DNA from: Utricularia gibba
Taxonomy: Eukaryota; Streptophyta; Magnoliopsida; Lamiales; Lentibulariaceae
Assembly (NCBI GenBank): GCA_002189035.1
Contig: NEEC01000010.1
Coordinates: forward strand, 2,666,001 to 2,730,000
Length of the DNA stretch: 64,000 nt
Direction of reading: 5' to 3'
The notes beneath the pieces are model-generated. The model was not told where the DNA came from. It searched no databases and worked only from the letters and a program-made list of their open reading frames with translations. Positions within the stretch are counted from its first letter, which is position 1; each line of letters starts with the position of its first letter. The position numbers and the translations under genes are program-made. Shown one piece after another: positions 1 to 64,000 of this stretch.

Positions 1-38
1 TACAGATCAAACATTGAGAAATGCAGCCGCAGCCCTAC

Positions 39-309
39 CTTTCCGCCAGAGTCGAGTTTCTGAAACTCCGCGGCAACCTCATCGGTTCGTCCCTGTAACA
101 ACGATCACCGCAAATTCTCATACATTCGAGTACAGAACAGAGTAAAACTAGTCAATTACTATTCTTCGTGCTTCCATTGGCAGATAATGCGCGATCAGAA
201 AAACACGAATTGGTAGCGGTGTGTACCTCGCTGCGGCGTTCCCCATTCCGAGCAACGGCTCGGCGATGAACAAGATCAAAACGAGGAAAAATGCGTGCGA
301 AACCTCCAT
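39..309 (-). CDS. 5' end of an unidentified secreted-protein gene (partial)
   Basis: The ATG at 309 (minus strand) opens a classic signal peptide: MEVSHAFFLVL, then a hydrophobic run and a small-residue stretch ending GNAAA. A donor follows the exon end at 227. A second candidate exon lies at 39-92, with an acceptor (ttacag) at 93-98, a donor at 37-38 and a length of exactly 54 bases. The rest of the gene would lie left of the window. Exon 1 as read is 83 bases and leaves phase 2. The most protein-like frame of exon 2 (GRTDEVAAEFQKLDSGGK) needs phase 0, so exon 1 may lack one base or the splice model may be wrong. No family recognised. Confidence 0.4.
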
Positions 310-939
310 GGATCGCAAAGAAGGACCTCCGTGAGTAACTCAATTGAACTCCGGAGGAAGAAGACGGAGGAGGAGAGGAAGGCAATCAATCGAGTGAATG
401 GAAAGGAAGAAGGCAAATACATTATATATATATAAGATAATAAAATCACTATTAAACTATTTTTTTACTAAAACAAAAATGTAGGAATGATTTTAACTTT
501 TTTTTAGATGATTATATGGGGAGATAAAATAAGTGGGGATTATTAATAAATTAGGGGAACATTTATAATGTAGAGACTTGAATACACATGGCTTGTACTG
601 GAGGGAAAAGTGACATGTGAGGACATGTGATGTGGTTTGGTCTTAATTGAAACCATTTCATACTAAAGTGACATACTCTTATTACATGGGTTAGACACTT
701 TCATGGGTTCAGTTGGTGGTTCCAACGGTGGTCCTTCCAGTGTTTTCACCCATCATTTTTAAGATTTTATTTAATAATTTTTATTAAAAAAATATTTTTA
801 TTTAACCTACTATAAAAGAGTTTTAAATCAGAAATAAATCGAAGAATTTATTAAATCCGATTTTAAAATACTAGATTTCGGTAATAGTCACGTAGGACAA
901 TAGTTTGATGACCTTTAACTATGATGGATTTTAATCTCT

Positions 940-988
<49 letters not shown>

Positions 989-1797
989 TTCAAACCAATA
1001 AATCACTTTATTAATGCATAATATTATTTACTTCCAATACCCAATCTTTATGATTTTACGTTCTTTTTTTTAGAAAAAAAAATTCATACAAGATTAAATA
1101 ATATCATTTTATATAAACTCTCACATCATCACGTTCATAACTAATGTGAAGTTTACTTAAGATCCTTATACCCTTCTTTGGCAGCCTCCTTAAAAATTCA
1201 ACATCCTCATTGAAGTATAATCCAACAGTGGTTATAGGCCCAGATATGGTTCTAATATCAAAGTAAACACTCATCATCTCCTTACATAATATTTTTCATT
1301 TTGGGCACTTTATCCTTTATATAAATGTATGATTTAATGAATTTAATGGTGGTATGAAGTCACTAGACAAAAATCTATGATTAAAAAATATTCACATTTT
1401 ACTTTTAATTTATTTTATTTCTAAATATTAAAAATTAAAAGGAACGCAAAAAAGACGAATTAATTATATGGGAGATCATGGGGGGTTAGTGCCACACGCT
1501 TTATGCTGGTGGGCCGTGTCACGGTTGCCGTAGGGCACGGATTAGGCAGGACGTCCTTATAATTTTTATTTGACGTGTCCCACCGACGAAACGGCCACGT
1601 CCCGTGTCCTCCATCGCTATTAAGCACTCTATCAATTTGGTATTTATGAGAAGGGATGCATGGTACACAAAAACGATTTTAATAATCTAAACGAAACAAA
1701 TTCAGAATATTTTTTATTTTTTTATTTCAAAAGCAAATTATTGAAAGCATAACGCGCTCTGGATTTGTAATACTAAAAAAACATAAAAAGGAAAGTT
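310..1797. other. AT-rich intergenic stretch
   Basis: Contains the upstream region of the left-edge gene and otherwise AT-rich sequence with an AT dinucleotide microsatellite. A short GC-rich segment lies near 1480-1610. I see no convincing open frame or RNA gene here. Confidence 0.5.
947..984. repeat. (AT)n microsatellite
   Basis: About 19 uninterrupted AT dinucleotides. A simple repeat with no feature beside it. Confidence 0.9.
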
Positions 1798-1882
1798 TGG
1801 GGTGAAAGAGGATCGAACTCTCGACCTCAAGATAACTCAGAAGCTATGAGACCTACGCACTAGCCAACTGCGCCACCACCCC
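1798..1882 (-). tRNA. trnM-CAU: tRNA-Met (CAU), elongator, intron-containing
   Basis: On the minus strand the sequence folds as a tRNA. The acceptor arm GGGGTGG (1876-1882) pairs with the 3' TCACCCC (1799-1805) and the discriminator A is encoded at 1798. The D-arm is GCGC-AGTTGGCTAGT-GCGT and the anticodon CAT sits in ..GGTCTCATA... A short intron follows the anticodon loop (AGCTTCTGAGTTATC region), as in plant nuclear elongator tRNA-Met genes. The T-arm reads GAGAGTTCGATCCTCT. Besides tRNA-Tyr, elongator tRNA-Met is the plant tRNA known to carry an intron, which supports both the identity and a nuclear origin. There is no encoded CCA. Confidence 0.93.
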
Positions 1883-3497
1883 ATTTTTGTTGACATTAAT
1901 TTATGTTTTAGTAAAGTCTCTATGATTTGAAATATCTATTTCCTTTATGGTTCATCGCTACGCTTTCATCAAAGTGAAAGCTGCTCTGAGAAGCAGTATT
2001 TTGTTTATTTAACTGGCTGCTGCGACTCAAATAAACCCCTCTCCGCATTGCAGCTCAGCTACACTTCACACCAAACCAACTACAGAACTCGATGCCGGAA
2101 TTCTAACTACCTGCATTAGCATCTCCACAGTCTGCATCCTGGGTTAAGGCAAAACAAAAAAAAGCCAGTTTCACACGCACCCATCACTCTGTTAAAAAAA
2201 AAAAAGAAAGATAAAGCAACTAATTCCATAATCTTCACCTTTGCATCTTGCAGTGACGCTCTTGTTTGAATCAGTAACCAGTTTTCTCTTTTCAGGCTTT
2301 TGCTTAGTTTGACAGAAACAACATGACTCGCGCTCCACCTGCCTGACTAATAAAGCGGATTGCACGAGATTACCAGTCTCTTTTGTAAAGATTGACTAGA
2401 AAACCTAATTTCTGTCATATCCTGAGGTAAGTTTCAAGCACAAATGAAGGGACCGCAGGGGCCTTCTCATGCTTCTGATAGACACGGAATATGAAGCATG
2501 GGGAGTAGTCCATATGGATGAATCCAACGCCCGTACCAAAGGATGTTGGTGAAAGGAGTCATAATGGTTGGAAGTGTGATGGTAAAAAGGTAAAGACATA
2601 TTTTCATGTATATTATTAAAAAAACCTAAATCCATGTTCCATAGATTTATTTCTTTATGATTCTATTGAAAATCGTTCAAAATCGGTGTTGGACACTAAT
2701 GTTGAGAATTACATTTATTTCATATATGTATTCTTTAATATATGTGTGATTTATACGTATAATTACTTCAATCATATATTTCAAAAAAAATTTCCAATTG
2801 AATTTTATTAATCAAACAAGTTTTAAATATATCTACGAAGTACGATATTATTTTAAACACACATTTATAATACCTATATACTATATAAACTTTCAATTGT
2901 AACTATATAATACATATTTATTTAAATATATCATTGTTTTACGTAATCAATCAAATGTACTCTAATAATAACCACCAACCTGGCCAAGTCACACTCTTAT
3001 GCAATAGGTATTATTAGAATAAGCATCCATTTGAGTTATTTAATAGAAAAATACTTACTTTTATGATAATATAAAGGGATAACTCGAGTAATTGGATTTC
3101 ATGAGTCTTTTACAATATGATCTGTTTGGTATTAAAAACTCCAACATAACCCATTGTGGTTGAAATGGTCCTTGCTTCGAAAAAAAAAATGCACAAATCG
3201 ACATTAAACAAGGAAAAAGATGACATGTGATTTGTTCAAAACTTTATGTTATCTCGTCCCCCATCGATAAATAGTAGTTTGAGTGCATAGTAGACTGGTA
3301 AAAAAGAAGATCGGAAAAAGGTGAATGGAGTTTCAAAACCCTCCTCTCTTGGTTTCAGCAAAGAATTCACCATTTTTCTTGTTGTTCTGGTTGTCCATTT
3401 CCCCTCTTTCTTATTCCCTTTACTGTCCGGTTCATGGATTTTAAACTCCTGAGTGCATTTTCCTCCTCGTGTCCAGCTCCCTTGATTCAACTCCTGC
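1883..3497. other. Intergenic stretch upstream of the CLE gene
   Basis: AT-rich and without a supported gene. The short open frames here have no coding character. The last few hundred bases are pyrimidine-rich and GC-richer (3330-3497) and presumably hold the promoter and 5' leader of the CLE gene. Confidence 0.4.
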
Positions 3498-3788
3498 ATG
3501 GCGGAAACCAGCTCTGTGGAAATTTCACCCAAACCCCACCATTTTTTCCTCTTACTGCTTCTACTCATGATCGCTGCTGTTGCGAGCTCTACGGCGGATC
3601 CTAACGCGAACGACCCATTTTCGGGCGCGGATCTGAGAATAGGGTCGGCCCGTTTCTTCGATTTGCATTCGAACGCAGCAGTCACGAATTTTCTCTCCAG
3701 AAAGCTGAGGAGCAGTCGGAGATCAGCATCGGAGTTTGGTGCCAGTGATCGTGAAGTTCCTAGCGGTCCGAATCCTATTTCCAATTAA
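3498..3788 (+). CDS. CLE41-like: CLE peptide precursor, TDIF (CLE41/44) type with an Arg1 variant
   Basis: Intronless, 96 residues, the usual size of a CLE precursor. Residues about 13-32 form a secretory signal (HHFFLLLLLLMIAAVASSTA). A variable, Arg/Ser-rich middle follows (LSRKLRSSRRSAS). The protein ends exactly at the CLE dodecapeptide, REVPSGPNPISN, residues 85-96. In the known family, TDIF from CLE41/CLE44 is HEVPSGPNPISN and CLE42 is HGVPSGPNPISN; TDIF is read by the PXY/TDR receptor kinase to keep vascular cambium undifferentiated. Eleven of twelve positions match TDIF here. Position 1 is Arg (codon CGT), one transition away from His CAT. Arg1 is typical of the CLV3-type class. The TDIF-type call is strong; whether this variant binds PXY is not known from sequence. 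Confidence 0.9.
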   Translation: MAETSSVEISPKPHHFFLLLLLLMIAAVASSTADPNANDPFSGADLRIGSARFFDLHSNAAVTNFLSRKLRSSRRSASEFGASDREVPSGPNPISN

Positions 3789-6096
3789 CAGGTTGTGTTA
3801 TGCGTTCATTTGGCTTGGTAAATGTTCAGTTTCAGCATCCACCTTTGCTTCAGCTTCCGTACGCCGGGGAATCCATCTGCATCTGTGTGTTACCTAGGAA
3901 CACTAACACCCAAAACACAGAAACTCAGCCCTTTATATCACTTGTAAAAATATCTCTTTTTTTGTTGTTTTTGAAAGAGAACCCATCTTGAGGAGTGCTT
4001 TATAAGCTTATTATTCTTATTTATTTCAGTAAACAAGAATTGAAATAAAAATTCATTACAAAGGGCACAAGTTGGATAGTTTGATTCTTGGTTGAAAAGC
4101 TGATGATGGGTTTAGGGAAGAACTTTTGCACCAGACAGTTTTCGACAGCTACGCATTCTTTCAAGAATTTCACATGTTTCTGTCTCCTTGAATATTGGTG
4201 GAAATGTCCGCATTACCCTTTCCTTAAAAAATAGAATGAAATAACCCTGTAGCTTTCTTGACTAAAAGAGTAATTATTAGCACAAATTTTCCAAAAAAAG
4301 GGAATTTTTTGTACATGTATTAAAGGGAAAAAAACATCATATTTGTGAATACACAAAATTTAATTATAAAAAGAATTAAAATTTTCATTTTTATTCGCAA
4401 AACAAAGGCCATGTGTGAGACCGTAAAACCATCACCATGGCCCGTATCTTGCCCTAATCGAAGATACGTTGTCAAAGTTTGTAGCCCAAGAGGCCGACAG
4501 CCCAAGAAAAATGAGCCCAATAGGATATGAATTATATTTTGTAGTATTCAAATTAAATTTGAATTTAAATGATATGATTCAAATTGGTTTTTCATATTAA
4601 TAGTTACAATCTAATACAAATCATTTGATTAATTAATATAAATATTTGAATATAATTTTAGTTAGATTTTTCGAATTAGATATAATCGAATGTTGACAAG
4701 GTGCATCTAATATAAACTATGACCAAGATGATAGAAGTGAAAGGAATATGGAATTGTTCCTAACTTTAACTGCTTTGAATTGCCAAAAGTGTAAGCATAA
4801 AAATCACTACTTTATGCATCAATATCTTGTTGTCCCTCAAGCATCAAATAACTATGCATCAACTTTAATCAAGATATTCTCTGTTTGCAATGGATTATAC
4901 TTTAAAAAAATGACGTTTCATAAATAATTTTGTTATTAAATACAAATTATTTATATTCTAAAACATTCAAAAATCTAATTTTTTTTATTATTGCATAATC
5001 TGAATTTCTATTTTTTATAAGATATTTCTCGAATGGTTTTTTATTTTACAAAAAAAGTTGTAAAAGTAATCTTATTATTAAATATACACTTCTTTTCAAA
5101 AGAAATATTTTCTTTTTGTTAAAAAATACAGAGACCTAATTTATATTTTATTAAAACTATTTTTTGAAAATAGAATAAAATGGAGAATCATACCTTTATT
5201 TTTTTTTTACCGGGCTTTGACTTCCTCAAGTGCCTTTTGCATCCGACTTCGGCTTTGTTCGATTATAGGACAAATATAGTATATTTTTCTTCTTTTAAAT
5301 AAATTATTAATGTTTTCATTTCATATATTAAAATTATAAGGTATACCTAATAAGCTCGAGGTGGGGACCACCTACATTTGTATGAGTTTATGGAGCATAC
5401 TGAATTAAATAATGTTAATGCAAAAACGTTTCATGGTGCATGAAATGTAAAACGACTTTTTAAAGTCGCCTTTTGCAAAATCAAATTGACTGGCGGACCA
5501 AAGGAGAGGAGGGTTAACAAAAGACGCGTGTTTGTTCACGCGTTGCGGGAGGCTCACAGGGCTTCTGATTACTCTTCCACCGAAAAGGGCAGCCGATTCC
5601 CCCTCGCTCGTCCAACTCGCGCGGTTTTCCTTTTGCCTTTAGGGTTTTTTTGCTCGGAATCTGAAGTCTTGCGGTTGTTTTTTGAAGTTTTGATTTCGTA
5701 TTTCTGTGCTGGAGGTTTGGAATTGGCCTGGGGGTAGTCGTGATTGTGGGGGTTTTGATTTGATTTGCTGTTAATCGATTTTGTCTTTCAAGTTTTTGGT
5801 GATCGGGGAAGCTGGCGAGCTTGCCTGCACGTTTTTGGGCGGTCTTGTTTTGCCTGAACTTGTCAGCAGTCGTGTCTGTTGCTAGAAAATGTTTCTGGTT
5901 GGGTGCTTTGTGTTGTTAACTTTTTATTTTTTTGAAATTAGATGACAGGGATACGGTAATTATTGTTTTTTTTTGAACCAGAACTCTCTGTTACAATGGG
6001 TTAGCTATGTGATTCATCCTTTATTTCTCATTGGTCCGTTATTATATGTTTGAAGGCGGTTTTGGGCATCGTAAGTGGTTCGTCCGCTTTGACCGT
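3789..6096. other. Intergenic region and 5' leader of the VOZ gene
   Basis: From 3789 to about 5450 the sequence is AT-rich and I see no gene. From about 5480 it becomes GC-richer and pyrimidine-rich (5570-5680), like a promoter and transcription start region. Most of 5560-6096 is probably VOZ 5' leader, perhaps with an intron. The open frame at 5486-5737 lies in this leader and has no family resemblance. Confidence 0.45.
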
Positions 6097-8297
6097 ATGG
6101 GGAAAGATTCAAAGAGTGGCGCATGCAAATCAGCATCTCATCAGCTCTTCAAGGACAGGGCAAAGACCCGTCTGGATGATTTGCAGGGCATGTTCATGAG
6201 TCTTCAATATGCAAGAAAGGAAAGCTGCGCTGTGGATATGGCTTTGCTGGAAGAGCAAGTGAACCTCTTGCTTCGTGAATGGCAGGCTGAACTCAACGAG
6301 CCTTCTCCTGCTTCATCCCAGCAGCAGGTTGTTCTTTATAATGTGTGCCCTATTAATTTCCTTGGACATTTACGATTTACCATGTGCTGAGTGTGGAGAA
6401 GGAGATAACGTATCAGCTACCTTCTCTGAACTCAAGTTTCAAGCTTGATACCTGCGTATTTACAGGGTGGGAGTCTAGGATTTTCATCAGATATCTGCCG
6501 GCTGTTGCAACTTTGTGAGGAAGAGGATGATGCAACAAGTGCATTAGTCCCTCCAAAACCAGATCCGGATGCAGGAAGGGTTGTAGATGTATATGCGCCC
6601 CCAGAGGTTAGTTCATGCCATGTAATTATTTTGGTAAAGTTTGCTAGAATCTTTACTAAACTGCCCTTTTGATTTTGAGTAAGTATTTCAAAGTATTCTG
6701 CATACAATTCGACTACATTGGAAATTTGGTGTTTTTGCGGCACTAGGCTATTTTAATTATATCAGTTTTTCCTTTTTTGCTTTCATTACTGCGCCGAATG
6801 CTTTCATCATGCTTTACAAATTCATTTAGTACACTTGAACCTTTTTGATCTGGTATGTGTTGTGTACATAATGTTATATTTCTATCATGATGTTGAAGCG
6901 GTCATAGGCATCTAATGCCTATTATTCGTTTTCAAAATTTTTCCTCAGCGTATCTTTGAGTTATGGCAATAATTGTATTCTAGTTCACACTTATTTTATC
7001 CAAGGGCACAGACATGAAAATGCTGTTCTTGATATACCCATTTTATTGTAATCAATTAGTTGAATGACCTAGCAGCTTCACCTGCTTCGAGAATTCTTTT
7101 AAATCATTTCTGTAATTATTTAAACTGTTAATAGATTTAATGTTTTGCAGGCTATAAATGTGGCTGGTTGTGCTCAGGAGCTGGGACTCAAGTTTGCTGA
7201 TGAGTCCAAAAGTGCGAACGATGGATTTAGCAGCATGGGAATTGGTGGTCTGCCTTCAGAAACACAACTAGACTATAGTTCGTTTGAATTTCATTCGGGG
7301 TTTGGGACACACTGCATCCCTGGATTTGATGGCTTGGATTTTGATGGAGATGGGGGCATCCCTCATGTGGGATATCAAGAGATCTCTCCTCCACCTATTG
7401 CGTTTTTAGGGCCAAAATGTGCACTTTGGGATTGCCCAAGACCAGCGTTGTGCTTAGATTGGTCTCAGAAGTCAGATGATTATTGTAGCATGTATCATGC
7501 TGGCCTCGCTCCAAGTGAAGGGTACCTTGGAAGACCTCCGATTGTACGGCCTGGTGGCATCGGGTTAAAGGATAATTTGTTGTTCGCTGCTCTTGAGGCA
7601 AAGGCACTGGGAAAAAATGTTGGTATTCCAAAATGTGAAGGTGCTGCTACTGCGAAATCTCCTTGGAATGCATCTGGTAAATGGATGTCTTTTTTTTTTA
7701 ATTCTCGGAGTTTTGCTTCACCAACTACTTGCGTATAGGGAAGTGACATTTGTTATTCCTTTGATTCAAACAGAGCTCTTTGATCTTACAATGCTGGATC
7801 ATGAAACAATCAGAGAGTGGTTGTTTTTTGACAAACCCCGCCGGGCATTTGAGAGTGGAAACCGAAAACAAAGATCACTCCCGGATTACAGTGGAAGAGG
7901 TTGGCATGAATCAAGGAAGCAAGTGGTGAGCGATTTTGGAGGCCTGAAGAGATCATATTACATGGATCCCCAGCCCATGGAAAATTTTGAGTGGCACCTC
8001 TATGAATACGAAATCAACAGATACGACTCATGTGCGTTGTACAGACTGGAAGTGAAGCGCAGCGATGGGAAAAAACCTCCAAAGGGGAAGATATCCTATG
8101 ACACTGTTGCAGATCTACAAAAGCAGATGAGACGACTGACAGCAGAGTTCCAAAATGACAAGCCACGCATCAGCAAAGGAAGGGCCAAGACCAATCTCCT
8201 GCAAAGCGGTACCACCCCAGCCCAAGGATTTGATCATGTGAGCAGTGCTTCTCCCTATCTAGTTGACAACATCACTGAGTACTACCACATAACGTGA
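6097..8297 (+). CDS. VOZ: VOZ transcription factor (vascular plant one zinc-finger protein)
   Basis: Four exons, 6097-6327, 6466-6606, 7151-7676 and 7774-8297, all with GT-AG borders and consistent phases, give 473 residues (Arabidopsis VOZ1 is 486). The start at 6097 reads [18 protein letters not shown], which aligns with the VOZ1 N-terminus; the frame is open upstream but that extension has no family support. The N-terminus carries the conserved [11 protein letters not shown]...ARKES...[14 protein letters not shown] block. The zinc-coordinating segment, about residues 214-240, contains [16 protein letters not shown] and YCSMYHA. After it comes the basic DNA-binding and dimer region ([37 protein letters not shown]). 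VOZ proteins bind palindromic GCGTNx7ACGC sites and act downstream of phytochrome B in flowering and stress responses. No frame damage is seen. Confidence 0.95.
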
Positions 8298-9264
8298 TCC
8301 CTTTTCTTGGCTCACCCAATCAGAAATAATTATATACTGCAAAATCTCCTTGGAATGCATGCATGGTCATGGCAGCAGCTTCCGTGGGTTGGGTTCTGGC
8401 TCGTTAACCTTTGGTTAGCAGCTTCTGAAGTCTTTGTTGTACCTAAAGCGCATCCGCTTCTGCTGCCTTTCGCAGCATGGCATGTAATTCTGACTCGTCG
8501 CGTCTAACCAGACGAGTAAAAATGTAGTCTTTCTGATTTGGTGCTTATTTTAACTTGCCATGAGCTTCACGTTTCCCGCGATTTTTATTCGTTTTAGTAG
8601 TACGGATCCTAATTTTTTTTTTTTTTGCCGTGTGATCGATGCTACGCAGCTTTGTCAACACAAATGAGCAAACATAAAGAGGTCAACCCTTTTCTTTTAT
8701 TTTTTATTCATTTTTAAAATACATTTAATTAGCTCAACACTCATGCTACGGAGTAGGATGTTTTCATGCTGGGAATCTCGAATCGCATCGTCCATAAATA
8801 GAAAAAATTTGCCACCCAAAATGTGTTTTGGTACTCAAAATTTGGTATGGGATCAATACTGAATATAAAAGATTATGAAAAACCATTTAAATAACAAAAT
8901 TATTAATTCAGCATAAAAATAAAAATAAAAGTGAGTGCTTGTTAGAATGAACAATATTTACTATATGTTTAACCGATCTAGGTTTCGCAATTGGAATTAT
9001 TTGGAAAGATAGTATGGTGTTACTTTAAGTTCTCCGTAGAATTAATATCATCAAAAATTAAAATAGTTATAAAAATCGTACTATATATCGTGATTTAGAT
9101 TATTTAGAATTGAAAAAATGATAAATATTTTTAAAAATTGTATAAGATAAATGCTATTTAAATTTTATAATTAGGATTTAATATGTCTAGTTTTTTTGTC
9201 TTTAAAAAATAAAAACAATTTTTTTTTACTGATGCAACGTAGAAGGATGGTTCCTCTCCGTGCC
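8298..9264. other. VOZ 3' flank and GDSL-A upstream region
   Basis: The first 250 bases are probably VOZ 3' UTR. The remainder is AT-rich with no supported gene and leads into the promoter of the first GDSL gene. Confidence 0.4.
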
Positions 9265-9272
9265 TATATATA
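9265..9272 (+). promoter_or_regulatory. TATA box of GDSL-A
   Basis: TATATATA in the context tgcctatatatagaagtcg, about 45 bases before the start codon. The other two GDSL copies carry similar boxes at 13020 and 16313. Confidence 0.7.
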
Positions 9273-9311
9273 GAAGTCGATGGCCATCATTTCAGCATCG
9301 GCTGCGCCGCC

Positions 9312-12131
9312 ATGCAGTCGCTCTGTACGGTGATTCTCCTCTTCCTCTCTTTCGCGGTGCAGTCTCGCGGCCAGCCCCGCAGTATTTCGACCTTCCTTGT
9401 GTTCGGAGACTCCACCGTCGACTCCGGTAACAATAACTTCATAGCGACGGTCGCAAAGAGCAACTTCCGGCCGTATGGCCAGGATTTCCCGGCGAAAGTG
9501 GCCACCGGAAGGTTCTCCAACGGCAAGCTGATGACTGACTTCGCAGGTTTATAAGCCATTAGAAGGCTTTCCAATGGAAACCACTGGGTTCCAATCCTTT
9601 TCATTTTACAAGTACAATGATTTTGCTTGGTAGCCGCCATGCCCAACATTTTGTTAAGTTGACATGGAAGGAGTCAAAAACCATATTTTGCTAACATCGT
9701 ATTTGGACAAGCGGATTGAACATGCCTAACCTCATCTTTTGTCCTTTTCTATTTCGTTAGTTTCACATTTGGGGATCAAAGAGCTCTTGCCACCGTATCT
9801 GGACCCAAACCTGTCCGTAGACGACCTTAAAACTGGAGTCAGCTTCGCCTCTGCAGGCACCGGTTTCGATCCCCTGACGTCGAAAATCATCGTCGTAAGT
9901 TTTGAAAATGTTCTTCAGCATCTCTAATTCTTTAACCGTTTTAGCATTAGGAATGTTTTATGTTGTTATTGTTGAAAGTAAGAATCAAGGTGGAACGAGA
10001 TCAATTGAAGATTAAGAACACAAAAAATATAAATTATATTAAAAGAGATTAAATTTAATATACTAATAATTTATAATATTTTATATTTTAATTTTATTTT
10101 CAAATATGATATTTTTTGTTCTAATATCTGTTCTCGAGTCAAAAAGATCTTTAATTTGATTAGGGTTTTTTGTTTTTTATAATTATAATTAATACTTGAA
10201 TCATAAATTGATTTAATTTTATCTAAATCTAATACATCTCTTTTTTTTACCAAAAGTCAACCAATACGAAATCAATATTATATACCCAAGTTGTGTCATA
10301 AGTCAAATGCTCTAATATCATATTTGTAAGTATATGATAAATTGAACAAATATACGTGAAACTTAAATATATAAGAAATATAAATTATATTAAAAAATTT
10401 ATATCTTACAGATTGGCTGATTGTTAGTGATCTATATTTTATATATTAAATTATTTTATTTTAATTTGTTGATATGATATTATTTATTCTAATAATCAAT
10501 CAAACGGTCTTGTTTTTGTTTGAATCAATGAAACTGTCTAGTAACTGGATGAAGCTTTGTCGCTTTTTTTTTTTTTTTTTTACTAAGTAGAATTATTTGA
10601 GATGCAGGGCGTGATTCCAATGGAGAAGCAGCTGGAATATTTCAAAGAGTACAAACAACGGATGGAGGGTTATATCGGGAAGTCTGAAACCGAGGTTTTG
10701 ATAAGGAACGCAGCGGCGGCGCTGAGCGCAGGCACCAACGACTTCATCGAGAATTACTTCCTGCTCTCGGTACGCAACAAAACGTACTCCCTGTCTGAGT
10801 ACCAGAACTTCATCTTGGGCCTCGAGACCCAAATGATCCAGGTATGCTGCTCCCACTCTCAGGTGAATATTTTCAATCCAGTGTCAGACCAGCCGTGACG
10901 CCGTTGCAGGGAATTTTGGACCTGGGAATTCGGAACCTCCTGGTCGTCGGACTACCGTCGATGGGCTGTCCACCCTTCGTGATAACACTCGAGTCCGGCA
11001 ACTTACCCTGGAATCGCAAGTGTGTCGAATGGATCTCGGCTGCTGCCAGAGATTACAACTCTCTTCTTCAAGCCAAGCTCAATGATTTCCGAAACCGAGG
11101 AGCCAACGTTGTGTACGTTGACATCTATACTCCGTTGGATGATATCATCCAAAGGCCTCAATTTTACGGTAAGTGACTCAACTCGCCCAAGTCTCCACCT
11201 TCATACCAGGCTATATGGCAAGCTCACCTCTTTAGGAAATTTTCCATATCTTGAAAGATAAGCTCTTTCCATAACCATGAGTAGACATTCTCTAAAAACA
11301 GAAGTGGATCCCGTCCTAGGAATTTTCAAGCCCTAGATTGATATAGAGCCACCGCCGCCACTGAAGCTTCCCGCGAGTTCCAATACACCGTTGGACTCGT
11401 CTTCTCATCCTCTATCAAGTTCTGCACTTTATTTAGAGGTCAAGCTCACTTTATTTAGAGTTCAATTAGAATAAGTATAGAAATTAAGTATTGGATAACA
11501 CGCGGGTATTCCAAATTGATAATTAAAATTTATTTTATTTTTGTTTCAAGCTAATTTTTTTAAAGTGAAATGATGTTATAAAATAAATTATTAAATCTTT
11601 GGGATCGAGAAATTCTTTAAAACAACATACATATATACCTAAGGTTTTAATCTCTTAGCTTGTTTTGGTGTTTGGTTTTCAATCACATTAACCATTGTGT
11701 GCAGTCCACTCAGCCCAGTATGCATGATTCCTTACACACTAAACCTATCATAGTTTTTTAATTGATCTCATGGGTACATCTTTTTTGTGATTGATAGTTG
11801 TTTCTACACATGAAAACAGACTAAGATATGCATTGCATTGTATGATTGATGCCTAGGTTTCAATGTCGTGGATCGCGGCTGCTGCGGCACTGGAACTGTG
11901 GAGCTCGCCGTTCTGTGTACTCCACTCTCCCCAGTATGCAGCAATGCGAGCGATCATGTGTTTTGGGACTCCGCACACCCCACTGAAGCAGTGTACGGCA
12001 TCATGTTTCGAGCCGTGCTCCGACACTCCATACCTTCCTCTCACAGTTTGTCTGAAATTCTTAACATCGATGCACTGCTACAGCAACACTCCACGGCTGG
12101 GCTGCATGCATCTAATAACTGCTTCACTTAG
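9312..12131 (+). CDS. GDSL esterase/lipase, tandem copy A (C-terminal frameshift likely)
   Basis: Five exons: 9312-9546, 9761-9894, 10608-10841, 10910-11168 and 11857-12131 (378 residues as read). A signal peptide (residues 1-20) is followed by block [14 protein letters not shown] with nucleophile Ser34, then [12 protein letters not shown], the block III-like GTNDF and the C-terminal WDSAHP holding the catalytic Asp and His. It is a secreted SGNH-fold lipase/esterase; substrate unknown. Exon number and phases match copies B and C. After MFRA the reading frame stops resembling its siblings. Shifting by one base at CC 12013-12014 gives [12 protein letters not shown] and a stop at 12053-12055, matching VPALRRFYSKFV in copy C, so one base is probably missing. 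A polyadenylation signal AATAAA lies at 12153. Intron 2 holds a degenerate TRIM. Confidence 0.88.
9965..10500 (-). mobile_element. Degenerate TRIM retroelement in intron 2 of GDSL-A
   Basis: Aligns by eye with the intact TRIM at 41667-42222 in the same orientation. Both LTR 5' ends are recognisable (gatattttttgttctaata near 10125, gatattatttattctaata near 10495). The internal part matches in order: ctcgagtcaaa, aatctaatacatctctttttttt, ccaatacgaaatc, then gctctaatatcat near 10311-10323, where the intact copy has the PBS complement gctctgatacca. Boundaries are approximate because of AT-rich divergence. Confidence 0.6.
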
Positions 12132-13019
12132 AACGTGTTGAACGAGTGTAACAATAAAGTCTTCCTACAAAGTACGTGTATCTGAATAAAACACCATCAT
12201 TAAAGTTTTATTTGACTTTATTCTTTTAGAATTACTTTTCAACAAGTGATATTTGGTTGGTAAAACTTCTATTAGAAGCAATTTACATTTGATAAAATAA
12301 TTCTCAAAATAATGTTTAGTTTTTCAATTATTAATTTTCATCAGTTATAAGTATTGTTATAGTTTTTTATTTCATCCTAAATGTGATTTTTTTCAATTAA
12401 ATTCTATGAAAGTAGAATTTTTTCGGGGTGACTTTCATGATTTTTTATTTATGAAATAATTCCAATCAAACAACGTTTTTTTGAGTGTATAAACGGTTTA
12501 ATTTGATAATAAATATTATTATATTAAATTTTTAAAATAAAATTTGAAACACACATTTAATGAAGGAGAAGTAATATCGCCAGGTTCTTAAAAAATAGAG
12601 TTCTTCTTGAATTTTTGTTTCTTTTTTAAAAGATAAGTCATTCATATTTAATAATAAATTTGATTGTATAGTATTTTTTTAGAATTATGTCTTTAAATAA
12701 AATTATAAAAGAATGTGAATACCAACATTCAAATGGAATAAAATTTTAAAAAATATTATCAAATTGCATTCCCATTTTAAATGATTTTTTTCCCTGCAAA
12801 TGTTGATGCACATCCTGTAGTGTGCTCGATGTGGATTAGGCGTTCCGACCGAAGGATTACCATTAAATGCGTTTAATTAAAAGGAAAATGACTTTTTATT
12901 GATGGTGTCTGACCTGTGAATTTTATATGTCTGGACTGCTTCCCGATTTCTGGTTCATTAGTTTGGAAAGTTTACAAAAAGCAGCCCCAAGAAGCCGCAG
13001 GATGATTCCGCTCTGTGTC
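12132..13019. other. Spacer between GDSL-A and GDSL-B
   Basis: AT-rich. It begins with the GDSL-A 3' UTR and ends with the GDSL-B promoter. No gene or clear repeat structure found. Confidence 0.45.
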
Positions 13020-13026
13020 TATATAA
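13020..13026 (+). promoter_or_regulatory. TATA box of GDSL-B
   Basis: TATATAA in tgtctatataaccacac, about 60 bases upstream of the copy B start codon. Its presence shows the promoter has not decayed. Confidence 0.6.
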
Positions 13027-13087
13027 CCACACAAGCGGACTTGCAGTCAAAGCACCCAGGCATTCGTCATTTACTGCATTCGTAGCC

Positions 13088-14669
13088 ATGCAGTTGCTGT
13101 ATGCGGTTTTGCTCCTCTTCTCTTTCACGGGAAATGTAGAGCCCTGCGAACGAATATTTCGGCATTGTTTGTGTTTGGAGACTCCACTGTGGACTCCGGC
13201 AACAATGACTTCATCCCCACCGTCGCAAAAAGCAACATGCCACCCTACGGCCAGGATTTTCCGGGGAAGAAACCCACTGGGAGGTTTACGAACGGGAAGC
13301 TGATCACGGATTTCGTAGGTTGGGAAACATTATCACGACTGCGTTTTCATCTTTCCGTAGCTCTGTTTTTGAATAAAATGTCGCCCTTTTTTTCTCATTT
13401 TGATTGCGCTGTAACTTTCATTTCTCTCTCTGTTTTTTTTCACTAGCTTCGTATTTGGGGGTGAAAGAGCTAGTGCCGCCATATCTGGACCCAAGCCTGA
13501 CGATAGAGGACCTTAAAACTGGAGTATGCTTCGCCTCTGCTGCTACTGATTTCGATCCTATGACACCACAAATCCTTGTAAGTTGAATTCTTTTTGGAGT
13601 ATTTTTGATTCTTCAGTAGCTTTTTTGTTTAGTGATTGATGGTAAGAAATTGGGGAATTTTATTTGGTTGTTTTTTGAGTTCGCAGTTGACACTTGAGTT
13701 TTGCTGAATCAATTCTGGGTTCATAAAAAAAATTTTACCTTCTCATGATCAATTTGGAATGGAGACAGGGCGTTATTCCGTTGGCAAAGCAGCTGGAATA
13801 CTTCAAAGAGTACATACAAAAAATGGAGAGCAGCATTGGAAGAATGAAACCGATGCCTTGATCAGGAACGCGGCGGTGGCAATAAGCGCCGGCAGCAACG
13901 ACTTCGTCGTGAACTACTTCCTGGTTCCGGTACGGAACAAAAGCTACTCCGTGCCCGAGTATCAGAACTTCATCTTGCAGCTGCAGCAACAGTTCATCCA
14001 GGTAACTTTAAGCTCTAGAGTTTTGCTACTTTCTAGTTGCAACGTTTTTTCAGAATTCAGCAAAGTGAGGCAAAAATGCTGCGCAGGGGCTTTTGGACTT
14101 GGGAATTCGGAACATTATGGTCGAAGGACTTCCACCCTTCGGCTGCGCGCCGGCGGTCATGAAACTTGAGTCCGGCACATTACCCGGCGTTCACCAGTGT
14201 CTGGACTGGATGTCCGCCATCGCAAGAGATTACAATTCTCTTCTTCTCCCCCAACTCGCCGCTTTCCAGAAACAAGGAGCCAATGTTATGTACATTGACA
14301 TTTATACCCCTTCGATGATATCATCAAAAGGCCCCAACTTTACGGTAGGGATCTTCACCCAAGATGCTCCATTATTTCCTCATTTTCATTGGCAAAGTTC
14401 TGTTGGTGAATAATCTTCTCTGAAAAGTCTATTAAACTTTTTGTAACACGAATCCATGTCTAGGTTTCGATGTGGTGGATCTTGGCTGCTGCGGCATTGG
14501 ATCCCTGGAAACATCGGTATTCTGCAATCCAATCACCCCATTGTGCAGGGATGCGTCCAAGTACGTGTTCTGGGACTCGGTACACCCGACTCAAGCAGCA
14601 TACTACAAGGTGTTCCTCTCCTTGATCCCAGGAATCAATCGTTTCGTTTCCAAGATTACATATAAGTAG
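13088..14669 (+). pseudogene. GDSL esterase/lipase, tandem copy B, three frameshifts
   Basis: The same five-exon plan as its neighbours: 13088-13318, 13447-13577, 13769-14001, 14087-14344 and 14464-14669. All splice sites are intact, as are the key motifs ([41 protein letters not shown]). Each of three exons lacks one base. In exon 1 the signal peptide ([13 protein letters not shown]) is out of frame with the GDS block, shift within 13129-13144. In exon 3 the shift is at AA 13843-13844, between SSIGR and NETDALIRN. In exon 4 it is at CCCC 14307-14310, before FDDIIKRPQLYG. No in-frame nonsense codon or lost catalytic residue accompanies them. Either a recent pseudogene, or a functional gene with homopolymer under-calls in the sequence. 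Confidence 0.85.
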
Positions 14670-16312
14670 TCGGTGTGGTGGATTTTTCATGAGCTATTCA
14701 ACACAAACCTCTTTGAAATGAGCAGCGAACAATGAACAGCTTCTTCCAGAAAACCCCATACAAAAACAATGAACAGTCAATTGTTAGAAAAACGCAAGCA
14801 GTCAATCCATTTGAGAGATTTGTGAATATTCAAATCTGTCCCTCCAGTATTCAGGCATGCCCCAATATTCAGGCCTGCATGCTATATAAAATTCATGCAT
14901 CAGCCTCCCTGCACATGGCCATAATAATGGTGTCGTGCATTGCATCCCTGTGATTGGGTACAACCTCTGGCCCTTCCATGAGAGGTACTCCATCAAGAAC
15001 GCTGATTGCGAACACAAGTGGCGAATCGTGCACACTATTTAAGAGATTAAATTAAAAAATTTACATTATGCATGATCAATTTTTTGACACGATATCTTAC
15101 ACATACCCAAATTTCTAATTCATCTCATTGCTTTGGCCTTTAGGCAACACAGTTTGGTGAAGTAGCAAGGAGACAATAGGTGGAGGTGATGCGTGTTCTA
15201 AAGAAAAAAAAAAACCCTAAATCGCTGACTCCCACAAATCACTTGGGGTTCATCTAATTTCACTCAAGCCCTATAATAAACAATTCACGGTTCAATAGGG
15301 TTCAACGATTGTTCAATCACGCTTTTTTGAACACTAATATTTTGACATTAGACATGTTATAAGCATGTTGTTTTGTATTTATGAAATTAGTATTGTGAAC
15401 TTAATTCACATACATTTTGGTCAACATGGGTATGAGTCATGACAAAATAACACAACTTGTCTGGTATGAATAGTTACATAAGGAACATTTAACCTAACCC
15501 ATCCAAGTCTTATTTGTCTTTTTCCGGAATTAAATAAATTTTAAAAGCATTAAATGCACTCATGGAATGGAAATTGGAGGCTATTGATGGTGGGTGAGTT
15601 GTAGTGTTGGTTAATTTCAAAAATATTTATAATTTACAAATATCAATAGTTAGTCACTTGTCTAAACTTGTTAAAATCTATTTGACACTAAACCACCCAT
15701 TTTGATGGCATCTCAAAGGTAGGTTTCTAATGTCCCAACATTTGGTTTTTTTCGTTTTAAAAATCGGTTGTGTTGTCGTAATTCCAAACTCATGTGTTCA
15801 TCTTATATATGTATTTAAATAATATTTTAACATGTGAAAATGATACTAATTATGCATCTACTAGCACATGTTTATGAAATTGTATGATCTATTTGAAATG
15901 ATTTCCATTTTTATTATTAAATACGAATGATTTCTATTTAAAAAGATATAAACTTACAAATGTTTATTATGTTTAAAAACTTCAAATCCTCAATTTCTAT
16001 TTTATTAGAAAGGTATTTTGAAAATTATTTTTTAAAAAATAGAATTAAACATACCCTAATTTTCAAATGGTTGGCTCCATTGCAGTATTAGGATATTTTT
16101 ATTTAGACCATGCAACCATTGTTTGAAAACCTTAAAAATGGTCCAAACTGATTAAACAATGGTTGTATTGACTTTAATATGATTTCTATCGTAAATGTTT
16201 CAATCATGATTTTTTAAATACTACAAGCAACTGTTCATGTGTACTTCCACAATATCATGGTTCATGGGACCTTTTTTTGTCTAAGTAGATGCCCTTCTAA
16301 TCCAACTTTGTC
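14670..16312. other. Spacer between GDSL-B and GDSL-C
   Basis: AT-rich and about 1.6 kb. A fragment near 15040-15110 (aaaaaatttacattatgcatgatcaa..gatatcttacacatacccaa) resembles one near 24010-24075, so it is probably a dispersed repeat. No gene seen. Confidence 0.4.
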
Positions 16313-16321
16313 TATATTTAA
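16313..16321 (+). promoter_or_regulatory. TATA-like box of GDSL-C
   Basis: TATATTTAA about 70 bases before the start codon, in the position of the boxes of copies A and B. Confidence 0.5.
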
Positions 16322-16390
16322 GACCACACTCTCACACACAAAATAAAAGAAAAAGGCCTTCTCATCTGGTTAGGCTCTTCTCCTTCAACC

Positions 16391-18495
16391 ATGCACCTAC
16401 TCTATGGAGTTTTGCTGCTGCTCTGTACCACGGTGGACTCTCAAATCCTACATACGAATACCTCCGCCATCTTCGTGTTCGGAGACTCTTCCGTCGACTC
16501 CGGCAACAACAACTTCATTCCGACCATGGAAAGGGGCAACTTCACACCCTACGGTCACGACTTTCCCGGCCAGATTCCCACAGGAAGGTTCACTAATGGC
16601 AGGCTGCTCACTGATTTCATCGGTTAGATGCACCGGAAACACCTTCACTTTACACTGAAGTGAACTATTTCGATTCGTTAACGAGCCTTTTGATGGGGTT
16701 TTCTTGATGTATGTGTCAAAATAGCTTCCTACATGGGGATTAAAAAGCTTGTACCACCGTACCTGGATCCCAATCTGACTCTCGACGACCTGAGAACCGG
16801 AGTTTGCTTCGCTTCCGCCGGTTCTGGTCTCGATCCGCTAACATCCCAGATCACGGTAAGAATTTCACTTGGCCCAAGTTCGAAGTAGAATTTTCATACC
16901 CAGGCTCAAAACTCATCTAGAGATGATTTTTCCGTACACCCGTAATATAATATATTTTTTAATTCATCACGTCATTGGTGCTCCATAAATGGGTAGGTGC
17001 AGAAGACTATCGCCAACATGTCTCGTTGGTGATATTATAGTTCAAGAAATCGGATCTCATAAAATTAACCATCTTCAACAATAATTTTTTGTTTTAATTT
17101 ATGATAGATAATTGAGGATGACTAGATTTGTAAATGATGCATTTTTTCAACAATTTATTTTTTACTAGTACACAAATTTTCATGTTTTTCGACATGATTA
17201 TCATGCATTTTGGATCTATATTTTCTGGTTTGAAGTTGTCTTGATGTACTTTCTACCCATATTTAACTTATATATGTTAAGATCCCACAAATCTTATAAC
17301 TCTTTAGTTAGGGACCTGAAAATCAAGAACTAGTGTGATGGAATGAAATGAAGCCCTCCACAATACGAAAAAAAAAAAAAATCTTTCAATCTTCATCTTT
17401 TTCTTCTAATTTTTACTTTAATATCTTAATTTAATATTCGATGGTTGAGGTTTTTTCGATATTGAAATATTTATTTAAATATTATTATTTTCTAACAAAT
17501 ACAACACGGGGGCTTACATTTTTGTTTTGTTTTGTTTCGAATGTTCGCAGAGTGTGATTTCAATGGAGAAACAACTCCAATACTTCACCCAATACAAGGT
17601 GAGAATGGAGGGCTACTTAGGCAAAGCGAGAGCCAAAAGCCTGATAAACAAGGCAACTGCTTTTATAAGCGTTGGCACCAACGACTTCCTTGCCAATTAT
17701 TTCCTGATTCCGACAAGAAATCAAACGTACTCTGTCGGTGCGTACCGGAATTATCTTCTACGGCTGGAGCAGCGCTTCATCGAGGTATCCGTAGATTACA
17801 CTCTTAAGTTCCATAACATTCACAGATGAAAAAAAAAAAACAATTTTTTCAAGCCTACATGTAACAAAAAAATCTACTCAATCGATACGTGTCTTGTGAA
17901 TGCTTGAATTTCATCTCAGATATGAAGATATGCGCAGGAAGTTATAAATCTAGGTGTCCGGAACATCGCGGTGGTGGGCTTGCCGCCGTTCGGGTGTGTG
18001 CCGGCTTCCAAAATCCTTTACTCCTGCCAAGCCTGCAGCCACCATTGCGTTGAATGGCTGTCGGTAGTAGCACGAGACTACAACCGCTTGCTTCAATCCA
18101 AGCTTGCGATGCTGAAAACCTTGAGGGCCAACATTGTGTACCTTGACATATATCGGCCGCTGGAGGATCTGATCAGACGGCCACAAGTCTATGGTGCGTT
18201 CTTCCTTTTCATTGCAGTAAGCAATTTACTTTGAGACTCAGAGGCTGAGTCTGATTGCAAGTGCCGTGACGGGTTCGCTGCTTCATGTCTAGGGTTCAAT
18301 GTTGTGGACCGCGGTTGCTGCGGAAGGGGAGGCCTTGAAACCTCAATACTATGCGCACCGGGGACCGCGCTGTGCAGTGATGGCTCCAAGTACGTGTTCT
18401 GGGACTCATCACATCCAACTCAGGCAGCATACTTCAAGATCTTTCAATCCTTCGTCCCCGCACTTAGACGATTCTATTCCAAATTTGTGATGTAA
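16391..18495 (+). CDS. GDSL esterase/lipase, tandem copy C (intact)
   Basis: Five exons, 16391-16622, 16725-16855, 17551-17784, 17938-18193 and 18293-18495, in frame throughout, give 351 residues, the usual plant GDSL length. Signal peptide MHLLYGVLLLLCTTVDS; block I IFVFGDSSVDSGNNN with Ser33 as nucleophile; GRFTNGRLLTDF; SVGTNDFLANYF (block III Gly and Asn); GLPPFGCVP (block IV); and the catalytic Asp-His pair in WDSSHPTQ, about residues 322 and 325. It ends RRFYSKFVM. This is the reference copy of the tandem array. Exon 4 has two extra cysteines and a His pair (SCQACSHHC) where A and B read [12 protein letters not shown] or LESGTLPGVHQC, so the local fold or disulphides may differ. A secreted hydrolase; substrate not predictable. 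Confidence 0.93.
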
Positions 18496-20984
18496 GGGTT
18501 ACTTTGTTCATCCCTCTGCCTCCTGACTCCATCCATTATCAAGTCATTTTAAGGACGACTATTAAAATAAATAATTGTACATCGTAAAATAAAAATGAAA
18601 TAGTTAAATATAAAAAATAGTTATAAATTACTAATAATTAATTGAAAATAATTTTTTTTAATGTAATTCACGTTGGTTATATATTTAGACGTTAAAACCA
18701 TCATATTCTTAATTTCTAAATAAAAGTAAGCCTCATGTATCCACAGCCCATTTGGGAAGATTTAGTAGTAGTGCGAATGACCGGCCCATTCTTCAACTGA
18801 TTCAAGTCTATTGTCATACAGAAGAAGTGGGCTGATGGGCACACAAATGAGGCATTTGCTCCTTCATGCAATATATGTAAAAACCTAATCTTTTTATTAT
18901 TACACCATATTAACATAACGAACACCACGGGCATAGGTATAAAGTCATAATTAATGGAAGCATCATGGTCTCCTTCACATCAGTTTCCATTGCAAGGTGA
19001 ATCAGCAGTGGTTTACATTTTTAAACTCTGCTTTAAATTCCAATATGATAGGAAAATAGTTTGTTTCCCCCTCCAACAGTTGCACTCTTTCATCTAGGTT
19101 TTTCATGGGAAAAATGTGAGATATCTGTCTAGTTTACAAAGGTCGAACTGGTGCCATCCAACGCATCAAACGAGTAGTGAATGAGAGGTCGTTGGTGGGT
19201 CAGTGGATCGCCTTTAAGTCCGAATTGATGAAAAAGGTCGAACCCTCTACTCCACGCTCATATTTTATGATTTTCCATCTGATAGGATCAGAGCAACACG
19301 AGAGGAGGGAAAAAGGAAAAGAGTGAACTGAGAAGGCATTAACTCCATCTGAACCCCCGTTTGCACTGCATCTGCATCAGCATGTGCCTCGCATTCAATA
19401 TCCCCACCACACCAACTCCCAATAATTGACTCCTCAGGATGCATCAGATGCCAATTATTTGTCTCGTAATCATAACTTTAGCATTCAAGAATCCATCTAT
19501 TAGTTCCATTCTTAGGATGCATTTGCATTGGTCGACTTGAATAACCGCTCACCATCTCTCCCTGTCGATGCATCACTGCATCCGAGGCTCAAGACTCGCT
19601 GCGTCTGAGACACAGGAGCAGTCAAAGAGTATTATATTGGAGCTCAAGTGCATGAATTTTTCTGGAATGGGAAACAGATGGATGTATCAAGTGTGGGCCT
19701 TGGGCAATGATGTGCACCACATGAAATGATAACAAAACGAATGTACGATTATTGCCTTGTGACAGTCTATGTGATGATTCAGGGTTGTCACTTGTCACCT
19801 TGCTTTTTATTGCTTAGAAATTAAAATAGAAATCATTTGTATTTTAGAGTGATTTCACAAAAAGAATAAGATTTTAAGGACATTATATACTGCATGTCTT
19901 CACATTCCACCATTTTAAGGCCATATTTGATTGATCAGTTTGGACACATTTTAATGGGTATAAATTATATTTTATGTATTTGGTACAAAAATTTGTTAAA
20001 TCCATATAAAAACAAAAACATAAGATTTACTTTACACAAGAAAAAAATAGATGATAAAGGGGAGGTAGGTAAAAATATGAATTTTTAATTAAATCAATAC
20101 ATAATCATTAATAAACTAAACACATTCATTCCTTTCCTTTTAACCAAACATGCCCTATATGAGAATAAGGGAGTTGGTTAATTTTGTACTTGAGGAGACA
20201 CATTCGTAGTTTTCCAATGATTAAATAATATTAATTTAATTTCAGAATAATAATTATGGGTTTCACGGACTGGAATTAATTGAGTCATTTATTTGGGCGG
20301 TCCCCACCATCCAGCTTTCCAAGCATATTGAATGCCACGGAGTGAGGGAGCTCACGAGGAGCTCCTGAGACGATGATGAGGTACATGAAGCATCATAATG
20401 GTCACACCATCAATTTAAGGTAAGGTATGATGCATACATTTTCGATGTTTAATTCTCATAATTTTATTTTTTTATTAATATAAATGAATAGTGAATTAGA
20501 TGATTTGTGATTTTATTACTATCCAAATTGATTTGATCATGATTCTATTTAATTTAAATCTTAATAATATCATTGTTTTTAAACATGTGTGATTGCGTAT
20601 CATATGAAATAATTTTCATCTAATTTTCTAGAAGATTCCAATTTTAGAGTAAAATGATTATTATCTCACAATATTAGAAAGAACAAAAAAAATATATTGA
20701 ACTAAATAGGTATGAATTGATACCTAATACATTATATGATTTTAAAAAAGATTCCAAATTTTGTAACTATAATAAAATATATTTAGTTATTTTAACTTAA
20801 AAAATTATTGATAAAAAAATAAAATGCATGTTACTGAAATAGTCTTTTACCCTACCCTATTATCCTAAATTGCAATATGCACCTTTTTCTATTTCTTACA
20901 ACTACAAATGAAATATTGAGTCTTTCCATTTGGCCCCGGAGACCCACCACCACACCGGCAACCAGATCAGTATCCTCTGTCTCC
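18496..20984. other. Long spacer between GDSL-C and the peroxidase gene
   Basis: About 2.5 kb, AT-rich in the second half. A TRIM-LTR-like fragment is near 18551-18705. The section 18960-19720 is less AT-rich, with many gcatc/gatgc-type words, but it has no long frame and I recognise nothing in it. Confidence 0.4.
18551..18705 (+). repeat. TRIM LTR-like fragment
   Basis: Resembles the plus-oriented LTR of the degenerate TRIMs at 40912 and 63288: attaaaataaataatt at the start, ataaattactaataattaattga in the middle, then taatgtaattcacgt and tatatatttag. Probably a solo or truncated LTR; AT-richness limits certainty. Confidence 0.4.
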
Positions 20985-22616
20985 ATGTCGCTCTCTTCTA
21001 CTCTCCTTTTCACCCCCCTCTTCTTCCTTCTTCTTCTTCTTCTTCCCTCGCTTTGCCGGGGCTCTTATATCTCCGCCCGGAAGCCGCGCTACCAATTAAC
21101 AACGGACTTCTACGCAAATTCATGCCCTCAGGTTGATCAGCTCGTCGCCTCCGTCGCTTCTCAGCAGTTCCGGGACGCGCCGGTTTCCGCTCCGGCCACC
21201 ATTCGGCTCTTCTTCCACGACTGCTTCGTCCGAGTAGCCGAGCACAACTCTTGTTTACACTGCGTCCTCTTCAAGTTCATTGATTGTAATAACTAATAAT
21301 TAATTATATATTCCTTTCAAGGGTTGCGATGCGTCCGTGCTGATATCGACCAAGCCGGGCAGTAAAGAGCCGGCACCGGAGAAGGACGCGGAGGACAACC
21401 GGGAAATTGCGGTGGAGGCTTACGACACCTTGGAGAAAGCTAAGGCGCTGGTGGAGAGCAAGTGTCCCGGTGTCGTTTCCTGTGCCGATATTCTCGCCAT
21501 GGCTGCCCGGGATTTCGTCCACTTGGTGAGTATTCTCCACCTCTAAAGTTCCCCCTACCTTCGTCTTCCTCCTCACGACCTCACGTTTACATATTTTCCT
21601 TGTTGGCTTATTCTGGAGTTATTTTCGCACCACTCGTCTGTGTTTTTTTTTTTTTTTTAGTGTAGAGTGAATATTTTTCCTAAAAAGAAATCGTTCTTTC
21701 ATTGTGCATGTGTCCTATGTTTTAGTACAATGTTAGTCTAAAAAAATGTGTTCTTGGGGTGTTCTTTCAATACCCAAAAGTTCATTAAAGAAAAAAATCA
21801 GGTCTAAGGTTGGGTTCAGTGCGGAGGTAAAAAGCGATTAGTTTTGGAAACTAAATGAAGCCGAGAGGCAGCACGGCGACAGCGTCACGTGCACTTCCCG
21901 AGCAATTCGGCCTTTTTGCAGTGGCGGTTTTTGCCTCATTGTTTTCATTCATTGATTGATTCACCACTTTCCAGGCGGACCCAGCCGGGGGTTCATCTTT
22001 ATCGAACCAAAAAGGATACGTAGACTCTTGTTTCTCATTCACGGTTTCTTGGCAGGCCGGAGGGCCGTACTACCAGGTGAAGAAGGGAAGGTGGGATGGT
22101 AAAATCTCCCTAGCTTCCAATGTCCAGTACAATCTCCCACGAGCAAACGCCTCACTAAGTGATCTCCTCACCCTCTTCAACTCCAAGGGCCTCACTGTGG
22201 AAGACCTGGTGGCCCTCTCCGGTGCGCATTCCATCGGCTTCGCGCATTGCAAACACTTCGTGAAGCGTATTTACGGCACCGATTCCTCCATGGATCCCAG
22301 ACTCCTCAAGTCCCTTAAGCTCTCCTGCCCTCCCTACGGAGGCAACACCGATGTGGTGGCGCCGCTTGATGTGACGACTCCCTTTGTACTTGATAATGGT
22401 TATTACTCGAATCTGGAGGCAAAGATGGGCGTCTTGGGTTCGGATCAAGCCCTGTTTTTGGATGCGAGGACCAGGCCGTTGGCGCAGGCGCTCGCTAGGG
22501 ATAGGAATAAGTTTTTTCAAGCCTTCGCGGAGTCAATGGAGAGAATGGGCTCGATTGGTGTAAAGAGGGGCCGGAAGCATGGGGAGAAGAGAAAGGTTTG
22601 TAGTCTGCATGCATGA
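20985..22616 (+). CDS. Class III secretory peroxidase (PER19-like)
   Basis: Three exons, 20985-21233, 21322-21525 and 22056-22616, all phase 0, give 337 residues. The signal peptide has a Leu run encoded by a CTT repeat. The distal site is IRLFFHDCF with Arg74 and His78; the proximal haem ligand is His209 in LSGAHSIGFAHC. The family cysteines are present (NSCPQ, HDC, GCDAS, SKCPG, SCADI, FAHC, LSCPP, final VC). The segments AARDFVHLAGGPYYQVKKGRWDGK and MGSIGVKRGRKHGE match the subgroup containing Arabidopsis PER19. These enzymes oxidise phenolics with H2O2 in the cell wall and take part in lignin or suberin polymerisation. The start at 20985 was chosen because it begins the signal peptide; the frame is open further upstream. 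Confidence 0.94.
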
Positions 22617-22888
22617 GGCTTTCATTGCTAGATTTTTTTTTTCTTTTTTTCATTGCATTGTAGGGTGGTCTGCCTAGTGGCTCTCTTTGTGGCTAGTTTT
22701 GCGCTCCATTATGTTCGAGTCGACCCGTGAATACAAAAAAATGCTGCAAAAATGTAATGGTTCGTCATGGCTTCTGTTAGAACCATCTGACATCTATGAT
22801 TGAATTCATTGACTGAATGGATGAAACCCGGGACGGACCATTTTCCTGAGTAGCTATCGAATTGATTACCAAACTCTTGCGGCCGCGT

Positions 22889-23383
22889 TGGTGAAATAGC
22901 ACTACTGTAAAAAGCAATTAGTTAAATAGCACGCTTTCGCAAATCATTTGTGAAATAGCATTTTTATACATTATTTCAAATCAAAAGATATATAATGATC
23001 TAATTAAAACATATATTCATAACATTTTATTTATCATAAATATGTATAAAAATATAAAAATATCAACCTAATATATATTGAATCATAAAAATATATATTT
23101 GATTTAACATATACATTATTTCAAATCAAAAGATATATAATGGACTAATTAAAACATATATATTAATTTCGTTTTATTAATCACAAAAATGTATATAAAT
23201 ATAAAAATATCAACATAATATATATTGAATCATAAAAATATATATTTGAGTAATACATGTATTTTAATTAGATCAATATATATTTTTAATCTAAAAAACT
23301 CATAAAAATGCTATTTGACAAATAATTTTCAAACATGTGCTATTCAGCAAATAAATTTATGGCAGAATGTTATTTCACTAATT
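22889..23383. mobile_element. MITE-like element with imperfect terminal inverted repeats and an internal tandem duplication
   Basis: The left arm (ggtgaaatagcac...ttagttaaatagcac...catttgtgaaatagcattttta) is inverted in the right arm (taaaaatgctatttgac...gtgctattcagc...gttatttcacta), about 80 bases per arm. Between the arms is a 144-base unit present twice in tandem (starts 22967 and 23111), each with tcaaatcaaaagatatataatg and tatatattgaatcataaaaatatatattt. There is no coding capacity. I could not identify a clean target-site duplication, so the superfamily is unassigned. Confidence 0.6.
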
Positions 23384-23505
23384 TACTCGTGAATGAAACA
23401 TTCACTGATTAAACGATTTTTTATGAACAGATTTTTTTATTACAAGAGCAATGACAGGAATCCGCTACTAACAACAACCTATTAATAAGTAAGAGAATAA
23501 CAGAA

Positions 23506-23916
23506 CTTGCTCAAAACCAGACAACTGCTGCACTACGGGGGAGTTCTCCACCTCATAACAGAATTCCACACACCATGGTTGAATGAGTTGCTCTCTTCCA
23601 ACGGTTATGGAGATTTCATTTCTGTACGAAATTCTGATTTTCCAACGTCAACTTCCAGCGTAACATCAGCTCTTCCACTCATACAAACATCCACTTCATC
23701 TGTCCAGCTGGTAACCTTGAGATGGATCTCAAACAGCTGCGCTCGATCAGCATCGGTGGAGGGAATGCACTCAGCCTTGTTGACCATTTCACTCCTTACC
23801 ACTGAGTGTAGCTGCAGACAAATGAGACAATCCTCAACAACACTTCTAACAGCAAGAGTGACACAAGACTGATTTTTGCAAAATATATGAAATGAATGGA
23901 CACAAGAACTTATCAA
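23506..23916 (-). other. Unidentified exon-like open frame, possible gene fragment
   Basis: The minus strand is open from 23916 down to 23605 (103 codons) with codon use that looks less random than the flanks (e.g. SCVTLAVRSVVEDCLICL and DVCMSGRADVTLEVDVG). An acceptor-like tract (ttttgcaaaaatcag) precedes SCVTL, and donor-like GTAAGG and GTTACC sites lie inside, so it could be one to three short exons of a decayed gene. I do not recognise the family. It may equally be chance. Confidence 0.25.
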
Positions 23917-24321
23917 ATGAGTCTAGAAACTTCATCCCGTAAAGCCCAAGGAAACCCATTGTCGGAACAACCAAGTTCTGTTCAATTTAAAAATATTTAT
24001 TCTATCTCACATACTAAATTAAAAAATTTATGTTATGAATGATCAATTTTATCACATAATATCTTACAAATGCTCAAATTTATAATTCATCTCTAGCGCT
24101 CACCTCCCTTCTAAACTCGATCGTGACCAGTCGCGTCAGCACAATAATGATTTCTAAATCAATTTAATTCAGTAATGAATCTAAATATGTTTAATTATAA
24201 ACATTTTAATAAGACAAGAATAATCATACGAGTCGCCTGGGCCATCCACCTCCTTGTGTCCGGATGTTCCTAAGAATATATATATTTTTTATTTTGTGTA
24301 TTTTTGGATTGTAATTTAGAT

Positions 24322-24548
24322 CAGTGTTTTGAAAATTTTTGTAAACTATTTTATTTTTCAAAATTATTTCAAAATAATAATAATAAATAAATAAAAGTAA
24401 ATTACTTTTTATTTTTCTAAAAATAATTTTTGTAATATAATTTTAAAAATATTTTTGTTAAAATTACTTTTACAATTGATAATATTCTAAAAAAATATTT
24501 CTATTTTTAAAAAATAGAAATAGTCTTCAAAAATTTTCCAAAACAATG
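24322..24548. mobile_element. hAT-like MITE, copy 1
   Basis: Starts cagtgttttgaaaatttttg and ends with the inverse of cattgttttggaaaatttttg. The outer 45-50 bases are complementary in AT-rich form. The inner sequence matches, in reverse orientation, the element at 36083-36380. CAGTG-type termini suggest hAT; flanking octamers (atttagat and attgaatt) agree at only 5 of 8 positions, so the target duplication is doubtful. Confidence 0.55.
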
Positions 24549-25431
24549 ATTGAATTCATATCTCTAAAATTGAAAAATATACAATGAAAAAATGCTTACC
24601 CAAAGTATTAGTTATGAGCCGCCTCACGTGAGCGCCAACTACTAGTCCAGTTTACCCGAACCCCAGCCGCCACCCCTGTTTTCAAACCATGGATTCCACC
24701 TGGTTAGATCCCCAATCCATATTATAGCGGTTGGATTCATTTCTATTTTTTTTTTTTTACTTTTATTTTTTAATTTTATACTGTTCACTTTATGGAGATG
24801 GTTAAGAACAAATTTAACTTATATGATATGATACGACCTTTATAATATTTTTAATTATTTGCGATATTACCTATGTGGGTGAGTATGGTCACTGATGCAT
24901 CTTACTTAAATATTTAGATTTTAATTTCCGGAAGTGGTATTAGTCCTTTTTTATATTAAAAAATAATAAATAATTGAGCTTCTAAAACGAGTGGTAGAAC
25001 AACTTTCAGGTTCCCCTTGTTTCAAAGTTCAAGATGACACGTTAAATGCACGTTGACATTAAATTCAATTCTCACGGCGGTTAATTAAATAAATCTCATC
25101 TAATCAGAGTGGGTAGAGTCAATTTTATCTATTCAAAATTATTAATTTATTTAATAACCATATTTAGATATATTTAGTTATTCATTTTAAAAATAAAAAA
25201 ATTACAGCTCCCTAAGGTAATAATTCGAATTTAATTTTTTTACTGAAAAAATGTGATATTCGAGCCAATAGAAATGAACCAGCTTATCTGTCATCGGATC
25301 AAGTGGCTGCTAAAACAATTGTCGCCTGTTCAAAAACCACACACCCTCCTCGTCTCCTTCTTCCCCAATTCAAACCCCGTATCTCTTCCCCAATCCAATT
25401 CTATCTCCATTTTCAGCGCCCATTTCCCATC
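24549..25431. other. Intergenic region upstream of the NCL-like gene
   Basis: AT-rich up to about 25260, then a pyrimidine-rich leader. An in-frame upstream ATG at 25303 exists but would put 43 residues in front of the signal peptide. No other gene seen. Confidence 0.4.
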
Positions 25432-28169
25432 ATGGACTCCCGGAGGTGGAAGTTTCTAAGCCCCCTGAGCCTCGTTTGCGTCGCAGTAGCGATAACGGGG
25501 GTTCGCAGCCAAGGCGTCGACGCCGCTGACGGCGGAGGAGGCGGGGCTGCGAAGAAGCTTACGGGTTTTTGCCGTGCTCGAGTAATGTGTGGGGGATGCT
25601 CTTTATGATCCTGGTTTACGAAATTCTGCTGTCCATGGCCGGCCGGTACATCGCCAGAGGGTCGGAGCTGTTCTTCCGGCTGATTGGGCCCGGAATTTTC
25701 GGCAGCAGCTTGTTCCAAATGCTCAGCACAATTCCACAGATCGTATTGGTTCTCAGTAAGTTCTCCGCCTGCAAATCCATTTCAGTTCATTTCTTTTTTT
25801 TTAACCTTGAAATGACGTCGTCCCTGAAAGTTCTGTTTGAAACGTAACTTTTGGGGAAGAAGAATCAAAGCAGGTGCAGGCGATAATAGATTCGCCACGT
25901 AGTCATAATCTAGTGGGAACTGCCATTAATTAAACTCGGGAGTGTACGTATATCCAAATTTATTTTGTTTTAATTGTCTTTTATTTCCTCTTATTTTAAA
26001 TTTAGGATTTTTTTTCCAAAAATATTACTCCATTTAATTTTACACGGAATTATATTTTTTCATGTATTAAATTATTTGTCTCCTTTATTTTACTGCCTGT
26101 ATAATTATCCAATATTTTATTATAAATATTAAATAATATTTGATTTTCTAAGTAAAAAATGAAAGAAATAAATTATCATACACATGGGTGGTTGAATAAT
26201 TGATTAAAAATTGTGATATTAAAGAATCTTGATATCATGTAGGTGGTTGTCACTTGTCACGTACTGAGTAAAAATTATTAAAAAGTCAAGGGGCAGGTCT
26301 GCAAATTTTGAAAAAAAGGCACTTTTTTGTTTTTTCTTTAATATATAGATTTTGAACTTTTAAAATTAACATTTTTATATATGGATTATAGCTAACATAA
26401 AAGAATTTACTTTCTTAAATAGAAAAAAGATTTAAACCCTAAGATTGTGTTTGGTTTATGGGATTATATGGATTGAAAAGTAGATTATAAATTATATGAT
26501 ATATAATTGATAAATTTAAATAAACTCGAGATTACACCCGTTTTTTTTTTTAATCTCATACTTGTTTTGTGTGCAGTGGGTTCTTTTACCGTCTCCAAGG
26601 AGGCGGCTGTACAGCAAGCGGTAAACAGTGTGGGGCTGGTTGTCGGATCGACGGTGATGCTTCTAACGCTTGTTTGGGGCATCTCGGTGATCGTGGGAAG
26701 CTACAATCTCGCAGAGGCCATCTCCAGCGATGATTCAACTGAAACCCAGGGATTACACGGTAAATACTTAATAGTCCTCATGGTAAAACTGGAGCCATCT
26801 CATGTTAGAATGGTTTTCGCCACGCAGGCTATGGCATCGTCACCGACGCAGAGACGTGCTTCACTGCTAGGCTGGTGCTGGTATCCATTGTCCCTGTGAT
26901 TTTCTTGGTGCCTGCAGCAGCAATCTCTTCATTAGTGGTGCAAAGGATTGTAATTCTTATTGCGCTCATCATCACCCTTGTGTTGCTCATCGGTTACTTG
27001 TTTTATGAGGTAACCAATCTTGGCATTTTTTTCGTGTGTATTCTTATGCCGATGCTTGATTGTTGTGAATGTCACAGATTTTTGAGCCATGGGTTCATGA
27101 ACGGAGATTCGAGTTCCTGATCAGGAAATACACGCACAACAGGCTGCGTACGCTTCTGTCCACCAACGGCAGGCCTGATGTTAATAAGATACAGCGGTGA
27201 GATCTTGTACGATTTGCAGGGCAGTGATGACTGTGTGGAGGCGACAACTGAATTCTTGTTTTATAGGCTTTTCGACAGCTTAGACGGGGACAAGAGCGGA
27301 TCAGTCTCTGCAAAGGAACTCAGGGTTCTTCTCTTAGGAGTGAAGGCTAGTGACGGCCTGAACACCGAGAAAGATATTGAGGACATCATGGAACTATTTG
27401 ACACGTCCAATGACGGACGAATAGACCGTAACGAGTTCGTACGAACAATGACGAAACTAGTCTCCGATCTCTGGGAGACATCTCCGATCGACTGGCACTC
27501 CAGAAAGTCACAGACAGGTGAACTGCAGCAGCATTTGCTGTCCACGGGAAAGAACCAAGAAAAGAGAAGCCACGTCTTGTTGCAGTACTGTAGGGCATTG
27601 TTTTTGGTGATCTCAGGAACGGTGGTCATAATGTTGCTGGCAACGCCGCTGGGCACCACCGTCTCCCAGTTCGCGCAAGCGGCGCATCTGCCGGCGTTTC
27701 TGGTGTCGTACTTCGCTATCCCGTTGGCGGTGAACTACGGCATGGCTTCCCAGTTCATCGTCTCCGCCACACAGAGGTCCAGGAAGTCCATTTCTCTCAC
27801 ACTTTCATCCGTAAGCTTCTCCTCCCTACCTCTTTACATCAAATCTGACATAAATAGAATATACCTAGCTTTCACCTAACAAACATTACATAACTTGATT
27901 TGGTTCAATGTGTTGGTCAGCTGTACGGCACCGTGTACATTACCAACATCGTCGGACTGGTATCGTTCTTGGTGCCGGTCTACGTACGAGATTTGCCGGT
28001 GAATGTCATTGCAGAGGCGGCGGTTTCGTTGGTGGTATGCCTTGTGATGAGCTGTGTGACCAGCTTTTACACCAGGTTTCCACGATGGGTTGGGTACCTG
28101 GTGCTGCTCTTCTACTTCATCTCGCTCGCTCTCATCTACGTTCTGACATCTGTTCTCCACTTCCCCTGA
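25432..28169 (+). CDS. NCL: EF-hand Ca2+/cation exchanger, NCL type (one-base frameshift in exon 1)
   Basis: Six exons: 25432-25755, 26577-26759, 26828-27009, 27078-27196, 27267-27810 and 27921-28169; about 533 residues if the lost base is allowed for. A signal peptide (MDSRRWKFLSPL..) is followed by several hydrophobic membrane segments with the exchanger motif LVVGSTVMLLTLVWGISVIVG. A cytosolic loop has two EF-hands (DGDKSGSVSAKE and DTSNDGRIDRNE, all ligand positions present), then a second membrane half. This is the layout of Arabidopsis NCL, a vacuolar Na+/Ca2+ exchanger-like protein. Between KKLTG and PCSSNVWG the frame slips at TTTTT 25566-25570; six T would restore FLPCSSNVWG as in homologues. 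Intron 4 is only 70 bases, and its readthrough frame is open, which can mislead gene callers. Confidence 0.85.
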
Positions 28170-29016
28170 CATTACTGTCCGAAAACCTCCACTTGTTTCA
28201 GATATGTGGTTTGTTGCCTTCGTGCTTCCATTAAGTGTAATTTCCGAGCACTGTCGACGCTAAGCATTTAGTATTGTTTATCCGGTTTGACCGCCGACAG
28301 GCGCCAGGTATGCTCGCTGCTGAAATCCACCCGTCTCCTTTGAAAAGAACCGGGTCAACTCCGTACATTGACTTGGTCTACAACAGAAACACGTGTTTTA
28401 TTAACCATTTTTATGTCATATAACCGCAATGTCGATATAAAAAATCAAATCTTCATGAATTTCACTCAAAATCCGACTATTTATCCCTTGAAGGTATCAC
28501 TTGGAAGGCATCTATTCAGAATATAAAGATGAGAAAAAATGAATTAATTGTCATTTATAATTTATTATATTTAATTATTTTATTTTCAAATCTTAATATG
28601 AAATTGTTTGTTCTAATGAAGAGGACTGTTACATACGTATAGCTGCCTATAAAATGAATTGAAGTTAGCCCTTTTATTGTTATAGAAGATGAGGCTATTT
28701 CAAGTACTATTAGAGGCATCTCCTTGAGAAATGAGCAAGCTACTTTGTATCCCCAAGGAAGGCGTTTCCTTAAGAAATGAAGAAGAGGGTTGGTAATCAA
28801 CATGGGTATACCAGAAGAAACCTGCTTACAGAGAGGCTTTCATCTGCTAGGGTTGTAGAGAACCAGTGCGTTTTGTGGGAGCTTCAGAATCCATTGTATT
28901 TGAATGCAAAAGCAACTTGGAGGCTTATTCCTCACAACTTTGAATGGGTGGTAAGTATACAGGATGCGAAGTGTTACATGACAGACATCTCAACTGCTTG
29001 ATTTGGGGCATGGACG
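28170..29016. other. Spacer between convergent NCL-like and reductase-like genes
   Basis: Convergent 3' flanks. A TRIM-LTR-like fragment sits at 28503-28622. A short plus-strand frame at 28777-29001 has no recognisable similarity and I do not call it a gene. Confidence 0.4.
28503..28622 (-). repeat. TRIM LTR-like fragment
   Basis: Contains ttgtcatttataatttatta and ends cttaatatgaaattgtttgttctaat, matching the outer 5' end of the minus-oriented TRIM LTR (tatgatattgtgtattctaaca in the intact copy). Internal TRIM sequence is absent. Confidence 0.45.
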
Positions 29017-30687
29017 TTAAGAGTCCCATATGGGGCCAAAGGCCGGGATCCCTGCCGCCCAGCAAGCGCCAACCACGTCTCGTGTTCCCTCAGGATTGCT
29101 CGTGACGATCACAATCTCGGCCCCGAATCTCTTCGCCGTGTCGACGGTCATTTGCGGCACGTTTGGCCTCCCGAGCAACGCTGTGTCGTGCAGGATGTTC
29201 TTCTCCGGCCGGCGGCTCATCCACTCCATGATCTCTTTCCCGAAGTTCTGTTCCATGTTCTTTGCCACCCAAAGAACGCAGATGTCCGCTCTACAAGGCT
29301 GCAGTTGGAAAGAGAGAAAGGGGCAGATTCCGGAGCCTGTGGCGACATGCAGAACCCTATTGTACATGCTTGTCAAATAGGGAAGCCCCGCGAAGTGCAG
29401 CTGCCGGACCCAAAGATGGCTCGGTGGGTTTGAAACGAGGGATTTCGTGAAGTCGCCGACGGCTCCTGCAAGAATGACATGCTCCTTCTTGTTGTCGGAG
29501 ATGATTCCGAAAGCGTGCCATTCGGAGAGCGGTGAGGGGCTGATTCTGCCCAGGATTCCGGCTCCAACTCCTCCTGGGAAGGTGATCACCGACGCATGAC
29601 CGGAAGGTGAATAGATCTTGATGGGAACTTTTCTCACCGTCAGCCAAGGAAGAATGATTAGTGCAGTGATTCCAATGAGGAACCAGAACTCTTGCCTCTT
29701 CGCCAACTCGGATCCCAAATCTCTGCTGTTATATGATCTGGTTGCCGGGTCGTAAGCAGTCGTCAGACATATGAAGATCCAGACAAGAACCAGACTTGTC
29801 CAACCGGCGAAACGGTGAGTTCTCTCGAAAACGTTGTGATGAAGGTGACGAACAAGCGGAAAAGCGGCGATACAGGAGAGGCAAAGAAGCGCGAGAATAG
29901 CAGAAGCGACTCCAATGATCTCAGGAGATGTATTAGCTCTATCCCTCAATGTGAGTACCAGCGCGTAAATCAGCCAAGCTACTGATGAAATCCCGCAACC
30001 GCTGTGTATGCCGCCTACAGATTGAAGAACCGCCGTGGTCGCCAATTTGAGACGCAGCGGAACCACCGGGTACCCAAGAATCTTCACGGCAAGCCAGAAG
30101 ACGACCCGGAAAAACGCCTCGTTGCGGCACAACACCAAAGCGAATATATTGGCGACGGAGAACGCAACAGCGTTCCTTCTAGCGTAAGAGAATCTTCCGA
30201 CGGCGGCGAGAACGAGGCAGGCCATATTGATAATGAAGGAAAGCGCGAAAAGCCTCTTGTAGACGGTGAACAGTCCCTGATCCAAAAGGATAACCGACAG
30301 CCTCGAGGAATCATGTTTGTTGGAGCTCGGCTTAGGCTGCTGGGATTTGGATTTCGCCAGTGGCAGCTCCGACAGTTTAGCGTCAGCCACGTGATTGTTG
30401 TCTTCTTCGCGGCCTTCCTCAATGTGCGCCAGAAAATCATCCTCATCACTCTCCTCCCCCTCTTCATCGTCAAGATCGCAGAAATGGCTGCTAGATCTAC
30501 GACTCAGGGAGTTCGGAGCTAGCGACGCCGAAGAAACAGCTCTCGAGATACGCTTCCAAATCCGTTGGCTCCTTGGCACCTCCACCTCCATTGGCTTCAC
30601 CACCGCGAAGAGGTCGGCATGGGGCTTGATTTCAAAAGCCACCCCTCTGCAACTAGAGAAACGGGTCACTTTTCCCTCGAGCTCCAT
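29017..30687 (-). CDS. Membrane protein with ferredoxin-reductase-like C-terminus (adenylate-forming-reductase-like)
   Basis: Single exon, 556 residues. The N-terminal 130 residues are soluble, with an acidic stretch (DLDDEEGEESDEDDF) and Ser/Lys-rich linker. Residues about 135-360 hold several hydrophobic helices (FALSFIINMACLVLAAVG, ANIFALVLC, WLIYALVLTL, AILALLCLSCIAAFPLV, FAGWTSLVLVWIFICL, FLIGITALIILPWL). The rest looks like a FAD/NAD(P)-binding module: ITFPGGVGAGILGRIS, the nucleotide-binding turn VATGSGICPFLSF, and DICVLWVAKN. Plant relatives are usually annotated as adenylate-forming reductase 06235-like because the same membrane-plus-reductase module is fused to fungal adenylate-forming enzymes; here the adenylation domain is absent. 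A role in membrane redox chemistry is inference. TATA box at 30751-30760. Confidence 0.85.
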   Translation of the reverse strand: MELEGKVTRFSSCRGVAFEIKPHADLFAVVKPMEVEVPRSQRIWKRISRAVSSASLAPNSLSRRSSSHFCDLDDEEGEESDEDDFLAHIEEGREEDNNHVADAKLSELPLAKSKSQQPKPSSNKHDSSRLSVILLDQGLFTVYKRLFALSFIINMACLVLAAVGRFSYARRNAVAFSVANIFALVLCRNEAFFRVVFWLAVKILGYPVVPLRLKLATTAVLQSVGGIHSGCGISSVAWLIYALVLTLRDRANTSPEIIGVASAILALLCLSCIAAFPLVRHLHHNVFERTHRFAGWTSLVLVWIFICLTTAYDPATRSYNSRDLGSELAKRQEFWFLIGITALIILPWLTVRKVPIKIYSPSGHASVITFPGGVGAGILGRISPSPLSEWHAFGIISDNKKEHVILAGAVGDFTKSLVSNPPSHLWVRQLHFAGLPYLTSMYNRVLHVATGSGICPFLSFQLQPCRADICVLWVAKNMEQNFGKEIMEWMSRRPEKNILHDTALLGRPNVPQMTVDTAKRFGAEIVIVTSNPEGTRDVVGACWAAGIPAFGPIWDS

Positions 30688-30750
30688 TGCTTTTGTGCTG
30701 TGTAGATGAACAAGTGTGAGTGGTTGTGGTGATGAGGGAAGACGAACAGC

Positions 30751-30760
30751 TTATTTATAG
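30751..30760 (-). promoter_or_regulatory. TATA box of the reductase-like gene
   Basis: CTATAAATAA on the minus strand, about 65-70 bases upstream of the start codon at 30687. Confidence 0.65.
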
Positions 30761-32139
30761 TACAAGAATTTGGTCGTGGACCGTGTTTTTCGTACCGTTT
30801 TTCTCCGGTCAAAGTTCACACTTTACATTGAAATAATACATATGCATTCCGAGTATCAAAATTAAGTATTTTTTTCTTAATATTTATATCCCAATTGAAC
30901 TTCATTGCCCTAATTCTAACCATTAGTATCATTTTTTAGTAAAATGAAAAATCACACGAAATTTACACTTTTTTCAGAAAAAGAATAACACTCTTTAATT
31001 TAAAGATTAAGTGGATCGGATAAGAATACACTAAATTTAAATATACAATAAATATAAATCATATTATAAAAAATTAATCTCCATAAATTATTAATAATAT
31101 TCGATATCTTATATACTTAACTATTTGAACTTCATTTCATTATATTGTATTCTTTGTTTTAATAGGCGTCCTGTGAATTTTCCAAAATCTGCATTATGAG
31201 ATTAAAAATAGCCTCAATGGAGATAACTCAGGATTAGAACAATAATCCAAAAAATGAATATGTTGAACGCTATCCAAATGATACTCATTCCTTGTGACAT
31301 TAGCTATCCGGGAATGCGACCGTGGACTTAGTTATCCAAATCAAATGTGTGTACGGAAATTGCACATTTTCTCCCAAGCCTTCAGAATGACTTCAAAGAA
31401 GTCGGCCATCCTTGTTTTGGAGTGGGAAAGAAGAATGTGTACGCCCCCCATAACCATTTTAATGCCACAATTTTACAAATTAATTTATGTAATTAAATAA
31501 ATTAATAAAATTGACATCAGATAAGTCTGATTGTAATAAAAACTATACCTCAAAAAAACTACCAATTTGGCACTCATTTCCTATAAAATAGAGTGGGAAA
31601 ATGGTTGGGGAGGGGGCGGATGGCCCGCCCCGGGAGCCCTCCCGTGGTGTCGATGGTGGGGCCCTGGTCAAACACTGAGCCGTGTGGGCCGAGCTTGTCC
31701 GGCGCGTTTATTTCGACTCTGTGAACTACTACTACTTTTGGCGGCCAAAAAAAAAAAAACAAAATAAAAGGGAATAATTGAGCCATCACGTGCTTTGAGG
31801 ACCCCCACCCCTCCCCGATCCCGCCCCCGGTTTGAAGATGGTTGACTTGCGCCGCGATCAACGGCTGGTTTTACACATTGGGAATGACGACATATGATGA
31901 AATATATGTGACTCGAAATTTAAAAATAATATTATTATAATAGTATATTATAATTAAATAAAAATATTATTAATTTGTAATTCAAGATTCATGGATTGAC
32001 AACATAATGCAATATTTTAAATTAATAAATTTTAAATAATTAAAAAATCTCCATCGATTTTTTTTTTTGCTATGGCAGGCACCATTGCAACGTAAATATT
32101 TTTGTTTTGGAAAACCAATGAACGGGAGACACGTGTTGT
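30761..32139. other. Divergent intergenic region, reductase-like gene to VHA-D
   Basis: AT-rich with one GC-rich island at 31600-31860 (runs of G and C, ggccc and cccgcc words) whose open frames on both strands are low-complexity and not credible genes. A TRIM-LTR-like fragment lies at about 31015-31170. Confidence 0.4.
31015..31170 (-). repeat. TRIM LTR-like fragment
   Basis: Includes taaattattaataatattcgatatcttatatactta and ends cattatattgtattctttgttttaata, equivalent to the outer LTR end of the minus-oriented TRIM. Degenerate; boundaries approximate. Confidence 0.4.
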
Positions 32140-32379
32140 GTGATTGAAAATACCCAACCCGATTGTCATTACCCGTTGCCCCTTATTCCTCGGATCCCTT
32201 TTACCCCAGGAGCAACGATCTCCAGTTTCCTTGTTCTGATGATCGTGGCGATCAGGAGGGAATCCGCCATTTTTAACTTCCCACTGCTGGTTTTTTTTTT
32301 CTTTCGGCTTGGAACCCTAGACGTTCGTCTAAGTGGTAGACCCTAGCAACCAGAATCCGGTGGCTTTTCTGCATTTCAG

Positions 32380-33098
32380 GTAGCTCGTACTCTATTGTGA
32401 TGGTTTGATGAAAAAGTCTTTATCTTTGCGCTATTTATGGTTCTGCGGTGTGTTGCAAACAACGAAACATAAATTTGAGTTGCATCGAAACAGGAGGTGC
32501 CGTGACCCTCATTATTTTAACCCAAGAAACCAAAATCCAGCAACCTAGGTCTAGAGTTCTGGGTTTTTGATATCTCGATCCACGCTAGTCCGACCCGAAA
32601 TCGGCGTAGAACCGTACCTGGAGGGGTTCTGTCGAGTCCCGATATCACACTACTGCGCGTTCTGGATAAGTTGGATTCTGTAATGATCAGTGTATAAATT
32701 TGATCGGTATTGTTGAAAACTTAACTTGCGTTATATTCTTTGAATTAATTTGTTTTGTTCAAGAAAAAGCATTAAAATTCGACGTGTGGATTCTCCCGAT
32801 TTGAGTGGATTGAGGACTTCCTCTTCTGTGCAATTCTTGATATTGCTGCTTTTGTATATAGAAAGTTTGTTGCTTCTCATCCAAAAATAAAAATGTAGGC
32901 AGGACATCATATATATGCAACCTTGCTGAGTGAAAATGTGCTTTTTTGTTCACCATGGCGTTTGATCTGTTTTTCTCCTCATTGCATTTCTCTTCTACAA
33001 AGGGAGCTTCCCGAAGTCATCGGAAGTCGACATAAAAGTTACACTAAGATCAATGTAGGGGGTAGTTGTTTTTATCCGCTTTTTTACTGTTCTTGCAG
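32380..33098 (+). other. Inferred 5' UTR intron of VHA-D
   Basis: A donor (tttcag|gtagct) at 32380 follows a leader-like exon that includes ctagacgttcgtctaag. A pyrimidine-rich acceptor (tgttcttgcag) ends at 33098, 17 bases before the start codon. No coding exon fits between them. Inferred from splice signals only. Confidence 0.5.
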
Positions 33099-33115
33099 CT
33101 ATAGTTTCTTCCAAG

Positions 33116-33901
33116 ATGTCTGGACAAAGCCAACGTTTAAATGTTGTTCCTACTGTAACAATGCTTGGAGTTATGAAAGCTCGATTGGTTGGAGCAACGA
33201 GAGGGCATGCACTGCTCAAGAAGAAGAGTGATGCTTTAACTGTGCAGTTTAGAACAATTCTCAAGAAAATTGTGTCTACGAAGGAGTCGATGGGGGATAT
33301 CATGAAAACATCTTCCTTTGCCCTCGCTGAAGCCAAGTATGTTGCAGGGGAGAACATCAAGCATATTGTTCGCCAAAATGTGCAGAGTGCAACGCTGAAG
33401 GTTCGATCACACCAAGAAAATGTTGCTGGTGTGAAACTCCCCAAGTTTGAGTACTTTATTGATGGAGAAACCAAGAATGACTTGACTGGCCTGGCAAGAG
33501 GTGGTCAGCAAGTAAAATCCTGTCGTGCAGCATATGTGAAGTCAATTGAACTACTTGTTGAACTCGCTACACTCCAAACCTCATTTTTGACTCTCGATGA
33601 GGCAATTAAGACCACAAATCGCAGGGTGAACGCCTTGGAAAATGTAGTAAAGCCACGGATAGAGAATACTATAAGTTACATCAAGGGGGAGCTGGATGAA
33701 TTGGAAAGAGAGGACTTCTTCAGATTGAAAAAAATCCAGGGTTATAAGAAGAGAGAGATCGAGAGGCAGCGTGAGGCCGCAAAGGCATTCTCTGACGAAA
33801 GGTTTGCTGAGGCAATCTCTTTGCAGAGGGGCGTTTCTCTTAGCTCAGCACACAACATGTTATCTCTTGCATCCCAAAGGGATGAAGACATCATCTTCTG
33901 A
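33116..33901 (+). CDS. VHA-D: V-type proton ATPase subunit D
   Basis: Intronless coding region of 261 residues, the same length as Arabidopsis VHA-D and nearly identical in the conserved parts: LNVVPTVTMLGVMKARL, GHALLKKKSDALTVQFR, MKTSSFALAE, ETKNDLTGLARGGQQV, TNRRVNALENVVKPR, DELEREDFFRLKKIQGYK and the terminal DEDIIF. Subunit D is the central rotor stalk of the V1 sector, coupling ATP hydrolysis in the A3B3 head to proton pumping through Vo at the vacuolar and trans-Golgi membranes. Long coiled-coil helices at both ends are the expected fold. It starts at the first ATG after the inferred leader intron. A 31-34 base imperfect tandem duplication sits in the 3' UTR (about 34023-34090). Confidence 0.97.
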   Translation: MSGQSQRLNVVPTVTMLGVMKARLVGATRGHALLKKKSDALTVQFRTILKKIVSTKESMGDIMKTSSFALAEAKYVAGENIKHIVRQNVQSATLKVRSHQENVAGVKLPKFEYFIDGETKNDLTGLARGGQQVKSCRAAYVKSIELLVELATLQTSFLTLDEAIKTTNRRVNALENVVKPRIENTISYIKGELDELEREDFFRLKKIQGYKKREIERQREAAKAFSDERFAEAISLQRGVSLSSAHNMLSLASQRDEDIIF

Positions 33902-34641
33902 TTTCAGAATCAGTATTGATTTGTTAAAATAATGCCGTTGCTTGGTTGATGCTGATTATTTGTTTGATATGCATGACACGGTATTTTGATTTGGGTTGGA
34001 TATACTCTGGAATAAGAGCCCTTGTATGTGATCGTTTTGATCACTTGCTGTAAGTTCTCTGTATGCGGTCGTTTCATCACTTACTGAGTTACTGTAAACC
34101 ATAGTGGATGGTTTCTTTCAAGCCCAAATGTTTGTTTGTGTCTTGTTCAAGTGATCAAAGGTCCCCTCTTGCTGGAACTTTGTTACGGCTTGTTGCTGAT
34201 ACTTGAAACTCGATCCATGTTTTCGGTGAGGCTTGTGGCAGATTCTGGGACCTAAAGACAGGGACCCTTTGTTTTTGAGGAATACATGACTTTTCATTGC
34301 TGTTGAAGGTTCAAATGTTCAAATAGGTAATGACTGAATACTTACAGTAAGATTGCTAGATGATCCATCTAACTCATGACAGAGTGGGACTCATGACAGA
34401 GTGGGAGGGTTGATGATGAACTCCCTCCGAGAAGGGATTGGTTGGCAGTATTAAATTTGAACTTTAAAACCACTCCTTGAAGGCAAAGAAAGTTACCCAG
34501 AAGATTAAGGAAAGCATCATACATTACATTTGCGTTGAAGCCGCAGTTAAATCTCAACGTTTACTGCCTCTACTTCAACTGCTACCACGAATCCAATTAA
34601 AATGCTTTATTTGTTACTAAGTTTTTAAGGTTTCCCCTGTC
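33902..34641. other. Convergent 3' flanks of VHA-D and papain-like protease 1
   Basis: Probably two 3' UTRs back to back. It holds the imperfect duplication at 34023-34090 and a perfect 17-base tandem repeat at 34372-34405. No gene. Confidence 0.5.
34372..34405. repeat. Perfect 17-base tandem duplication
   Basis: actcatgacagagtggg occurs twice without a spacer (34372-34388 and 34389-34405). Confidence 0.9.
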
Positions 34642-35719
34642 TCAGGCAACTGGATAAGATGCATGCATTGCGATGCCACACTTCCCTTGAGCGCCATTCA
34701 TGTTTCTGGGCATCAAGATGTAGCCATTCGATCCCCAGTCCGTACCCCATGAATTCTTCACGATCCAATACGGAGTCCCCTTGGCCGAGCCGTACCCGAC
34801 AACGGTGACACCATGATCCAGGTTTGTCCCACAAGATGCAGTGAAGATTCCACCAGAATACAACTGAAAATCTCTTCCTCTTGCATCAATGGCCACCGAC
34901 ACCGGCTGATTTGCCACCGCCCGCATCAAGGCGGCTTCATTGTTCTCCGGCACTTCCACATAGCCGCTGATGGTGGCCGCCACCGGAGAGGTTCTCAGCA
35001 TGTTGCAAAATGATTGTCTGGCTCTGTACGGGTAGTTGGATTCCGTTGTGATCCCGAATCTTTGAATGTATTGGAATGCATTGGTCATTTGCCCGCCATT
35101 GCAGCCATAGTCTTTTGTTTCACAGTTGACCAGCTGTTGCTCCGACAAGGAGACGAGGTTGCCTGATTTGATCTTGTGGATCCCCTCCACCGCCGCCACA
35201 GCCGAAAAAGCCCAGCAACATCCTACATACATCCAATAACTTTCTCTAATTCAAACGTAAAAGAATTGCATATTCTATTTCACAGTCCAAGTTACCGCAC
35301 TGCCCTTGATCCTTGACAGGAGTAACCGCTCCCTGAGCTCTCCAATCTACGCTCCAAGGAACCGGTGATGCTCTAAGATTCTCATCGTAGGAGACACTTC
35401 TTCTTGTAGCATTATGCGGCTGGACGTAGCCGTTCATGGCTGCTCGAAACTCTTCGTTTGTAAGATCAGCGAATTTGTTGGCAGCAAGCTTGTAAGAGTG
35501 GCCAGCTGCGTTGACAGAGTTGATATACTCCACATTGCTTTTAAAGATCGAAAATCTCTCAGCCCTCTCGACATCATCTCTGTAAACACGACCGTATTTC
35601 GCCATCCACCCCTCGTGCATTCTGATCATCCCGGCGTCGAGGGTTCCTTCCACATCCGCCTTGCATGCAAACGGGACAACGAGCAGGAGCAACGAAACCT
35701 GGACAAACTTCAGCCCCAT
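34642..35719 (-). CDS. Papain-like cysteine protease 1 (SAG12/bromelain-like)
   Basis: Two exons, 35719-35296 and 35222-34642, give 334 residues. Signal peptide (MGLKFVQVSLLLLVVPFACKA), then the inhibitory I29 propeptide with the ERFNIN pattern (ERAERFSIFKSNVEYIN) and the conserved prodomain stretch NKFADLTNEEF. The mature enzyme starts near WSVDWRAQGAVTPVKDQGQC. Oxyanion Gln is in DQGQC, the catalytic Cys is residue 144, His is in NLDHGVTVVGYG and Asn in IVKNSWG. It lacks a granulin domain and a KDEL tail. The active-site box reads CGCCWAF instead of the usual CGSCWAF, so the catalytic Cys is preceded by another Cys. Family members are vacuolar or secreted proteases active in senescence, defence and fruit or latex. 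The intron falls in the active-site Gly codon, as in copies 2 and 3. Confidence 0.94.
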
Positions 35720-35776
35720 TCCAAGACAGGAGGAGGAGGATGTAAGAATTGCGGTTTGCCCGAATCCAAGCGCCGC

Positions 35777-35784
35777 ATTTATAG
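35777..35784 (-). promoter_or_regulatory. TATA box of protease 1
   Basis: CTATAAAT within gctctataaatgcg on the minus strand, about 60 bases upstream of the start. Copies 2 and 3 have almost the same box (ctctataaataag, ctctataaatacg). Confidence 0.75.
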
Positions 35785-36082
35785 AGCTGCCCACTATTAT
35801 GCACACTAATACCCTACCGGAGGGTTCATTGCGTCATAGTTACCGCACTTAATGCCCTAATAGTAGGTAAAACTTCGATGCTTCGTGCCCAGAAAACTCA
35901 AACTATAACCTTTTTTTTTACCGTTGAATGTCCCAGATGCAGTTAGTCATTAATGCGTCATTTAAAAAGTAATCGTGGTTTTATGTTTTAAGTACTAACA
36001 TCAATTTTTTACACATAGAATTATCATTTTTTTATCACACACTAAAAGTAAAATAGTATTATTATTTTTATCACACTAAAAT

Positions 36083-36380
36083 ACTGTTTTAGAAAATTTT
36101 TAAAGTTTATTTGTATTTTTTAAAAAATAAAAATAATTTTATTCTATATCAATATTAATTGTAAAAATAATTTTATCAAAAATAATTTTAAAATTACACT
36201 ACAAAAATTATTTTTTAAAAATAAGGAATAGATTATTTTTATATTTTATTTCTAATTTTATATTTTATTTTTACAGTTTTCTATAATATTTACAATCTAT
36301 TTCTATTTAGATTAATTATTTTTATTTTTTTAAAATAATTTTGAAAAAATAGAAATAGATTCGACAAATTTTTCAAAATG
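36083..36380. mobile_element. hAT-like MITE, copy 2
   Basis: Same family as 24322-24548 in the opposite orientation. The inner stretch taattgtaaaaataatttt..caaaaataattttaaaattacactacaaaaatta matches the reverse complement of copy 1 almost base for base. The outer ends (ctgttttagaaaattttt and the inverse of cattttgaaaaatttg) form imperfect inverted repeats. It is somewhat longer than copy 1, with an AT-rich inner expansion. Confidence 0.55.
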
Positions 36381-36932
36381 ATATTAAATTAAGATGGTTA
36401 GTTTTCTAATTTATACTTAGTTAGAGGAGTAAAAAAAAGTCTTCCTATAGTAATGACGTTAAATGATGGGGATAACTTTAATGCATACATTAATTCCCTT
36501 AATAATCGTATGGAACAGTATACATTTCTACTCAAAAAATACCAACAATCTAGAATTCTTTTTTTATTATTATTATTTTATTAAAATCGAAAAAAACAAT
36601 CAAACAAAACCGGCTTGCGGCAGAGAAGGTGGGCGATGCCGGCATGACTTCTAGTGTATAGATCACTCCGGTCGACAAAGGCGGCCGGTCCAACCCACCT
36701 GAGAAAAATTAACATCGCCAAAACCAGAGGCCGCCTAATTGCCACCACGGCCGGCCGGCCGGCCGCCCAATTGACACCGGGAATGTCTAAGACCTAGAAA
36801 TGGAAAATGGAACGCAGGCCTTTTAGGGTTACCCCAGGAATCTGATCTAGAAAAAGGGTTTGTTGAGGAAGATGATCCACGAAATATAAATTTTATTAAA
36901 TATTATTTGATACAATCTGGAGACTTTTCAAC

Positions 36933-38366
36933 TCAAGAAGTGGAAAGTGTGAGGAAATCATCGATGAATCGGCCCAGAAAATGATCCGACGGCTCTTGTT
37001 TCAGCAGAGCCTTCCTGCTCTTGTCCTTCAAATCTTTGACTTTGACTCGTATTGGATTTTCCAGATCCATCAACTCAATGATAGCAGTGCTGATCTTCTC
37101 TGCCGGGATAACCACACCGTCGCTACGCCGGTAATCGATCTTAATCTCCACCGCCATCTCAAATTCCTTCACCAGCTGAAACGCATTCGCCTGTTGTTCT
37201 GCCCCCAGCGGCCACGTCGCCAGAGGAACGCCGAACCAGACGCTTTCCAGTGTCGAATTCCACCCACAGTGAGAAACGAAGCCCCCAACCGCGGGATGAT
37301 CTAAAACTGCTATCTGCGGCGCCCATCCGATGACTTTTCCCCTGCCCTGTGTTCGATCTAGAAACCCTTCCGGGAGAACGTCTCTGTGGTTCTCGTACTC
37401 TGTTGGGAACCCGACTTGCCCTTCCGGTGGCGGCCTTCTTAAAGCCCATAAAAAGCGGTGACCGCTAAGCTCAAGCCCGGCGGCGATTTCCTTCACTTGC
37501 TCCTCCGGGAAGGCACCGTTGGAACCGAAACAGAGGAACACGACGGAGGAGTCCGGTTGCTCGCCAAGCCAACTGATAATCTCATTGTATTGTGGCTTGG
37601 ATCTCTCAGCTTCGTCGGGACCGTTCTGGAGAATTGGCCCGACGGGGTAAAAAGGCGGCAGCTCGCGGTCGTCCCAGAGCCCCTGGATTGCATAGCTCTC
37701 AAAATCAAGAAAAGTGTTACCCAGAATTCCTCTGGTTCGTCGGAATCCACGAATCATCTCAAAGAACATCGTTTCCATTTGTTCGTGAAAGACTATTTCC
37801 GGCCAAACAGTGGGCGGAACTGGGTGTTTATAACCAGGAATCGTCACTGGTTCAGTGGAATTCTTGTATTTCAAGAACCCATCTACTTCTCCGAGGGCGT
37901 GGATACGAAACATGAGCCCAAGAACCGCAGCGCCACAGGTGAAAAACACATACGCTGGGATGCCCAATTCATCGGCTACATCAATCATGGGGGTACAAAA
38001 CATATCAATCACGAATCCCGCCGGAGAATTGGTCTCCCGCCGAGCCAGTATCTCACCTACAGTGTCTCTTACCGCCGGCTTCAGGCTCTCAATGAACTTT
38101 AGGATGAAAGCTGGTCCAATTTCAGTGGGCTTTGCACCTTCCTTAGGAGAGATCTCGATGAACTTTACCGGGGAATTGGATGAGGAATTGTTGATATAAG
38201 AGGACAAAGATATGTTGGTTTCCACGGGGAGTTTAATCACGAGAATCGTAACCTCGAGAGTGTGGTCGCGCTCCGCAAGGAGCTCCGCCTCCTTGACGGC
38301 GGCGACGAGATGGCTGATCATCGGAAAAGGGATAAAGAACAAACTTCCCCTCTTTGCGGAAGACAT
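36933..38366 (-). CDS. UDP-glycosyltransferase (UGT71-like, family 1)
   Basis: Intronless, 477 residues from the ATG at 38366. An in-frame ATG at 38444 would add 26 residues ahead of the usual N-terminus, so I prefer the inner start. The N-terminal box GSLFFIPFPMISHLVAAVKEA contains the catalytic-base His (SHL), and VIDMFCTPMIDVADELGIPAYVFFT is the usual partner-Asp region. The PSPG sugar-donor box, residues 348-391, begins WAPQIAVLDHPAVGGFVSHC, contains GWNSTLESV, and ends GAEQ with Gln last, as expected for UDP-glucose. Family members glucosylate flavonoids, terpenoids or hormones; the substrate cannot be predicted. It sits between papain-like proteases 1 and 2 in the same orientation. A 16-base C run lies about 150 bases upstream. 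Confidence 0.94.
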   Translation of the reverse strand: MSSAKRGSLFFIPFPMISHLVAAVKEAELLAERDHTLEVTILVIKLPVETNISLSSYINNSSSNSPVKFIEISPKEGAKPTEIGPAFILKFIESLKPAVRDTVGEILARRETNSPAGFVIDMFCTPMIDVADELGIPAYVFFTCGAAVLGLMFRIHALGEVDGFLKYKNSTEPVTIPGYKHPVPPTVWPEIVFHEQMETMFFEMIRGFRRTRGILGNTFLDFESYAIQGLWDDRELPPFYPVGPILQNGPDEAERSKPQYNEIISWLGEQPDSSVVFLCFGSNGAFPEEQVKEIAAGLELSGHRFLWALRRPPPEGQVGFPTEYENHRDVLPEGFLDRTQGRGKVIGWAPQIAVLDHPAVGGFVSHCGWNSTLESVWFGVPLATWPLGAEQQANAFQLVKEFEMAVEIKIDYRRSDGVVIPAEKISTAIIELMDLENPIRVKVKDLKDKSRKALLKQEPSDHFLGRFIDDFLTLSTS

Positions 38367-38518
38367 CTTCTTTCTTTCTTTTTCTCCCCCTCCGACGACC
38401 TCCTTTAGATGCGGATGAGGTGCTGTAGAGCAGACGAGAGACACTTGAATTTCTACTAGTGCTCTCTCTCGTCACCTCCCACTTAAATGGCAATCATTTC
38501 TTGGACCACCAACACTAT

Positions 38519-38534
38519 CCCCCCCCCCCCCCCC
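38519..38534. repeat. Poly-C tract (16)
   Basis: Sixteen consecutive C on the plus strand, in the upstream region of the UGT gene. Confidence 0.9.
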
Positions 38535-39654
38535 GGCATGAAAAGACAAGATTGCCCTCATCAACACTGTTCCTTCGGGCTAGCAGAGGGTTACTGGGTC
38601 CAGGCCCAAATCACAAAGGAATCGACCATACAATAAACTCGTATTTGATATACAAACAAATGTTTATTAGACATAATATATGATGTATAAAATATTTACC
38701 CATCATAAAAATTCAATTAGATATCCCTCACACAAATAGTTAGTATATTATATATAAAGATGATTATTTTTTACAAACATATAAATGAGAATAGTTATTC
38801 TTCAAAATAATCCATTTACTTGTCTGCAGGAGCAAAGTTGATAGATACTATGTTCAAGACCTCCTCGTCAAATCATAATATTCCGAACATATGCCAATTT
38901 TCATTCTTATTGAAAATCGAATTGATTCTCGAAAAATATTTCCGAATGTATTCTATATCTCTATTGTGGAACTAAGGCATATGAAGTCTATGCAAAGCAA
39001 AAGTAGGATACACAATCCATTTTTAACTCAACGCTATGCTTACCTACTCCACTTATTGAATAGGTGCCATTTTATAAGGACATGGACTCCTGCCTTAGTG
39101 AGACCGCAATATAGACATGGACTATAGGTTTAGAAATTTCATTTTTGGATGCCACATTCTAGTTTAAATTTATTAGTATTTTTATTTTAAATATAAATAT
39201 TTAAATATATTTAATTATAATTACCAAATTTGAATAATTTTTAAACTATACAATTTTTAAGAAACTAAATTGATTAATTATCCATTCCTTTAAATTTAAC
39301 ATTTCAAGCATGTTGATTCCTCCCAAATAACTAGCGAATAGAAATTTTTAGAGGTTAGTATATTAATATATTTAAATATAACATACTCAATTATAGTTAA
39401 TCTTTGATATCCAAAAATATAAATTTAAGTATGTAAATAATATAATATAATTAGTCCCTTTTTCCATTTTTATATATCACCCCTATACTCAAAAAATGAG
39501 TATGTAAATGAGATAATCATATAAGACTAACATATGTATACTAATATGCTTAAACTTAAATATAAACTTTTTATACGTGTAAATTTGACTTGGAAATGAA
39601 TAACCAGAGCTTCTTTGTAATTGTGACTTGATAACAAAACAATCAACAAGTGTA
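38535..39654. other. Spacer between the UGT gene and protease 2
   Basis: AT-rich, no supported gene. The short frame at 38891-39127 looks random. Confidence 0.45.
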
Positions 39655-40739
39655 TTAAAGAGTTGGATAAGAAGCGGACATGGCGATTCCGCAGAGTCCT
39701 TCAGGTTTACCGACGTCCCTTTTCATCAAAATGTATCCTTTATCGCCCCAGTCGTCTCCCCATGAGTTCTTGACAATCCAGTAGTTGTTCAAATGGGCGT
39801 CGACGCCGTACCCTACAACCAGAACACCGTGGTCTAAATCCGTCCCGCAGGGCCCGGTGAACACTCCGTGTGAGTAGAATTGGAAAGCCGATCCACTGGA
39901 GTCAATCGCGACGGACACCGGTTGACTTGCCACGGCGAACGCTAGGTCAAGCTCACTGTTTCTGGTAACATCCTCGTAGCCGGTGATGGCGGCGTGGTTG
40001 AAGTAGCCTTCTACTGGTTTGCAGGATGACTGTTGTGGAGAATACGGGTAGTTGGATTCGACGGTGATCCGATTGTTTGCTATATATTTGAACGCATAGT
40101 CCATTGAACCTCCACTGCAGCCTTCATTGGGCGGCGAGTCGCAGTCAAGCAGCTCCTTCTCCGATAACGAGATGAGAACCCTCTCTTGATTGCAAGGATC
40201 CCCTCCGTAGCCCCGACTGCGGAAAAGGCCCAGCAGCTACCTGCATGTGTAAAACCCGTTATTCCCAGGATTTGACCCTCCCTTAAAGAAACAATAAAAC
40301 AACTACCGCAGTCGCCCTGATCTTTGACAGGGGTGACAGCTCCCAAATGTGTCCAGTTGACGTAAGGAGGAAGATGCATCAGATTCATGTTATGACGGCG
40401 ATTCACAGGGGTGCCGGTGAGCGACTCCCTTCTTCTTATATACCCATTCCTGCGGGCACGAAACTCGTCGTTGGTGAGATCGGCGAACCTGTTCGCGGCC
40501 AGCCTGTAAGAGAGGCCGGCTGCATTAACAGAGTTGATGTATTCCACGTTGCGCTTGAAGATTGCGTATCTCTTAGCATGCTCTTCGTCGTCTTGGTAGG
40601 AGCGGCCGTATTTGGCCATCCAGCTCCTGTGCACTCTTACCATCTCGGCGTCAGGGGTTCTCCGACCCTCCGTCTCCGAAGCCAGTTGAACAAACAAAAA
40701 GAGCAGCGCGGAAAGAATGAAATTCCGTGCCATTCTCAA
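39655..40739 (-). CDS. Papain-like cysteine protease 2 (frameshift in exon 2)
   Basis: Two exons, 40739-40307 and 40240-39655. Signal peptide (MARNFILSALLFLFVQLASETEG), I29 prodomain (HAKRYAIFKRNVEYINSVN, ANRFADLTNDEF), mature start near VNWTHLGAVTPVKDQGDC. The intron splits the active-site Gly codon; joined exons give CGSCWAFSAVGATEG with catalytic Cys147. Further on are the His (TDLDHGVLVVGYG) and Asn (IVKNSWGDDWG). Exon 2 is one base short: after LAIKRG the frame shifts at GGG (plus-strand ccc 40179-40181), and one more base restores LISLSEKELLDCD and GCSGGSMDYAFKYI, aligning with copies 1 and 3. No other lesion is present. The second ATG, at 40733, is an equally good start. TATA box at 40786-40794. 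Confidence 0.85.
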
Positions 40740-40785
40740 CTGCTCAGAGAATGTAGGGATGCGATTGCAAGGGCTCTGAGTTTCT

Positions 40786-40794
40786 TATTTATAG
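40786..40794 (-). promoter_or_regulatory. TATA box of protease 2
   Basis: CTATAAATA on the minus strand, within ctctataaataag, about 50 bases upstream of the start; shared by the three protease copies. Confidence 0.7.
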
Positions 40795-40911
40795 AGAGAC
40801 ATCGTACATAAAAGGGCGGAAAAGTTGACGAAGGCAACATTATAAAATTGAAATTCTGCGTAGCTTAGAGCAGATTTGCGTTGATTATTTTTATTCTAAC
40901 TATTATAATAA

Positions 40912-41345
40912 ACAATTCGATATCAACATTTGAAAGTTAAATAATAAATATATAAAAAATTAAAGATCAATTATAATTTAGATAAATTAATATTTTTTAA
41001 TGTAATTCACATTTTTTTATATACTTATACTTCATATATGTTTATCTTATTCATTAAATAGTTAATTTCAATATTATATCAAAATGTTTTACTCAATACA
41101 TGACTTGGATGACCAATACAAGTTTCATGTTTATCAGAATTTCGGTTAAAAAAACAAATAAATACATTAGATTTAGATAATAAAAATTATAAAAAAGCAT
41201 GTAATAATCTGATCAAATACAAGTTCAATTTGATGGCGGATATCGAAATAAATAATTCTATAATTTAAAGTAAAATAATTAAATATATGATAAATTAAAT
41301 TTTTAATGTAATCTATGTTTTTTATATATTTGTGATTGTTTATGC
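40912..41345 (+). mobile_element. Degenerate TRIM retroelement
   Basis: Plus-oriented relic of the TRIM at 41667-42222. An LTR-like start (aataaacaattcgatatcaac) is followed by a decayed PBS region near 41071-41085. Internal words match in order: catgacttggatgaccaatacaagtttc, aaaaaacaaataaatacattagatttag, ataataaaaattat, ttcaatttgatggcgg. A second LTR-like part begins near 41239. It lies between protease 2 and the intact TRIM. Confidence 0.55.
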
Positions 41346-41666
41346 AAATAATTATTCCATTTTTGTCGATAATATTAAATTTGAAGGCGTGACTCTCATC
41401 GAGAACAAAAAAACAATTTTTCTAACTATTTTTCATCGATGCAGCACCACTGTCATAAATAGACAACGAAAACACTTTCTAACTAATAATACGGAATTAG
41501 AGATTCACTGCAGATTAAAAATGACAACAGACTACGGGTATGTTTGATCTCCAACAGTTTGGGTGAGAGCAGGACCAGGTGGACAGGGACTTATTACCAG
41601 TGGAAAATGGTTGAACTTAGACACTAGAATAACGATCAGTATCAATGACATGTAAATGCTTCCGAG

Positions 41667-42222
41667 TGTTGAAATTCAGGATCCGATGGGTCGGGCGAGC
41701 ACGCACGTGAAGTCCAAGTACATAAGAATTGTGAATTATAATAGAAAAGATTAGACCCAACCAATTACTTATGATATGTAGTTTTTTATATACTAGACTA
41801 TTCCACATTCATTTTTCAATGTGTGATTGCGTATTCTAACACCTGCCCTCAAGTCAAACTGGTCTGTGATCCGGTGATGACTTGCTCTTTTTTTTTGTGA
41901 TTGTAGGTAATGCTCGGATCATAGGTCGATCTAATTTTTTGTCGCCTAAGTCCAATGCATCTCCTTTTTTTTTTAATCAGGCCTGAGACCAATACGAAAC
42001 CCATCTTGACCACCCAAGCCGTGCCGCAAGGCAAACGCTCTGATACCATGTTGAAATTCAGGATCCGATGGGTCGGGCGAGCCCGCACGTGAAGTCCAAG
42101 TATATAAGAATTGTGAATTATAATAGAAAAGATTATACCCAACCAATTAATTGTGATATTTAATTTATTATATACTAACTATTCCACATTCATTTTTCAA
42201 TATGATATTGTGTATTCTAACA
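41667..42222 (-). mobile_element. Near-intact TRIM (terminal-repeat retrotransposon in miniature)
   Basis: 556 bases, two direct LTRs: 41667-41842 (176 bases) and 42049-42222 (174 bases), both running tgttgaaattcaggatcc to attctaaca, so TG...CA in either direction. On the minus strand the 5' LTR is followed immediately by TGGTATCAGAGC (42037-42048), the classic primer-binding site for initiator tRNA-Met. A purine-rich tract, TTGAGGGCAGG (41843-41853), lies just before the 3' LTR. The internal region is only 206 bases and codes for nothing. Flanking pentamers are ccgag (41662-41666) and ccgat (42223-42227), a target-site duplication with one mismatch. LTRs differ at a modest number of sites. 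The insertion is 91 bases beyond the stop of protease 3. Movement must depend on proteins from another element. Confidence 0.9.
42037..42048 (-). other. TRIM primer-binding site (initiator tRNA-Met)
   Basis: TGGTATCAGAGC on the minus strand, directly adjoining the LTR end; identical to the PBS of many plant LTR retrotransposons. Confidence 0.88.
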
Positions 42223-42313
42223 CCGATAAGATGATTCGATAAAGCATTTTAGTGCATTATTTTGCTGTTCCAGACACCCATCCAGTGTCAAAACATTTTT
42301 GTGGCGTGCGCCT

Positions 42314-43413
42314 TCAGGAGGCAATCGGAAAAAAGGCAGACGCAGCGACTCCACAATGTCCTTCAGGACTTCCATCGTTTCGCTGCAAAAAGAAGTATCC
42401 ATTCTCCCCCCAGTCAACTCCCCATGAGTTCTTTATGGTCCAGAAGTCATCCCCGTCGTCACTAGTGCTGTATCCGACAGCTAGAACAGCATGGTTCAAA
42501 TCTGTGCTACAATTTCCTGTGAAAACTCCACTTTCATAAAACTGAATGCCTGATGCATCGATGGTCACCGATACGGGTTGCCACGCTACCGCAATCATCA
42601 ACGCTTCCTCATTGCTGTCAACGGCCTGGTAGTCGGAGATGTTGACGACGCCCTGAGATGCAGCATCGGCGTTGCATGTTTGATTGGTTCCTGCGTATGG
42701 ATAATTGTCCTCTGTTGTGATTCCATACTCTTCGATGTATTCGAACGCCCCTGCCAGTGACCCGCCTTGGCAACCATAACCTTCAAATTCAGTATCACAG
42801 TCAACAAGTTGCTGTTCTGATAACGACACAAGATTTCCGTTGGCGATGGCGTTGATCCCTTCTACTGCTCCCGCTACTGAAAAAGCCCAGCAACTACCTG
42901 CATAACCAACGGCTATTGTTAAACATTCTTCTTTCTTTCTGGGGAAGAAACTGAACTATTCACACAAAAGGGGAGGCAAGAACTGACCACAACTTCCCTG
43001 ATTCTTCACATCAGTGACAGCTCCATTTTCCCTCCAATCGACCTTGTCAGGGACTTCGTCTAGACTTCTGTTTCCATGGCGTGCCAGCGTAGTAGTCTTG
43101 TGTGTTTTCCTTGCTGCTACGTATCCGTTCAAACGAGCACGGAATTCCTCGCTTGTTATGTCAGCAAACTTGTTCGCAGCTAGCTTGTAAGACAGACCCG
43201 CCGCATTAACAGAATTGATGTACTGCACATTGCGCTTGAAGATTGCAAATCTATAAGCGCGTTCTGCTGCATTTCTGTAAACACGGCCATATTTTGCCAT
43301 CCACCCTGATGCATTTTCATCATCTTCGCATCAGGGGCTCCTCCAGCCTCCGCCCCGAAGGCGATCGTCATTAGCAGCACGGCAGTGGCAATGACAAACC
43401 GCACGGACGCCAT
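42314..43413 (-). CDS. Papain-like cysteine protease 3 (frameshift in exon 1)
   Basis: Two exons, 43413-42988 and 42897-42314; 336 residues once the missing base is allowed for. Signal peptide MASVRFVIATAVLLMTIAFG, I29 prodomain (AERAYRFAIFKRNVQYIN, ANKFADITSEEF), mature start near VDWRENGAVTDVKNQGSC. Active-site box CGSCWAFSVAGAVEG, His in STDLNHAVLAVGY, Asn in TIKNSWGVDWG; the GCxGG turn is GCQGG. In exon 1 the frame breaks at GGG (plus-strand ccc 43304-43306): protease 1 has GGGG at the same place (EGWMAKYGRVYR), so one G is missing here. All else is intact. TATA box at 43486-43494. The TRIM lies just past the stop codon. Confidence 0.86.
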
Positions 43414-43485
43414 TGTCAAGTGTAAGAACAAGATTTGTATGAGAAACAAAGAAGCGGTGCGTGACTTGAAGTGCCCTGGAACACG

Positions 43486-43494
43486 TATTTATAG
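43486..43494 (-). promoter_or_regulatory. TATA box of protease 3
   Basis: CTATAAATA within ctctataaatacg on the minus strand, about 75 bases upstream of the start codon. Confidence 0.72.
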
Positions 43495-45806
43495 AGTTCT
43501 CTTGCCAAGAATATTCACCACTCGGTAAAACCCTCATTTAAGGCCCTACTTTTACCCTAGGACATGCGATCGAGGTAAAATCTCATCACGTTCTAAAATT
43601 CTCAGTGGATGTGCAGACGTAATCAAACTGTCTATTCCTTGCATCGCACCTATCTTGTAGACAGAAAATATTTCCAAGTCGTCATTCTACAGTTTTTTAG
43701 GCAGTATTATGAGAGAAAATCTCCCCGTATGAACCCTTAAGCATAATCCATCCCTTTGATAATGGTAAATTTTTCATGCTTTATTTATTTCACCCAGAAA
43801 AATCTTAGGAAACCCATAGTCCAAACTCAAACCATGAATTCAGAAATTGTTATTAAAAAGATCATAATTTTTGAAATTAATGATTCAATGGAATACACGA
43901 ATACACCTAAAACCCAAATATACAAAAAACATAAATCATATATTGAGTCTAATTAATTATTAATGATTTATAATTTTTTTACATATTTTATTATTTAACT
44001 TTGATTTAAAGATATGTAATTACTTGTTCTAACAATAACTAATCGTGGCAAAGCCTTTGGTGAACAAAAAAAAAAAAAAAGGCTAGGAACTGGAATAAGG
44101 AAAACCAGGACAGAGATACGAGGTAGACCCATTCTCCCAGAATTGTACATCAGTTAAGAGACAGGATACAGGTTTGAAATTTCAAAGATATGCGGCTACA
44201 ATGAACAGACGCGCAGTTCAAATTCAACCTTTCCGAGGTTAAATATTCCCAACTCGTTAATTAAGCAACGAGTAGAGACTCGAACAGGTCTTCGTAGCGA
44301 TAGTTATCAATTCATGGCATTAGATGCAGTGCTAAAAGCATTCCCAACTCATTAATAGCAGCATTCCCCTTCCTCCATTTCTTTTACTTAGATCTCATCT
44401 TTTTCAGTGTTCCACAAATTTCACTGTGAAAACATCAAGTAGACAGTAACTTGATAGAGAAACTTTTATATTTAAATAAATACATATTATATGATTATAA
44501 TTCAAAATATATCTAATACATATATTTAGAATAGATGAAAAAAAATAATTAAGATTTGATTAATTAAAAAAAACTTACATGAAATAAAAAATTTTGAAAA
44601 ATATAATTAGAAGCTGAGTTTTTAAATCTACCCATTAATCGGCGACTGAATGGTTTCAGTGGGTTTTTAGTAAGTTTCCGATTAATGGAACAATAGATTT
44701 CCGATTTTGTGAGATGTAATATTTAAATAATCATCATTATGACGTTTTATTTTTATTTAAAGTTATCACTTTTTTTTAATCGATCAAAACCGGATTTTGA
44801 ACCGAACTGGTCTCATACCGGTTCGATTTGTAATGCCGGTTTGAAAACATAGATTGGAAGTGTTATGCAAATGTTTTACAAATTGAAAGCACGACGTAGT
44901 TTTAAATACGCGTAAATACGAATCAGTAGATGTGTATTTGGACTTGGGCCGCGCTCACTTGTGTTGGAACACATTTGGGCTTGTTATACTTCATATTGGC
45001 TGGCCCATTCTACAAGCCTATTTTGATTATGTAAATATTTGTACTAATTTTTTTTATAGTTTAATATCAACTACTTGGTTATATACTAAGATAAATGGCT
45101 GTCACTTTCAAAAAAATATTTTTTTTATTTTACACTTTTTTTGATTGGTTTTCAGTCTTAGTTCAGCTGTATATCTATAAGTTATTTTATAATTTTTCAT
45201 AGCTGACTGATTTTTTAGAATAAATTATTTTCGGCCGATTTTTCATATGTATTACTTTTTTTCCTTGAAAATCGGAGTGAACGGTATTCACAGGTCGGCA
45301 GCCGCCGGAGTTGAAAATCCGGTAGCTGAAATTACCAGCGAAGCCCACCATTTTAACCGTGAGTTTTTACCCCAATTTATTCATTTTTTACCATACAAAA
45401 TATATATATAATATATACATCTAGTAAGTTTTACTGCATATTTCTTGGTAGTCATATGAGAATTTTACCATTGTTTGCTGTATAGCGTAAGAGAATTTGA
45501 GTAATGGAAACAGTGAGTGACATTACTTGCAACAATGATTTTAGAGAACAGAACACTGATTTTGTGCTTCTGTTTTTGCTTTCAATAACGAGAACGTCGT
45601 TATCAACGATATGTGATCATCCTCTTCCTATCCCTAGAGACTACACTACTCTAATGAAACCCCATTTTCAAACACAGGGAAACCAGAAATTAATCAATGG
45701 CAGCATCGGTAATCACGATTGGGTGTCGTGTTCCCTGGCTATAAAGTCCTCAATGGCTCTCTTTTATTACAGCATCCATATCACGTTTAATGAAACCATT
45801 GGAGCA
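43495..45806. other. Spacer between protease 3 and the DUF676 gene
   Basis: AT-rich, about 2.3 kb. It holds a TRIM-LTR-like fragment at 43905-44036. The open frame that runs into the first DUF676 exon (from 45504) may contain its 5' leader. No other gene seen. Confidence 0.4.
43905..44036 (-). repeat. TRIM LTR-like fragment
   Basis: Begins near ctaaaacccaaatatacaaaaaacataaatcat, continues ttattaatgatttataatttttttacata and ends ttacttgttctaaca, the outer end of the minus-oriented LTR. Internal TRIM sequence is absent. Confidence 0.45.
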
Positions 45807-47816
45807 ATGAAGGCCACGAAGGACACTTCTGATCATCTTCTTGTTCTTGTGCATGGTATCATGTCCAGGTAACCTCATTCATGTCTAAAAGAATCAAGGC
45901 CTGGTTGAGTTGAGCCTGTCGGCTGAATTCATTACACTATGAGTGACTCACATTCTAGCACAATCCCATGTAAGGGAAGCCTTTGGAATGGTGTCTTGCA
46001 TGGGTTTAGGGCAGATTTAGGCATCTTGTTTCATTGTAATGCGTCTAAAGCTGCACAATGGAAACTTATGCTGTTTTTTTTGTGACACAGCCCTGGCGAC
46101 TGGAGAAACTTCGGCGCAGACTTGAAAAGGAGGCTTGGGAAGAGCTTTCTGCTACATGGTAGGGTTTGTGATTGATGTATTTGATAAACCCGCCATGGAT
46201 GTAAACAACGTTATTTATGAAAACTTGTGCGTGCTCCTAACGTGCAGCAAGTTCGTGTAACATGTACCAGAAGACGCTTCAGGGGGTCGATGTAGCAGGA
46301 AGACGTCTAGCAGATGAAGTATGTAACTGAATTCAATTGGGTACTCAGAATCGAGTTAGAGTTCATTTCAATATATCTGTGTGTCCCAATTCTAACACTA
46401 GGATTGCACCAAGCTCAGGTTACGAAGGTTGCAAGAAGTCGAACGAATTTAAAAAAGATATCTTTTCTAGCGCATTCTCTTGGTGGCTTAATTGCTAGAT
46501 ACGCGATTGGCGTTCTTCACGATGCTGGTGCCATAGCTGGGCTTAAGCCTATCAACTTCATCACCCTGGCAACACCACATCTTGGAGTAAGAGGAAATAA
46601 GCAGGTACTGCTCTCCTTGTTTATTCTGTCTCTCTTCCTTACCATAGGTAACCCTCTGGGTGTGAATTTTGATCCAGCTTCCCTTCCTTTTGGGCGTGCC
46701 GTTGCTGGAGAACCTTGCTGCTGTCGTTTCTCCGATGATAATCGGGACAACAGGCCGTCACCTCTTTCTCGCCGATGAAAAGCTCGGCAAACCAGCTCTT
46801 CTACTGCGAATGGCATCAGATGGCGATGATGGCAACTTCATGTGAGTGATACACGTGGATTTTATCCTGACCACATGCTATGGTTGACTAATTAAATTAA
46901 TTTAAAATACAAAAAAATTGGAAAATTTACTAATTAAAATATATATATTTTTTGTTCATCTTTTTTTAAAAAAATATTCTGAATTTTAAAATATTGAATC
47001 TTATTATACTGCAGATCTGCCCTTGGGGCCTTCCAGCGTCGGGTTGTGTACGCCAACGTGTCATACGACTGTATCCATTGTTATCTTCCTAGTAAACATT
47101 TTTTAACAACTTTAACTCGTGTTTTTTTTAATGCAAAAGTAACCGTTTTTGGATGGAATCTTGTCGCTTTTTATTACAGTTTGTAAATTTTCATAACATT
47201 GCATAGATATGGTCGGATGGCGGACAGCCTCCATAAGAAGGGAAAATGAAGATGTTGCAAAGGTAACCGTAATTTTGTTACTGGATCTTAAATGGCATGT
47301 GGGTTATCGAATACACAGTCACAAGCGCTCATGCAGACATGCAACTCTGAAGTGGCTATTGCTAACCGAGGTTTATGTTATAATCTCAGTTGTATCCAAG
47401 GCTGCCACTGGCTGGGTACAAGCACATCGTCAGCGTGGAGCGATGCCCTCCAAAGGAAGTTTCTCAGATAAAGCGCACCATGAAGCATCATGAGATGGTG
47501 GAAGGTGTGCCTTTTTCGACATTCGTTTTCTGACCAAAACATTCGTTCAAAATCAGTTTCTTTTTGTTGGAGTTACAGAAGAAATTGTGAAGGGTTTGCA
47601 ATGTCTGGAATGGACGAAAGTGGACATCGATTTCGGATTCACATATGAGCCGTTCATGGCTCATGGTATAATCCATGTTAGCACGAAATCTCAGCTCTCT
47701 CTGTCTGTTTTTCCCTGGTTTGATTTCTGGATGATTCCCAGGTGAGATATTGGTGGCTTCATAACGCCGGGGCAGAAGTCATTGCTCATGTTGCTCACAT
47801 CATGATGAAACCCTAA
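45807..47816 (+). CDS. DUF676 lipase-like alpha/beta hydrolase
   Basis: Ten exons with consistent phases: 45807-45868, 46091-46158, 46248-46318, 46419-46604, 46678-46841, 47015-47070, 47207-47262, 47390-47504, 47579-47676, 47742-47816; 316 residues. Motifs follow the Arabidopsis At5g51180/ROG1-like family in order: HLLVLVHGIMSSPGDW (oxyanion loop), LQGVDVAGRRLADE, the nucleophile elbow FLAHSLGGLIARYA with Ser87, INFITLATPHLGVRGNKQ, TGRHLFLADE, ALGAFQRRVVYANVSYD, MVGWRTASIRR (catalytic-region Asp/His area) and a C-terminal GAEVIAHVAHIM. Probably a cytosolic or membrane-associated esterase; substrate unknown. The start is the least certain part: the ATG at 45807 comes right before the conserved block, the frame is open back to 45504, and an upstream exon is possible. 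Confidence 0.88.
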
Positions 47817-49221
47817 ACACCATGAAGTTGAAACAACCAGAGATGGTAGCAGTTTGATCACTAGTACAGCGCTTTGTAAAACCCATTGCAGGTGATGCAA
47901 TGTTATATGCGATAGAATCAATCTGATAAAATCAGTTGTCAATAGTTTCAAGTTTATCAATTCGTGATTTAGTTTCGATTTCAAAAATTAGTATTGATCA
48001 TACAAATCGATAAACCTGGAACCAATCGGTTTCGATGTTCAACATTTTTTGACAGAGATTTATTAAGCAAAACCGATTAACACTCTAGACGATACTCAAA
48101 GATACTCATGAGACCAGAACAAAGGTAGTTAATTCGGTTCATAGCCGTTATGTTTCACAAGATGATTCCGAGAAGAATTAATTTAATGGGCCCAATTCAG
48201 GACGTAGGCCCAAAGGGCTCCGGCCCTATTCTGAGGAATCGGGCTTCTAGCCTTATTAGTTATATTGTATTTTCTCATTAGTGTTTAAATATACCACATT
48301 TTTTCTACGACAAAAAAAATAAAGAAATAAAATTGCTGTATTTTATTAGATGATATTTAGGTTGTCGGAAACATTGACCAGGGTTGTGGTGACCCCTTTT
48401 ACACTCATCATTTGCTAATAAATTAACACGATATTGCAATAAATACTGATCACCCCCTGTGGCATCATCCACAGGCCAAGAAATTAATTGTGCAATCAAA
48501 TAGCAAGCTTCACAAAGATTGTGCAAGTGAACCCATGTCCGAAAACTTCGGATTTGATCCAAAAAATTGGAATTTTGGGAAGATTTTATTTTGAAAAAAA
48601 AAAACCGAAATGCAAAATTTGCGGACGAACATCATTCGGCAAGCGTCTTTCTAATGTGGGGATTAGTGTTGGTTGGTGTGAGGTCATATGTTAAAATTAA
48701 GGGTTTAAAAGTATACATAAAATTTTAACATACAAGAAATAAAGATATTATTAATGATTTATAATTTTTTTATATAATTAGTTATTTCAATTTAATTTTT
48801 CAATATGAAATTGTTTGTTCTATTATCATGGACATAAGTTTAGGATCAAAGTTGATAATTTAATAGTGCAAAATAAAAGATTTGGACAACACAAGTAGGT
48901 TGTATAGTTTCGCACCCATCTAAATCATTTTATGTCTGATTCAAAAGTGAATGAAGATGGGTTCTAACCTCTGGGTCTTTGGAATTAGTTGTGATTGTCC
49001 GGAAGGGTTCTCATTTTTACAAGGAAGCATGTGGCATGGTCCCGGCCGGCAACCAGGCCAACAACCAAAGAGGGTTTTGAGTGGAGCACAGCGCAGAAGA
49101 GAAAAGCACACCCAATTTATCAGGCTTTTGTAGAACTAACTAAAAGAAAGTGTAAAAATATTTGCAGCAGACGATGACGCTTTGCCGTCTGGTTACTATT
49201 TGGAAAAGTAAGCCTACCGTT
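47817..49221. other. Spacer between the DUF676 and PADRE genes
   Basis: Convergent 3' flanks, AT-rich. A TRIM-LTR-like fragment lies at 48715-48832. Short frames near 48950-49180 have no coding signature. Confidence 0.4.
48715..48832 (-). repeat. TRIM LTR-like fragment
   Basis: Reads ataaagatattattaatgatttataatttttttatataatta then tttttcaatatgaaattgtttgttcta, near-identical at the outer end to the fragment at 28503-28622 and similar to the TRIM LTR. Confidence 0.5.
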
Positions 49222-49668
49222 TCACGGTGTCTCGCAAATGCTCTCCAAATGGGGTCGCCAAACACCGACACGGCCGCGCCGACGACGGGCATTTTTTTCC
49301 CGCGAAAAATTGCATTCATCGGATAACATGAACCGTGTCACCGGGATATCTCCGTCGCTGTAGCTTCGCCCATTTGGTTTCTTCCTCCTCGGAGTGGATC
49401 CCGTTTTCTCCGGTGGCAATGGAATGAGAAAATAGATTTCGCCTCGCCGGAGTTGAGCTTCCGGAGGCACCACGACGATTCCACGGCACATCTCGTCGTC
49501 GAAGGAGGGTTTCTTGAGGACGTGTTTGGGGTAAAGTTCCATGATATCTGCGGCTCTGACGCTGCCGGAGAGTTCTTGTAGACGGCCGTTGGTGTGCACT
49601 ATTCGGACCACGTCGAGCACGCCGAAGGGCATAATGCAAGAGATGAAACATCGGATCGAACTTCTCAT
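49222..49668 (-). CDS. PADRE (DUF4228) domain protein
   Basis: Intronless, 148 residues from the ATG at 49668. The N-terminus MRSSIRCFISCIMPFGVLDVVRIVHTNG is typical of the family, followed by GRLQELSGSVRAADIMELYPKHVLKKP, then VVVPPEAQLRRGEIYFLIPLP. The C-terminal half is low-complexity and basic (EKTGSTPRRKKPNGRSYSDGD, KNARRRRGRVGVW), as expected from the disordered tails of PADRE proteins. Members respond to pathogens and abiotic stress; no biochemical activity is known. The frame is open upstream to 49737 but those residues (a Phe run) do not match the family. A TATA-like word near 49800-49820 is weak. Confidence 0.87.
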   Translation of the reverse strand: MRSSIRCFISCIMPFGVLDVVRIVHTNGRLQELSGSVRAADIMELYPKHVLKKPSFDDEMCRGIVVVPPEAQLRRGEIYFLIPLPPEKTGSTPRRKKPNGRSYSDGDIPVTRFMLSDECNFSREKNARRRRGRVGVWRPHLESICETP

Positions 49669-49968
49669 GCCGGCCGGTGATTCTCGATCGATTCTCGCCG
49701 CACAGAACTGTGTGTATATGAAGAAGAAGAAGAACAAGATAACTTATTTTTTGAACAAGAAAAGAACATATGCTCTTGTACATAAACCAAGCAAGTGGGT
49801 GCGCCCCATGTTCTTTATATCCTGCCTAAATCTTCAAAACCTTATCTTTATTATTTCTTGTTTGGTATTATTAAAATATTCGAGTTATTTTCTATCAAGA
49901 TTTTAAGTATTCATAATAATTGAAAAAACAACAAAACAAATAATCTTAAAAATGTGAAAGCCTTAGTA

Positions 49969-50186
49969 TCAGTAAAAGTAGTCTTCATTAGCAAACCAGG
50001 TGTCTGGCCTTCCACCGCGATCCATCCCTGAAAAGCCTATCGAAGGCAGCTGTCCCGACTCGTCTCCGGTCACCATGGCTCCGCTTGAGGTTGTCTGTTC
50101 TTGACCCAACTCGCACCGGAAAATGGCACACCGTTTTGGTGGCGGCGGGCCCTGATCCGGCGACGCATTGCTGAGTCTACCGTTAT
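49969..50186 (-). other. Open, coding-like segment without a start codon (possible last exon)
   Basis: The minus strand is open for about 70 codons ending TGA at 49969-49971. Composition is coding-like and much more GC-rich than its surroundings: it includes NASPDQGPPPPKRCAIFRC, SSGAMVTGDESGQLPSIG and GMDRGGRPDTWFANEDYFY. A ctcag acceptor-like site lies at its 5' end near 50174. I do not recognise the family and found no upstream exon. It could be the last exon of a gene or a decayed fragment. Confidence 0.3.
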
Positions 50187-53100
50187 TTAAATTATTTATA
50201 TTTAAATATACGGAAAATAAGTATTTATTTGTGATATTTATTTAAGTTTTTGAGAAACATTTTTTATAGAAATATTTATAAATTAAAGTTTATGAATAAA
50301 CTATTAAGCAATAATTTTGTATGCATCAGTAGATATGAGTCTATACAGATTTTAAAAAACTCGTGTTCATCAAATCCACTAATTGTTTTTCTATCTTATA
50401 TCATGTATTAAAATATTTTTTAATAACGAGATTTGGATGAATGACAAAAGCGTATACATATTGCATATAATATATGGTAGTTAGATATATTAAATATAAT
50501 ATATTGATTAGGGTTTGATTAAGATCATGAAAAACACTTTTCGGACACCTGGTTCTGGAAGTTTCGGGAATCACAACATATAACTTCTAATCATTGTTTG
50601 GATGTATCTGTTAAAATCGGATTCAGGTAACAAACAATAATAACACAGAATCTTCTAGAAGCATTTAACAGAAACTGACCGTAAAAACAAAAAAAAACTA
50701 TTCATATGCTTGATATTAGGTAAATTGAAGTAAGATATTAATCGAATTATTTTTATAATGAATTAAATCTAATTAATTAGTTATTATTATAAATATTTGA
50801 AAAGGATCGACTGGCTGAAACGCCATTCGAGACCTAGTCATTGTCTGGTGGTGTAGGGCTATCAAGACATATCGTCGAATTAAGACATTATCAAATAAAA
50901 ATATGAAAATAAATATAATTATATATATTTATAAAATTATTGAATTAAAATCAAAAAAATCATGTAATGGAATTGAATGGAGCGGTCCAAGAGGTCATGC
51001 TCATCCGTCTTTTCCAACTGCATGTGTGTTGGCACGAGAAGATATGATCATGGCGGTCAAGTGTCCTGAATGCCTCTGCAGGCCCGTAGGGTCAATTAAT
51101 TAATTATTCACCTTGTCTTTAAATAAATAAAATAAAATAAAATAATAGCACGTTTTCCCTAATTCTAAACTTCAATATTCATACAACTTGACACCTTGTA
51201 TTTTCTAATCCTTGTGACGCGCATTTTTATCATAAAACAAGTTCTCTTTATTGAATTTTGATTTTTTTTATAATCTCTGAGCCTTGAGGACACAATCAGT
51301 ATCTTGTTTATCAAGTCGCCCTATGCCGACATCCGCCATGGGTAAAAATGGAACTATCAATAGCTTCTGTTAAATTTAATTAAACTATTATTATAAACGA
51401 TTCACGATGGGATTTAATTTTTAAACATTGTTTATAGTGCATTGAACGGAAATTAAAAAATGGCATTATTTCCATAATAAATGGTAAACAATATTTCAAG
51501 AGAAGTGGGGTAATAATCTTTATTAAAAAATTAAGATTCTTTTTTTTTTTAGATTCATCGGTGATGTGAGGATTCGCATTTTGCCCTAATCCAGCACACG
51601 TGCATTGCAGATTTCTTCCTTCTATATCCGTAATTTTTTTAATTAATTTGACATTTTACACCATTATTTTATTTTTTGAATTATCGATATTGTTTAACTG
51701 CAAGTTCGTTTTGTTTTTATATGATGACATATAATAGTGTACCTTATTTTTAATTTTATTATATTGAAATTTTTTGACTTAACAATTGAAACCATGATTC
51801 TGTATCTATATATTAAAATTTATGAACATATTTAATGCAATCCATTTATCCATGAATCCAAAGTATTTAATTCGCTTTAAGTATTCTATTCATTCGATAC
51901 TTTCTAGACGACAACAGAGCAATCACATGGTGCCGTGTAGCTTCAAGGACGAGCGTCCCGTGTCCGCGCGTCAGGCGTCGGACACAATCCCGGGGCGGTG
52001 GACCGCGTCAAAATACAGCGTGGCCGGCGCCAAACTTTGTCCTTTGCTCTACGTTTGACGACGATCACGCATAATTGGCACTAAAAGTTACATTGATTTT
52101 ATTTAAATTATATAATCATAATTACGTATTATTAATTTTTTTCAGAGTTAAAAGTAATAAAAAGTATTTTCTGATAAAATAAATAAGTAAATCAATCAAC
52201 TTCAGTTGTCTTCTTTGTTGGTGAAGATTTTATTAAGAGACTCACCTTCAAACATTCCAAAAAATGAAAAAAAAAACTTGGATTTTATTACAGCACGTGA
52301 AAATCGATTTCACCGATTTAGAATTAAAATGAGCTTTTCTTAATTTTGAATAATTGGAAATAATTGAAGCTATGGGAGAGAAGCCAACGTAACAACTCAA
52401 TAATTAAATTAGGTCAAGAGGTGTGGGGCCCAGTGTCATTAAAAGGGTTGGTTGGCAACATGTGAAGGAATGAGAAGGCACATGAACATCTTAATTTTTT
52501 GACAGCGCCATGGCCATGCCCAGACTCCTTACCAAATAGAATAATAATATTATTAATAAAAGTGTGGGGTTTATTTTAAAAAGGGGCAAATAAAGAATTC
52601 TAGGGTTGTGGAAAGTTGACCAACAGTCATTTCATTAAATACTAATCATAGTGACTTTATCTCACTTGTTTGGTTTGATGGTGCCATCTTTCTCACCTAT
52701 CAAGCCCCAAAATTAATAATATATCAAGGTTGTGTTTTAAATATTTCAATTTTATCTTGGAATTCATTACACTGAAAAGATGTGACGAGTTATTCTTATA
52801 TTATACGATATTATTCATTTCAAATATATATTTTTTATAATTTTATGTTTTATATAAAATTAGAAATTTTAATCTATTTAAACACGATTATTTCTCCATT
52901 AATAATCAATATAGTATACTATAGGTAAGCCCCTGACCTACCAAAGTTGTTTCACAAACTACATAATTAATCCTCATCCAACTGATTTTTTATATTTTGG
53001 ATTTTTTTTATAATAAATAATGTTACAATATAGTTGAATTTGGTGTGGAAGTTGTGACACAGGGCCCAAGACAAGGCTCCACAAACATTTACGCCTTGGG

Positions 53101-53532
53101 CTGGGCCTCATGGCATCCCTAGAACAAGGGCTATAATTGGCCCAAAGATTCTGATTTTATGCATGAATTTCATTTGTTTTCTATTCTAATAAATTCATTG
53201 TGCCAAAGGTATTTTGCATGTAAATTTATTCTCATTAGTATTTTTTGTTAATTTTTTAATTAAATTTAAGGCTATTGACCTTATTGTACATTAATTATAA
53301 AGTAGAAAGAATACATGTGATTAAATAGATAAATTCTTTTGATTTTATATTAAATTTTTTTCTCATGAAAAAAATAAAAACATGAAAATTAAATGTATAA
53401 TATCAGACAAATAAAACATGTATCATAATATTTATTATCATAAACCCGATCATATGTCACTGATAGTACAAGGTCAATCATCCTTTAAATCATGAATAGT
53501 TTATGCAAACAATTCATGGTTTTCTTCACCAT
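50187..53532. other. Long AT-rich intergenic region
   Basis: About 3.3 kb without a supported gene. A GC-rich island at 51925-52060 (gtgtccgcgcgtcaggcgtc, gtggccggcgcc) stands out but has no long frame. Otherwise AT-rich with short direct repeats, nothing identified. Confidence 0.4.
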
Positions 53533-54837
53533 TTAAAATATAGTAGATGGAGAGGTGAAATTGAAGTTGGAGCATCTGATTCCGGGTCCAATGCGAAGCA
53601 GCGAGTTAGTGAAACCCAGCACACGGGATCGAAGGTCAAACTCCAGAAGATTGTCCTCCAGCTGAAGCCCACCGATGACGATGGCCGTCTTCGCATTTGG
53701 CCCTCCGTCCACGAAGCCCAGACACGCCACGTTTTCACTCACTTGCACCATTGAATTCGCCCCTGTAATCCTCCACTCCGCGACATCTTTTTCCCAAGTG
53801 ACATCCAACGTTAGCGCGATGTCGGGAACAGTAGCTATGGATTCCTTTCTCAACTTGAAGCAGGTGTCGAAGGGGGCCGTCGCCGGAACGACCCGAGTGA
53901 TGTTCCTGGCGCGTGCCGTGTGAATGAAAGCGGATTTTAACGCTCTGTAAATAGAGCTCTGCAGCACGGTGTAAGGATTCGAGGTGCTGATCTTTGTCCC
54001 TCCGTTCCCGTTTTTATTGATCGTGAGTAACGTGTTGTTGAGTCGGAGCCGGCGGTTATCGACCGTGATATCTTTTACCAAGATGAAGTATTCGGCGGAT
54101 TCTTGGGGCTGCGATACCGCCGGTGCAGCACTGACGGGGTTGGTGTACAGAGGAGTGTAGTATAGCCAGGGAGATACGTCTCCGTAGGGAGGGAAGTTGT
54201 ACGGCTCTTCCCCGAATGAGATGACTCCTCTGGCGTTGGTTTGGGATGGGAGACACATTGCGAATTTCCCGGTAGAGTTCAGAGCCTGTGACAATTGCAG
54301 GGGCACCCCAATTCCGGATTGGCCCAGCCCGAGCACGCCCGTGGCGCCATTGGAAAATCTCGTAATAAGCGCGTCATCGCCGCAGACGAAAACGAACCGG
54401 GGCAGAGCAATTGAGTTTCCATTGCTGGAAGCAATAGAGATGGTGTCCTGTGCGAGCTCGCCGTAGCTGGACATGTCGGTGAAGGGGTCATAAGGTAAGG
54501 TTACACATGCATTGTTATTGATCCCCGGCCTTGGGGAGGCTCCGGCCACCTTGCAGTTGAAAAGCCGGGAAGGGGAGCAGTAGCGGGTGCCGCAGTGGAT
54601 CGGTCTGTAGGAAGAGGACACGTAGTTGGATAAACAGTCGACCCACAAGTATGGCGATCCGAGGTCGACCACAAGGGTCACTCCGACGAACGGCGTCCTC
54701 TGTCGGAGGCGCGTGAGGTACTGACGAGTGGAGGCGTCTTTGGTGACGGGGAGAACCAGAGTTCTCTGGGCTTGCGCCGCGGCCCCAAGGAGGAGCCCGC
54801 AGAGTGAGAGAACGAGTAGAAGCAGAGCCTTCTTCAT
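53533..54837 (-). CDS. A1B aspartic-protease-like protein (basic 7S globulin / EDGP / xylanase inhibitor type)
   Basis: Intronless, 434 residues from the ATG at 54837 (an ATG at 54858 would add 7). Signal peptide MKKALLLLVLSLCGLLLGAAAQA, then LVLPVTKDASTRQYLT and the first lobe TLVVDLGSPYLWVDCLSNYVSSSY. Twelve or so cysteines sit at family positions (CGTRYCS, LFNCKV, NACVTLP, FVCGDD, MCLPS, DTCFKL, ENVACLGF, CSNFNFTS). The first catalytic motif is DLG rather than DTG/DSG, and the second is replaced by GTKISTSNPYTVLQSS, so both lobes lack a normal active site. That is the hallmark of basic 7S globulin, EDGP and TAXI proteins, which are secreted and inhibit fungal or pathogen glycanases or bind ligands rather than cleaving. 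Which enzyme it would inhibit cannot be read from sequence. Confidence 0.92.
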   Translation of the reverse strand: MKKALLLLVLSLCGLLLGAAAQAQRTLVLPVTKDASTRQYLTRLRQRTPFVGVTLVVDLGSPYLWVDCLSNYVSSSYRPIHCGTRYCSPSRLFNCKVAGASPRPGINNNACVTLPYDPFTDMSSYGELAQDTISIASSNGNSIALPRFVFVCGDDALITRFSNGATGVLGLGQSGIGVPLQLSQALNSTGKFAMCLPSQTNARGVISFGEEPYNFPPYGDVSPWLYYTPLYTNPVSAAPAVSQPQESAEYFILVKDITVDNRRLRLNNTLLTINKNGNGGTKISTSNPYTVLQSSIYRALKSAFIHTARARNITRVVPATAPFDTCFKLRKESIATVPDIALTLDVTWEKDVAEWRITGANSMVQVSENVACLGFVDGGPNAKTAIVIGGLQLEDNLLEFDLRSRVLGFTNSLLRIGPGIRCSNFNFTSPSTIF

Positions 54838-54858
54838 TGGGAATGCATTTCTCAACAT

Positions 54859-56380
54859 GGAAGGCCGGTCTTATAGGCGCTGTAAAGAGGTCATCCGTAA
54901 CGGAGAAGGTAAAGAAGTCGCGTCTGCCGGCGGGGGGTATGCGCTGTCCCCCATTACGGTTAAAACAACAAGCCGACGAGGGGATACCACGGGCTGGTTT
55001 GATTTTCAGACAACAAAAAGATTGACCATTCAGATTCTTCCGACCATTCTAACATTCGTGGTGCTGTCCTCATATAAATTAATGTTGATACTAAATATAT
55101 ATTTGATTATTATCCAACATTTTTTAGGAACGCCAATTTCACATAATATAATTGTGAATGATATAAAATTAATGTTCAATTTTCGAATTTGATACAAAAA
55201 AAAAATGAATTTTGAAGAAAATTTAAAAGTATTTTATTTAATAAAAATCCGAAATTTGAAATTTCATCCAATTTTTAAACATTGAATGACTTATAATAAA
55301 ATAATGATTTTGAAATACCGGGGGAGTGGATGGATGGAGAACCGACGACCTTCTTCTATTCTACGGCTAGAAGATCAGTGAAGAACACCCAGGACTAGAA
55401 GCACACATGGCGGCGCGTGCTATTCACGCTGCATTGGGGATGAATGGAATTAAGTAGCGCGGTGGACTTGAGGCTGAGTAGTGCATCCAGGGCCCCGGCG
55501 CCCGGCTCAGCAGGAGAGGCCTAGCCTGATCTAACGAGTGCTAATTCCGTTCAGATTCATTCTAGAATGCCGCTGCCCTTGGGGGGATATTCGACGACAT
55601 CGTGCTATCGCTGGAGGACCGGCCTACGACCCGAATGCTGTAGGGTATGTTGGATCTTACATCGGACGTGCCTACTGTTTCAAGAAACGCTGCCGATAGT
55701 ACGAGGGGTCGATTGAGGGCCTATGGGATCTCAGGAACCAGATCAATTGAAGGTCTTCTTTAGGTTTGCATGCAATTGTAATGAATTGGAGGAGGTAGGC
55801 CATAGACCTACAAACACCTTTTTTTAATCGGTTTATTGAGTATTCATTCTTCCCGATCCTACAAACAACAACCCCTTGTTCAACATTGTTGTTTGTATTC
55901 GTCTTTATTTTACTGGGTGACTTTTCCGGGATTTGATTTTGCAGAGATTGTCTGGTTTTGTTTAATCGCATTAAGGGAATTTACCCTTTTTCACACATGA
56001 TGGATTCCAGTTACCTTTTTCTTTGGGTCATGAGTAACCGTGAAGTTACTTACTTTCATGAAATATGTAGGCAGATTTTTCCAATTTTTTTGGGTGGGAT
56101 TTGGTATGTCTTGAATCCTGTAAATGCAATAAGCGGCCTGCCCTTCTCTTTGCTGCACAAATGAACATATACCCGACACTCGACGGTGGTCTGTAGAACA
56201 GACTTCTCCAAAGGTAGGCCTTTCTAAACCCCTTTATTTCATATAAACGTTTCCTGTGCTTCTTATTTTTCTTTCATTGTCAGGAACGATTTCATTCTTA
56301 GTATATCAATTTACATCCGCTAGTTTGTTGTTAAATCTTACAGAATGTGAAGCAGAGAACTTTCAGGATTCAACCTTGAT
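54859..56380. other. Divergent promoter region, GC-rich block and 5' leader of the DUF688 gene
   Basis: 54859-55320: upstream region of the aspartic-protease-like gene. 55320-55720: a block with balanced base composition (agcgcggtggacttgaggc, ccccggcgcccggctcagca, ggaggaccggcctacgac) and no long frame on either strand; its origin is unclear. 55740-56380: probably the leader of the DUF688 gene, with likely introns. Confidence 0.4.
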
Positions 56381-57678
56381 ATGGAGCGTATGAAGCTTAA
56401 CCTTGATGCCCCGTTGATGTCTGCAAGGAAATACGCAAATAAGTGGCCTTTGAATCCCTCTGTAAATCAAAGAGGGAATGTGATCGAGAGTAACATTAAC
56501 ATTAAGCAGCAGTCTGGCAAGACGTGTGGCGTACCATTTAACTGGGAACAAAGCCCTGGAATGCCAAAAGATGATTTTCCCCTGGATAGATCATGGTATG
56601 CATTTAGGCGTGATTGCTGACAGGGTGCATAAATTCACTTCTGGTGAAGGTGCTAATATTGATCATAACATTTTCAGGGCCCAAATTGACGCCGAAAGCA
56701 GAGATGCACACTCCAATGCACTAGACGAAATTTCTCCACTAGAATCCGAGGCTGTAGGCAACTGTGTGAATCATGGTTTATCTGTGATTCCATCTGAGGC
56801 ATGTAGTGTTGAGACACAAACCAGAGACAGTGTGATGACGAGGCTTACTCAGGAAGCTGAAGCAGCTGTATTGGAAGCACCCTCGAACTCTTTATCACAT
56901 GAAAACCAGTTTGCAGGTGATGAAGAAAGTGAAGATGAAATCCCATCAACAAAGTCCGGGAGATCAGCTTGGGGACTTTTTCCCCTGTTTTCTGTGAAGA
57001 ACAATTTCTGCCTGATGAAACCACTTCCAGCAGTGAAACCAAACAAACGAGCAACATCTGTTCCTAAAGCTGTAGGTGGTCGAAGATTTGCAACAGGCGC
57101 AACTAGTGGGCCACTTGAACGGGTAATCTATTTACATATCAGCAACAACAGAGGTTTTTGTGCTTAATGAACTTGCTACATTTCTTGGATTATTGCAGAG
57201 TGGCAGTCCTGTGCATGTTCCCCTGAAGAAATATCATTCTGGGTTGCTCCCTAAAGACCTATCACTAATCGACAGTAAACTAAATTCCCATCCCCATCAG
57301 CCTATGAATTCCCAGGATCCAAACAAGCCAGCATTTTCTCGGCTGATGCATCATAGAAGCAGCAACTTATCGCCTTGTCGAAATGAATCATCAAGGTCTC
57401 CCCTTCCTGAAGCTGAGAGCTCGAATCGTAACAAGCTGTTCAATGCATCAAACAGCCATGTGAATGCTAGAGGACCAGTTCTAGCCAGAGAAGCAGTGGA
57501 GAAAACCGAGTACTCAGATGTGGGAATCAGACGGATGGAAAAACCATTACCCTTTGCACCACCACTACCAGATTCACCTTCTGAATCCTGGCTAGGGATG
57601 ACCACTCCCCTGAGATCCTCGACTTCACCCCGCCTCATTCAAAATTCAAATAACTGGATTCAGGGACCATTTTTTTAA
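56381..57678 (+). CDS. DUF688 family protein
   Basis: Three exons, 56381-56595, 56678-57122 and 57199-57678, give 379 residues. The recognisable feature is the N-terminal block CGVPFNWEQSPGMPK (residues 49-63), typical of DUF688 proteins (PFxWExxPGxPK). The middle is acidic and Ser-rich (FAGDEESEDEIPS). It is followed by WGLFPLFSVKNNFCLMKPLPAVK, another family segment, and the C-terminus is polar and probably disordered with PLPFAPPLPDSPSESWL. The short first intron (82 bases) is open in one frame, so automated calls may split the gene in two. Function of the family is unknown; no enzymatic motif is visible. Confidence 0.8.
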
Positions 57679-59105
57679 AAAGGTTTTTGAAAAAACTTAT
57701 GCAAAATTATTTAATTTTGTTTTTTAAGGCAAAATTATCTAATTTTGTGAGTATAGTGAAAAGTCATTGTGAATAATTCTGTGAAAATATATATATGATT
57801 TTTTGTTTTTTTTTTGAACAATTATTTTTTTCATTTAGTGTCATATTTAATCATATATAAAATTTTTGGAAATTGCATGATTTGTGAATCCGATTATTTA
57901 ATTATTTCACAAAATCTCACACGTATAATCTTGTTGGAATTATTCTGAAAATTAAATCGTTGGGGGTCGATTAGCTGTCATTATTTAATAATAATTCAAC
58001 AATTAGTATTTGAATAATTTTATTATGTGACTTATTAATAATAATATTATGTGATTATTTTTTTACTGATTGGGTCAACTAGATATTTTTTAATTTTATT
58101 TCATTGAATATTTTCTTATGAAGTTTTATATTAAATTTAATATGTTTAATATTTTTCTAAGAGTAAATTGAAAGCTACAAAAAAAAGAAAAATGTTTATT
58201 GATTTTTTATTTTCTTAAATTAAAAAACACTTATTTAGTGTTTAAATTAATTTTGAAACACTTTTGTAAAAGTATAAATTGTTTTAAATTTGATTTCACT
58301 TGTTTAAAAGTAAATTTTGATTTTACTCATAGGTGGGTCCCGCAATACTCCAATGGGAAAAATTGTGAAAAAAAACCAGTGAAACAAATAAATTTAATTT
58401 AATTCATAGAGCGGGTCCCACCAGAAATTAAAAAAAGCATCACAATTAATTGGACAACCGCATTTTAATGCATGGATTCCGATATTCCAACGACTACCAC
58501 CTAAAGACAAGAAAAGATGCAACACATATTCTATCAAGCCAAAAAAAATGCTGTCTTTTTTTTTTATAATTTTTGGGTATTAAAAATATTTTTAAATTCA
58601 CATCATTATTTCAAATACGCCCACGATAGTTGATGTGGCTCATTTACTAATTCAGTCATCCTTATCTTTTCTTTTTCATATAATCAAATAAAAAATTAAT
58701 ATTGAAAAAGAAGATAGTTCTTCCTTATAAACATCATGAACTACTGTTTCTCTATTTAAAAAAAATCAATAAAATTGGAGATACAAATTTAACTTATTTT
58801 TATCTTCAGTAAATTAAGTTCTAAGATTTTGAGGGCATTTTGTCACGCACGTGTTACATGAGGTTCACATTTGTAAATCATCCACCAATGCCAAAACACA
58901 GTAATATATGATACTCTACAGGCTAAGTACTCGCAAGATCTGACTCTGATGATCTAAAGCAAACATACAAAGGTCAGATCTTGAGTACCCAGCCCTTTGT
59001 CTAGAAGATTCTAGAAGTGGGACGGTAAGAATACTATTGTAAGAGGACGTATCAGCTATGAGGTCGAGTTTAAGCAGTCCTCGTGGAAGACCTAATCGCC
59101 TGGGT
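57679..59105. other. Convergent spacer between the DUF688 and GARP genes
   Basis: Very AT-rich from 57700 to about 58900, with no supported gene. The part after 58900 is likely the GARP gene's 3' UTR. Confidence 0.45.
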
Positions 59106-60429
59106 TTACGCAAGAGAAAGCCTCGTGTCGATATCGGAATGATTGCTGTGTTTGCTCCAATCATTGGGCTGGTTGTGATTACAAGGGCCAAGGCTCAAGC
59201 TGAGTTGCAGGTCACCCGTCACGGTGTCCGAAGGAACATTGTGCTGCTCCTTGTTTAGAGGCTGACACGTCAAAACTTCCCTTGGAGGCCATATTCTTCC
59301 ATGAGGATACTGGTTTGGTCTGGTGTCGGAGACCAGCCTCGAGCCGGGAAAATCACTTGGCTCGTGCTGAGTTTGATGCCTACAAGAGGGTTTCACTCAA
59401 GGTTGATATATGTGATCATTTCTGTATTACATGCACTGACACTGTTCTTTTACTTACCTAGAAGATAAGGATTTGAGGTCAAAAGGAAAGCGGGCATCAG
59501 GGTTTTGTGAGAAACTCCGGGGGCGTTCGGTGTAACGATTCGAATCCGGGTTCCTCACGAAGACGATGCCGCCATTCTCGAACTTGAGTTGATGCAAAGG
59601 GCTGCTGCTGCTGCTGCTGCTGCCGAATCCCATGTAGGGGGAGCCGAGGAATTGGTTGTGGCCACAAATGGCGTAGAACCTACTTGCTTGACCTATCACT
59701 GCATCATCATCTCTCTAATTGTTAAGGTTCGATGAGTAACTAGGATGGAAAAACAGATAGACAGAATAGGGAGAGGGTATTCGTTGCGTTGAATTGTTAA
59801 ATTTGGATAAACTGTCAGAAGCAAACATTCGAAATCATATTGAGTATGTCTACCTTTTCCTGATTCATCGAGCTTCTTACTCCGGTACATCTATGCCATG
59901 AATAAGCACGAATAACAAGGTCATTAGAGCATTCTGCAACTACTAGAAATGGGAAATCTCTAGTACAGTACCTGTAAGTGGCTTTTAACGTGGGAGATTC
60001 TGAGTCCTCTAACATTCATCAGCTGTAGCACAGCCTTGGGAGTTGCTCCTGTGTAGCAAATTAGTCTGAGATTCACTTCACTTGCAACAACAAGAACAAA
60101 TAAACTGAGGAATGAAACTGACTTTCTTGGCCTCCCAATCTCTCAATAGCGCCGACAAACGAGAGATGGAGTTCAGGAGTCCAACGCAGCCGCGGCATTT
60201 GTGATCGAATATACTGGCGAACATTGGACCTCCGATCTCTCCCTTCACGCGATTTTGAGCCAATTTCGATCATTTTTTCGTCCCCGTGATTCGTCTGCCA
60301 GCCGCCGATGGCATGGCTCCTGGTTTTTTCATTCAAGTCAATGGACGATACATCTTCTTCTCCTTCTTCTATTGAGTATGCTCTCAAGCTTTCAGTTTCT
60401 TCTTCTCCAGGTTTGTTGTTTTCATCCAT
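59106..60429 (-). CDS. GARP/G2-like MYB transcription factor with C-terminal EAR motifs
   Basis: Five exons, 60429-60123, 60048-59972, 59890-59854, 59698-59458 and 59379-59106, give 311 residues in frame. The single GARP MYB-like domain, residues about 79-138, is assembled across exons 1-3: MPRLRWTPELHLSFVGAIE, RLGGQERATPKAVLQLM, NVRGLRISHVKSHLQMY, RSKKLDE. This SHLQMY/F-type domain is the DNA-binding signature of G2-like factors. Exon 1 has an acidic N-terminus; exon 4 encodes a Ser run from a CTG/AGC repeat. Exon 5 ends with DLQLSLSLGP and TRLSLA, which fit the EAR pattern LxLxL used to recruit TOPLESS co-repressors, so it is probably a repressor. Intron 4 is only 78 bases; if retained, translation stops after SLSSR and the EAR part is lost. 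Confidence 0.87.
59601..59623. repeat. Trinucleotide (CTG) repeat in GARP exon 4
   Basis: About seven ctg/gct units on the plus strand, encoding the Ser run in GFGSSSSSSSPL on the minus strand. Likely length-variable between alleles. Confidence 0.85.
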
Positions 60430-63287
60430 GGAAGATGCAGATACTTATCCAACTTAACCTGCACAAAATCATGAAAAGGATATTCATTTACCTTTTGTGT
60501 TTCTATGGAATCCTAAAAACCACCGAAATTTTCCATCACAGAATTTTCAAGTGGTTCCGATGTGGGACATGGATATTGAAGGTAGCGACGAAGACGATTC
60601 ACAACACACGCAAACCAAACAAAACTCCCAAAGAATTGGTTTCACTTCAAACGAGAAGAAATAAACAAAAAGAGAAAACCAATACGAGCTTCTTGGAGAA
60701 TCAAACGATCATGATGAACAAGACAAGCGGAGTCAAACAAAACCCTAAAAAGATCACCTGTCGCACAAACAAAACGGTTCCCGATTCGGCTTTCGATTCG
60801 ATAGCGATCCTTAAATCGTTCCGGGGTTTCTGTTTTGAGAAAGACAGGACAAAGACTTGGGAAGTTGATACAAAAACTGAGGACAGAGGTAAATAGAGAA
60901 GGAAGATTCGCAAAACGGGCCACCGTTTGCCGTGTCGGCTGAGGGTCTGGTTTTAATTTCAGAGAGTTTTGTTGCTTGCAAGAAGAGGAAGGAAATGAAG
61001 TGAGAGAAGAAGAAGGTGTCCCTGCACCTGCTCCGGTCCCTTGGTCTTGCTGTTTGAAAGGTAACTTAAAACCCTTTGTTCAATTCAACTCATGGAATTA
61101 AATTCGAATGGTGGGATTAATTTATTCGCCACTTTCCTCAACTGCACTTTCATGCAAACCCCATGTCTTAATAATGTCAAAAGACAAAACCTACCACTTT
61201 CTTCGACCCTTCCCAGTACTTTATTCCTTCAAGAACAAGTTTTTCTTGCAAAATTTAGATGTATACCATGTTCTGATGCACCCGTGCAGGTAAAGTTGGG
61301 CATTGATGCAAGTCGGTTGCTTTGTACGTGTGGGTATTATCTTTTACAGACAAAAAAACAACGTTTCATATCCAACAGACACAACAACAGTAGCCTCTCT
61401 CAGAGTCATTCTATGAATTTGCGCTTGAAAAACAACGAAATGGGGAGTAATCTAACAGCAGAGATCTCCTTCTTTACCTGAGAAGAAACAAAAAAAAACA
61501 TTTTTTTACAGATGTTTGCTCTCTGGTGAGCTCTTGATTCTGGCTTACAAAATTAAATGATTCGTTTACATATAGTCTGGCTTTGTAGAAATTAAGGGGT
61601 CCCAATGGCTGCTTAGTGATAATCAGGCCTTTTCTAGATTAATTTAAGCGTGAGTACAGATCCCAGAAGAAAAAAAAAACACATTTTAAAGCAGATTTGT
61701 TGTCCATTGCTTTCATCGAAATTATTAAAGATGAAGCCTTTTCACGAAAATCATGTTAAAAAGAGCTCTAGAAAGCAGTCCCGGCCTACCCTTTTCCCCA
61801 ACTGTGGACTCTCCTGTGTGAATTATCTTAATTGCTTGACCTGCTGCCTACCTTCTTCCCACTCAAAATCATCCAGAATTCCATGGGATACTTCGAAGTA
61901 CTCCTTCAATGGAAACAGCGACAATCTGCTGTCCCGTTCCACCTAAAAACAAAGACTTTTGCACCCCCAAGGTGGCCAATAACAATAGTCTTGTCAGGTA
62001 GACCATGTAAGTCTGATCACTAAGGAAGAATTTGGCTGATGAGAATAGAATAAAAAAAATATTTAATATTTAGTTTTGTAGATATTATTTAGTTAATGGT
62101 ATTACTTAAAATAAATAAAAATGTGAGCTTAAATAATCCCATGTACATAGAATTCAAAAAAATCTAATAATTTCAAGTTTATTTAAGCCCAAAAAGTAAA
62201 TATCCCATAATTTATAATCTTACCGTTGAATCCATCTAATCGCGTCAATCAAAAAATAGCTAAGGAATATTAATTAGGTCTGAAATGAGACCCCTGGAGG
62301 GACCGGATGAGCATGGACCAGTATTCAACATTCGAAAAAATTTGATCCAAAATCAGAAATTCGGAGATATTTTCTTTTTTGAAGAAAAAATTATGTGAAA
62401 TTTAAAACATTGGTATGCACAAATGAACCACCAATAATAATGATGTTGTCTGAAAAATTGTGTTGTTATGCGCATCAAGTCGGTTTCTTTGTACGTGTGG
62501 GGTACTAGACATTTGCTCCAAGACTACTAATTCAAATTCCAACCAAGTCCCTATCCCCTTCACATTCACAACATCAATTCTAATGAATCCAATTAAAAAA
62601 AAGATACATTTTATAATCTATTTTAATAATTAAATGTATTTTTATTAGGGTAGTTCCATATTTCTGACAATATCTCATATAGATTACAGGTTGAGGAGGG
62701 GAGGTACTTAAAATAGATTTTTTTAATTTTTAAAATTAAAAAGAAATAACATAAAATCGTAAGAATTGAATACTTAAAATGAATAATATTATGTAAATAT
62801 AATATGATACTTTTATTGTTTTTTTGGCTTTTGAGAAATGTAAGGCAAGTTCGATCATGTGGGAAAACGGCATCACTGTAACACGAAAAAAATCATTATT
62901 TTTTTTTTCACATTTCAAAGTGATCCCAAGTGATGGTAAGGTGTGAAGAAGTTTGATTGGAAAAGTGGACGGGGGGGCTTGTGTGGGTCTTGAGCATTAA
63001 ATGCGTGGATCCAAATGTCTATTCCGAGAATATGTCATGGAATGAGACATGAGGAATTGTTCAATGGAGAAGAAACAGCCCATCTGATCGTTGGCGGTCT
63101 CAGACTTGATTGTCGTCGTGCGCTTGCTCAGCCCCCACAAATTTGACTCACTCCTCTTCCATCGCCATCCCTCACATATGCTGCTTTCTCTCTTCCTTCC
63201 TTCCAACACATAACCCAGTGAAAAATGGCAACCGGTGGCTAAAAGCTGATGAAACTTTGTGAGTTGCATGAGTTAATATTAGTTTCA
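60430..63287. other. GARP 5' region and right-hand intergenic stretch
   Basis: 60430-61000 is probably GARP leader and promoter on the minus strand; the minus frame at 60642-60923 is in that leader and matches nothing. 61000-63287 has short random-looking frames only. A 30-base word (caagtcggttgctttgtacgtg near 61308, caagtcggtttctttgtacgtg near 62475) is repeated at 1.17 kb spacing. Confidence 0.4.
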
Positions 63288-63745
63288 TATTAGAACAAAT
63301 AATTCATCATTTGAAATTGAAATATTTAAATATATAAAAGATTATAAATTATTAGTAATTGATTGATCTAATATTTTATAATATAATTTATGTTTTTTGT
63401 GTATTTAAGTTTCATGTGTACATGTCTGATTTATTGAATTCTTAATTTTAACATGATATCATAGCACTTAATTTATGACACGACTTGGATGGTCAAGATA
63501 GATTTTGTATTAGTATGTGAATTTTAATTAAAAAACAAAAAAGGATATGCATTAGGTTTAGATGATAAATACTAGATCGATTTATAATGAAGATACCATA
63601 TATAATCATAGAAAAAAATAAGTCTTAATCAGATTAAAAATCAATTCGATTTGAGAATATATAATCTATATTTCTTGAATACTTAGATTTCATATGTATT
63701 CATATGACCTATTGAATCTTTAATTTCAATAAATCAATCGATACT
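63288..63745 (+). mobile_element. Degenerate TRIM retroelement
   Basis: Plus-oriented relative of the intact TRIM. The 5' LTR runs from tattagaacaaataattc to cttaattttaaca (about 63288-63453). A decayed PBS, tgatatcatagc, follows at 63454 (10 of 12 bases of TGGTATCAGAGC). The internal order is conserved: atgacacgacttggatggtcaagatagattttgtattag, aaaaaaggatatgcattaggtttagatgataaa, agatcgatttat, tcaattcgatttgag. The 3' LTR is truncated and only its later part is recognisable, up to about 63745. Confidence 0.65.
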
Positions 63746-64000
63746 TGATTCCTTGTTCTCCTTATCTATCCAATCTAGATAGGAAGGGAGAAGCAAGAGA
63801 GAATGATGGAATCAACAGTTCAGGTACACCAAATCATGCATGTGAGTTCACTTTGAAAAAGGAATAAATTCCAATCCAGGGATTGTGTATCAGGTTACTT
63901 CTTACTGGGAGGTAGAACGGGTAGGCTTCAATCATGCATACTTAGGTGACACGTACCTGTCAGCAAATCAATTCCTGAAAACAACTGAAGCTTCACTGAA

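Follow-up and report, generated by a model that had tools for sequence, protein, structure and literature searches.

Seven one-base frameshifts interrupt five genes in a stretch of the Utricularia gibba genome, and we conclude that most of them are very probably errors of the assembly consensus and that the plant itself most likely carries the affected genes in intact form. The stretch (the window, 64,000 nucleotides; C304:2666001-2730000) comes from an assembly of 100.1 Mb in 516 contigs; a published long-read assembly of the species has 101 Mb and a contig N50 of 3.4 Mb (PMC6265445). The sequencing was most likely done with PacBio continuous long reads without accurate short-read polishing. 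A long-read consensus of this kind would drop single bases, mostly in short runs of G/C and in longer ones of A/T, and dropping them about once per 4-5 kb would break reading frames regardless of the gene. Such errors would account for the direction, size, context, and rate of the events and for their presence in essential genes.

One-base losses in five genes of the window

To judge reading frames, we used a purpose-written protein-to-DNA aligner that allows introns and one- and two-base shifts, with paralogs from the same genome as queries. Its shift penalties are symmetric, so one-base gains are as easy to detect as losses. The sites in GDSL-B, protease 2, and protease 3 were judged in this way, and those in GDSL-A and the NCL-type gene by three-frame reading.

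GDSL-A, a five-exon GDSL esterase/lipase gene (9312-12127, plus strand) delimited by alignment and exon boundaries, goes out of frame by one base near 12013 (CC), downstream of the catalytic Asp-His motif, and its C-terminal tail resumes in the frame expected from a one-base loss there. This frameshift touches only the final ~15 residues; in four paralogs the tail is likewise short, about 20 residues beyond HPT. Intron 2 of this gene contains a dispersed repeat (10005-10500) with many ~70% identical copies genome-wide. The tandem paralog GDSL-B, also with five exons (13088-14669, plus strand), has three one-base-short frameshifts, which the alignment placed at 13130, 13844, and 14312 (sites 13129-13144, ~13843, and ~14307-14312). 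The first lies in the variable signal-peptide region, where its position is bracketed only, and the second is at AA, a run of two. Alignment showed the catalytic motifs to be retained in both genes. The third tandem paralog, GDSL-C (16409-18450, plus strand), has an intact frame and served as an internal control.

The gene at 25433 to at least 28000 (plus strand) has EF-hand domains by Pfam, and we take it to be an NCL-type Na+/Ca2+ exchanger-like gene, a name that comes from the first-pass annotation and from resemblance to NCL sequence. On three-frame reading, a conserved stretch picks up one base short past TTTTT at 25566. DNA searches of the assembly found no further copies of the gene. 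An NCBIfam match to XopAW was rejected as an identity for it, being weak, far under the cut-off, and a reflection of the EF hands only. Farther along, an intact open frame of 556 residues on the minus strand (29020-30687) had no Pfam or NCBIfam match.

Three papain-like C1A cysteine protease genes follow, all on the minus strand and delimited by alignment: protease 1 (34642-35806), whose frame is intact, protease 2 (39655-40733), and protease 3 (42314-43413). The latter two are each one base short at a GGG run, at 40179 and 43304, respectively, and both retain the catalytic Cys, His, and Asn. Protease 1 reads GAGGGGTGG, against CAGGGTGG at the homologous place in protease 3, that is, GGGG against GGG, as the first-pass annotation had pointed out. 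Between proteases 2 and 3 lies a dispersed repeat (41667-42223) present in dozens of copies, parts of which reach 88% identity. Its two similar ~170-bp ends enclose a short middle that contains TGGTATCAGAGC, the primer-binding site typical of LTR elements, and the layout suggests a miniature LTR element (TRIM). Beyond the three genes of the window, tandem arrays of C1A proteases were seen at C375:1429260-1492681 (about 15 genes) and C480:382948-399504 (about 6).

The first-pass annotation had listed these seven frameshifts in five genes, all of them one-base losses explicable as homopolymer under-calls, accompanied by no in-frame stop and no lost catalytic residue. The alignments to paralogs and the three-frame readings together bear out the sites, with the letters agreeing at their coordinates, and all seven lack one base relative to intact relatives, a one-sidedness that would arise in 0.8% of cases were gains and losses equally frequent. 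The aligned regions of the frameshifted copies contain no in-frame stops. The homopolymer context is the part that needs qualification: it holds at four sites, but 12013 (CC) and 13843 (AA) are runs of two and the site at 13129-13144 cannot be placed on a run at all. No frameshifts were found in GDSL-C, protease 1, or the window's UDP-glycosyltransferase, V-ATPase D, and aspartyl-protease-like genes. An apparent eighth frameshift, of opposite sign, in a DUF688-type gene with overlapping open reading frames (56526-57678) was rejected, as the gene has two exons and the break at 57124-57200 is a GT..AG intron.

The same losses in essential genes

One-base losses of this kind recur well outside the window. 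The aligned coding sequence of 26 C1A protease genes amounts to 28.2 kb. Seven of these genes had a clear frameshift that was one base short, and in none was one base too many, which gives a coding rate of 1 per 4.0 kb; five of the seven sit outside the window. In the exon tables for HSP70, HSP90, and cellulose synthase, parsed for abutting matches in differing frames, ten clear one-base-short junctions were found (five, four, and one, respectively) and no gains. The runs at these junctions, assigned by eye from the three frames, were as assembled GGG, CC, GGGGG, GGG, CCC, TTTT, CCC, GGG, CCCC, and TTT. Junctions of opposite sign in the cellulose synthase and chaperone tables carried 58-89 surplus bases; these are introns that the profile ran through, and such junctions were left out of the count. 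All 15 clear frameshifts outside the window are thus one base short, and with those of the window the count comes to 22 coding events, 22 losses, and no gains.

Essential, conserved genes (HSP70, HSP90, and cellulose synthase) are therefore affected as well as dispensable ones, and the one-sided dropping of bases, judged by coding frame, is what a consensus error would leave. Since essential chaperones cannot be broken so often, the losses in them point to assembly error.

Two breaks of ambiguous size were excluded from the count, one in a variable region of the protease L033, near position 1344, where it can be read as -1 or +2, and one in an HSP70-type gene at C304:2236276. The latter is common to two contigs and does not fall in a homopolymer, so some frameshifts in this genome may be real. 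The gene (C304:2235549-2237462) shares the identical frame break with its counterpart on C241 (L068), the two contigs diverging further on, and it is a candidate for a real pseudogene.

Disagreement between duplicate contigs

The assembly can also be compared with itself. Parts of C244 and C321 recur in the small contigs C245 and C377, respectively, and C451 carries an inverted copy of about 10 kb; together these gave 39.7 kb of duplicate stretches (C245/C244 twice, C377/C321, and the inverted repeat in C451). Between the copies there are 18 single-base indel columns, of which two are adjacent, and only 1 substitution, so two versions of one DNA disagree almost entirely in single-base indels. 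By contrast, C304 and C241, which are truly diverged copies, differ by 18 substitutions to 4 indels; this pair had been considered as a further duplicate stretch and was rejected, being a diverged copy beyond about 2.1 kb. A ratio of 18 indels to 1 substitution is unlike biological divergence, and we therefore read the duplicate-contig differences as assembly error.

Of the 18 indels, eight lie in G/C runs of 3-5, where about 1 would be expected; runs of at least three G/C bases account for 5% of the sequence (enrichment P about 1e-6). Some losses fall at runs of one or two. The concentration in homopolymers is thus seen among the duplicate-contig indels, and three of the seven window sites fit it poorly. 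Over 30 kb there are seven places where it is the large contig, C244 or C321, that has the shorter copy; the contigs alone do not tell which member of a disagreeing pair is correct. The rate, 17-18 per 79 kb or one error per 4-5 kb, agrees with that in the protease coding sequences. DNA searches of the assembly found no other contig with a copy of any of the seven window sites.

The arms of the C451 repeat (5640001-5649687 and 5652662-5662349) are inverted copies of each other over at least 9.7 kb and differ by one base; the duplication is either a palindrome of very recent origin or an artefact of assembly.

Pseudogenes, alleles, and other readings

With the recurrence of the losses in essential genes, the duplicate-contig indels, and the signs of purifying selection described below, the proposal of systematic assembly error, suggestive when argued from the seven sites alone, has become a strong case. 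We think it fairly likely that all seven window frameshifts are errors, and for any one particular site error is what we infer. The likeliest exception is GDSL-B, which has three events in a 1.1-kb gene against about 0.25 predicted by the mean rate. That GDSL-B is a real, recent pseudogene in the GDSL tandem array, with the other four genes carrying assembly errors, is an alternative that we consider unlikely.

A broader version, in which real and recent inactivation by small deletions has made pseudogenes of some of the five genes or of all, as dispensable tandem copies, appears distinctly improbable. The GDSL and C1A genes are indeed tandem duplicates, a setting tolerant of loss, the three frameshifts within GDSL-B fit such a history, and the HSP70-type break shared by two contigs shows that real frameshifts may occur in the genome. 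However, DNA search found no second copy of the NCL-type gene, the essential genes suffer the same losses, and a search of the frameshifted copies for other marks of pseudogenes turned up one-base losses only, with no stops, no gains or losses of mixed size, and no lost key residues. Pairwise dN/dS between the frameshifted window copies and their nearest relatives was about 0.12-0.27, like that of intact pairs, with dS near saturation in most pairs; this indicates purifying selection and gave no sign of relaxation, in a test that is weak for very recent loss of function.

It is also conceivable that the sites are heterozygous or population variants, the broken allele having been assembled by chance, since diverged extra contigs such as C241 indicate that some alternative haplotypes or paralog arrays do get assembled. 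True variation consists mainly of substitutions, though, whereas the overlapping contigs differ by little but indels, and chance null alleles would be needed in several essential genes; we regard this explanation as very improbable. Frameshifts that are real in the DNA and bridged in the cell, by programmed frameshifting or RNA-level repair, are extremely improbable: the conserved downstream frames would fit and nothing more, the events vary between paralogs and sit at unrelated positions of unrelated genes, and we know of no such general system established for plant nuclear genes.

Assembly error is thus the preferred reading, and it has close precedents. In a PacBio assembly of azuki bean made with Quiver, conflicts with short reads were mostly homopolymer indels, 91 of 91 Sanger-checked sites were assembly errors, and the errors, if uncorrected, would have disrupted the reading frames of more than 1,000 genes (PMC4663752). 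As in that assembly, single-base indels far outnumber substitutions here, centre on homopolymers, and break many plant gene frames. Short reads and Sanger sequencing established the azuki bean errors, whereas those of U. gibba are deduced from duplicate contigs and essential genes, and the U. gibba runs, unlike those of azuki bean, are in many cases short (two to five bases) and often G/C. The cases treated with Kastor, gene-fragmenting errors called as pseudogenes, are likewise frameshift-only and caused by homopolymer deletion errors, but they come mainly from nanopore assemblies of bacteria with small genomes rather than from a plant nuclear genome (PMC12007338). In the literature searched, we found no account of such indels for the U. 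gibba assembly. Public RNA-seq is available under bioprojects PRJNA595351 and PRJNA354080, as listed in PMC10663240.

Implications for gene-loss counts

The caution urged in the first-pass annotation is upheld: pseudogene calls that rest on one-base losses in this assembly should be withheld. The losses described here are an ordinary artefact, and their use is as a caution. About a quarter of the sampled protease genes (7 of 26) appear broken in this assembly, and counts of gene loss, pseudogenes, or tandem-array turnover taken from an unpolished assembly would mislead, in a small carnivorous-plant genome rich in cysteine proteases for which the counting of gene losses is a live topic.
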